The position numbers and the translations under genes were made by a program. This document shows, one piece after another, positions 1 through 38,633 of a stretch of DNA of 38,633 bases. Below the pieces are notes generated by a model. That model did not search any database. It was given only the letters and a program-made list of their open reading frames with translations, and had not been told where the DNA came from. This DNA is from Thiomicrospira sp. GTDB lineage: Bacteria > Pseudomonadota > Gammaproteobacteria > Thiomicrospirales > Thiomicrospiraceae. Location: positions 1-38,633 of the forward strand of contig JAUUDE010000058.1 of NCBI GenBank assembly GCA_030826915.1, given 5' to 3'. Numbering within the stretch: position 1 is the first letter of the stretch; each line of letters starts with the position of its first letter.

Positions 1-719
1 AAAAAATAGAGTGGCATGATATCAAACACGTCTCGGTCTTCTTTCCATAGGGCTTTTAACATTTTAAAAGGGCATTGTGCATTGTTACCGATGGTTGGTA
101 AGGGGAGTTGATTCACTTTAAAAAGAAAGGCACAAGCAGAGATGAACAGGCCTATTAAGAGTACGAAAATAATCCAATAAAAGTCAGGGCTTTTAAGGTC
201 TAAATTGAGTGCAACAGGCAAGATTAGAACCGTCATGACGCCTATAATAGAAAGACCTTCTCGACTGGCTGTGAGTTGTGATTTAGCAAAGTAGTTTTCT
301 GTGATTTCAGTGGCTAATGATAAGTAGGGCACTTGAACCCAAGTCCAAGCTAGGTAGGTCAAAAAACTCCAAATAAATAGAGTCCAACCAGATAGAGAGT
401 TAGGGTTTGGAAAAAACAGCTGATAGACAGCAAAAAGTAAAAATAGTATTCCGATGAGTACTTGCCAAACCCGATTGAGACGTGGGTTAAGCTGATCACT
501 TATCCATCCCATAGCGGGATCGGTAATAACATCAAACAGCCGCGCCGCAAGCAGTGCAAAGCCAATGACCGCTAGGCTAAGTCCATAAGTTTCGTGATAA
601 TAAACAGGTAGATAAAGGTACAAGGGAATACCAAGCATGGCGATGGGAATACCCAATAAGCCGTAATAGAGTAATTGGCTTTTAGGTATTGTGTTTGATA
701 TGTTGATTTGATTTGACAT
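1..719 (-). CDS. MFS transporter, GPH (sugar:cation symporter-like) type, 3' end outside window
   Basis: An open frame runs from an ATG at 719 leftwards to the window edge with no stop, so the C-terminal half is missing. The translation starts MSNQINIS and is highly hydrophobic, with several predicted membrane helices. Around residues 60-75 it has DVITDPAMGWISD, the loop 2-3 signature of MFS_2/GPH-type transporters, and further on VPYLSLATEIT, also typical of that group. It would sit in the inner membrane; the substrate cannot be told. It lies 3' of the NTF2-like and SDR genes on the same strand, with a short gap, and so is probably the third gene of the minus-strand operon leaving the divergent promoter near 2100. 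An MFS gene commonly accompanies this lipid/photolyase gene set in other gammaproteobacteria (established context, recalled rather than searched). Confidence 0.85.
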   Translation of the reverse strand, partial: MSNQINISNTIPKSQLLYYGLLGIPIAMLGIPLYLYLPVYYHETYGLSLAVIGFALLAARLFDVITDPAMGWISDQLNPRLNRVWQVLIGILFLLFAVYQLFFPNPNSLSGWTLFIWSFLTYLAWTWVQVPYLSLATEITENYFAKSQLTASREGLSIIGVMTVLILPVALNLDLKSPDFYWIIFVLLIGLFISACAFLFKVNQLPLPTIGNNAQCPFKMLKALWKEDRDVFDIMPLYF

Positions 720-737
720 AGTGTGTTATTGGCCGAT

Positions 738-1232
738 TTAAGCCGCAGAAAGCCGTTTTTCTATCTGTTTAATAAACCAACCTAAAATGGGAATTTGGCG
801 GTAGACATACTCTCCAGAATCCCAGTAATCGATATGTTTTTCAACGAGGCCTTGTTCATTAAATTTAACCTGACTCATGCCGTCAATGGTTTTTAAGTTG
901 TGTTGATTTAAGAAATCACTTTTGGATAAATAGAAGTCAAAATTCCAGTGTAAATAGCCAATATCCTCTGAGATTGCGAAATGTTTAACGCTAAACTTCG
1001 GAGCGTGTAAGGTTAAAAACATGTGCTTAAAGAGTTTTGAGACGGCATTCTTTCCTGAGATTTGGTTAAAAGGGTCTTTAAAAAAGACTTGTTCATCAAA
1101 CAATGGAAGTAACTCTAAAAGTAAAGAATGTTCTGTTAAGTTTTCAAAAACATTTGCATAGATTTTTAACTTGTCTTCAAAAAAAGATGTGTTTATGTTG
1201 TCTGGTTGTTTGTCTACTGATGTCTGTTTCAT
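738..1232 (-). CDS. NTF2-like (SnoaL-type) small protein
   Basis: About 164 residues with the size and pattern of the nuclear transport factor 2 / SnoaL cone fold: an N-terminal helix (YANVFENL), then LFDEQVFFKDPFNQISGK, a central HWNFDFYL strand and a C-terminal KHIDYWDSGE strand. The catalytic role in this family varies (isomerase, hydrolase or ligand carrier), so no reaction is claimed. I chose ATG at 1232; a longer TTG start at 1244 is possible but has a weaker context. The gene follows the SDR with a gap of about 27 bp and precedes the MFS transporter, so all three are probably cotranscribed. SDR plus NTF2-like pairs next to the amine oxidase/DUF1365/CFA operon recur in light-responsive gene clusters. 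Confidence 0.85.
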   Translation of the reverse strand: MKQTSVDKQPDNINTSFFEDKLKIYANVFENLTEHSLLLELLPLFDEQVFFKDPFNQISGKNAVSKLFKHMFLTLHAPKFSVKHFAISEDIGYLHWNFDFYLSKSDFLNQHNLKTIDGMSQVKFNEQGLVEKHIDYWDSGEYVYRQIPILGWFIKQIEKRLSAA

Positions 1233-1259
1233 ATTATTTCTCAAATATCTTTGGCTGGT

Positions 1260-2048
1260 TTAACCTTTGTGCAGCATGGTGCGGGTGATTTTGAGTGCCC
1301 ATGATTTGGGCAAGCGTTTTATTATGCCAAGTGTACTGGCTAGGCTAAACGGAAAACGAGTTTCAAAATGATTTTTTTGCAAAGCTAACACGATTTTTTT
1401 GGCCGCTTCATCTGGCTTCATCAGTCCCATCATTGTAAAGTCATTTTTTGCGGTTAAGCGTGTCTTAACAAAACCGTGATTCACTACTTTTAACTGAATG
1501 TTGGCTTCTTCAAGCTCGGGCTGTAAGGATTCGGCTAGGTTTTGTAATGCCGCCTTAGGTGCCGAATAGCCACCTCCATAGGGCAGGCCAAAATCAGATG
1601 CCAAACTAATATTCCAAAGCCACTGAGTTTGAGATTTTTTCTCTGATGAATGACTTTTCTCAAATAAGGGAAGTAGAGCATGCATAAATAACACAGCGCC
1701 CAGATAATTCACTTGGTTCATTTTGTCAAAGGCATTAATATCCCACTCTTTTAAAGTCATAGGATGGTAAGTGCCTGCATTATAAATCCAAGTATCTAAT
1801 CCATTATAAATTGACCAGGCCTGGTTGGTTTTGCTTTGAACTTCATCTTTTAAAGAGACATCGCAGTTTAATAAAGCTAGGTGTTTTGGATATTGTGCTT
1901 GCAGTTTGACTAATTCAATACTTTGTTCTGCTTTTCGTGCTGAAACGACCAGATAAGATCCTTTGTTTAAGAGTTGTTTAGTCAGTTCTAACCCAATGCC
2001 CTCTGAACCACCAATTATCCAAATTCTATTTTGATTTAACAAATCCAT
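1260..2048 (-). CDS. Short-chain dehydrogenase/reductase (SDR)
   Basis: A 262-residue classical SDR. The N-terminus has the nucleotide-binding glycine motif GGSEGIGLEL (residues 12-21), then the NAG-type strand (WIYNAGTYHP) and the catalytic YSAPKAAL, the YxxxK motif, near residue 160. It should be a soluble NAD(P)H-dependent oxidoreductase; the substrate is unknown. Its ATG at 2048 faces the amine oxidase gene across a 76-100 bp divergent promoter that carries the phased TGTATA repeats. It is therefore the first gene of the minus-strand unit SDR-NTF2-MFS and is probably controlled together with the plus-strand lipid operon. Confidence 0.93.
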   Translation of the reverse strand: MDLLNQNRIWIIGGSEGIGLELTKQLLNKGSYLVVSARKAEQSIELVKLQAQYPKHLALLNCDVSLKDEVQSKTNQAWSIYNGLDTWIYNAGTYHPMTLKEWDINAFDKMNQVNYLGAVLFMHALLPLFEKSHSSEKKSQTQWLWNISLASDFGLPYGGGYSAPKAALQNLAESLQPELEEANIQLKVVNHGFVKTRLTAKNDFTMMGLMKPDEAAKKIVLALQKNHFETRFPFSLASTLGIIKRLPKSWALKITRTMLHKG

Positions 2049-2081
2049 TTTTTGACCTTATAAAAGTAAGTGCAATTCTAT

Positions 2082-2122
2082 TGTATAACTTTTTATTAAA
2101 GTATGTATATATACTGTATAAT
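2082..2122. promoter_or_regulatory. Phased TGTATA operator (LitR/CarH-like) in divergent promoter
   Basis: TGTATA occurs at 2082, 2104 and 2115, i.e. on one 11-bp register (22 bp then 11 bp). The last copy merges with a perfect -10 hexamer, TATAAT, at 2117-2122, which is positioned for transcription of the amine oxidase operon starting near 2129. GTATATATAC (2105-2114) is also a perfect palindrome. The overlap of the repeats with the -10 suggests repression. Binding by the regulator at 8150 is inference from the CarH 11-bp repeat rule. Confidence 0.65.
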
Positions 2123-2151
2123 TAATGCAAAGACTAATGAGTGTGGGTACA

Positions 2152-3477
2152 ATGGATCAGAAACAATACAGAAAAAAAATCGCCGTTGTTGGAAGTGGTA
2201 TTAGCGGAATCAGCGCAGCATGGTTTTTAAGCCAGCAACACGATGTAACATTGTTTGAAAAAAATTCAAAGTTGGGTGGCCATACAAATACCATTATTTT
2301 GGATTTAGAGGGTAAAAAACAGCCTGTAGACACCGGTTTTATTGTTTTCAATACGCCAAACTATCCAAATTTAACCGCCATGTTTAGGCATTTGCATGTC
2401 AAAACCCAAGATACGGAAATGAGTTTTTCGGTAACGGCGGATCAAGGCGCTTTAGAGTATTCAGGTAATAATTTAAACACTCTGTTTGCACAAAGAAGTA
2501 ACTTGTTGTCCTTAGCTCACTGGAAGATGATTGCCGAGATTCTAAGGTTTAACAAGCAAGCCAAAAAAGATTTAAAGCAAAATTTGTCCATTGAAACCAG
2601 CTTAGGTGACTATCTCGATCAACACGGATTTAGTGACCGAATGCGTGATTACTATCTATTGCCTATGGCCGCTGCCATTTGGTCATGTCCCGTTGAAACC
2701 ATGATGAAATTTCCAGTGGGGAGTTTTTTACAGTTTTTCGAAAACCATGGTTTACTCAATGTCGAAGATCGTCCTCAGTGGGAATCTGTGGTGAATGGTT
2801 CAGAACAGTATATTAAGAAAATTCTAGCGCTAAATGCATTTGAAGTTAAATTGGATAGTCAAGTTAGCCAAGTTAAAAAAAATGCCAATCGCTTGCAGGT
2901 TTTTACGCAGAAAGGTAAATCGTTTGAGTTTGATGATGTGGTGTTTGCGTCGCATGCCGATGAAACTTATCAGATGCTAGATGCTTCGCTCAAAGATGAG
3001 TTTGCATTGTTAGAGCATTTTAAATACCAAGAAAATATCGCTTATTTGCATCAAGATTTAAGTTTAATGCCAAAGCGTAAACTGGCTTGGGCTGCCTGGA
3101 ATTACTTGCGTGACACAAACAATAAAACTCACCCTGTTGCTGTCACTTATTGGATGAATTTGCTTCAGAACTTACCCGTTAAAACCCCATTGCTTGTTAC
3201 CCTTAATCCAAGTGCTCCGCCAAAAGAATCCACTGTCTTTAAACGCATAGTTTATCAACACCCTGTTTTTAATGAGGCGGCTATGTCTGCTCAAACCCAG
3301 TTAAGTTCCCTGCAGGGAAAGAACAACCTTTGGTTTTGTGGCAGTTACTTTGGTTATGGATTCCATGAGGATGGGTTAACCAGCTCGGTCAATTTGGCTA
3401 AACTTTGGAACTTGCCTCTTCCTTGGCATTCAGCACAAGAAAATCCTAGCAATGTTGAGGAGCAAGTTTGTGTCTAG
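2152..3477 (+). CDS. FAD-dependent amine oxidase-type oxidoreductase
   Basis: A flavoprotein of about 440 residues. The N-terminal Rossmann motif KIAVVGSGISGISAAW is followed by the acidic FLFEK-type strand end and GGHTNT, typical of the amine oxidase/phytoene desaturase superfamily. The C-terminus has the second FAD signature (FCGSYFGYGFHEDGLTSSV). An in-frame ATG exists at 2125, but the -10 box at 2117-2122 would place the transcript start after it, so ATG 2152 (MDQKQYRKK) or 2137 is more credible. It heads an operon with DUF1365 and a CFA-type methyltransferase. In Rhodobacter a comparable set under photo-oxidative control has been linked to unsaturated/furan fatty acids, so a lipid desaturation step is a reasonable but unproven role. 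Confidence 0.9.
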   Translation: MDQKQYRKKIAVVGSGISGISAAWFLSQQHDVTLFEKNSKLGGHTNTIILDLEGKKQPVDTGFIVFNTPNYPNLTAMFRHLHVKTQDTEMSFSVTADQGALEYSGNNLNTLFAQRSNLLSLAHWKMIAEILRFNKQAKKDLKQNLSIETSLGDYLDQHGFSDRMRDYYLLPMAAAIWSCPVETMMKFPVGSFLQFFENHGLLNVEDRPQWESVVNGSEQYIKKILALNAFEVKLDSQVSQVKKNANRLQVFTQKGKSFEFDDVVFASHADETYQMLDASLKDEFALLEHFKYQENIAYLHQDLSLMPKRKLAWAAWNYLRDTNNKTHPVAVTYWMNLLQNLPVKTPLLVTLNPSAPPKESTVFKRIVYQHPVFNEAAMSAQTQLSSLQGKNNLWFCGSYFGYGFHEDGLTSSVNLAKLWNLPLPWHSAQENPSNVEEQVCV

Positions 3478-4255
3478 CCAGCTGTACTTTGGGCAGGTGA
3501 TGCATCAACGATTTTTTCCGATGCAGTATCAGTTTCGTTATGGGGTGATGAGCTTACGTGTCGATATTGATGAGATTGAGCAAGAGAGCAAACATTTAAA
3601 GTGGCTGTCGCTTAATCGATTTAACTTGTTTAGCTTGCATTACAAAGACTATGGGGCTCGTCAAAAAAACCAGGCCTGGCGCATTTGGGCAAATAAGCTA
3701 TTAGCAGAATATGGTTTACCAGAACCGGCATACAAAATTGAATTGGTATGTTTTCCTCGTTTTATGAATATCACCTTTAATCCACTTGCCATGTGGTATG
3801 CCTACAACGAAGTGGGCGAGATGATTGCCATTATTGCGGAAGTGAGTAATACCTTTGGTCAATGGCACCACTATGTGCTCACCAATGCAGGAAAAAGTCT
3901 TGGCGATAAGGTCACCGCTGAAGCCGTTAAAGTTTTTCATGTTTCACCATTTATTGGCATGGATTGTCGATATCACTTTAAGTTTAGCCAGCCTACAGAA
4001 CACTACAAAATCGGTATTTATCAAACTGAAGACGGTAAATCGGTATTGAATTCTGTACAAGTCGGCAAGTCGCAAGAATTAACCAATAAGAGTTTGTTAA
4101 AGGCGGCCATAAAACACCCTTTTAATACACTCAAAGTCGTTATTATGATTCATTGGTGGGCGCTTAAAATCTGGTTAAAAGGTGGTAAGTTTCACAAAAC
4201 ACCAAAACAACTTGAAAACATTGATTACAGTCACACGGAGATGAAATTATGTTAA
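3470..4255 (+). CDS. DUF1365 family protein
   Basis: About 261 residues matching DUF1365: it starts SSQLYFGQVMHQRFFP, the usual ALYFGxVxHxRxxP opening, and contains CFPRFMNITFNPLAMWY and the EVSNTFGQWHHYVL block. I prefer GTG at 3470 over ATG 3452 because AGGAG (3458-3462) sits seven bases before it and the family begins at that point. It overlaps the end of the amine oxidase gene by 8 bp and overlaps the CFA-type gene by 7 bp, so translation of the three is probably coupled. The biochemical function is not established; its constant association with an amine oxidase and a CFA-type methyltransferase points to fatty-acyl chain modification. Confidence 0.9.
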   Translation: MSSQLYFGQVMHQRFFPMQYQFRYGVMSLRVDIDEIEQESKHLKWLSLNRFNLFSLHYKDYGARQKNQAWRIWANKLLAEYGLPEPAYKIELVCFPRFMNITFNPLAMWYAYNEVGEMIAIIAEVSNTFGQWHHYVLTNAGKSLGDKVTAEAVKVFHVSPFIGMDCRYHFKFSQPTEHYKIGIYQTEDGKSVLNSVQVGKSQELTNKSLLKAAIKHPFNTLKVVIMIHWWALKIWLKGGKFHKTPKQLENIDYSHTEMKLC

Positions 4256-5481
4256 GAGCAATCTCAAATAGTGGGTTTTATTTAATTGAAAAAATGATGA
4301 CACCTTCATTTGTGCAAAAGATGATTCTTAATTTGCCTTTTAAAGAACTGCATAAGGGAAGTTTAACACTGACATTGTTTGGAGAAATTCACCGCTTCGA
4401 AGGCGTTCAGCAAGGGCGACATGCCGATTTGATTTTACATAAACCTTTTAGGGCTTATTGGTTGATGAAAACACAAGGTGAGCTTGGGTTTGCCCAAGCT
4501 TATTTTGAAGGCGCGGTAGATACCAACTCGCTTTATAATTTGATGCATTTGGTTTATCAAAATCAGTCAGTTCTGGAAAGACTTTTATCGCATAAAAAAT
4601 TGAACTTATGGCATTTATGGCAACACAAAAAAAACCATAACTCTGTCGAGAACAGCCGCAAAAACATCTCATATCATTATGATTTAGGTAATGCTTTCTA
4701 CCAGGCCTGGTTAGATAAAACCATGTCTTATTCCAGTGGCTTATTTACCGATTCTAATCAGAGTTTGGCTCAAGCCCAAGACAATAAATACCAGCGTTTA
4801 CTAAATGAACTAGATTTACAAGGCGGCGAGACAATTTTAGAAATTGGTTGCGGTTGGGGTGGCTTAATGGAAGCCGCACTGCAAAAGGGCGCTAAAGTCA
4901 AAGGATTAACCCTGTCAACTGAACAGAGAGATTTTGCCGTACAACGTTTGCAAAAAAATGCTAATCCTGAGCAGTTTGAGGTGGCTTTGCAAGATTATCG
5001 CCACGAAACGCAACAATACGACCATATTGTCAGTATTGAAATGTTTGAGGCAGTGGGTAAAGAGTATTGGCAAACCTATTTTGAACAGCTTAACCAATGC
5101 TTAAAACCTAATGGTAAGGTGGCGCTGCAGGTCATTACCATTAATGACGAATTTGCCGCAGATTATCAATCGAGTGTGGATTTTATTCAAACCTATATTT
5201 TCCCAGGTGGTTTACTGCCCAGTTTGACACAATTAAGACAGTTGGCGACAGTACATGGCTTTAAAGTCGAAAATGTATATGGTTTTGGTGAGGATTACGC
5301 TAAAACTTGTCAGATTTGGAAGCAGGATTTTAATCAGCATAGCGAACAGTTGCTTGAACAGGGATACGATGCGGCATTTCAAAAAAAGTGGAACTACTAT
5401 TTAGATTACTGCACCGTTGGCTTTGAAACCAAACATACCAGTGTTGTGCAGTTAACACTAAGTAAACAAGACCAAATTTAG
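4249..5481 (+). CDS. Cyclopropane-fatty-acyl-phospholipid synthase-type SAM methyltransferase
   Basis: A 410-residue member of the CFA/mycolic-acid methyltransferase family. SYHYDLGNAFYQAWLDKTM near residue 140 is the family substrate-side motif. ILEIGCGWGGL near residue 198 is the SAM-binding motif I, and FIQTYIFPGG is the conserved later block. It acts on unsaturated acyl chains of membrane phospholipids, adding a methylene or methyl group. Because it is fused by overlap to DUF1365 and an amine oxidase, it may be the methyltransferase of a modified-fatty-acid pathway (as for ufaM-like genes) rather than a housekeeping Cfa; the sequence alone cannot separate these. GGAG lies about eight bases before ATG 4249. 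Confidence 0.92.
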   Translation: MLRAISNSGFYLIEKMMTPSFVQKMILNLPFKELHKGSLTLTLFGEIHRFEGVQQGRHADLILHKPFRAYWLMKTQGELGFAQAYFEGAVDTNSLYNLMHLVYQNQSVLERLLSHKKLNLWHLWQHKKNHNSVENSRKNISYHYDLGNAFYQAWLDKTMSYSSGLFTDSNQSLAQAQDNKYQRLLNELDLQGGETILEIGCGWGGLMEAALQKGAKVKGLTLSTEQRDFAVQRLQKNANPEQFEVALQDYRHETQQYDHIVSIEMFEAVGKEYWQTYFEQLNQCLKPNGKVALQVITINDEFAADYQSSVDFIQTYIFPGGLLPSLTQLRQLATVHGFKVENVYGFGEDYAKTCQIWKQDFNQHSEQLLEQGYDAAFQKKWNYYLDYCTVGFETKHTSVVQLTLSKQDQI

Positions 5482-5489
5482 GAGGTGTT

Positions 5490-6035
5490 ATGAAAACTAT
5501 TAAGTGGGCAGGCTTGCTGTTTAGTGTCTTATTTTTTTCAATGATTTCAGGGTGCAGTACGGTGAAAATTCAAGACTATAAAAATGAAGAGCCAAAACTC
5601 GATTTATTTACATACTTTAATGGTACAACTTATGCACAAGGGCAGTTTCAAGATCGTTCTGGGAAGGTTATGCGTCGTTTTAGTGTAGATATTACAGGAA
5701 CAATTGAAGGCAATACGCTGACCTTAGATGAACGCTTTGTTTATAATGACGGTGAAAAACAACAGCGTATTTGGAAAATTACCAAAAATGCTCAAGGCAA
5801 ATACACGGGAACAGCAGACGATGTGATTGGCGAAGCTAAAGGTGAATCGGCTGGTAATGCCCTAAATTGGCGCTACACACTTGACTTACCTTACAAAGAT
5901 AGCAGTATTCATGTGCAGTTTGACGACTGGATGTATTTACATACACAGGAAACTATGATGAATATCGCCAGTGTTTCTAAGTGGGGTTTTAATGTAGGGC
6001 AAGTGACGCTGTTTTTTAATAAAAAACCGTTGTAG
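5490..6035 (+). CDS. DUF3833 family lipoprotein
   Basis: A 181-residue protein with a lipoprotein signal (hydrophobic stretch then ISGC, cysteine at residue 22), so it is exported and lipid-anchored. The mature part matches DUF3833: LFTYFNGTTYAQGQFQDRSGK, then FVYNDGEKQQRIW and WRYTLDLPY, ending in a WMYL block. A perfect Shine-Dalgarno AGGAGGTG precedes the ATG, and only eight bases separate it from the CFA-type gene. The function is unknown. It is a standard member of the amine oxidase/DUF1365/CFA operon in gammaproteobacteria, so it may bind or deliver lipid in the envelope; that is inference. Confidence 0.9.
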   Translation: MKTIKWAGLLFSVLFFSMISGCSTVKIQDYKNEEPKLDLFTYFNGTTYAQGQFQDRSGKVMRRFSVDITGTIEGNTLTLDERFVYNDGEKQQRIWKITKNAQGKYTGTADDVIGEAKGESAGNALNWRYTLDLPYKDSSIHVQFDDWMYLHTQETMMNIASVSKWGFNVGQVTLFFNKKPL

Positions 6036-6040
6036 AAGAA

Positions 6041-6610
6041 ATGAAAATTACACGCCACTTTAAGACTTTGTGTGTGTTGTTCATGTTTACTTTTAGTACA
6101 CAGGGCTTAACACAGAACGCTCAAGAATCGTTTACCACAACAGCTGGTGTTGCAAAGCCAGAGCCACAAAGTTGGGTATGGCAAAAAGTTTCAGAGGGTA
6201 CGGCAACTTGGTTTTTTATGGATATTTACAATGCCACATTATTTTCAAACAAAGCGAAGTTACCGACAAACTTTTTGGCAGATAATGTGCCCTTAAAGTT
6301 AAAGCTGTGTTACTTAAAAGCAATTACGCCTGATATTTTTATTGAAGGAGCAAATGCTAAGTTGCCAGAAAAGTTATCGCCTGCGCTCAAGAATGAGGTA
6401 CAAAGTCTACATGATGCATACAAGGCCGTGAAACCAGGTGACTGTTATGAATTAGAATATACCCCCGTGCAGGGAACAGTGCTGAATTTAAACGGTAAAA
6501 CCTTGTTTAGAAGTCAAGTCCCAAATTTTAAACGGCTCTATTTTGGCATTTGGTTAGTGGGTAACCCATTATCTGATTCATTAAAACAGAGCTTGGTTCC
6601 GGAAAATTAA
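6041..6610 (+). CDS. Exported chalcone isomerase-like protein
   Basis: A 189-residue protein with an N-terminal signal peptide (about residues 1-24, ending near TQG). The C-terminal RLYFGIWLVGNPLSDSLKQSL matches the bacterial chalcone_isomerase-like family, whose members often bind fatty-acid-like ligands and are usually not true chalcone isomerases. Two cysteines, in KLCYLKA and GDCYELEY, could form a disulfide after export. It is five bases downstream of DUF3833 and one base before the photolyase start, so it is firmly inside the same operon. A periplasmic fatty-acid-binding role alongside the CFA-type enzyme is plausible but unproven. Confidence 0.85.
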   Translation: MKITRHFKTLCVLFMFTFSTQGLTQNAQESFTTTAGVAKPEPQSWVWQKVSEGTATWFFMDIYNATLFSNKAKLPTNFLADNVPLKLKLCYLKAITPDIFIEGANAKLPEKLSPALKNEVQSLHDAYKAVKPGDCYELEYTPVQGTVLNLNGKTLFRSQVPNFKRLYFGIWLVGNPLSDSLKQSLVPEN

Positions 6611-6611
6611 T

Positions 6612-8069
6612 ATGAATACCTTAGTTTGGATACAGCGTGAATTTAGAACCACCGCTTTGCCTGCTTTACAAGCGGCGTTAAGCGAAGCTGAAAAGTCATC
6701 AGGCAAAGTGATGGTGGCCTATTTTCATGATGAAAATCAGGTTATTGGTGAAGCAAATAATGTTTGGCTAAGTTACAGTTTACTTCAATTAAAAGCTGAT
6801 TTTACTGCCCTCGGTGGGCAGCTGTGTATGGTTGAAGGCGAGTTTTCAAGCATGCTTAATCAAGTGATTGCGGATTATCAAATTAGCAAGGTAGTTTATA
6901 GCTTTCAGGTTGGAACGCCATTTGAGCAAATGCAGCAACAGGCTTTAGAAGTCTGTAAACATAAAAAAGTAGTTTTACAGCCGTTTTATTCAGAGTTTTT
7001 AGTGCCTGCTGGTGAGTTTTTGAATAAGCAACACAAGCCTTACTTAGTTTTTACGCCTTTTTATAATGCATTAATGAAACAGTCACATTTAATTCAGCCA
7101 ATTGAAGAATCGGTTGGTGACATTGGGTTAACCTTAAAGCTCAAATTGAAAGACAAGCACCAGACTTGGTTGAGTTTGCCTATGAATTTGCAGAACTTGA
7201 TTGCCTTGCCTTGGGCAAAAAAAATCATGCAAAGCACACAAGTTGGAGAACAGCAAGCTTGGCACAAATTACAGCAGTTTTTGAAAGATGACTTAGAAAC
7301 TTATCAAACGGATCGAGATTTTCCAAGTTTACTTGCCACCAGTGGCTTGTCACCCTACTTAAACTTTGGTCAAATTAATTCAAGTGTTATTTATTATTAC
7401 TTGCAATCATTGATGGAGGAAGGTCATTTAAAGTCTGAATATGTCATGCCTTGGTTACGACAATTGGTTTGGAAAGAATTTGCTCGTCATTTATTAATGC
7501 ATTTTCCAGATACTGAAAATGCGCCTTTTCAGGCTAAATATCAATCCATGCATTGGCAAATGGATGAACAAATAATCCAGGCATGGCAGCAAGGTAAAAC
7601 AGGTATACCCATTATTGATGCAGGTATGCGAGAATTATGGCAAACCGGAAATATGCACAATCGCGTGCGTATGCTAGTTGCTTCATTTTTAACGAAGAAC
7701 TTAAACCAACATTGGTTAGCAGGCAAATCTTGGTTTGACAATACTTTATTTGATGCAGATCCTGCGAATAATGTCATGGGTTGGCAGTGGGTAGCTGGTT
7801 TTGGCGTAGATGCTGCACCCTATTACCGATTATTTAATCCTGTCACACAAAGTGTCAAATTTGATGGGAAGGGTGAATATTTAAGACAGTGGTTGCCAGA
7901 GTTAAAACACTTATCTAACAAAGCGATTCACAATCCTTGGGAGTATACTGAAGAGTGTAGGCTAAAAAGTATTGAACTTGGTAAAGATTACCCTCAGCCA
8001 TTAGTAGATTTAAAACAAAGTAGAGCACAACATCTAGAGCGTGTCGCATTGATGAAAACTGCAAGTTAA
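6612..8069 (+). CDS. phrB: Class I deoxyribodipyrimidine (CPD) photolyase
   Basis: A 485-residue photolyase with an N-terminal alpha/beta antenna domain (starting LVWIQREFRTTALPAL) and a C-terminal FAD domain. Visible signatures: GKTGIPIIDAGMRELWQTG around residue 326, HNRVRMLVASFLTK, DADPANNVMGWQW with W391 and W393 (equivalents of E. coli W382 and W384), and PYYRLFNPVTQSVKFD. The length fits class I enzymes (about 470-500). It repairs cyclobutane pyrimidine dimers using blue light. It is the last gene of the lipid operon starting at 2152, one base after the chalcone-isomerase-like gene, so repair and membrane remodelling would be expressed together. A cryptochrome-like signalling role cannot be excluded, but the substrate-binding residues look intact. 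Confidence 0.93.
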   Translation: MNTLVWIQREFRTTALPALQAALSEAEKSSGKVMVAYFHDENQVIGEANNVWLSYSLLQLKADFTALGGQLCMVEGEFSSMLNQVIADYQISKVVYSFQVGTPFEQMQQQALEVCKHKKVVLQPFYSEFLVPAGEFLNKQHKPYLVFTPFYNALMKQSHLIQPIEESVGDIGLTLKLKLKDKHQTWLSLPMNLQNLIALPWAKKIMQSTQVGEQQAWHKLQQFLKDDLETYQTDRDFPSLLATSGLSPYLNFGQINSSVIYYYLQSLMEEGHLKSEYVMPWLRQLVWKEFARHLLMHFPDTENAPFQAKYQSMHWQMDEQIIQAWQQGKTGIPIIDAGMRELWQTGNMHNRVRMLVASFLTKNLNQHWLAGKSWFDNTLFDADPANNVMGWQWVAGFGVDAAPYYRLFNPVTQSVKFDGKGEYLRQWLPELKHLSNKAIHNPWEYTEECRLKSIELGKDYPQPLVDLKQSRAQHLERVALMKTAS

Positions 8070-8149
8070 TTGCATAAGTATAAGTTTTTGTCTAACATAC
8101 GCATAACTTATTGAGATCTTAAAGCTAAATAATAACGAATGATAATATT

Positions 8150-8980
8150 ATGACCACCAACGAAGCCCTTTACCCAATTAGAGAAGTCTCCAGTTTAACG
8201 GGTGTAAACTCAATCACTCTTCGTGCATGGGAAAGACGCTACGGCTTGATTGAACCTGTCAGAACAGATGGTGGTCATCGACTTTATACCTTAGAGCACA
8301 TTGATACTATCAAAGCGGCCGTTAAAATGACTAAAGAGGGTATACCCATTAGTCAGGTAAAGGCCAGAATAAGTCAGATTAAACTCAATAAGAATGACGA
8401 AGTCATTACTGGTGACTACGATTATCAATCCCGTTTGATGGATGCTTTAGAGACTCTTGATTTAGAAAGCGTTAACCAAGAACTTGATCAAGTATTTATG
8501 AATATCGGTGATACATGGCTGTTTAAATTACTGTTTGAAGTGAATCAGTCAGTGTCGGTTAATTCAAATCCAGCGATTTTCACCTTCTGGGAATCAGAAG
8601 TACTGCCACGACTATATACTCGTTTGCGTTTCGCTCTACGTTATATGGCTTTACATGCTTGTAAAAAAATATGGGTTCAGGCTGATTATTCAAACTCTTC
8701 CCAAGTTGGACTGTTAATTGCCGTTAATGTCTTGGCAAAAAACGGTTACTACCCAATAATCAATCACAAGCTAGGCACACAAAATCAGTCTTTATTTGAA
8801 TGCATGCAACAGACACAATGCCACGCACTAGCAGTTGTAGATGAAAAGCAATTGTTTGATGAAACACGCTGGGCTTCATGGACAGATAGTCATCCAAGTC
8901 TTGAGTTTCATTACTTTACTGAGCATGCCGAGGAATTAGCTATTGCCAAAAAAATACAAGTAACGGCTTATTCTATTTAA
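8150..8980 (+). CDS. LitR/CarH-like MerR-family regulator without cobalamin-ligand motif (class II type)
   Basis: A 276-residue regulator. Residues 7-75 form a MerR winged helix: YPIREVSSLTGVNSITLRAW, ERRYGLIEPVRT, GGHRLY. The C-terminal half resembles the helical plus Rossmann parts of CarH/LitR. Where cobalamin-binding members have DxHxxG it reads ADYSNSSQVG, so the His ligand is lost. This fits the class II LitR proteins of Pseudomonas putida, which do not use B12 and work with a short LOV partner; here a short LOV gene is the immediate convergent neighbour, 26 bp away. I infer that it represses the 11-bp-repeat promoters in this window. Its own upstream region has GTATAAGTT (from 8078) but no clear phased pair. 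Confidence 0.88.
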   Translation: MTTNEALYPIREVSSLTGVNSITLRAWERRYGLIEPVRTDGGHRLYTLEHIDTIKAAVKMTKEGIPISQVKARISQIKLNKNDEVITGDYDYQSRLMDALETLDLESVNQELDQVFMNIGDTWLFKLLFEVNQSVSVNSNPAIFTFWESEVLPRLYTRLRFALRYMALHACKKIWVQADYSNSSQVGLLIAVNVLAKNGYYPIINHKLGTQNQSLFECMQQTQCHALAVVDEKQLFDETRWASWTDSHPSLEFHYFTEHAEELAIAKKIQVTAYSI

Positions 8981-9006
8981 TCGGCACTTATCTAGTGAAA
9001 AGGGCT

Positions 9007-9465
9007 TCAAGAATTTTGTTTTTTTAATTCTGTTTTTAATTTTGCAATTTCTTCATTGGCTTTGTCCAGCGCTTCTTGCAAAACTACTTCTTCAGTAACG
9101 TCTTTTTGAATGCCAATATAGTAGGTAAGTTGATCAATTTCATCAAAATAAGGCGTAACACTTAACTCATTCCAAAAGACGCTACCATCTTTGCGATAGT
9201 TTTTTAAAATTGTACGAACTGGATCTGCTCCATCAATTGCTTTACGAATGATTTTTATGGACTGCTGCTCGGTATCTTTGCCCTGCAGAAAACGACAATC
9301 TTGATAAAGAATTTCTTCAGATTTATAACCTGTTAAGCGTTCAAATGCTGGGTTAACATAAATTAAAATGGTGTCGTGGCCTTCTTTTTCAGCGACCACA
9401 ATGCCTTCTTGTGCATTTTCAACCAGTTGTAGCAAAAGGTTTGTTCTTAATTTTGGATCTTTCAT
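9007..9465 (-). CDS. Short LOV blue-light photoreceptor
   Basis: A 152-residue stand-alone LOV domain with no output domain. YVNPAFERLTGY and YQDCRFLQG give the FMN-adduct cysteine at residue 57. NYRKDGSVFWNELSVTP and YYIGIQKDVT complete the LOV core. The last 30 residues (ALDKANEEIAKLKTEL) are a charged coiled-coil helix, the usual dimerisation/J-alpha extension. It closely resembles, from memory, the short LOV proteins of P. putida. With no effector of its own it must signal through a partner, and the LitR-like regulator encoded convergently next door is the obvious candidate. Its upstream region (9466-9600) has no phased TGTATA repeats, so it may be made constitutively. Confidence 0.95.
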   Translation of the reverse strand: MKDPKLRTNLLLQLVENAQEGIVVAEKEGHDTILIYVNPAFERLTGYKSEEILYQDCRFLQGKDTEQQSIKIIRKAIDGADPVRTILKNYRKDGSVFWNELSVTPYFDEIDQLTYYIGIQKDVTEEVVLQEALDKANEEIAKLKTELKKQNS

Positions 9466-9617
9466 AACACCATAACATTCTGTAAATTTTACTCATTATC
9501 TCTTTAATTACACAAGGGTCAAGAGCTAAGAAGTAAATTTCATTAAATTGATATATTTGTATCCATAGTTTTATTTAAATGGCGCTATTGAGCAGATAAA
9601 TTCAACTTGGTTTTGAT

Positions 9618-10592
9618 TTAACGATATGCTGTTGTTTTGGAGCGTAGAGCTAAATCAGCTGGGTATGGATGAAAAAACACTTGAGTAGCCAAGTAGTCCG
9701 ATCCATAATGTTTTAAAAATTGTTCTAGTATTTTGATAACGGCTATTAAAGGCACAATATCGTTCATGAATTCAGCTACGGTTTCATGGTAATGCGCTTT
9801 TTCATCTTGAGTAATGTCGTGTTTGAAGTACCCGTATATATGATCGAGTGTATTTTTAACTTGCCCTTTTTTTGAACGGTAGGCCAGCAGTGCAAACATT
9901 TTTTGCTCATAGCCTAGTAAACTCTCGGTTAGGTTGTGCTTGCGGGTTGTTGCGACCAAGGCACCCAGTTCACGGTAAATTTCTTCATTTTTAGATAGAA
10001 AAAGATATTTGTGATCTCTATGAAAGGCTTGAAATTGGCCAAGCGTTGGGTCGCTTGCTAAAAACTCTCTCCACCGTGCTGATGTAAAAGCTTGTACCAT
10101 AAAATTTTCACGCAGCCATGCATCGTTTAAACGACCTTCTTCTTCAATGGCTAGGTGCGGCATCGCTTTTTTTAAGTCACCTGTAAACAGGCCTGCTTGC
10201 ATGGGGTCTTTTGAACCATGCCATTCACCACTTGGTTGGTACACTTTAATGCGTTCCAATCCACAGCTAGGAGAGCGCGATTTTACAACTGCACCATCCA
10301 TATTTTTATGGGTTAGTTTAGGGATGATTTTATCATTATAGGCTTGTAGACCCTCTGTGTAATCATTGTTTGATTTTGGACCAATGACCCTTACTTCTGT
10401 TCCAATGCCAACTAATCTAATGGTTTCACGGGGAGTACCCAAAACAGCCGCTTCTGGACAAAAAGGGTAAAAGTCAGCGTATTTAGCCAAGTGATGATTT
10501 ACAAAGTCATCCTGAGCGTGACCACCATTATAACGGCATTCAGTCCCTCTTAAGCAGTCCGAAACTGCAATTCTAATTCTCGGGAATTCCAT
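9618..10592 (-). CDS. DUF523 + DUF1722 (YbgA-like) two-domain protein
   Basis: About 324 residues. The N-terminal DUF523 domain (about 1-155) carries conserved cysteines in SDCLRGTECRYNGGH, FCPEAAVLGTPRE and SRSPSCGLERI, possibly a metal or cluster site. The C-terminal DUF1722/YbgA domain (about 190-310) has FQAFHRDHKYLFLS and YGYFKHDI. I use ATG 10592 because GGAGGG lies just before it; an upstream in-frame ATG at 10613 has no such site. The function is unknown. In E. coli ybgA lies directly upstream of phrB, and this fusion is often next to photolyase genes, which agrees with the light-repair setting here. It shares a divergent intergenic region with the exported peroxiredoxin. Confidence 0.9.
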   Translation of the reverse strand: MEFPRIRIAVSDCLRGTECRYNGGHAQDDFVNHHLAKYADFYPFCPEAAVLGTPRETIRLVGIGTEVRVIGPKSNNDYTEGLQAYNDKIIPKLTHKNMDGAVVKSRSPSCGLERIKVYQPSGEWHGSKDPMQAGLFTGDLKKAMPHLAIEEEGRLNDAWLRENFMVQAFTSARWREFLASDPTLGQFQAFHRDHKYLFLSKNEEIYRELGALVATTRKHNLTESLLGYEQKMFALLAYRSKKGQVKNTLDHIYGYFKHDITQDEKAHYHETVAEFMNDIVPLIAVIKILEQFLKHYGSDYLATQVFFHPYPADLALRSKTTAYR

Positions 10593-10640
10593 ATACCCTC
10601 CTTGAAACAGCATTAATTTAGAATTGTTGTATTAATTTCA

Positions 10641-10667
10641 CGTACATATTGTACAATAGTTATACAT
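10641..10667. promoter_or_regulatory. Phased operator between DUF523/DUF1722 and peroxiredoxin
   Basis: Read on the minus strand, TGTATA (plus 10661-10666) and TGTACA (plus 10650-10655) are exactly 11 bp apart, and a further GTAC follows 9 bp on. GTACA-TAT-TGTAC (10642-10654) is also an inverted repeat. The region lies between divergent genes, so it could serve both. Assignment to the LitR-like regulator is inference. Confidence 0.6.
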
Positions 10668-10724
10668 CTTAGTTCATTTGTTTATCCCTATTTTAAACAA
10701 AGTATCCCTAAAGGATCCCATATT

Positions 10725-11270
10725 ATGAAAAAATTATTTATTCCTATTTGTATTAGCTTAATGTCGATATTTGTTTTGAGTTCGCAAGCTTATGCAAAAG
10801 AGTTAAAAACTGGCGATATGGCTCCTAGCTTTGAGTTATTCAATCAGCACAAGGAAAAGATCTCATTAATTAGCCAAAGAGGGCATTGGGTGGTACTTTA
10901 TTTTTACCCAAAAAACGATACTCCAGGTTGTACAACAGAGGCATGCAGTTTTAGAGATAACATAAACAAGTTAATTGCCCAGAAGGCAATAATTTTAGGG
11001 GTGTCCGTTGATGATACTTTGAGCCATAAAGCTTTTTCTGAAAAATACAAATTACCGTTTTCACTTTTAGCTGATGTGGACGGACAAGTAGCAAAAAGTT
11101 ATGGTGCTATTTTGGACTTACAAGTCATTAAATTTGCTAAACGGCACAGCTTTATTATTGACCCAGAAGGCAGAATAGCCAAAGTCTACAGAGATGTAAA
11201 TCCACGTGAACATGTAAGAATTGTGATGTCAGATTTAAAAAAATTACAAAAGCAAAATAACACGTTCTAG
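10725..11270 (+). CDS. Exported Bcp/PrxQ-type peroxiredoxin
   Basis: A 181-residue thiol peroxidase. Residues 1-24 are a Sec signal peptide ending AYA-KEL, which is unusual for Bcp and puts the enzyme in the periplasm. The active site NDTPGCTTEACSFRD supplies the peroxidatic Cys69 and, five residues on, resolving Cys74 (CxxxxC, the BCP/PrxQ arrangement). The C-terminal half (KRHSFIIDPEGRIAKVYR) is nearly the same as that of the cytosolic paralogue at 38048. It would reduce peroxides, including lipid peroxides, made by light-excited photosensitisers. It follows a phased operator and is 63 bp upstream of ferrochelatase, so the two may be one transcript. Confidence 0.93.
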   Translation: MKKLFIPICISLMSIFVLSSQAYAKELKTGDMAPSFELFNQHKEKISLISQRGHWVVLYFYPKNDTPGCTTEACSFRDNINKLIAQKAIILGVSVDDTLSHKAFSEKYKLPFSLLADVDGQVAKSYGAILDLQVIKFAKRHSFIIDPEGRIAKVYRDVNPREHVRIVMSDLKKLQKQNNTF

Positions 11271-11333
11271 AGTTTTGTAATTTTTAGAAAAATTATCAAA
11301 TAAAACAAAAAGATAAAGAGGGTCGGAATCAAT

Positions 11334-12437
11334 ATGCACTATCAATCTTATACTCAATATCAACATGGTGATGCTTCAAAAATTGGCGTATTAGTCACCA
11401 ATTTAGGTACGCCAGATGCTCCCACAAAAGAAGCACTAAGGCCCTATCTTAAAGAGTTTTTATCCGACCCTCGTGTTGTGGAACCCCCACCGGCAAGATG
11501 GTTGTGGCGTTTGATTTTAAATGGGATTATCTTAAACACAAGGCCCGCTAAGTCTGCAGAAGCTTATAAAACGGTATGGGATTCAGAAGGCCCAGGTGCG
11601 CCTTTGCTCAATATTTCACAAAGACAAGTGGATGCAATTGCAGAGCATGTTAAACCTCAACTAAACACCGAAGTGGAATTTGAACTTGGTATGCGATATG
11701 GCAATCCCTCCATTGCATCAGCGCTTCAAAAATTGCAGGCAAAAGGCTGTCAAAAAATATTAGTCTTACCGCTTTATCCTCAATATGCTGGGGCGACAAC
11801 GGCTTCTACTTTTGATGCAGTAAATGCCGAATTGCTCAATTGGCGCTGGGTTCCCGAAATGCGCACCATTAATCAATATTATCGTCATCCTGGTTATATT
11901 GATGCCTTGGCAAATTCTATTACAGAATATCAAGCAAAACACGGCAAGCCAGATTTACTCGTTATGTCTTATCATGGGATTCCACAACGTTATTGGGATA
12001 ACGGCGATTCTTACCCATGTAATTGTCATTTAACTTCACGTTTGGTGGCAGAAAAACTGGGTTTAAATAAAGACCAATATAAGGTCACTTTTCAATCGCG
12101 TTTTGGTAAAGAGCCTTGGGTGCAGCCCTATACAGATGAAACCATGATGGCTTTGCCTAAACAGGGCGTTAAAAATATTCAGGTCATTTGTCCAGGGTTT
12201 TCAGCTGATTGCCTAGAAACCATTGAGGAAATCGGTGAAGAAAACCGTGAATATTTTGAAGAAGCCGGTGGCGAACATTTTGGCTATATTAAATGCCTAA
12301 ATGACCGATCTGATCATACCCAAGCACTGGGCGATTTAGTCTTGCAGCACTTGCAGGGTTGGGATGTGATTGTAGATAAAGAAGACTTGGCTAAAGTCAA
12401 AGCCAATGCAAAAGCAATGGGCGCACATAACGCTTAG
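11334..12437 (+). CDS. hemH: Ferrochelatase
   Basis: A 367-residue protoporphyrin ferrochelatase inserting Fe2+ into protoporphyrin IX, the last step of heme synthesis. Seen: GVLVTNLGTPDAPT at the start, the conserved LKEFLSDPRVVE, GMRYGNPSI, LPLYPQYAGATTAST, the catalytic histidine in MSYHGIPQRYWDNGD, and CPGFSADCLETIEEIGEENR. It lies in a photoprotection gene set behind an exported peroxiredoxin. Protoporphyrin IX is a strong singlet-oxygen generator, so inducing hemH in light would drain the sensitiser; this logic is inference. The end overlaps no neighbour when the next gene is started at 12448. Confidence 0.97.
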   Translation: MHYQSYTQYQHGDASKIGVLVTNLGTPDAPTKEALRPYLKEFLSDPRVVEPPPARWLWRLILNGIILNTRPAKSAEAYKTVWDSEGPGAPLLNISQRQVDAIAEHVKPQLNTEVEFELGMRYGNPSIASALQKLQAKGCQKILVLPLYPQYAGATTASTFDAVNAELLNWRWVPEMRTINQYYRHPGYIDALANSITEYQAKHGKPDLLVMSYHGIPQRYWDNGDSYPCNCHLTSRLVAEKLGLNKDQYKVTFQSRFGKEPWVQPYTDETMMALPKQGVKNIQVICPGFSADCLETIEEIGEENREYFEEAGGEHFGYIKCLNDRSDHTQALGDLVLQHLQGWDVIVDKEDLAKVKANAKAMGAHNA

Positions 12438-12447
12438 TGAGAATGTG

Positions 12448-12690
12448 ATGCATGAAAAACCAGGATTGGTTAATAAATTTAACCCTAAAAAGCTTTTGAA
12501 TTCAAAGTGGACGGCTGTTCACCCACATAATAAAGAGCGTCACTTTATTGTGGTGAAACTGATTGTTAATGAAGAGCGTGATGATTGCATTGAAGGCTGT
12601 TTTCTGCAGTCGGTAATGCATAAAAGAGATTATGAGGTTAGCTGTCAGGCTCTTAAAGACGGTGAAATTTGGCAACAAGGTTGGAAATAA
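12448..12690 (+). CDS. TIGR02450 family Trp-rich protein
   Basis: About 80 residues. The stretch NPKKLLNSKWTAVHPHNKE and the C-terminal LKDGEIWQQGWK are the hallmark ends of the TIGR02450 Trp-rich family; three Trp residues are present. The function is unknown. I take ATG 12448 (MHEKPGLVNKF), ten bases after the hemH stop, over an in-frame start at 12406 that would overlap hemH. It is very likely cotranscribed with hemH and followed, 77 bp on, by the lipocalin gene. Members of this family are often seen near photolyase genes, so it belongs with the light-stress set. Confidence 0.85.
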   Translation: MHEKPGLVNKFNPKKLLNSKWTAVHPHNKERHFIVVKLIVNEERDDCIEGCFLQSVMHKRDYEVSCQALKDGEIWQQGWK

Positions 12691-12767
12691 TTAACCGCTT
12701 TAACTTAATTTGAAACCTATGCTGCATCTTTTTAAAGTTATCTATAAATCAACAAGTGAGTAACTTA

Positions 12768-13343
12768 ATGAAAACAAATGATTTAAATAAAAATAGAAAA
12801 ACTTATGGTAATTTATTGGTTTTACTAAGTTTTTTGTTTGTTTTTATTGGATTTTTTGCTCTATTGGGTGGGTGTACACAAGTGCCGAAGAATGTTCACC
12901 CAGTAAAAAATTTTGAGCCAAATCGCTATTTAGGAACTTGGTATGAAATCGCCAGATTGGATCATAGTTTTGAAAGAGGTCTAGAGGATGTATCTGCGGT
13001 ATATAGCAAGCGTTCAGATGGTGGAATAAGGGTTATAAATTCTGGAATAGATCGTAAAACTAAAGAGGTTAAGCGCGTAGAAGGAAAGGCGTATTTTTTA
13101 GGCTCAGAAAACATTGCCAGTTTAAAAGTTTCTTTTTTTGGACCCTTTTATGGGGGGTATCACGTTGCAAAGCTCGATTCAGACTACCAAATGGCCTTAG
13201 TTGTTGGTCCAACTACTGATTACGCTTGGATTCTAGCTCGAAGCAAACAACCATCCCTTTTTGCTTGTAATGAATACTATAAAGCAGCAGCAAAACTCGG
13301 CATTAAACGTAGAGATTGGATTGAAGGGTATTCATGCAAATAA
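12768..13343 (+). CDS. blc: Outer-membrane lipoprotein lipocalin
   Basis: About 191 residues. A long hydrophobic N-terminus ends with LLGGC, a lipobox, so the protein is a lipoprotein. The mature part has the lipocalin motif FEPNRYLGTWYEIARLDHSFERGL, with the GxWYE signature of Blc, and later YAWILARSK and the C-terminal GYSCK cysteine that usually pairs with an earlier one. Blc-type lipocalins bind fatty acids or lysophospholipids, and relatives bind porphyrins. I prefer ATG 12768 (GTGAG lies about eight bases upstream) over GTG 12756. It follows hemH/TIGR02450 and overlaps the next gene by 10 bp. Lipid repair after photo-oxidation or porphyrin scavenging both fit the setting. Confidence 0.92.
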   Translation: MKTNDLNKNRKTYGNLLVLLSFLFVFIGFFALLGGCTQVPKNVHPVKNFEPNRYLGTWYEIARLDHSFERGLEDVSAVYSKRSDGGIRVINSGIDRKTKEVKRVEGKAYFLGSENIASLKVSFFGPFYGGYHVAKLDSDYQMALVVGPTTDYAWILARSKQPSLFACNEYYKAAAKLGIKRRDWIEGYSCK

Positions 13344-13864
13344 ATTCAGATAATTTAAAGCGCATACTAGCAGATTCTGTTAATGATTTTACTCGTGAAG
13401 AGGTATTGTTTTTAACGAGCAAAGAATTGTTGGCCAAAAGAATGCGTTATGTTCTTGCATCATTAGAAGGTTATCGAACACCGTCTATGCTTGCTGAGGT
13501 TTTATTACAATCGAGTGATTCCCAGCTTCACCTTTGGCAGAAAGTTGAGAGTTCTTTTGTTTTTTCAAAAAAGATTTCAGATGAATATGCAAAACAGACA
13601 AGTTTTTTTTTAAATCAATTAGCTTCTCAAGGTTGGACTGAATTTAGAACAGAAAAAGCCCGTTCTGAAGGGGGTAAGTTCGCCCGCTCAATGGATCCTG
13701 ATGTTCTTGTTGAAAAGGGACAAGAGCTTCAATTCTCAGAAAACCCTTATGGCAAAGGCAACTATAATGCTAATGCTATTGATGAGTACCACCGAGAATT
13801 TGAAGAAGCTTGGCAAGATGGTTTTCACCATTATTTGTGTTTAATTCGTGAAGAGTCCTGGTAA
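13334..13864 (+). CDS. Conserved-looking protein of unknown function
   Basis: A 176-residue soluble protein that I do not recognise. It has no signal peptide or membrane segment. It is rich in charged residues, with a helical N-terminal half (REEVLFLTSKELLAKRMRYVL) and a C-terminal half containing SEGGKFARSMDPD, ENPYGKGNYN and AWQDGFHHYLCLIREESW. Its ATG lies inside the end of the lipocalin gene (10-bp overlap), so translation is coupled and it belongs to the hemH/lipocalin transcript. After its stop begins a regulated promoter region. No reaction is proposed. Confidence 0.75.
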   Translation: MQINSDNLKRILADSVNDFTREEVLFLTSKELLAKRMRYVLASLEGYRTPSMLAEVLLQSSDSQLHLWQKVESSFVFSKKISDEYAKQTSFFLNQLASQGWTEFRTEKARSEGGKFARSMDPDVLVEKGQELQFSENPYGKGNYNANAIDEYHREFEEAWQDGFHHYLCLIREESW

Positions 13865-13907
13865 TACCAATTCATTTGTATAATTGTTAGGTTAATAAAA
13901 ATATATA

Positions 13908-13936
13908 TTTACAAAACTTATACAAAGTGTACAATT
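13908..13936. promoter_or_regulatory. Phased operator upstream of hydrolase-pdxH-cupin
   Basis: On the minus strand TGTATA (plus 13919-13924) and TGTAAA (plus 13908-13913) are 11 bp apart, and TGTACA (13928-13933) lies 9 bp away on the other side. TACAAT at 13930-13935 could be the -10 box for the plus-strand genes. A further TGTATA is at 13877. LitR control is inferred from the match to the other sites. Confidence 0.55.
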
Positions 13937-13971
13937 AACCCGTAATCTAAATTTTTAGGTTCGGTACTTCT

Positions 13972-14073
13972 AACTACTTAGTGAAAAAAGGGTTGCACTT
14001 TACAACTGTTATCTGGTCATTACCTTACACTTAATGGCACGCCAAGTAGTTCCTTTCTTATGGCGCCTTTTTT
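13972..14073 (+). promoter_or_regulatory. Possible structured 5' leader RNA before the hydrolase operon
   Basis: AACTACTT (13972-13979) and AAGTAGTT (14044-14051) can pair and close an approximately 80-nt domain. Inside are smaller hairpins: GTTG-cacttta-CAAC and GGTCATTACC. Just after, TGGCACGCCA and GGCGCC are followed by six T (14068-14073), which could act as an attenuator. If transcription starts near 13942 the leader is about 147 nt. The structure is seen by eye only; no known riboswitch class is recognised. Confidence 0.3.
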
Positions 14074-14088
14074 GGCTTTGGAGTTGTT

Positions 14089-15048
14089 GTGTTTTTATTT
14101 CAAACAATGCTTCTTGCGGGATTTTTTCTCTTTGGCTTAAATTCACAAGCCGCCTATCAAACACCAGTCATATCAATAGACTCTAGCGTTTCTGGTAATG
14201 AAGCGATTCCGTTTTTATATCATGCGCAAGGTGATACGGATTCACCAAAAGTGATATTACTAGGTGGAGGGCCTGGATTTTCTAGTTGGAACTTAGAACC
14301 AATACAACAACAGATTGCAAAAATGGGATATCGAGTGCTTTTAACGGATATGTTGGGCATCGGTGAAAATCATCAAATTCAACCGCAGAATATTTTGCAT
14401 AGCTGGGTAGAGCAGATAAATCAAATTTTGAGTAATGAGTTAAAAAAGGATGAATCGGCTATTTTAGTTGGACATTCATGGGGTGCTCTTATGGCGATGC
14501 TTTATGCTAAAGCCCATAATGACAAGGTTTCAAAGTTAATTTTGTTAAATCCAGTCGATCCCCATAAGGCCTCAATGCAACAATTAACAGAACAGATTAA
14601 CCAGCGAAATAATCAGTTTGTTGAGCAAGATTGGAATAGTGAAGAAAACTGGAATAATGAAGTAGACAACATAAATCAAGACATTGAGCACCTAACATTA
14701 AGACAAATACAACAGGTATTGCCCACCTATTTTATGGATTATGATCTGGGTACACAGTACGCTAAGCAATTTACAGTTAGAGATTTTGATATTGAACTAA
14801 ATATAAAGGCTTGGAAAGAGTATGACCATAAACCGCTTGAGTATCATGAAATTAATGGATTTTCTCAGCCAATCAGTTTTATTGATTGTCATCAAGACTA
14901 TTTGATGCCATATAACCTAAATGCCATGCAAAAAAAAATGACATTTTCTAATGTTACTTTGATTGATCAGTGCGGTCATTTTCCATGGATTGAGCAGCCA
15001 AAAGACTTTTATCATGCTTTGGAAAAAGATTTAAGAAGTAATTTTTAA
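14089..15048 (+). CDS. Exported alpha/beta hydrolase (prolyl-iminopeptidase-like)
   Basis: A 319-residue alpha/beta hydrolase with an N-terminal signal peptide (MFLFQTMLLAGFF to about residue 22, SQA-AYQ). LLGGGPGFSSWNL gives the oxyanion-hole region, GHSWGALMAM the nucleophile serine, and CGHFPWIEQP the catalytic histidine. The layout resembles prolyl aminopeptidase-type hydrolases, but the substrate is not predictable. The start is GTG 14089 with GGAG five bases before it. It opens a unit with pdxH and the cupin gene behind a phased operator. Confidence 0.9.
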   Translation: MFLFQTMLLAGFFLFGLNSQAAYQTPVISIDSSVSGNEAIPFLYHAQGDTDSPKVILLGGGPGFSSWNLEPIQQQIAKMGYRVLLTDMLGIGENHQIQPQNILHSWVEQINQILSNELKKDESAILVGHSWGALMAMLYAKAHNDKVSKLILLNPVDPHKASMQQLTEQINQRNNQFVEQDWNSEENWNNEVDNINQDIEHLTLRQIQQVLPTYFMDYDLGTQYAKQFTVRDFDIELNIKAWKEYDHKPLEYHEINGFSQPISFIDCHQDYLMPYNLNAMQKKMTFSNVTLIDQCGHFPWIEQPKDFYHALEKDLRSNF

Positions 15049-15080
15049 GCACTCAATATATCACTTGTGAGGAACTGTAA

Positions 15081-15755
15081 ATGATTTCAGAAACAGATGC
15101 ATTGAATGACCAATTAAAAAAGCAACTTTATGATGCTCGTAAATCCTACAAAAAAGGGTATTTAAGTGAAGATAATATTGCTGAAAATCCTTTTTCTCAA
15201 TTTAAGCAATGGTATGAAGAAGCTGAAAAAAGCCAGTTAGAAGAGCCTAATGCTATGGTAATCGCAACTGTAGATAAACAGGGTAGGCCGAATACACGAA
15301 CGGTATTGTTAAAGTCTTTTGATGAAAAAGGGTTTGTGTTTTTCACTAACTATACCAGTCAAAAAGCCAAAGAGATTGAGAAAAATCCTAACGTAAGTAT
15401 ACAGTTTTTATGGCTGGGGCTTGAACGTCAAGTAAAAATAAGAGGCAAGGCCAAAAAAATTCCTTTGAAGGATTCAATGCGCTATTTTTTCATGAGGCCT
15501 AAAGGCAGTCAGATTGGGGCTTGGGTAAGTCATCAAAGTCGTGTTATATCTTCTAAAGCTCTTCTGGTTAATGAATATCGAAAAATCAAAGACAAATTTT
15601 CTAACGGCGATGTGCCTTATCCAGAATTTTGGGGTGGTTATTGTGTTGAGGCCGATTATTTTGAGTTTTGGCAAGGAGGAGAGGATCGCCTCCATGATCG
15701 ATTGGTTTTTGAGTTAGACCAAAATAGTTGGAACATGAAACGTTTATCACCTTAA
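15081..15755 (+). CDS. pdxH: Pyridoxamine/pyridoxine 5'-phosphate oxidase
   Basis: A 224-residue FMN enzyme making pyridoxal 5'-phosphate. Seen: RKSYKKGYLSEDNIAENP at the start, AMVIATVDKQGRPNTRTVLLK (FMN contacts), FFTNYTSQKAKEIEKNPN, the strongly conserved RPKGSQIGAWVSHQSRVI, and the C-terminal FWQGGEDRLHDR. The length matches the family (about 215-225). It lies 32 bp behind the exported hydrolase with GAGGAA before the ATG, and 30 bp before the cupin gene. Vitamin B6 compounds quench singlet oxygen in other organisms, which could explain a place among light-stress genes (inference). Confidence 0.96.
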   Translation: MISETDALNDQLKKQLYDARKSYKKGYLSEDNIAENPFSQFKQWYEEAEKSQLEEPNAMVIATVDKQGRPNTRTVLLKSFDEKGFVFFTNYTSQKAKEIEKNPNVSIQFLWLGLERQVKIRGKAKKIPLKDSMRYFFMRPKGSQIGAWVSHQSRVISSKALLVNEYRKIKDKFSNGDVPYPEFWGGYCVEADYFEFWQGGEDRLHDRLVFELDQNSWNMKRLSP

Positions 15756-15785
15756 AACATTTGTAAGCGGCAAAAAGGAGGCAAA

Positions 15786-16440
15786 GTGTCTAAAAATGCC
15801 CTTAATTTAAACCTAGAAGACCGTATTTTTATTGATACAAATGCTGCAGAATGGCAGGATAGTCCATCTGAGGGTGTATTGCGCAAGCCATTGGAAAGAA
15901 TTTGCTGAGCATGGAAGAACAACCAGCCTTGTTCAATTTTTGCCTAGTGCTCACGTTCCTGAACACACGCATCCTTTGGGTGAGGAAATCTTTGTGCTTG
16001 ATGGTGTTTTTTCAGATGAGTCTGGAGACTATCCTGCAGGCACTTATCTACGAAATCCGCTTGGATCAAAACATGCAACTTTTTCTAAAGAAGGTTGCTC
16101 CTTGTTTGTAAAGCTAGATCAGTTTAATCCTCTTGACTTTAAAACGGTATGTATTGATACCAAACAACAGCAGATACAGACAGGTATTGGACAATTAAAG
16201 GTTTTGTCTTTACATCAGTATAAAACGCAAGGAACAGCTTTAGTTTTTTGGCCTGCGGGTGAAAAGTTTCAACCACATCGACATTGGGGTGGGGAAGAAA
16301 TTTTTGTCCTAGAGGGCGAATTTAAAGATGAATACGGTTCTTACCCTAAGGGGTCTTGGCTTCGTAGCCCACATTTAAGTGAGCATTTTCCTTATGTGGA
16401 AGAAGATACGCTGATTTATGTTAAAACGGGTCATTTATAA
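15786..16440 (+). pseudogene. ChrR-like double-cupin protein, frameshifted near codon 38
   Basis: A perfect AAGGAGG (15775-15781) precedes GTG 15786. That frame gives 40 residues ending RKPLERIC, then TGA at 15906. The homologous sequence continues in the +1 frame from 15898: EFAEHGRTTSLVQFLP, PEHTHPLGEEIFVLDGVFSDE, then a second cupin with PHRHWGGEEIFVLEGEFKDE, to 16440. Joined, RKPLER + EFAEHGRTT matches the continuous ChrR-cupin family pattern, so a 2-base (GA) loss or 1-base gain is likely. It has two cupin_7 domains and no N-terminal zinc anti-sigma domain, so it is a ChrR-cupin relative and not a full anti-sigma factor. A sequencing error or programmed shift is possible. It is the third gene after the hydrolase and pdxH. 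Confidence 0.85.
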
Positions 16441-16714
16441 TGTCTTAATTTTGAATGCTACTCCTCTTTTTCATAAGTAACTTTTAAGTTCTGAAAAAAA
16501 TTGTTTGTTTTTGGCAAATTATTTATTTTTCTAAATAATTATTAATTTTAATATTTTAGTTCAGACAAACGTAGTCATTATCATCCTCTTCAATTATTGT
16601 TTGCACTTTACATCATCTGTAATTGAGAACTCCTCAAGCAACTTAGAAAATATTATTGTTTGATTATATTAATTCTAGCTATTAGGTTTATAGAAAGAAT
16701 GAATTAGAATTTTA
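16441..16714. other. Gene-free AT-rich stretch
   Basis: About 270 bases without a credible gene on either strand. It is very AT-rich. AATTATTTA and TAAATAATT (about 16517-16541) can form an AT-only hairpin, but no GC stem with a T-run is seen, so no confident terminator. No tRNA or recognised ncRNA is visible. The phased operator for the next gene begins at its right edge. Confidence 0.5.
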
Positions 16715-16739
16715 TGTATAAGTTATGTATAACTGTATT
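16715..16739 (+). promoter_or_regulatory. Phased TGTATA operator upstream of DUF2189
   Basis: TGTATA at 16715-16720 and again at 16726-16731, 11 bp apart, each within TTATGTATAA; a third copy, TGTATT, follows at 16734. They lie 55-80 bp before the DUF2189 start. Operator assignment is by likeness to the other sites in this window. Confidence 0.6.
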
Positions 16740-16794
16740 CAATAACTCGGTATTTAACTTGGTTATTTTTATGGTAATACTTTAGGAGGTAATT

Positions 16795-17625
16795 ATGTCT
16801 CATTCAACTTTTCACCATTCTAGTTATGACCACTACACTGAGAGTGGTGAGCATATTGTTTCTAAAACAGCTACAGTTGCCGACATTGGCTCTTGGCTTA
16901 AAAAAGGTTGGATTGATATGGCGAATGCGCCTGTCGAATCTGTTTTTTATGGTCTAGTAATGACGCTGTCTGTGATGCTTGTTTATTTTGCCTACAGTAA
17001 TCAACCTATAATGATGTTTAAGATTGCTACTTTCTTTGTCATTTTATCGCCTTTCTTAGCAATAGGTTTGTACGCGGTTTCTTATCAAATTTCGGTAGGT
17101 AAGCGGCCAGATTTAATCCGCTCAATGTTTGCTTGGAAACGAAACCCAACTGAATTTGCCTTATACGCATTGACATTGGGAATCATAATTGCAATTTGGT
17201 CTCGTATTGTGCCTTTAATCGCAGCGGTGGTTAAGTCTAATTCTTTGTTAATTGTTGACCCAAGTGCTGGTGTTGCAGGAATGCTAGGTTCTGAAGTAGG
17301 ACAAATGTTTATGTTTTACTTTTTTGTAACAGCGTCCATAGTTGCAGCCTTTGTTTTTATGATTAGCGTTGTAACGATTCCTTTACTATTGAGAGACACA
17401 AAAATTGGCGTTATTTCTGCCATGGTTTTAAGTTTTCAAGTGGTCATGGAAAACAAGAAAGTTATGGCGGTATGGGCGTTGACGATTGCAGCCCTAATTT
17501 CGATTGGTATTTTGACTATTGGATTAGCAATGGTTATTGTCATGCCACTACTTGGATATGCAAGTTGGCACGCATTTAACGACTTAATTGAAGTTGACGA
17601 CGAAGTTCAAGAATTGCCTTTATAA
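16795..17625 (+). CDS. DUF2189 integral membrane protein
   Basis: A 276-residue polytopic inner-membrane protein with about six hydrophobic segments (for example FYGLVMTLSVMLVYFAY, FFVILSPFLAIGLYAVSYQI, ALTLGIIIAIW and IGILTIGLAMVIVMPLLGY). GLYAVSYQISVGKRPDL and PLLGYASWHAFNDLI match DUF2189. The N-terminus is His-rich and soluble. The function is unknown. A strong Shine-Dalgarno (TTTAGGAGGT) precedes ATG 16795. It is transcribed alone behind a phased TGTATA operator, making it a candidate light-induced membrane protein. Confidence 0.9.
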   Translation: MSHSTFHHSSYDHYTESGEHIVSKTATVADIGSWLKKGWIDMANAPVESVFYGLVMTLSVMLVYFAYSNQPIMMFKIATFFVILSPFLAIGLYAVSYQISVGKRPDLIRSMFAWKRNPTEFALYALTLGIIIAIWSRIVPLIAAVVKSNSLLIVDPSAGVAGMLGSEVGQMFMFYFFVTASIVAAFVFMISVVTIPLLLRDTKIGVISAMVLSFQVVMENKKVMAVWALTIAALISIGILTIGLAMVIVMPLLGYASWHAFNDLIEVDDEVQELPL

Positions 17626-17709
17626 CAGTAAATATTTGAGTTAATACCTAGCCTTAATGGTAATTTTCAATTCAATTAGGCTTACCAGCTTTAAATTTGG
17701 AGAAATAAA

Positions 17710-17946
17710 ATGAAACTTAAAAATAAAGTGATTATTTCAGGTCTAACTATGGTTTTAAGCGTGTCAGTTTGGGCAAGTCAGACTGAAAAAAATGAAATGA
17801 GAGCGGTTCAAAATCAATATGATGCTTATGTTGATAATGGTAAATCGTATAAAGATGCCTATGCGGCTTTAGCATATGAAATTGCTTACGAAACTGCAGC
17901 GGTAGCCGCAACAAAGCCTTGCCGTAAAATGGTAAGAGGGCTATAA
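17710..17946 (+). CDS. Small exported protein of unknown function
   Basis: 78 residues with a clear signal peptide (hydrophobic core IISGLTMVLSVSVWA, cut before SQT). The mature part, about 56 residues, is Ala/Tyr-rich (DAYAALAYEIAYETAAVAATKPC) and has a single cysteine near its end. I do not recognise a family. GGAGAAAT lies before the ATG. It follows DUF2189 by 84 bp, a gap that can form short hairpins (TGGTAA/TTACCA), and is followed by a good terminator at 18020, so it closes this transcript. Confidence 0.7.
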   Translation: MKLKNKVIISGLTMVLSVSVWASQTEKNEMRAVQNQYDAYVDNGKSYKDAYAALAYEIAYETAAVAATKPCRKMVRGL

Positions 17947-18018
17947 GGATTGGCTCAAGACAGTCATTTTTATCAATATGTAAATTTGTATATATAAAAT
18001 CAAAATTCATAAATAACT

Positions 18019-18041
18019 TAAGGGGCTAAGCCCCTTTTTTT
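18019..18041 (+). terminator. Rho-independent terminator
   Basis: AGGGGC-taa-GCCCCT stem-loop (18021-18035) followed directly by a run of seven T. It ends the transcript of the small exported protein. The A content on the left is low, so it is mainly plus-directed. Confidence 0.85.
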
Positions 18042-18118
18042 ATATTTAGTTTTATGAATTCAAGCGCAGTGCATGATAAAGCTCTCTTTCAAAACTGTCT
18101 GCTACACAAAATAGACAT

Positions 18119-18619
18119 CTATGCAGATTGACAGCCGCTTTGCTTGTTTTTTTGAGTCAACTGATTTCCTGGAACGTTGTTTAAGGATTTTTTAAACTCT
18201 TTTAAATTAGGGTATAGCGATTGTTCTGCTTTTTTCCAAAACTTAAAAAAGCCAAACGGCACCTTGCCTTGATACACAAAAAATTGCGATTGAGGAATGC
18301 GTTTAATAAATTTCCATTGGCTATAATCCAAACGCCTATCTTCTGGTGTGATGATTTTTAGGTTGGGATTATTTTTGTATATAGATTTTAAAACGTGATT
18401 AGTTTCACCCTTAATAACCATCAAATTCTTTTTTTTAAAGTCTTGCAAACACTGCCAAATAAAGTACAAGCGTTTGATTGAAAAGCCCATGGTTTTGAAA
18501 TACGCATCATCCCAAATAAATAAAGTGCCAGCACGGTCACTAATTTCACTGTAAACGGAATGATTCGCATTAAGTTGAGTAGGCGGTAGCCAGATGAGAG
18601 TATCAATGTTCTTTTTCAT
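18119..18619 (-). CDS. Photolyase/cryptochrome alpha/beta (antenna) half as a separate protein
   Basis: A 166-residue protein resembling the N-terminal Rossmann-like domain of photolyases: DTLIWLPPTQLNANHSVYSE, GTLFIWDDAYF, RLYFIWQCLQDFKKKNLMVIKG and a late DYSQWKFIKRIP. It lacks any FAD domain. It starts inside the end of the FAD-half gene (17-bp overlap, GGAG before ATG 18619), so the two are translationally coupled and probably form a heterodimer. The domain order on the DNA is reversed compared with normal photolyases: the FAD half comes first. The C-terminus is polar and rich in Lys/Gln. Identification rests on weak motifs plus context. Confidence 0.72.
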   Translation of the reverse strand: MKKNIDTLIWLPPTQLNANHSVYSEISDRAGTLFIWDDAYFKTMGFSIKRLYFIWQCLQDFKKKNLMVIKGETNHVLKSIYKNNPNLKIITPEDRRLDYSQWKFIKRIPQSQFFVYQGKVPFGFFKFWKKAEQSLYPNLKEFKKSLNNVPGNQLTQKNKQSGCQSA

Positions 18620-19433
18620 TGTGTGACTCCATTATGTTAGGAAAGAGTTGAGTTTTTAATACTTCATAAGGTTTATCGATATCAATATTTAATGTTCTTT
18701 GTGTTTTATATTTTTGATTTGCAAATTGAATAACATTATCTAAGTTAAAAATATAGGGTTTATTGCTGCCCGTGCTAGCCACCCATTGCCAAGAATAATT
18801 ATTCGAAGCTAAATTGCCATCTAATAAATGGCTTAACATCCATTTAGCACCTACTTGCCACTTTACCTTTCGCCAGTGAATAATATAAGCAGCAAGATAC
18901 AAACGGGCATGATTGTGTAAATAACCCGTTTGATAAAGTTCTTCAATAAATTGATTGATTACAGCTACAGGCGTCTGCGCTTTGATAATGTCATTTGGTA
19001 AGATTTCTGCGTAGTCATCTGAAGTAAACCCTGTTTTATATAATCCTGCGTCTTTCCATATTAGACTTGGATCTTCAACATATTTTTGTTCAAAAAATAC
19101 ACGCCAACTTAATTGTTGAAGAAAGTGATAAGCTTCAATACGAGCATTATTGCTATCAATGAATTTAAGAATTTCGTCTGCTTGAATTAATCCGTGTTCA
19201 ATGTAAGGTGATAAGCCGCTGACAGCGCCATCTAAATCATTTCGTGTTTTGTGGTAATCATCGAAATCGAGATTGTGTAATTTTTTTTGAGCGTGCTTTA
19301 ATCCTCCCTCAATAGGTGAGGAAAAAAAAGGCTTTTCTAGTAACATCCAGTCGGTAAATCGTTCACGGCTGTTTTTACCCTCTAGGGTGACGGGTACGAA
19401 TTTACCATTAAGTAAAGTTTCATAAAACAACAT
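18603..19433 (-). CDS. Stand-alone FAD-binding domain of a photolyase/cryptochrome
   Basis: A 276-residue protein equal to the C-terminal catalytic half of photolyases. Seen: LSPYIEHGLIQADEIL (FAD-contact region), HFLQQLSWRVFFEQKY, ELYQTGYLHNHARLYLAAY, LLDGNLASNNYSWQW (W215 and W217 keep the WQW motif), then STGSNKPYIFN. It lacks the N-terminal antenna domain, which is apparently encoded by the overlapping downstream gene. AAGGAAA precedes the ATG. It is third in the unit trpB-CIA30-FAD half-antenna half. Whether it repairs DNA or only signals cannot be decided; the WQW motif argues for photoreducible FAD. Confidence 0.9.
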   Translation of the reverse strand: MLFYETLLNGKFVPVTLEGKNSRERFTDWMLLEKPFFSSPIEGGLKHAQKKLHNLDFDDYHKTRNDLDGAVSGLSPYIEHGLIQADEILKFIDSNNARIEAYHFLQQLSWRVFFEQKYVEDPSLIWKDAGLYKTGFTSDDYAEILPNDIIKAQTPVAVINQFIEELYQTGYLHNHARLYLAAYIIHWRKVKWQVGAKWMLSHLLDGNLASNNYSWQWVASTGSNKPYIFNLDNVIQFANQKYKTQRTLNIDIDKPYEVLKTQLFPNIMESHNEKEH

Positions 19434-19493
19434 TTCGTTTCCTTAAAAATCGATTGTGGTTTCTTAAAATATTAAACTAAGGACTTCCGTTTA

Positions 19494-20006
19494 TTAGCGA
19501 TACAATCCTAAATTACGAATACAAATATTTGACTCAAATGCTTCACCAATCGCTAAAATCCCTAAGCGACTTATTTTTGCAGGATTGAGTTTTGAAAAAG
19601 TTTTATAAGAGGTAAATTCTTCAAACGAGAAAAATAGGCGTTGCCACTTTTCACTGGCAAAAAATTGTTGCCTGAAAGATTGCCAAGGTAGTAATAGCTG
19701 AGAGGTACGCAAGTGCAAATTGTATTGATGGTTATTTCCTTTAACCTCAATGTAAATTCCTTTAAAATCGTTAAAATGAATGTTCAAGTCGTCTAAATGA
19801 ACTAGCTGCATTTGTAAAAAACCACCGTTGTTTTCTAAACTGACTTTACCGGTTAAACAATGACAAGGGGATGTTTCATTTTTCTTAAATGAGACTTGGC
19901 CATTTGAAACGCCTCCCATGACCTGGTCGCTAACAAAAAACCACTCAGGACTAGTTTTCATTGCAGGGTTGTAAAGTTCATACATCTCAATAGGTGCATT
20001 TTGCAT
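19494..20006 (-). CDS. CIA30 family protein
   Basis: 170 residues matching the CIA30 (complex I intermediate-associated 30) domain: WFFVSDQVMGGVSNGQV near the start, NNGGFLQMQLVHL, GIYIEVKGNNHQYNLHLR, and the C-terminal SRLGILAIGEAFE. The fold is a galactose-binding-like beta-sandwich; the bacterial role is unknown. It starts two bases after the trpB stop, with its GAGG inside trpB, and lies 60 bp ahead of the split cryptochrome genes. CIA30 genes recur beside cryptochrome genes, so it belongs to the light unit and not to NADH dehydrogenase assembly. Confidence 0.88.
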   Translation of the reverse strand: MQNAPIEMYELYNPAMKTSPEWFFVSDQVMGGVSNGQVSFKKNETSPCHCLTGKVSLENNGGFLQMQLVHLDDLNIHFNDFKGIYIEVKGNNHQYNLHLRTSQLLLPWQSFRQQFFASEKWQRLFFSFEEFTSYKTFSKLNPAKISRLGILAIGEAFESNICIRNLGLYR

Positions 20007-20008
20007 AA

Positions 20009-21217
20009 TTAAACCTCAAAGCCTTCAATGGCTGCGATGGTATTCATGTCTTTATCGCCGCGGCCGGATAAATTAATAATGATTGTTTGGTCTTGATGCA
20101 TAGTGGGTGCTAGCTTGGTGGCATAAGCTAAAGCATGGCTGGTTTCTAAAGCAGGAATAATTCCTTCATAACGGGTTAAATCCCTAAAACCTTGCAGGGC
20201 TTCATCGTCATTAATTGCCACATATTGGGCTCGGCCAATATCTTTCAGCCATGAGTGCTCTGGGCCAACACCAGGGTAGTCTAGGCCTGCTGAAATGGAG
20301 TGTGTGCCTAATACTTGACCATTTTTGTCTTGCATTAAGTAAGTACGGTTACCGTGCAAAACCCCGGGTGTTCCTTTGCATAAAGGGGCCGCATGCGCCC
20401 CTGTTTCTAAGCCTTTACCTCCAGCTTCGACACCATAAATGGCCACATTTTCATCGCTTAAAAAATCGTAAAATAAGCCTATAGCATTTGACCCACCTCC
20501 AACACAGGCAATAAGAGCATCAGGTAATTTATTCTCTTTTTCTAAAATCTGTTGTCGTGCTTCTCGACCGATAATAGCCTGAAAATCTCTCACCATAGCA
20601 GGATAAGGATGTGGGCCAGCTACAGTGCCAATAATGTAAAAAGTGTCATCTACATTTGTGACCCAATCACGCATGGCTTCATTTAACGCATCTTTAAGTG
20701 TTCGTGTTCCGGATTCTACCGCGACCACTTCTGCTCCTAACATACGCATTCTTGCAACATTTGGCGATTGGCGAACCACATCATCAGCACCCATGTAAAC
20801 CACACACTCTAATCCAAGACGAGCTGCAACGGTAGCACTGGCAACACCATGTTGGCCTGCACCAGTTTCAGCAATAATTCGAGTTTTACCTAACCGTTTT
20901 GCTAATAACGCTTGCCCAATGGTGTTATTGATTTTGTGTGCACCCGTGTGGTTTAAATCTTCTCGCTTTAAATATATTTTTGCCCCACCTAACGCATCAG
21001 ACCACTGTTTGGCGTAGTAAAGGGGGGTGGGACGACCGATGTAGTCTTGGTAGTCCTGCATCAGTTCGGAGAGGAAGTCTTTATCAGTTTTAACCAATTC
21101 ATATTGGTTATTGAGGTCTTCTAACGCAGCCATTAAGGTTTCTGGGGCAAATACGCCACCATGAATACCAAAGTGTCCATTGGCGTCAGGAAAGTGTGAA
21201 TAGTTTATTTGGTTCAT
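20009..21217 (-). CDS. trpB: Tryptophan synthase beta chain
   Basis: A 402-residue PLP enzyme condensing indole and serine. [15 protein letters not shown] carries the PLP-binding Lys96, [10 protein letters not shown] and the [11 protein letters not shown] phosphate-binding loop are intact, and the C-terminal LSGRGDKD is present. It is the standard TrpB1 type and looks fully active. The oddity is its place: no trpA follows; instead CIA30 and a split cryptochrome are directly downstream on the same strand. trpA must lie elsewhere, or this is an extra copy. The region upstream carries TGTATA-type sites, so its expression may respond to light; its role there is open. Confidence 0.97.
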
Positions 21218-21242
21218 TTTAAGTTGCTCTTGCTGATAAACT

Positions 21243-21279
21243 TATACATCATTGAAATTTAGTGTATCATTTATGTAGA
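21243..21279. promoter_or_regulatory. Operator-like repeats between trpB and TIGR01777 gene
   Basis: On the plus strand TGTATC (21263-21268) and TGTAGA (21274-21279) are 11 bp apart; on the minus strand TGTATA (plus 21243-21248) sits in TGTATAAGTT, the same word seen at other sites. The region is divergent, so it may serve the trpB unit, the epimerase, or both. It is weaker than the sites at 2104 or 27825. Confidence 0.45.
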
Positions 21280-21314
21280 GATTTTTGCAATCGTTCTATT
21301 AAAGAGGTGCAAGT

Positions 21315-22169
21315 ATGAAAATCATTATTTTGGGCGGCACAGGTTTTATTGGTTCTTATTTAACTTCGCAATTCAGTAAACAAGGCCATCATGTGGAAGC
21401 TTTTGGGCGTGATGCGTTTGACAATAACTTTAACTTAACTGCTTGTTTGGAAAATTCCGATTTATTGATTATGCTAGCCGGTGAGAATGTTGGGCAAAGA
21501 TGGAATAAAGCTTATAAAAAAGCCTTAATAGAGAGTCGAACTCTAACTAACCAAGCCCTGCAAAAAGCTTTATCAAAATGTAATAACCCACCTAAACGCA
21601 TCTTTTCCGCCTCTGCGATTGGTATTTACCCACAAAATAGTTGTGATCATCCCATCGATGAATCTTGTACAGAAGTTGGGCAAAGTTTTTTAGCTCAAAT
21701 AGGCCAACAGTGGGAGCAAGCTAGCTCACAACTTTCTCCAACCCCGGTTATTTTGAGATTTGGTGTGGTTTTAGGAAATGGGGGTGGTGCTTTACAAAAA
21801 ATGTTACTCCCTTTTAAATTAGGCATGGGCGGGCCTGTTGCAGGTGGACAGCAATGCTTTAGCTGGGTTCATATACATGACTTATACAGGGCTTTGGGTT
21901 TTTTAATTGAGCATCCTGAAATACAAGGAACGCTCAATCTTACCGCTCCAAACCCTGTTTCTAATTTTGAATTTGGACAGGCTTTGGCAACGCAATTACA
22001 TCGACCTTTTTGGCTGCCTCTACCAGAATTTCAATTAAAGCTTATGTTTGGTGAAGGTGCGCAAGTGTTAACCCACTCTTCAGCGGTGATTCCCAAACGG
22101 TTAATGGATAGTGGATTTGAATTTGAATTTCCCCAAATTGACCTAGCCTTAAATAACCTCATAAACTAA
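21315..22169 (+). CDS. TIGR01777 family epimerase-like protein (YfcH type)
   Basis: A 284-residue extended-SDR protein. IIILGGTGFIGSYLTSQF is the nucleotide-binding loop, LIMLAGENVGQRWNKAYKKAL and SASAIGIYP are TIGR01777 landmarks, and LRFGVVLGNGGGALQKMLLPFK is the family signature. It is soluble and presumably NAD(P)-linked; no substrate is known. GAGGTG lies before ATG 21315. It diverges from trpB across the repeat-bearing region and is followed, 99 bp on, by the LOV-GGDEF gene. Confidence 0.93.
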   Translation: MKIIILGGTGFIGSYLTSQFSKQGHHVEAFGRDAFDNNFNLTACLENSDLLIMLAGENVGQRWNKAYKKALIESRTLTNQALQKALSKCNNPPKRIFSASAIGIYPQNSCDHPIDESCTEVGQSFLAQIGQQWEQASSQLSPTPVILRFGVVLGNGGGALQKMLLPFKLGMGGPVAGGQQCFSWVHIHDLYRALGFLIEHPEIQGTLNLTAPNPVSNFEFGQALATQLHRPFWLPLPEFQLKLMFGEGAQVLTHSSAVIPKRLMDSGFEFEFPQIDLALNNLIN

Positions 22170-22268
22170 TAGATAAGTAATTTTAATATTTATATTTCTT
22201 TAATTACGTGAATTAAGGTGCTATTTTCAGATAAATATCCTAAATAACAATAGGTTCAGGCTTTTGAT

Positions 22269-23213
22269 ATGGATAAAAGTTCACTCTGTTTAAGCGCGAT
22301 AAAGGCAACCCGTGATGGTCTTGTGATTACTGAATACAGAGAAGGTAAGAGTTTAATCTCTTATGTTAACCCCGCGTTTGAAGAATTGACAGGTTATCCT
22401 ATTGATGAGTGTTTGGGGCGTAATTGTAACTTTTTACAGAGGGAGGATAGAGAACAACCTGAAATCGAACAAATTCGAGAGGCGATAAAATTAGGTCAAT
22501 CCGTGTTAGTTACTTTAAGAAATTATAAAAAAGATGGGACTTTATTTTGGAATGAACTCTCAATTTCACCAATCAAAAATGAATTTGACGAAATTACCCA
22601 TTTTGTAGGGATTCAAAAAGATGTCACAAAGCGTGTTAATCTTGAAGAGCAAATTAAATTTACCAATCTTAAGTTAGAAGAAGCGAATAAAAATTTACAG
22701 CACAATAACAAAATAGATCATTTGACTGGACTTTATAATCGTAGGGCGATGGATGAAGAGCTTTCGGATTTTATCAACATTGCTAGACGTGAAAAAAGTA
22801 CATTGGCTTTCTACTCTATTGATATTGATAACTTTAAGTTAGTTAATGATGAATATGGGCATGAGGTAGGAGATACTTGTATAAAGTATGTTGCAGCGCA
22901 ACTATTAAACGTATTTAAACGTGCACAAGACTTGGTTTTGCGTTATGGCGGTGAAGAATTTTTAGTTGTGTCTTATGGTGGGTGCAATCAACAGTTTGAT
23001 TGTTTAGCGGACATGGCATTAAAAAATATCAGTGGTAAGGAAGTGAGTATTCCAGAATTAAACCTTAAGCTTCGTTTAACCGTGAGTATTGGCGTTTACA
23101 GTGTTACTGTGACCAATGATTTCAACCTCAAAAAAGCGATTCAAAATGCCGATTCTGCTATGTATCAAGCAAAGCAAGAAGGTAAAAATCAGGTTGCTTA
23201 TTTTTCACAATAG
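22269..23213 (+). CDS. LOV-GGDEF blue-light diguanylate cyclase
   Basis: A 314-residue two-domain protein. The LOV domain (about 8-122) has YVNPAFEELTGY and GRNCNFLQ with adduct Cys53, plus NYKKDGTLFWNELSISP and HFVGIQKDVT. A short coiled-coil linker (LEEQIKFTNLKLEEANKNLQ) leads to a GGDEF domain from about residue 145. The active site is GGEEF (227-231), so catalysis is expected. RAQD (218-221) is exactly five residues before it, a proper I-site for c-di-GMP feedback. It would convert blue light into c-di-GMP and so alter motility or biofilm. The LOV domain strongly resembles the short LOV protein at 9007. No phased operator was seen upstream. Confidence 0.95.
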   Translation: MDKSSLCLSAIKATRDGLVITEYREGKSLISYVNPAFEELTGYPIDECLGRNCNFLQREDREQPEIEQIREAIKLGQSVLVTLRNYKKDGTLFWNELSISPIKNEFDEITHFVGIQKDVTKRVNLEEQIKFTNLKLEEANKNLQHNNKIDHLTGLYNRRAMDEELSDFINIARREKSTLAFYSIDIDNFKLVNDEYGHEVGDTCIKYVAAQLLNVFKRAQDLVLRYGGEEFLVVSYGGCNQQFDCLADMALKNISGKEVSIPELNLKLRLTVSIGVYSVTVTNDFNLKKAIQNADSAMYQAKQEGKNQVAYFSQ

Positions 23214-23298
23214 CAAATATTCAGTATTTTGATTAATATCTTTTCAACTCATACATTAATACTAAAGCAGAAAAATCAAACAGAACCTTTTTTTTGAT

Positions 23299-24840
23299 TT
23301 AAAGTTTTTTTCTAATAAAATCAACACGATGTTGTATTGCCTCACGTTTTACATTGTCTATATTAGCAAGGTGTTTTATTTGTAGAGCCATTCTTGGATG
23401 CTGGTTAAATTCTTGTTCGTGTTTGAGTAAAAAAGCCCAGTATAAAGTGGTAAATGGACAGGCTTGCTCTCCAATAGAGTCTTCTGGTTTGTATTGGCAT
23501 TTGCTGCAGTATGGACTCATCTTTTGAATGTATTTTCCTGTGGCAACATAAGGTTTACTGGCCATAAATCCGCCATCTGCATACTGACTCATGCCTAATA
23601 CATTGGGTAGCTCAACCCATTCAACCGCATCCACGTACATTGCTAGATACCATTCATGAACTTCAATAGGGTTGGTTTCCCAGAGTTGAGCAAACAGGCC
23701 TGTTATCATGAGACGTTGAATATGATGGCCATATCCATGCTCTAAAACCTGTGAAATAGATTGCTGTAAACAGCGCATATCGGTTTTACCTGTCCAATAA
23801 AAAGAGGGCAAATTTTGTTGTGCGTCTAGATGGTTCCAGGTTTTCCAATCTGGCATTGAATGCCAGTAGAGTCCACGTACAAATTCTCGCCAGCCTAAAA
23901 TTTGGCGAATAAAACCCTCAACCGCTTCAATAGGTGCAAGGCCATCATGATAAGCCTGCTCAGCAGCCTGTATGACTTCCATTGGAGAGATTAATTTCAG
24001 ATTTAAGCTACTTGATAATAATGAGTGATAAAGAAAAGGTTCATCAAACCACATAGCATCTTGGTATTGCCCAAACAAGGCTAGGCGATTTTTAATAAAA
24101 TCTTCTAAGGCTTGTTGTGCATCTTTATGGGTAACAGGCCAATTAAAACTTGCAAGGCTACCTGAATGATTAGCAAATAAGTCAGAAACTATTTCTAAGA
24201 CGTCTTGAGTAATTTTATCTTTTGAAAAGACTGGCGATTTAACAATAAAACCAGGGCCTTTTTTGCCAAAACTACCCCGGTTTTTAGCATCAAAGTTCCA
24301 TTTTTCACCGCAAGGTTTTCCATTCTCCATTAAGATGCCTGTACGTTTTCTTAAATGGCGAACCCAGTATTCCATTACCGGTTTTTTACGTTGCGACATC
24401 CACTCACTAAACTCACCAGGCTGGCTAATAAAGTGACGATCAGCCAATACATTGAGTTTATGTTTAAATTTATTTGCCGTTGTTTTTAGCTGTTTGAGCA
24501 CTCGGTACTCTCCAGGTAAAACTACTTTAATGTCAGAAGCTAGATGCGATGATAGAAAGCAGCTCAGTGCTTCAGATAAATTGGTTGGTTTTTCAACGCC
24601 TTTTGTTGATAACTTTTCATAATGCACTTGCCAGCCTTTGTTTTGTAATGTTTCTGCAAAATGGCGCATAGCACTTAAAAACAAGGCGATACGCTGAGGG
24701 TGTGATTTTACATGCGTGCTTTCATCAATTACTTCAGCCATCCAAATCAAATCTTGGTTTGCATCAAACTCATCAAATAAAGCGGAGTTTAAATTAAGCT
24801 GATCTCCCAATACAATGCAAAGATTACGAATTTTTTTCAT
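23299..24840 (-). CDS. FeS-type prokaryotic (6-4) photolyase (cryptochrome/photolyase-related)
   Basis: 513 residues of the DPRP/FeS-BCP class: it starts [20 protein letters not shown] and contains [32 protein letters not shown] and [23 protein letters not shown]. Cysteines 357, 445, 448 and 461 have the same spacing (88, 3, 13) as the [4Fe-4S] ligands reported for Agrobacterium PhrB (350, 438, 441, 454), so a cluster is expected. Family members repair (6-4) photoproducts and use a 6,7-dimethyl-8-ribityllumazine antenna. Its ATG overlaps the DUF2256 stop in ATGA, so it is translationally coupled, third in the unit cryptochrome-DUF2256-FeS photolyase. Confidence 0.95.
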
Positions 24841-25007
24841 GGCGTTTCCTTATTTTGGCGACGAAATTGTTTTGCAGCACGTTGGCATTTTTCACTGCAA
24901 TAAACTACGTTTCCCCAATCTCTTTCCCACTTTTTACGCCATACAAAAGGGCGTTGGCAAATAGGGCATATTTTGCTTGGAAGATGTTGTTTTTTAATAC
25001 CTTTCAT
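24837..25007 (-). CDS. DUF2256 small zinc-finger-like protein
   Basis: A 56-residue protein read directly from the DNA: it begins [20 protein letters not shown], continues [21 protein letters not shown], and ends QNKETP. The CxxC plus CxxxC cysteines form a probable zinc site, and the whole pattern is DUF2256. It starts 28 bp after the cryptochrome stop and its TGA overlaps the FeS photolyase start (ATGA). DUF2256 genes habitually lie beside photolyase genes, so a role as a photolyase accessory is likely but not demonstrated. Confidence 0.93.
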
Positions 25008-25035
25008 TGTTTGCTAACAGCTCACTCATAATTCA

Positions 25036-26598
25036 TTAAAATAGGCTTAATTGATTGTCTGGTACAGTATTTTTAGATGTGTTACCAGGACTAGAAGTTT
25101 TATTTTTCGCAGTTTTAGAACGGGTGTTTTTTGTTCTTTTTGCTCGACTGCCATGAGTTATAAATACACTTTTAGCCTGTCGTTTAGCATCAGGATCTTT
25201 GCGTAAGCTAGCCAATGCGTCTTTGGCTTGTTTTGCACTTTCATCTATATCTACCAAGGGGGCTGGATAATCTTGACCAATAAAGACACTAAAATGGTTT
25301 TGCCATTCCACAGGCATAGTCCAGGGCTGGTGAATATATTCCACTGGTACCGCTTGCAGCTCTGGACACCAAGTTTTGATGAATAATCCCAAAGGGTCAT
25401 GGTCTTTACCCTGTTTTACAGGGCTGTAAACTCGCATGGCGTTAATCCCGGTTGTACCAGACTGCATCTGAATTTGACTATAATGAATGCCAGGCTCATA
25501 ATCGGTAAACAATTGCGCTAGAGGTGGGGCAATTAAACGCCAATCAATCCAAAGTTGATAGCTAGCAAATGACACAACCATTGCGCGCATTCTAAAAGGC
25601 AACCACCCCGTTACTTTTAAGCATCTCATGCAGGCATCAACCATAGGTACACCTGTTTGTCCTTTTAACCAGGCCTGTAAAAATTTCTGGCTATTAGGAT
25701 TCTCTGCTCTGAGATATTCGGTTGCTGCATGTAAGCAATGTCGTTCTATTTGCGGTTCAGTTTCGAGTTTTTGCATGAAATGACTTTGCCAAAAACACCG
25801 AGAAATAAAAGCAGTCAGGCCACGTTGCTGATTTGCAGGGGCCAGGCTTTGTCTTAGTTGAGCGGCTTGAATGACTTCACGAATGGATAAACTGCCCCAA
25901 GTTAAATGGGGGCTTAAACGGGAAGAATTTTGGGGGGCTTTAATCGGGTTGGCAATATCAAATAAATAGTTACCCACACGTTGGGTTAGAAATCTATTTA
26001 GTAACTTTAGACCCAGTGAACGGCCACCTTTTTGAATCTGTTCTTTGTGAGAAATTGCAGGGGGGAGAGGTAAGTCATTGGGTAAGCTTTTTTGCGCTTG
26101 CACAAAAGTTAAAGAATCTGGTTCGGGTAAGCAGGCCTGGTTAAAAAACTGATTTGCTTGGCTTTGCCAATAATCTCGTTGACTTTTTCCTCGATGAATG
26201 GGGTGCTGTTTAAATTCGTTCCAAGGAATATTACGCTGTTTTAACCAGGCCAAAACCTTTTGATCTCGTGCAAAAGTCCATAAGTTACCTGTCTCTTGGT
26301 GGCTCCATATACCCGCAATTTGATATTGATTTTGAAGTTGTTCAAATACCTCAATTACCTCACCATACAATTGAATTAAAGGCTGACCTAATCGATTTAA
26401 ATTATGGTTTAGTTCGATTAAGCAGTCATGAATAAACCGCCAATGGCGCAAACTGGCATCTTTTTGCAGCCAGAGTTCAGGTTCAAAAATGTATACAGGT
26501 AGAACCACGCCTTTTTGAACCGCCATATAGAGCGGAGCGTGATCAATTGTGCGTAAATCTCGTTTAAACCAAACAATTTGTATAATCGGTTTCTTCAT
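25036..26598 (-). CDS. Atypical photolyase/cryptochrome with basic tail ending in clamp-binding motif
   Basis: 520 residues. The N-terminal antenna fold starts IIQIVWFKRDLRTIDHAPL. The FAD domain has SRLSPHLTWGSLSIREV (226-242), GQTGVPMVDACMRCL (313-327) and GWLPFRMRAM. Where photolyases have WQW followed by TGTDAAPYFRIFNP, this protein has IQM (376-378), then QSGTTGINAMRVYSPVKQ, so two functional tryptophans are missing. Residues about 468-515 form a Lys/Arg/Ser-rich, probably disordered tail, and the last five residues, QLSLF (516-520), exactly match the bacterial sliding-clamp-binding consensus QL[SD]LF. It is first in the unit with DUF2256 and the FeS photolyase, behind a triple phased operator. 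Repair or signalling function is open. Confidence 0.93.
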   Translation of the reverse strand: MKKPIIQIVWFKRDLRTIDHAPLYMAVQKGVVLPVYIFEPELWLQKDASLRHWRFIHDCLIELNHNLNRLGQPLIQLYGEVIEVFEQLQNQYQIAGIWSHQETGNLWTFARDQKVLAWLKQRNIPWNEFKQHPIHRGKSQRDYWQSQANQFFNQACLPEPDSLTFVQAQKSLPNDLPLPPAISHKEQIQKGGRSLGLKLLNRFLTQRVGNYLFDIANPIKAPQNSSRLSPHLTWGSLSIREVIQAAQLRQSLAPANQQRGLTAFISRCFWQSHFMQKLETEPQIERHCLHAATEYLRAENPNSQKFLQAWLKGQTGVPMVDACMRCLKVTGWLPFRMRAMVVSFASYQLWIDWRLIAPPLAQLFTDYEPGIHYSQIQMQSGTTGINAMRVYSPVKQGKDHDPLGLFIKTWCPELQAVPVEYIHQPWTMPVEWQNHFSVFIGQDYPAPLVDIDESAKQAKDALASLRKDPDAKRQAKSVFITHGSRAKRTKNTRSKTAKNKTSSPGNTSKNTVPDNQLSLF

Positions 26599-27054
26599 GG
26601 GGTAATCTAAATAGTTACGCTGTATTGTCTCTGGTTACTGTAATTTAGTTAACTGCAAACAGAGTAAATTGATGTTTAAAGTACTTTTAATTAATTGTAC
26701 TTTATCTGTACCTAAGTTATACAAAATATTCATAGTATGACACTTAGCTTTTTTAATGCCAATTTAATATTGACTGCTGCTTAAAGCTCTAATGGTGCAG
26801 TTCAAGTCGTTTTTAGCTTTAAAGAAATTTAGTGTTTTACTCTTGCTCTATAAGCTGATTAAGTAAAATTTATATTAAGGAGTGGGAATGGTTAATTAGC
26901 CATGTATATGCTCTATTTCTTAGGAATATTTCATTATTCAAGACAGAATTAGTTGTGTTGACGTTTAACAAAGTCTATCTAGATTTAATGTGCCAATGAA
27001 GTTCGCAGTTAGAAAGAGTTGCTGTTTTATATAACTAAATAGTTCATTCACTCA
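26599..27054. other. 456-bp gene-free region with the cryptochrome operon promoter
   Basis: No credible gene was seen on either strand. The left part (26690-26725) carries the triple phased operator listed separately; the putative leader of the cryptochrome gene is about 80-100 nt. The rest (26730-27054) is AT-rich and unremarkable, lying between the 3' end of the secreted unknown gene and the cryptochrome promoter. No terminator with a GC stem was found. Confidence 0.6.
26696..26723 (-). promoter_or_regulatory. Triple 11-bp-phased operator of cryptochrome operon
   Basis: On the minus strand TGTATA, GGTACA and AGTACA start exactly 11 bp apart (plus coordinates 26718-26723, 26707-26712, 26696-26701). 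Three consecutive 11-bp direct repeats with TACA/TATA cores match the arrangement described for Thermus CarH operators. It lies about 100 bp upstream of the cryptochrome start codon at 26598. Confidence 0.65.
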
Positions 27055-27762
27055 TCAATTCTCTTTATTAATAGTCGGGATACTGAATTGATAATAGGGT
27101 CTTAGTTGTCCTTCAAATGAATATGAGAAATCATAGGTTGCTTGGTTTAGGTCTGGCCGTTTCAAGGGATTGGTTGGTAGATGTTTGGTTAACCTAGCTG
27201 TTAGGTTATCAAATTCAATACTTTCTTCTACAATCATTGGATAATAGCCATCCAAAAATTTACGCATGTAAGGCCCACGTTGAATAGAAAATCCATTTTT
27301 AATTGTTTTTAGTGTCTTACTTTCTCCGCTAATGCATATTTGTGCATCGCTACTAACATTGTTTAAAACTACTCCGCTATTTTCTACTTTAATGTGTTCT
27401 ATGCCTTTGTAAGAAAGGACTTTGATATTTCTTGTGAGATCGGGTTGGTATGCAACTTCTATTTTATTGATTGCATCCAATTTAAAATGACATTGAGAGA
27501 ATTCAATCCAACCTGTTTTAATGCTCTGATTATTAATTTTTAAGTTATTTTTTAACCAGTAGCTGTCTTTGGTGGCTTTGTCACTCCAAACTAAATCTTC
27601 TGAGGCTACCATCATTGCGTCTAAGTTGGAATCGTCTAATAACCACGCCTTTTCCTCTGGGGTTAAGCCATCTAAGCTTTGACTAATTTCAATTTCTGCA
27701 ACGACAGCAGTAGGCAGGGTAAAAAGAGTTGTGATTAACGTAATATAAAACAAGTTTTTCAT
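27055..27762 (-). CDS. Exported protein of unknown function
   Basis: A 235-residue protein with a Sec signal peptide (MKNLFYITLITTLFTLPTAVVA, cut near residue 22). The mature part is mostly beta-like, with KINNQSIKTGWIEFSQCHFKLDAINKIEVAYQP and SYKGIEHIKVENSGVVLNNVS; two cysteines could pair. No family is recognised. The start lies in the divergent region holding five 11-bp TGTATA-type repeats, shared with the DUF3429 gene, so it is a candidate light-regulated periplasmic protein. Confidence 0.75.
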   Translation of the reverse strand: MKNLFYITLITTLFTLPTAVVAEIEISQSLDGLTPEEKAWLLDDSNLDAMMVASEDLVWSDKATKDSYWLKNNLKINNQSIKTGWIEFSQCHFKLDAINKIEVAYQPDLTRNIKVLSYKGIEHIKVENSGVVLNNVSSDAQICISGESKTLKTIKNGFSIQRGPYMRKFLDGYYPMIVEESIEFDNLTARLTKHLPTNPLKRPDLNQATYDFSYSFEGQLRPYYQFSIPTINKEN

Positions 27763-27813
27763 GGTAAGTAAGTCCAGGTTATGAGGATTCTACTTTAGCA
27801 TAGAATGCATTTT

Positions 27814-27863
27814 TGTATTATATATGTATAATTTTAGTTATGCTTATGTATAGAAATTGTATT
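27814..27863 (+). promoter_or_regulatory. Five-unit 11-bp-phased operator upstream of DUF3429
   Basis: Units start at 27814 (TGTATT), 27825 (TGTATA), 27836 (AGTTAT, degenerate), 27847 (TGTATA) and 27858 (TGTATT): exact 11-bp steps over 50 bp. TGTATAAT at 27825-27832 includes a perfect -10 hexamer TATAAT (27827-27832). The array ends just before the Shine-Dalgarno AAGGAG (27867-27872). This is the clearest operator in the window. Confidence 0.7.
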
Positions 27864-27877
27864 CTGAAGGAGTCAAT

Positions 27878-28345
27878 ATGCACCCTGTTAATATAGCTCG
27901 TACCTTAACCTACTTGGGTACCTTACCTTTTTGGTATGGAGCATTGTTTGCTTTTGATCTAGCTCCACTGAGCCAACAGATTACAATCAATTTTTCCGAA
28001 GTTTTAATCGGGTATGCAGCGGTTATTCTAAGTTTTATTGCGGGTATTCATTGGGGCGTTGCGCTGAGCTATTTAACAGCTGGCCATGTTGCTCCAAAAA
28101 AATCTTATGAAACAATCGCTTTGTTTATTTGCTCTAATGTGATTGCTTTGTGGGCTTGGGCGATGTTGTTATGGACACCAACTAGTGTTGCATTTTTTGG
28201 CTTGGCATTGGCGTTTGTTTGCTTAATTTTTGTTGATTGGAAGTGGGCAAATTTTTCAAATAGCCAACCATGGTTTTGGAAATTACGTTGGCATGCTAGT
28301 AGCGTGGCGATTTTGTCGATGTTACTGAATGCATTCATGTCATGA
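27878..28345 (+). CDS. DUF3429 membrane protein
   Basis: About 155 residues with five hydrophobic segments, including ARTLTYLGTLPFWYGALFAF at the start, VLIGYAAVILSFIAGIHWGVALSYL, and IALFICSNVIALWAWAMLLW. These match DUF3429, small inner-membrane proteins of unknown function. ATG 27878 has AAGGAG five bases upstream and is preferred to TTG 27857. The stop overlaps the next start as ATGA, so it is translationally coupled to the exonuclease/GIY-YIG gene. It sits behind the five-unit operator. Confidence 0.9.
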   Translation: MHPVNIARTLTYLGTLPFWYGALFAFDLAPLSQQITINFSEVLIGYAAVILSFIAGIHWGVALSYLTAGHVAPKKSYETIALFICSNVIALWAWAMLLWTPTSVAFFGLALAFVCLIFVDWKWANFSNSQPWFWKLRWHASSVAILSMLLNAFMS

Positions 28346-29796
28346 AATCTAATGCTTGGGTAGATAATTGGTCTGATGAAGCTAAGTGGCGTGACTTTAT
28401 TTTTCTAGATGTTGAAACCACAGGTGGTAAGCATCAACGTGACAGCATTACAGAAATTGGTTTATTCCATGTTCGCCAAGGAGAACTCGTTCAAACATGG
28501 CAAAGCTTTATTCAGCCTAGGCAATCCATTCCACCTTGGATTACCCGTTTGACAGGTATCTCTAATTCAATGGTGGCCGATGCGCCTAAATTTAAAGAGG
28601 TAGCTGAGGAGCTTGTGAGTCTATTAGAGGGCAAGATTCTGGTTGCTCACAACGCTCGATTTGACTACAGTTTTTTAAAGAGTGAATTTGATAGAGTCGG
28701 GATTAAGTGGAGGGTTACAACCCTTTGTACGGTTAAACTCTCTCGAGCACTTTTTAAAACTGAAAAGCGCCATGGTCTGGACCAAATTATTGAGCGGTTT
28801 GACATTCAGTGTAATGAACGTCATCGAGCTATGGATGATGCAAAAGTTTTATGGGAGTTTTTTCAAAAGCTTCCAAAATATCATACCTTTGATACTATTT
28901 GGCAAGCCATTTCTGTTCAGCTAAAACAACCAAGTTTACCGCCTAATTTATCACCAGATATTTTACAAGATTGTGAAAATTTACCTGGAGTATATCGTTT
29001 CTATGGATCAACAGGCCAAGTGCTTTATGTGGGTAAATCAATTCATTTACGTAGCCGTATATTAAGCCACTTTAATAATGATCATCGCACGTCTAAAGCA
29101 TTGCAAATGAGTAGCGAAATTCATGATGTTGATTGGACTTTGTGCAGCGGTGATTTGGGAGCTCAATTACTCGAGGCTAAAGAGATAAAGCGTTTATCAC
29201 CCAAGTTCAATGTAAAATTACGCAAAGTCACCAAGCTATGGAGCCTTGTTAAAAAAGTAGATAATCATAATTATGAAACTCTAGAAATAACTTCAATAGA
29301 GGGTCTTTGTGCTGAACAGCTCGACGGGCTTTTTGGCTTGTTTCGTTCTAAAAAACAAGCTGAGAAGGCGCTAGATAAATTAGCAAATGAACATAAACTT
29401 TGTCATCGATTGACAGGTCTTGAAAAGAAAAAGCAGGGTGCTTGCTTTGCTCATCAGGTAAAAAAATGCCAAGGCGCGTGTATTGGTAAAGAAACGCCTG
29501 CCATATATAATTTAAGGCTTTCAATGGCGTTAATGCCTTTTCAGCAGAAGGTTTGGCCATGGTCTTGTCCTATTATGGTCAAAGAGAGGGGAGGCGGTAC
29601 CAAAAAAGCTGCCATTCATGTTGTTCATAACTGGTGCTGGTTAGGTACAGTTTATAGCGAAGAGGAACTACACTCTTTATTAGAAAACCGTCAACAAGAA
29701 TATGTGATTGATTTAGACCAGTACCGAATTTTGTGTCAATTTTTACTAAAACCATCAAAAAATATTCAAATAACGCCAGTTCATGGTTTCTATTAA
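28342..29796 (+). CDS. DEDDh exonuclease fused to GIY-YIG (UvrC/Cho-like) nuclease
   Basis: 484 residues. The N-terminal DnaQ-like 3'-5' exonuclease (about 17-185) has DVETTGG (D23, E25), HNARFDYSFL (D108) and HRAMDD (H161, D166): all DEDDh residues are present. The GIY-YIG domain (about 213-300) has LPGVYRFYGSTGQVLYVGKS, LRSRILSHF and LLEAKEIK with the metal-site glutamate. The tail contains GACFAHQVKKCQGACIGKE, a UvrC-like Cys stretch. The architecture is known as an epsilon/UvrC-like fusion and suggests incision followed by trimming of damaged DNA. Its operon place (DUF3429-this-DUF2237) behind a LitR-type operator suggests light-induced dark repair to complement the photolyases. Confidence 0.93.
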   Translation: MKSNAWVDNWSDEAKWRDFIFLDVETTGGKHQRDSITEIGLFHVRQGELVQTWQSFIQPRQSIPPWITRLTGISNSMVADAPKFKEVAEELVSLLEGKILVAHNARFDYSFLKSEFDRVGIKWRVTTLCTVKLSRALFKTEKRHGLDQIIERFDIQCNERHRAMDDAKVLWEFFQKLPKYHTFDTIWQAISVQLKQPSLPPNLSPDILQDCENLPGVYRFYGSTGQVLYVGKSIHLRSRILSHFNNDHRTSKALQMSSEIHDVDWTLCSGDLGAQLLEAKEIKRLSPKFNVKLRKVTKLWSLVKKVDNHNYETLEITSIEGLCAEQLDGLFGLFRSKKQAEKALDKLANEHKLCHRLTGLEKKKQGACFAHQVKKCQGACIGKETPAIYNLRLSMALMPFQQKVWPWSCPIMVKERGGGTKKAAIHVVHNWCWLGTVYSEEELHSLLENRQQEYVIDLDQYRILCQFLLKPSKNIQITPVHGFY

Positions 29797-29837
29797 TGAA
29801 GGTAATCATGACAATGAAAGAGAAGAAAGGAACCAAG

Positions 29838-30224
29838 ATGACCGCACAGAACTCAGAGATTAAAAAACGTAACTTACTGGGCACAGAACTACAAACTTGT
29901 TCTTTTGAACCTTTAACGGGGTTTTATCGAGACGGGCTTTGCCGGACAGATCAGTTTGATCGGGGGCGTCATGTGGTATGCGCTAAAGTTACGGATGATT
30001 TTTTAGAATTTTCTAAAAAGCAGGGCAACGATTTGTCCACGCCTATACCTAACATGTTTCCAGGGTTAAAAGCTGGCGACTTTTGGTGTTTGTGTGCATT
30101 GCGTTGGCTTGAAGCTTATAAAGCGGGTGTCGCACCTAAAATACGTTTTTTAGCGACGGATGAAGCGGTTTTAAACTACATTACCATTGAAGAACTCAAA
30201 CCTTTTGCCCTGGATTTAAATTGA
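29838..30224 (+). CDS. DUF2237 family protein
   Basis: About 128 residues matching DUF2237: NLLGTELQTCSFEPLTGFYR, DGLCRTDQFDRGRHVVCAKV, FSKKQGNDLSTPIPNMFPGLK and GDFWCLCALRWLEAYKAG. Conserved cysteines suggest a metal or redox site; the function is unknown. ATG 29838 has AAAGGA upstream; in-frame ATGs at 29808 and 29814 are possible longer starts. It is 41 bp behind the exonuclease/GIY-YIG gene and probably the last gene of that unit; the flavin reductase gene converges on it. Confidence 0.9.
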   Translation: MTAQNSEIKKRNLLGTELQTCSFEPLTGFYRDGLCRTDQFDRGRHVVCAKVTDDFLEFSKKQGNDLSTPIPNMFPGLKAGDFWCLCALRWLEAYKAGVAPKIRFLATDEAVLNYITIEELKPFALDLN

Positions 30225-30256
30225 TGTTTACACCTGAATGTTAAATTAAGCGTTAA

Positions 30257-30895
30257 TTAATTGCTAAGAAAGCGTGTTAAATTTTCTGCAGAAGGCTGTT
30301 CATAGGTATCAATAAGGTTGAATTTATAGTAACTGTTTAACCCACTAATGCCTAAACTTTTACTTAATTCTAAATCCAGTCCACCATCGGGTGTTTGAGG
30401 GATGATATTTAAAATGATTTCTTGAACCTCTCCAATCATCAGTCGAGTGTTATTTTGTTTTATCGGTATTTCTTCTACAAAATGTAAGCCATATTTAATG
30501 TTTGATTCTTTAACAAATGGGGCAGGGAAATCGGGCAAAAATTCTTCTTGTAAACCACATTGGGTAAATTCAGATTCATTCTTATCAAACTTGTAAGAGC
30601 TTAAATGAGCCTGTTGAGCAAACTCTGGATGAACATGGTTAATGGTGTAAGAGCCCATTTCTTTTATGTTGTCATAGGTGTGTCTGGGCACATGGCCGGG
30701 CGGCCGTAAAACAAAGCCAACCAAAGCTGGGTCGCTACCTAGGTGAACCACAGAACTAAACACGGCTAAATTGGTTTGACCTTGAGAATCTATGCTGCCA
30801 ATTAAATTAGCAGGTTTAATCCCTGTAATTGAATTAATTAGGTGAATTCTTTGTTTAAGGTTTAATGCTTGTATTTGTTCAGAATTAAGGTGCAT
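30257..30895 (-). CDS. Flavin reductase-like (FMN-binding split barrel) protein
   Basis: 212 residues of the flavin reductase-like family: a helical start, then ANLIGSIDSQGQTNLAVFSSVVHLGSDPALVGFVLRP (FMN-binding split barrel) and NIKEMGSYTINHVHPEFAQQA. It binds FMN; the partner is unknown. Flavin chemistry fits a window full of flavoproteins (photolyases, LOV proteins, PdxH). It lies downstream of the ABC1-kinase gene on the same strand, separated by a perfect palindrome at 30944, and converges with DUF2237. Confidence 0.9.
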   Translation of the reverse strand: MHLNSEQIQALNLKQRIHLINSITGIKPANLIGSIDSQGQTNLAVFSSVVHLGSDPALVGFVLRPPGHVPRHTYDNIKEMGSYTINHVHPEFAQQAHLSSYKFDKNESEFTQCGLQEEFLPDFPAPFVKESNIKYGLHFVEEIPIKQNNTRLMIGEVQEIILNIIPQTPDGGLDLELSKSLGISGLNSYYKFNLIDTYEQPSAENLTRFLSN

Positions 30896-30943
30896 TTATA
30901 TTCCAAGTTACATTCAAAATTAAGGTAAAAAGTTATAGTTAAG

Positions 30944-30961
30944 GCAACCAGGCCTGGTTGC
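30944..30961. terminator. Perfect 18-bp palindrome, terminator-like
   Basis: GCAACCAGGCCTGGTTGC is a perfect palindrome between the ABC1-kinase stop and the flavin reductase start. It can fold as a 7-bp stem with a GGCC loop, and on the plus strand it is followed by CTTTAATTT. It could end the ABC1 transcript, but no proper T-run follows on the minus strand. Its centre is the over-represented word ACCAGGCCTG. Confidence 0.45.
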
Positions 30962-30967
30962 TTTAAT

Positions 30968-32314
30968 TTAGTTAATCAGAGTCTGTGTGTATTGTTTAAA
31001 CAATTGCTGTACATTTACCTGTGCTTTTAGTTTGGCTGCGAGTAAATACAGTCCGCCCAATTTCCGATGAAAAAACAGGGCATCTGCTGGTGGTGTGTGC
31101 CAGTAATCTTTTTCCATGCTTAATGCCATACCCTTGTCTTTGATTCGAGTGGCTAAATCCGTATTAGCAAAGTCGTATTCACCATTGAAACGTAATGGTT
31201 CGCAAGCTTGCATGAACAAATCAATTACGGCTGCTTTTTGTTGCGGCAAGATGGTGTTACTAAAAAAACCAATTTTTTTAGCAGCCATTTCCACCTTGTC
31301 TAACTGCCCATGTTGTGCGGCGTACATGAGTTGCAAATAGCCCTCAGAGATGCTGTCGCTGTAATGACGAGTAGCACCAAAATCCAGTAAAATAATACAA
31401 TTAGTTTTGGGGCTAAATTGATAGTTTGCAAAGTTTGGATCTGTTTGTACTAGTTTAAAAATAAACATTTCTTTAAACAGTAAATTAAACAATTCACTCA
31501 TAATAAAGTTACGTTCATTTTGGCAACTATTTATACGCGATTCAATTGCGACACCTTCTACAAAATCCATAGCCAATATAGATTCACTGCTTAGGTCATC
31601 ATGTACTTTAGGAATTGTGAAGTTGGAGTTTTCAGCCAAATATTCACGGTATTGTTTAAGACAAGTCGCTTCATAGTGGTAATCGGCCTCAGCGTGTAAT
31701 TGTAATTTGGCTTCTTCTAAAATAGGGTTTAAGTCCACTGACTTAGGAATCAATCGGGACAGTTTTAAGAGCGTTGCCAAATTATCAACGTCACTATCAA
31801 TACTGGTTTTAATGCCAGGGTATTGGATTTTTAAGGCTAAATGACGGCCATCCACTGTGTGCGCTTCATGTACCTGTCCAATGGAGGCAGCAGCTACAGG
31901 ATAGAAAGAAAATTGGCTAAACTTACTTTGCCAATCTGTTCCCCAGGTTTGTTCTAATTCTTCAATCAATTGATTTAGAGGCATTGACTTAGCTTCTGAA
32001 CGTAACTTAGCAAGAATACTCGATAATTCCTCTGGGATTAAATCGCCTGCATCCATTGATAACAGCTGCCCAACTTTCATTGCGGCACCGCGCAGTTGTG
32101 AGAGGTGTTCGGCCAGTCGTTTCGCATTTTGTGTGGTAAGTAATAGATTTTTAGAGTTGGGTTTTTGACCTTGTACTAACTGCTTGCTGCCTTGAGCTAG
32201 CATACTTGTTGCCACGCCACCAACTAACTTTCCCATTTTAGTTAAACGGCTTATTCGACCTCTTGGAATTTTGGCGGATTCAATTTCTAGATTATTTATT
32301 TTGGTAGGCGTCAT
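30968..32314 (-). CDS. ABC1/UbiB-family atypical kinase (ADCK-like)
   Basis: About 448 residues. RGAAMKVGQLLSMD is the KxGQ motif special to the ABC1/COQ8 group; PVAAASIGQVHEAH is the Ala-rich nucleotide loop, and HLALKIQYPG carries the ATP lysine. TDPNFANYQF and LLDFGATRHYS are the catalytic and metal loops. Such proteins support ubiquinone/isoprenoid-lipid metabolism. It lacks the C-terminal membrane helices of canonical UbiB, so it is a second, ADCK-like type. ATG 32314 is preferred to TTG 32332. It diverges from the SDR at 32434 across an operator-like region. Confidence 0.92.
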   Translation of the reverse strand: MTPTKINNLEIESAKIPRGRISRLTKMGKLVGGVATSMLAQGSKQLVQGQKPNSKNLLLTTQNAKRLAEHLSQLRGAAMKVGQLLSMDAGDLIPEELSSILAKLRSEAKSMPLNQLIEELEQTWGTDWQSKFSQFSFYPVAAASIGQVHEAHTVDGRHLALKIQYPGIKTSIDSDVDNLATLLKLSRLIPKSVDLNPILEEAKLQLHAEADYHYEATCLKQYREYLAENSNFTIPKVHDDLSSESILAMDFVEGVAIESRINSCQNERNFIMSELFNLLFKEMFIFKLVQTDPNFANYQFSPKTNCIILLDFGATRHYSDSISEGYLQLMYAAQHGQLDKVEMAAKKIGFFSNTILPQQKAAVIDLFMQACEPLRFNGEYDFANTDLATRIKDKGMALSMEKDYWHTPPADALFFHRKLGGLYLLAAKLKAQVNVQQLFKQYTQTLIN

Positions 32315-32351
32315 AAATTCGCTCGTTAACAATCATTAGTTTACAAAATAT

Positions 32352-32398
32352 TGTACACTATTGTATAAGTTATATAAATATTGAATAGAATGTGTATA
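32352..32398. promoter_or_regulatory. Operator-like repeats between ABC1-kinase and SDR genes
   Basis: TGTACA (32352-32357), TGTATA (32362-32367) in the word TTGTATAAGTT, a degenerate TATAAA at 32373 (11 bp on), and another TGTATA at 32393. Spacing is 10 then 11 bp, less regular than the other sites. Its divergent position would allow control of both genes. Confidence 0.5.
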
Positions 32399-32433
32399 GA
32401 TATTTGCGCAAAACCAATTAAAGGAAATTTTTT

Positions 32434-33213
32434 GTGGATATTAATCAGGTAAGTCCAGGTCAAAATTTCACTGCCATGATTTTTGGAGCAACCGGTGGAA
32501 TTGGGCATGCTATGGTGTTACAAATTTTATCTAAATACCCAAGTGCTAAAATTTATCGTTTTGCACGAAATCTGAATGGTTTATTGCCTATTGAATCAAG
32601 CAGGCCTAGTCAAATTGATGATTATTGTTGGGATCTAAATAATCCAGAAGAATTGCTACAAAGTCTTAAAATCATTCAAATTAAAAATGATCAAACGTCG
32701 CTCAAGCTTGATTTTGTTTTTATTGCGAGTGGTTTTTTACACGATAAAAATCAACAGCCAGAAAAATCGTATAACCAAATTAAAGGTGACTTTTTAATGA
32801 GGAGCTACAAGCTAAATGCAGTGGGTCCCATTTTAGTTTTACAGACTTTGTTAGAAAAAATGGATTTAAAGCATCCATGTAAAATTGGAGTTTTATCTGC
32901 AAGAGTGGGTAGTATTAGTGATAACAGAATGGGCGGATGGCATAGTTATCGATCGAGTAAAGCGGCATTAAATATGTTGTTAAAGAATTTTGCAATAGAA
33001 CTTTTACGAAAGCGTCTTCCAATAACCTTAGTTGGTCTTCAGCCAGGAACAACGGATACAGATTTATCCAAGCCTTTCACAAAACGTATAGATTCAAGCC
33101 AGTTACAAAGTGCAGAGTATACTGCCGAATCTCTATTCAGAGTTTTACAGGGTTTAACTCCAGAACAGAGCGGTCAGCTATTTGATTTTAACGGAGAGTC
33201 ATTTGAGCCTTAA
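32434..33213 (+). CDS. C-factor-like short-chain dehydrogenase
   Basis: A 259-residue SDR starting at GTG 32434 with AAAGGA upstream. MIFGATGGIGHAM is the nucleotide loop, FIASGFLHDKNQQPEKSY the conserved middle block, and YRSSKAAL the catalytic YxxxK. VGLQPGTTDTDLSKPF is typical of the CsgA/C-factor-like subgroup. The substrate is unknown. This subgroup is often found in cryptochrome/photolyase neighbourhoods. Its stop overlaps the end of the convergent birA gene by 4 bp. Confidence 0.92.
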   Translation: MDINQVSPGQNFTAMIFGATGGIGHAMVLQILSKYPSAKIYRFARNLNGLLPIESSRPSQIDDYCWDLNNPEELLQSLKIIQIKNDQTSLKLDFVFIASGFLHDKNQQPEKSYNQIKGDFLMRSYKLNAVGPILVLQTLLEKMDLKHPCKIGVLSARVGSISDNRMGGWHSYRSSKAALNMLLKNFAIELLRKRLPITLVGLQPGTTDTDLSKPFTKRIDSSQLQSAEYTAESLFRVLQGLTPEQSGQLFDFNGESFEP

Positions 33214-33929
33214 AGCCTTTTGCGTATAGAGGTTTGCCCAGATGATAAAGTGATGGTTGAATCTAACAGTTTAACGATTGCTTGTCCATGTGGATTTATT
33301 CCCAAATAAGTTCCTTGTTCTTTGAGATTTGGGGAAATTAAGTTAACAATTTCATCTATGCTAAATAAATCATGATTTTGCCAGTAATGAGATAATTCAT
33401 TGTATGAGTAATTCTGTAACTCAGATTGTTGGATTTTTGTAAAAAAGTTTTCAAAAAAAGTTTCTAAATTAAAGTCAATAACCGCACTGGAGCCTTCAGC
33501 TAAAGGCGTTGATTCAGCTGAGTAGCGGTTTATTCCTACTCCAATAATAAAGGCGCGATAGTCCTTGTTAATGACTTGTTCAATCAACATGCCAGCTACT
33601 TTACCTTGCTCGTTATATATATCGTTTGGCCATTTTAAATATAGCGTTTCTGAAGTAAGCTCCGTTAATGTCTGGTGTAATAAACTCGCAATGTGCAAAC
33701 TGACCAGGCCTGATAATTGGTAACCTCTAGCAAGAGGATAAGCTAAAGAGAAAATAGCAGAATCTTGATTGGTTATCCAACTGCGTTTTTGTTGACCGTA
33801 GCCGTTTGTTTGGATTTTTGTAGTACAAAAAACAGCCGTAGTTGGGCGGTTATTTTTAACGTAGTCTTTTAGGTATCGACTGGTTGAGTCAATGGTTTCT
33901 AATTGTATTGTTTGATATGAACTAGGCAT
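33210..33929 (-). CDS. birA: Biotin-[acetyl-CoA carboxylase] ligase, no DNA-binding domain
   Basis: A 239-residue biotin protein ligase. It begins at the catalytic domain: QLETIDSTSRYL, the GYGQQKRSWI biotinoyl-AMP loop (GRGRxxR variant with changed residues), LYLKWPNDIYNEQGKVAGMLIE, then the short C-terminal domain. The N-terminal helix-turn-helix of E. coli BirA is absent, so it should attach biotin to AccB but not repress bio genes. It looks housekeeping and unconnected to the light genes; it lies between the SDR (convergent) and hrpB (same strand, upstream). Confidence 0.92.
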   Translation of the reverse strand: MPSSYQTIQLETIDSTSRYLKDYVKNNRPTTAVFCTTKIQTNGYGQQKRSWITNQDSAIFSLAYPLARGYQLSGLVSLHIASLLHQTLTELTSETLYLKWPNDIYNEQGKVAGMLIEQVINKDYRAFIIGVGINRYSAESTPLAEGSSAVIDFNLETFFENFFTKIQQSELQNYSYNELSHYWQNHDLFSIDEIVNLISPNLKEQGTYLGINPHGQAIVKLLDSTITLSSGQTSIRKRL

Positions 33930-33978
33930 TATATAAATAGGTATGTTTTCAATTTATTCAGATTGATATCTTAGCGGA

Positions 33979-33997
33979 TATTTAGTCGACTATTTAT
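33979..33997 (+). repeat. 19-bp direct repeat, copy 1 (3' flank of hrpB)
   Basis: TATTTAGTCGACTATTTAT, identical to 36643-36661. The core TAGTCGACTA is a perfect palindrome. This copy overlaps the hrpB stop codon. Confidence 0.85.
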
Positions 33998-36543
33998 GTT
34001 TTACGTTGTCGATTAGCTTGTAATGAACGCCCTGCTTTTTCTTCTAATGGTTTTTCAGGCCAACGGTGTTTAGGGTATTTTCCACGCATCTCTTTGGCGA
34101 TTTCAAAATAGGAATTTTGCCAAAACTGACCTAAGTCACTGGTGATTTGAATGGGTCTACGAGCCGGGGAGAGCAGCTCAAAACTGAGCATGACTTTGCC
34201 AAATGCAATGCTTGGTGAACGGACTTCGCTAAACAGCTCTTGCAGTTGAATAGAAATGGTCGGTTGTTTGCCAATCTGGTAATCTATGGCAACTCGTTTA
34301 TTCGAGGGGGCCTGGTAATGTGTGGGCGCTTGTTGTTCTAAATCTTGCAGTTGTTGATAACTCAATTTAGCTTGTAATAAAGCCAGTAAGTCTATTTTAT
34401 TCAAGTCCGCCCATTGCGTTACATTTGTTAAGTAAGGGGCGAGCCAGTCATCAATCTCTTGCATCAAGGCTTGTTCTGAAAAACCGGCATAATCTTCATG
34501 GTACTGCGCCAACCAATTCACTCGTTTTAACCAATCTAAGCTTTTTTGATTCCACGGTAAATCGTTTAGATTGTTGTTTTTGAGATGTTCAATGATGCAT
34601 TCCTGCAATTGCGTGTTTTTTATCTGATTGGTGGTTTTTTGGCTTAAAATCAGCGCGCCAAATTTACGTACTTGTACCGCTTCTACTTTTTGTTTTTGCC
34701 GATTAAATTTAACCTCTGTTTGTTGCTCAATTTTATCTGCAAACAGCTCTTCAATCTCATCTTGAGAAATCGGCATGGCAATAAATACCTTACCGTTTTT
34801 ACGTTGACCATCCAGATTAGTAACCACGAAATATTCAGATTGATTAAGAGCATCATTTTCAGCTAAAAAGGTGCCTTTACCATTACTTAACAAATAACGG
34901 TTATCTTGATTGCTACGGCGTTTGGCAATTCTATCTGGGTAGGCAAGTGCCACGCATTGCGCAATACTGAGTGCTGAATTTGTATTAATGGCTTCAGGCG
35001 GGAAAAGAGCTAAATTCTGTAAACGTTTTTGCCAATTTTTACTGTTGGTTAAGGCTTCTTTAGCCACCGATGAAATGATATTTTGATGGTTATTAGTCGG
35101 GTTGTTTTTATAGGCCTGCAAAGCCTGAATTCTGTCTTCTAAGTTGGCACTATAGGAATTTTTAAGAATATCACGTTCACTCAGAAGGGCGGCAATATCA
35201 CATAGTTGCGATTGCATACTCGGCAGTTGTTGACTGTGTAGCAAAACTTTAGCAAGCCTAGCCGATAAGCCGAGTTGCATGGCTTGTTGCCCCTGTTTAC
35301 TGATGCTACCGTTACTATTTAAAAAACCTAGGGTTATAAGTAAGCCTTGGGCAATTTGAACATGTGATTTAGGCGGCAGGGTTAGCCAACGTAAATCAGC
35401 AGGGTCGTGGACTCCCCACATGGCAATCTCTAAACATAAGTCTGTCAAATCTGAAGTTAGGATAGACTCCTTTTCATACTCGGCACGAGCTTTATGTTCC
35501 GCCGCAGTCCATAGACGATAAGCATGACCTGCACTTAATCGACCTGCTCGCCCCGCACGTTGTTTAGCCGAAGCCTGTGAGACTTTTTGAGTAAGCATTC
35601 TAGTCATGCCACTACTCGCATCATAACTGGCTCTGCGTACTTGGCCACTGTCTACTACAATACCAATGCCATCAATGGTTAAACTGGTTTCAGCAATATT
35701 GGTGGAAAAAATGATTTTACGACGCCCATGTTTATCTGCTTCAAGAGCTAAATTTTGTTGTTGAGTAGAGAGACTGCCATAAAGTGGAATAAGCGCAAAT
35801 TTCTTTTCTGAAAACAGGTTTTCGGACTGTTTGATTGCTTGCAGAATTTCACCTTTACCTGGAAGAAAGACTAGGCAATCGCCAGCGTTGCTGTTTATGG
35901 CTTTTTGAATTGTCTGCACTAAGGTTTGGTTAAATGCCATCCAACCTTGGTTTTGTATGCTGTTATCCAGATAGTGCTGTTCAACAGGATAGCTTCGACC
36001 AGGGCAATCAATAATTGGCGCATTGTCTAAAAACGAACTGAGATTTTTATCTTCAAGTGTGGCGGACATAACCAAAAGTTTAAGGTCTTCTCTCAAAGCG
36101 GACTGAGAATCTAAACACAAAGCCAAGGCTAAATCGGCTTCCAAAGAACGTTCATGAAACTCATCAAAGATGACCAGGCCTGTGCCATTAAGTTCAGGAT
36201 CTTGCTGTAAGCGACGAATTAATATTCCTTCCGTCACGATTTCAAGTTTGGTGTCAGTAGAGCTTTTTTTCTCATTTCTAACTTGATAACCAACACTCTG
36301 GCCAATAGGTTCGCCAAGTTGTTTAGCTAAATAATGAGCAAGTGAACGCACCGCTAATCTTCTTGGCTCAAGCATAATAATTTTTTTGCCGTGTAACCAA
36401 TCCGCATTCAATAAATACAGTGGCACTTGGGTCGATTTACCTGCACCAGGCTCTGCTTTTAAAATGCAATTAGGGCTTTGGGCAACCGTTTGTTCAATTT
36501 CAGGCAACAGGGCGTGAATAGGTAAAGTAGCGTTAAGAGTCAT
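33994..36543 (-). CDS. hrpB: ATP-dependent helicase HrpB
   Basis: About 849 residues of the DEAH/RHA HrpB family. AEPGAGKSTQVPL (Walker A), IFDEFHERSLEADLAL (DEFH, the HrpB variant of DEAH), VMSATLED (motif III), FSTNIAETSLTIDGI (motif V) and QRAGRAGRLSAGHAYR (motif VI) are all intact, and the C-terminal HrpB domain ends in RQRKT. I start at ATG 36543 (MTLNATLPIHALLPEI), which matches the family start; an upstream in-frame start at 36603 adds 20 non-conserved residues. The role is probably RNA metabolism; not well defined. It is bracketed by a 19-bp direct repeat. Confidence 0.93.
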   Translation of the reverse strand: MTLNATLPIHALLPEIEQTVAQSPNCILKAEPGAGKSTQVPLYLLNADWLHGKKIIMLEPRRLAVRSLAHYLAKQLGEPIGQSVGYQVRNEKKSSTDTKLEIVTEGILIRRLQQDPELNGTGLVIFDEFHERSLEADLALALCLDSQSALREDLKLLVMSATLEDKNLSSFLDNAPIIDCPGRSYPVEQHYLDNSIQNQGWMAFNQTLVQTIQKAINSNAGDCLVFLPGKGEILQAIKQSENLFSEKKFALIPLYGSLSTQQQNLALEADKHGRRKIIFSTNIAETSLTIDGIGIVVDSGQVRRASYDASSGMTRMLTQKVSQASAKQRAGRAGRLSAGHAYRLWTAAEHKARAEYEKESILTSDLTDLCLEIAMWGVHDPADLRWLTLPPKSHVQIAQGLLITLGFLNSNGSISKQGQQAMQLGLSARLAKVLLHSQQLPSMQSQLCDIAALLSERDILKNSYSANLEDRIQALQAYKNNPTNNHQNIISSVAKEALTNSKNWQKRLQNLALFPPEAINTNSALSIAQCVALAYPDRIAKRRSNQDNRYLLSNGKGTFLAENDALNQSEYFVVTNLDGQRKNGKVFIAMPISQDEIEELFADKIEQQTEVKFNRQKQKVEAVQVRKFGALILSQKTTNQIKNTQLQECIIEHLKNNNLNDLPWNQKSLDWLKRVNWLAQYHEDYAGFSEQALMQEIDDWLAPYLTNVTQWADLNKIDLLALLQAKLSYQQLQDLEQQAPTHYQAPSNKRVAIDYQIGKQPTISIQLQELFSEVRSPSIAFGKVMLSFELLSPARRPIQITSDLGQFWQNSYFEIAKEMRGKYPKHRWPEKPLEEKAGRSLQANRQRKT

Positions 36544-36642
36544 AAAGTAATAAGTTTTGGACAACAGTATGTTTAAAGATAAATCTATTATAGAAGCTAG
36601 CACTCACTATGAACACAGAGTTTGAGGATAATTAAAAGAGGG

Positions 36643-36661
36643 TATTTAGTCGACTATTTAT
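36643..36661 (+). repeat. 19-bp direct repeat, copy 2 (5' flank of hrpB, upstream of GDH)
   Basis: TATTTAGTCGACTATTTAT, identical to 33979-33997, in the intergenic region about 60-80 bp before the glutamate dehydrogenase start. It could be a regulatory palindrome for that gene or a scar of insertion/recombination around hrpB. Confidence 0.85.
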
Positions 36662-36722
36662 TTTTGCCCATTCAGTTTAGAATGAATTTAGTTAAATTGA
36701 ATTTATACAATGAGGTATAGCT

Positions 36723-37997
36723 ATGTTTGAATTAGCGAAGCAACGTTTAGATCCCGTTTTTAAACACATTCAAGTTGATGATGAGGTGATTGAACGTCTA
36801 TCAGTCGCTAAACGTTCAATTATTGCTAGTATTCCTGTGCGTATGGACAACGGGGACCTAAAAATCTTTACCGGCTATCGGGTGCAATATGATGATACTC
36901 GCGGTCCAACAAAGGGCGGTATTCGATATCACCCACGGGTGAATTTAGATGAAGTTACCTCATTAAGTTTTTGGATGACGGTAAAGTGTGCAGTGTCGGG
37001 TTTGCCTTTTGGTGGTGCTAAAGGAGGGGTGATGGTAAACCCCAAAGAGCTTTCCAAATTAGAGTTAGAACGCTTGTCTCGCGGTTATATCCGTGCGTTT
37101 GCCGATGTTATTGGTGAATCCAGAGATATTCCAGCCCCTGATGTTTATACCAACAGCACTATTATGGGCTGGATGGCGGATGAATATGGTGTGATTTTAA
37201 GACGCCAGGTACCAGGAATGATTACAGGTAAACCTGTTTATTTAGGTGGTTCTGAAGGTCGTGAGTCAGCAACAGGGCAAGGGGCTTTGTTTGCATTAAA
37301 TGAATTCGTACGCCGTAAGAATTGGGACCCTTCAGCAATAACCATCGCCGTTCAGGGCTTTGGTAATGTTGGGTATCATTTTGCGAGATTAGCCCAAAAA
37401 TCAGGTTATAGAATTGTTGCAGTATCTGATTCTCAAGGGGGAATTCATAGTCCAAAAGGTTTAAATGTTGAAGATGTCTATAAGTTTAAACAGCAAAATA
37501 ATGAACTGGCATCCGTATATTGCGAAGGTTCGGTTTGCAATACCTTGGAATATGAGCAAATTACCAATGAAGAATTATTACTGTTAAATATCGATGTTTT
37601 GGTTTTGGGCGCATTAGAAAATCAAATTACTCAGTTAAATGCCAATGACATTAAAGTCAAAACGATTCTAGAAATTGCTAATGGCCCAGTTACACCACAA
37701 GCCGACGAAATTTTGGAAGAAAATGGTGTGAATGTTATTCCTGATGTTTTAGCCAACTCTGGCGGAGTAATTGTGAGTTATTTTGAGTGGGTGCAAAACC
37801 GCTCAGGGCTTTATTGGGATGTGACAGAAGTGCATGAAAAACTCAAAAAAATCATGAGCAAAGAAGCAAACACGGTTTACGACTTGGCGTTAAGCCATAA
37901 CTGTTCGCTAAGAACCGCAGCCTATATTCACGGTATAAAACGTTTAGCAGGAGCCATTGATGAACGTGGAAATCGTAAGTATTTTAAGAGTATTTAA
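36723..37997 (+). CDS. gdhA: Glu/Leu/Phe/Val dehydrogenase (glutamate dehydrogenase)
   Basis: A 424-residue enzyme interconverting glutamate and 2-oxoglutarate plus ammonia. RVQYDDTRGPTKGGIRYHP, KCAVSGLPFGGAKGGVMVNP (catalytic lysines), IPAPDVYTN, GRESATGQGALFAL and the NAD(P)-binding QGFGNVGYHFA are all present; the length fits the hexameric 420-residue class. Coenzyme preference was not determined. GAGGTA precedes the ATG. A single TATACA in its promoter (about 36702) is unphased. Likely housekeeping nitrogen metabolism. Confidence 0.95.
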   Translation: MFELAKQRLDPVFKHIQVDDEVIERLSVAKRSIIASIPVRMDNGDLKIFTGYRVQYDDTRGPTKGGIRYHPRVNLDEVTSLSFWMTVKCAVSGLPFGGAKGGVMVNPKELSKLELERLSRGYIRAFADVIGESRDIPAPDVYTNSTIMGWMADEYGVILRRQVPGMITGKPVYLGGSEGRESATGQGALFALNEFVRRKNWDPSAITIAVQGFGNVGYHFARLAQKSGYRIVAVSDSQGGIHSPKGLNVEDVYKFKQQNNELASVYCEGSVCNTLEYEQITNEELLLLNIDVLVLGALENQITQLNANDIKVKTILEIANGPVTPQADEILEENGVNVIPDVLANSGGVIVSYFEWVQNRSGLYWDVTEVHEKLKKIMSKEANTVYDLALSHNCSLRTAAYIHGIKRLAGAIDERGNRKYFKSI

Positions 37998-38047
37998 TCC
38001 AGTCAGCTTCGTTAACACTTTGATGTGAATTGGTAATAGGAAGGGCT

Positions 38048-38542
38048 ATGTTGGGAATATTTACCGCAGCAAAATCGAGTGGACTAAAAGTAGGAGATAA
38101 AGCACCTGAATTCAGTTTACTGAATCAGTCAGGCGAGTTGATTTCACTTGCTAGCAATAAAGGACAGTGGGTTGTGCTCTATTTTTATCCAAAAGACAAT
38201 ACGCCAGGCTGTACTGTCGAGGCGTGTGATTTTAGGGATAATATCAATCAGTTAGTTGCCCAGCAGGCTGTGGTTTTAGGTATTTCGTTAGATAGTGACC
38301 AGAGTCATGCAGAATTTGCTAAAAAATACGGTTTACCTTTTGATTTATTAGCTGATAAGAAAGCACAGGTTACAAAGTCTTATGGTGCATTATTAGATTT
38401 AAAGCTGATTAAGTTTGCAAAACGTCACAGTTTTATTATTGACCCACAAGGCAATATAGCCAAAATCTATAGAAGTATTAATCCAAAAAAGCATGTAACA
38501 GAAGTGATGAAAGACCTGCAGGCACTGCAAGTTAAAGAATGA
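38048..38542 (+). CDS. bcp: Cytosolic Bcp/PrxQ-type peroxiredoxin
   Basis: About 164 residues without a signal peptide. NTPGCTVEACDFRD gives Cys55 (peroxidatic) and Cys60 (resolving). The C-terminal LIKFAKRHSFIIDPQGNIAKIYR is almost the same as in the exported enzyme at 10725, so the two are close paralogues serving different compartments. ATG 38048 with AGGAAGG before it is preferred to TTG 38030. It is 50 bp behind the glutamate dehydrogenase stop and is followed by a hairpin terminator. Confidence 0.93.
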   Translation: MLGIFTAAKSSGLKVGDKAPEFSLLNQSGELISLASNKGQWVVLYFYPKDNTPGCTVEACDFRDNINQLVAQQAVVLGISLDSDQSHAEFAKKYGLPFDLLADKKAQVTKSYGALLDLKLIKFAKRHSFIIDPQGNIAKIYRSINPKKHVTEVMKDLQALQVKE

Positions 38543-38565
38543 TTTGCATCCAAGTCTATAAACGA

Positions 38566-38602
38566 TAAAAAAGCCCACTATTCTAAAAAGAGTAGTGGGC
38601 TT
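38566..38602 (-). terminator. Rho-independent terminator (tRNA side, possibly bidirectional)
   Basis: A 10-bp stem AAGCCCACTA (38571-38580) / TAGTGGGCTT (38593-38602) with a 12-nt loop. On the minus strand it is followed by a T-run, so it ends the tRNA transcript; it also sits 29 bp after the bcp stop and may stop that transcript too. Confidence 0.85.
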
Positions 38603-38609
38603 AGTTATT

Positions 38610-38633
38610 TGGTGGAGCTGGGAGGAGTCGAAC
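38610..38633 (-). tRNA. 3' end of a tRNA gene, possibly tRNA-Ala, cut by window edge
   Basis: The minus strand reads GTTCGACTCCTCCCAGCTCC then ACCA: a T-loop (TTCGACT), T-stem, a seven-base acceptor strand CAGCTCC, discriminator A73 and an encoded CCA. The acceptor with U70 and A73 (AGCTCCACCA end) is like tRNA-Ala, where G3:U70 is the identity pair, but the anticodon is outside the window. Confidence 0.85.

Follow-up and report, generated by a model that had tools for sequence, protein, structure and literature searches.

What reads the TGTAYA words that recur in steps of 11 bp through the intergenic DNA of a 38.6-kb stretch of Thiomicrospira sp. (contig JAUUDE010000058.1; hereafter the window, 2.2% of a 1.79-Mb draft genome), and which genes do they control? 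We consider it very probable that they are operators of a class II LitR encoded at 8150, which would repress in the dark and be released in blue light through a short LOV protein. The original prediction named eight intergenic regions with copies in 11-bp phase; all eight are present where it placed them and an 11-bp register is found in each, although some copies are one base off. Exact TGTAYA copies are at 2082, 2104 and 2115, at 10650 and 10661 (a minus-strand pair), and at 13919, 16715, 16726, 26718, 27825, 27847, 32352 and 32362. Partners with one mismatch at 13908, 26707, 27814 and 27858 complete the 11-bp step, and 26696 is an additional copy, one base off. In the weakest region both copies, 21263 (TGTATC) and 21274 (TGTAGA), are one base off. 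A pair at 32382/32393 (11 bp, one base off) had been overlooked, as had two pairs within genes, at 21872 (exact) and 30997 (one base off).

Lone TGTAYA words are not enriched across the whole window (43 observed versus 41.7 expected), and their density is 4.9 per kb in noncoding and 0.46 per kb in coding DNA. Exact 11-bp pairs number four against 0.10 expected, one of them within a gene, and the entire draft genome has five such pairs, four of which fall in the window. For scoring we used a matrix trained on 27 sites from relatives (loci L036–L055), with the window held out and with six sites near hemH and palindromic pairs omitted. The best 11-bp tandem scores range from 11.5 to 24.1 in the eight named regions and reach at most 3.8 in 12 other segments. 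Phased copies equally common in unrelated intergenic DNA, named beforehand as telling against a regulon, were not seen in these segments; two of the 11 matrix matches in the window lie within genes. The proposed comparison with shuffled controls gives nine tandem matches scoring at least 10 in the window's intergenic segments, against a mean of 0.088 and a maximum of two in 500 dinucleotide shuffles of these segments, and the 11 matches in the window compare with two in 277 kb of the same genome. Other spacings yield window matches of at least 10 in smaller numbers (two at 8 bp, four at 9 bp, two at 10 bp, three at 12 bp and one at 15 bp).

The suggested comparison of orthologous promoters shows that the sites recur at the same promoters in relatives. 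Noncoding same-orientation pairs in 20 loci of relatives (Thiomicrorhabdus group) number 25 at 11 bp, a count in which a TGTACA-TGTACA pair can appear twice, and zero or one at every other spacing from 6 to 20 bp. The least improbable alternative takes the repeats for nothing more than the AT-rich -10 boxes (TGTATAAT) that ordinary promoters have and that happen to be doubled. Certain copies do read TGTATAAT and are positioned where a -10 box is possible, and the intergenic DNA is AT-rich, but this explanation is very unlikely: the 11-bp spacing far exceeds the others, the intergenic shuffles seldom produce a match, pairs are rarer in genomes without LitR, and no tandem precedes the internal operon genes of relatives (DUF1365, 0/17; CFA, 0/17; DUF3833, 0/16) or the second hemH copy found in five genomes (0/5). 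A sigma-70 scan of positions 1–17000 returned 48 matches, no excess over the 49.3 expected.

The predicted operators stand at the starts of several operons, and for these island genes the counts in relatives given here overlap partly with the matrix training set. The first (2082–2120, no strand assigned; copies 2082, 2104 and 2115; score 20.6) separates SDR1 from the divergent FADox-DUF1365-CFA-DUF3833-chalcone-like-phrB(-LitR) genes; a tandem of at least 12 precedes FADox in 16 of 17 relatives, the training set being partly included, and the best of six other spacings reaches 12 in seven of 17. At 10650–10666 (minus strand, 23.2) the site lies between a RudS-type gene, preceded by a tandem of at least 12 in eight of nine relatives, and the divergent Prx1-hemH-DUF2389-lipocalin-hyp genes. 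The operator 5' of alpha/beta-hydrolase-PNPOx-cupin (13908–13933, minus strand) combines the 11-bp pair 13908/13919 (16.6) with a third copy at 13928, and within 13903–13933 the 9-bp pair scores higher (20.1); five of six relatives reach at least 12 here. A DUF2189 membrane protein gene follows the site at 16715–16731 (plus strand, 24.1), which is present in both of two relatives. The site at 21263–21279 (plus strand) is weak (11.5) and lies between TrpB-CIA30-cryptochrome FAD domain-hyp and the divergent SDR-DUF1731 pair, whose SDR gene has an upstream tandem of at least 12 in seven of eight relatives (best of six other spacings, five of eight). Upstream of the leftward cryptochrome/photolyase-DUF2256-DPRP genes is the operator at 26696–26723 (minus strand, 16.9), and the start region of a Cry2 homologue in a relative (G010, L196) has two exact pairs. 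The array at 27814–27863 (plus strand, 18.4), with registers 27814, 27825, 27847 and 27858 and with 27836 unmatched, separates hyp27055 from the divergent DUF3429-exonuclease-DUF2237 genes; in G010 (L197) an exact pair lies 28 bp before DUF3429. Lastly, 32352–32398 (plus strand), between the divergent ABC1 kinase and SDR2 genes, joins the adjacent pairs 32352/32362 and 32382/32393, and the 10-bp pair (20.8) outscores the 11-bp pair (14.3). The gap upstream of the LitR gene scores 3.8 and that upstream of the short LOV gene -13.6; only one of 19 relatives has at least 12 before the latter. A predicted second blue-light receptor in the cluster is a LOV-GGDEF protein (22269–23213, plus strand; motifs GRNCNFLQ and GGEEF) with no operator directly upstream of its gene.

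Another rival sees in the cluster a response to singlet oxygen under the control of an ECF sigma factor and ChrR, as known from Vibrio and Shewanella, to which the repeats would be incidental; reports on such regulons name photolyase, cyclopropane and ferrochelatase (PMC4336711, PMC5241685), and a ChrR-like cupin is encoded at 15832. This too is very unlikely, a shade less credible than chance -10 boxes: the cupin scores 50.6 bits where ChrR requires 124.5, and the corresponding promoters in their exact forms were not found intergenically in the window, either as TGATC-N16-18-CGTA or with N16-20, the single match to the latter being within the LOV gene.

The class II LitR that is the preferred reader of the repeats (8150–8980, plus strand) comprises a MerR HTH of LitR/CarH type (Pfam MerR_1, 4e-16), a helical bundle and a Rossmann-like domain. 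Its best sequence and fold matches are to Thermus CarH/LitR; an AlphaFold model (mean pLDDT 85.4, pTM 0.64) comes closest in the PDB to structures of full-length CarH (5c8e, E 5.5e-12), with a full-length TM of just 0.43–0.51. Its earlier placement in the LitR/CarH superfamily is supported, and the analogy then drawn with Thermus CarH applies to the 11-bp direct repeats and the similar fold but not to the B12 domain, which is unrecognisable in this class II protein. Among 21 aligned LitR sequences none has a Pfam B12 domain (matches listed at E<=5), none has His at the column aligned with the CarH ligand His (one has His one column before), an AdoCbl-binding domain with DxHxxG is absent by sequence, and no sequence shows a weak match to B12-binding_2 such as PmlR2 is reported to have. 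That the regulator is a B12-dependent Thermus-type CarH and itself the light sensor, as those best matches and the 11-bp direct repeats of CarH operators (PMC9304148) might suggest, is the least credible alternative and is rejected on sequence, given these missing signatures and a LOV receptor that is the near-constant companion of LitR.

That receptor, the short LOV protein (9007–9465, minus strand; PAS_9, 2.5e-20), is encoded convergently to LitR, and from their sequences the two are a pair of the class II LitR and short-LOV kind. Residues 8–146 of its 152 align (4.7e-52) with 7a6p, a 'putative sensory box protein' which we take to be a Pseudomonas short LOV, and the reactive Cys lies within YQDCRFLQG. 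It is predicted to be the blue-light receptor and is a putative anti-repressor, and LitR, by analogy with Pseudomonas, is the predicted dark repressor; the original prediction missed both the class II status and this likely light sensor. A LOV at least 50% identical is found in the stretch around 62 of 80 named LitR loci.

Within 37 family genomes, LitR and LOV occur together in 23, LitR alone in one and LOV alone in none; a short LOV of at least 68% identity is thus found in 23 of 24 genomes with LitR and 0 of 13 without, several of the latter being incomplete. At least one exact pair is present in 23 of 24 versus five of 13, and the mean number of exact pairs is 3.8 versus 0.7, counts that sum both strands so that TGTACA-TGTACA appears twice (in G011 and G029, both without LitR, among others). 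G017, the only genome with LitR and no LOV, has no exact pair, and G002, in which no LitR was found, has island genes with sites. Shared ancestry among the genomes and unmatched base composition make the p-values too small.

In Pseudomonas mendocina a class II LitR is a repressor and a short LOV its light-activated anti-repressor (PMC9758184). There PmlR2 has a MerR HTH without a usable B12 domain, PmSB-LOV is a short LOV with a reactive Cys whose gene adjoins that of LitR, the half-sites are likewise TGTACA/TGTATA, and the light-induced genes include photolyase, SDR, FAD oxidoreductase and ufaM (PMC9758184), counterparts of which are predicted targets here. Photolyase and ufaM there adjoin a second LitR gene, pmlR1, located elsewhere, whereas here LitR, LOV and these genes form one cluster. 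The same text gives pmSB-LOV as not light-induced, and the LOV gene here mostly lacks an operator; our predicted targets, unlike those of PmlR2, include ovoA, hemH and peroxiredoxin. The P. putida PplR1-3 proteins are also class II LitRs, with light-inducible phrB, ufaM and cryB, but differ in operator spacing and in being three copies (cited via PMC9758184).

The operators themselves differ: the P. mendocina sites, T(G/A)TACA-N12-TGTA(C/T)A, are 18 bp apart (PMC9758184), and those here are direct repeats 11 bp apart. We reject the 18-bp spacing as the operator here, with no exact site in the genome, a single window match at one mismatch (0.43 expected by chance) and no excess over a reversed-pattern control in the 37 family genomes; because that operator is absent, the 11-bp direct repeat would be an operator variant. 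It departs from the published consensus and fits the grammar of CarH operators in Thermus, Bacillus and myxobacteria, which are tandem 11-bp direct repeats read by a protein of similar fold, though with an AdoCbl light sensor, carotenoid genes as targets and a core TnnACA (PMC9304148) that matches the TGTACA copies and not TGTATA.

By analogy with CarH, LitR in the dark would occupy two or more sites (TGTAYA-R-N-T-W-T), probably as a CarH-like oligomer; sites recurring every 11 bp would present one DNA face over the promoters of the cluster operons, where bound LitR would block RNA polymerase. From the Pseudomonas work, blue light would form a cysteine-flavin adduct in the short LOV, which would then bind LitR and free the promoters. 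Induction would include photolyases/cryptochromes, a putative lipid modification (CFA/UfaM type, assigned by neighbourhood), peroxiredoxin, hemH and a tRNA desulfidase of RudS type, and would extend beyond the cluster to ovoA and DUF2805. The LOV/class II LitR switch would thereby extend from Pseudomonas to chemolithotrophic sulfur oxidisers, with a list of candidate light-controlled genes.

The reading of the 11-bp repeats as marking a regulon is well supported at the sequence level, and its local clustering agrees with the window statistics, the relatives' promoters and LitR co-occurrence, but its predicted reach also takes in ovoA (ovothiol synthase; contig C20) and DUF2805 (contig C69) in the same genome. 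Tandems of at least 10 are present in the 200-bp ovoA promoters of 15 of 21 genomes with LitR and none of six labelled as without it (G013, G027, G031 and G032 of the family, and G066 and G061 of other families, G061 having a weaker LitR match, 9e-18); 27 of 30 loci were used, the three set aside being a fragment from G002 and two partial, distant matches. Six of the 21 fall below 10, and in G023 the exact site of ovoA lies slightly beyond the 200 bp. For hemH (30 loci; additional matches without loci left out) the counts are 16 of 22 with LitR and zero of eight without, and of the six below 10, three follow a site-bearing Prx1 gene. DUF2805 promoters have a site in seven of 16. Light-dependent synthesis of the antioxidant ovothiol is reported in a diatom (PMC7551349); no bacterial light control of ovothiol appeared among the listed titles and abstract openings of the open-licence literature, and that literature yielded nothing on Thiomicrospira together with LitR or on DUF2805/DUF2256.

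Whether a B12-free, LOV-controlled LitR reads CarH-like 11-bp repeats, lets blue light switch on photoprotection in chemolithotrophic sulfur oxidisers, with the synthesis of ovothiol (ovoA) and heme (hemH) included beyond the cluster, and retains in the direct repeat an ancestral form to which the divergent 18-bp form was added is, taken as a whole, evenly balanced. Of 33 loci from Pseudomonadaceae, 11 carry an 11-bp direct repeat some 135 bp ahead of the LitR match. The 18-bp form is not limited to Pseudomonas, because in G061, which belongs to another family, an exact divergent site of that spacing lies immediately upstream of the LitR-like gene.

An exact pair outside the cluster, C95:45773, is taken as chance; it lies 22 bp after a cysteinyl-tRNA synthetase gene, and the next gene is 388 bp away and oriented towards it. 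A site at C80:9869 is within a thioesterase-like gene, and other sites in relatives, possibly also due to chance, adjoin integrase, NMT1, LysR, MCP or histidine-kinase genes.

The TGTATA/TGTACA repeats originally noted, mostly in 11-bp phase, at eight regions of the window (at 2082, 10650, 13908, 16715, 21263, 26696, 27814 and 32352) are confirmed: on a scoring matrix trained on 27 sites in relatives and none in the window itself, all eight score 11.5 to 24.1 and 12 other segments score no higher than 3.8. The repeat unit is TGTAYA-R-N-T-W-T, and matrix scanning with the 11-bp spacing finds nine intergenic tandem matches in the window, compared with 0.088 in shuffled controls. Single TGTAYA words are at chance level across the window (43, with 41.7 expected) and it is the pairs with a 5-bp gap that are in excess (4 versus 0.10 expected). 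The words occur at 4.9/kb in noncoding and 0.46/kb in coding DNA. One exact 11-bp pair (21872-21888, minus strand) lies within the SDR-DUF1731 gene, and is either a chance occurrence or an internal site.

The window is the entire contig C41 of a 1.79 Mb draft assembly (99 contigs, 86% complete) and constitutes 2.2% of the genome, and it contains four of the five exact pairs (binomial 1e-6) and 11 of the 50 one-mismatch pairs (binomial 8e-9) genome-wide; a few pairs were entered on both strands, and the p-values are indicative as the genomes are related and base composition is unmatched. From Pfam and NCBIfam assignments, with gene starts taken from ORFs or tblastn, a large part of the window is a predicted photoprotection cluster. 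It includes genes for an SDR, FAD oxidoreductase (FADox), DUF1365, CFA-type methyltransferase, DUF3833, chalcone-isomerase-like protein, photolyase, LitR, short LOV, RudS-type protein (2-thiouracil desulfurase plus DUF1722 domains, a pair for which the name is taken from PMC11417400), peroxiredoxin, ferrochelatase, lipocalin, hydrolase, PNPOx, cupin, DUF2189, TrpB, CIA30, cryptochrome FAD domain, LOV-GGDEF, DPRP, DUF2256, a second cryptochrome/photolyase, DUF3429, ABC1 kinase, and others. TrpB (20009-21217, minus; TIGR00263, 633 bits, cut-off 392) heads an operon with CIA30 and the cryptochrome FAD domain, and a tryptophan synthase beta subunit would be an unexpected light-regulon member. The 56-aa DUF2256 ORF (24837-25007, minus), between DPRP and the second cryptochrome, fell under the length limit of the first ORF listing. 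The LOV-GGDEF protein (22269-23213, plus; motifs GRNCNFLQ and GGEEF), the second LOV protein of the cluster, is likely a blue-light diguanylate cyclase, and there is no 11-bp operator directly upstream of its gene.

Across 20 loci from relatives, there are 25 same-orientation noncoding pairs with 11-bp spacing and none or one at every other spacing from 6 to 20, with lesser peaks at 21-23 and 31-34 that fit two and three 11-bp steps; 6 further 11-bp pairs lie where an approximate ORF mask marks coding sequence. Comparison of orthologous promoters, which are partly training data of the matrix, places tandems scoring at least 12 upstream of the operon-head genes FADox (16/17), SDR1 (14/17), RudS (8/9), SDR-DUF1731 (7/8), hydrolase (5/6) and DUF2189 (2/2), and upstream of none of the internal genes DUF1365 (0/17), CFA (0/17), DUF3833 (0/16) and PNPOx (0/8). 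LitR itself (4/20) and phrB (2/19) are sometimes preceded by one.

The repeats also track with LitR: exact 11-bp pairs are present in 23 of 24 family genomes with a LitR match, versus 5 of 13 without, these latter calls being uncertain where drafts are incomplete. In G002, island genes have sites and LitR was not found. Beyond the cluster the most recurrent new candidate target is OvoA (TIGR04344, 671.9 bits, cut-off 400), whose gene in this genome lies on contig C20 and is preceded, 25 bp ahead of its ORF, by three units in 11-bp steps. A score of at least 10 is reached by 15/21 LitR-positive versus 0/6 LitR-negative ovoA promoters, and by 16/22 versus 0/8 hemH promoters. Five genomes carry a duplicate hemH, and in every one of them the second copy lacks a site; one second ferrochelatase gene (G000:C18:23458-24567, locus L276) is 76% identical to the cluster copy and has no operator, and paired genes occur likewise in G007, G009, G014 and G015. 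A search of 58 genomes located DUF2805 in 16 (one match partial), every one of which has both LitR and LOV; seven of the 16 have a tandem of at least 11.6 there, including this genome with three units.

The assignment of the gene at 8150..8980 (plus) as a CarH/LitR-type regulator is supported. The predicted structure combines a MerR HTH with a helical bundle and a Rossmann-like domain, and its top structural matches are to Thermus CarH (E 5.5e-12, TM 0.43-0.51 over the full length; against the cobalamin-binding part alone, TM by query length is 0.45-0.51 and rmsd about 4-5). However, none of 21 aligned LitR sequences matches a Pfam B12 domain or has a His at the column of the CarH ligand His. 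The closest named LitR matches listed, which may omit records very near the window, are from Thiomicrorhabdus and relatives (top identity 54%).

The published class II LitR site, T(G/A)TACA-N12-TGTA(C/T)A (PMC9758184), is spaced at 18 bp, whereas the repeats here share the 11-bp spacing of CarH operators, described as tandem direct repeats (PMC9304148). The 18-bp site is absent from this genome and is not enriched in family genomes. The class II LitR thus appears from these sequences to use CarH spacing here; by analogy, we infer that it may bind as a CarH-like oligomer. Both forms are present in 33 Pseudomonadaceae loci, where a word count finds 15 pairs with 11-bp and 8 with 18-bp spacing; of the latter, the three in which neither half is palindromic are all divergent. 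Scored by the matrix, the pairs at spacing 11 comprise 7 direct and 3 divergent, those at 18 comprise 3 direct and 5 divergent, and there are another 7 direct ones at 28. TGTACA pairs with this 28-bp spacing recur ~1.1 kb before LitR in Pseudomonadaceae loci (L082:8894, L093:8899 and L107:8896). G061, from another family, carries a divergent 18-bp site that fits the published pattern (G061:C21:2797-2820) just upstream of a LitR-like match (G061:C21:2312-2722).

Convergent to LitR is the short LOV gene (9007-9465), whose product contains YQDCRFLQG and aligns over residues 8-146 with 7a6p (4.7e-52). In P. mendocina, a LitR/LOV pair of this kind acts as dark repressor and light-activated anti-repressor (PMC9758184). 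Among 37 family genomes (LitR E<=1e-20; short LOV at least 68% identity), 23 have both, none has LOV only, and one (G017) has LitR only; G017 is also the sole LitR-positive genome without an exact 11-bp pair. A LOV at least 50% identical is within the stretch examined in 62 of 80 named LitR loci. The G035 short LOV match (G035:C1:176612-177055) contains one TAG, and G035 still has LitR and sites. At the four nearest loci (L036-L039) LOV is 91-95% identical versus 49-55% for the neighboring LitR, an unusual gap for presumed partners.
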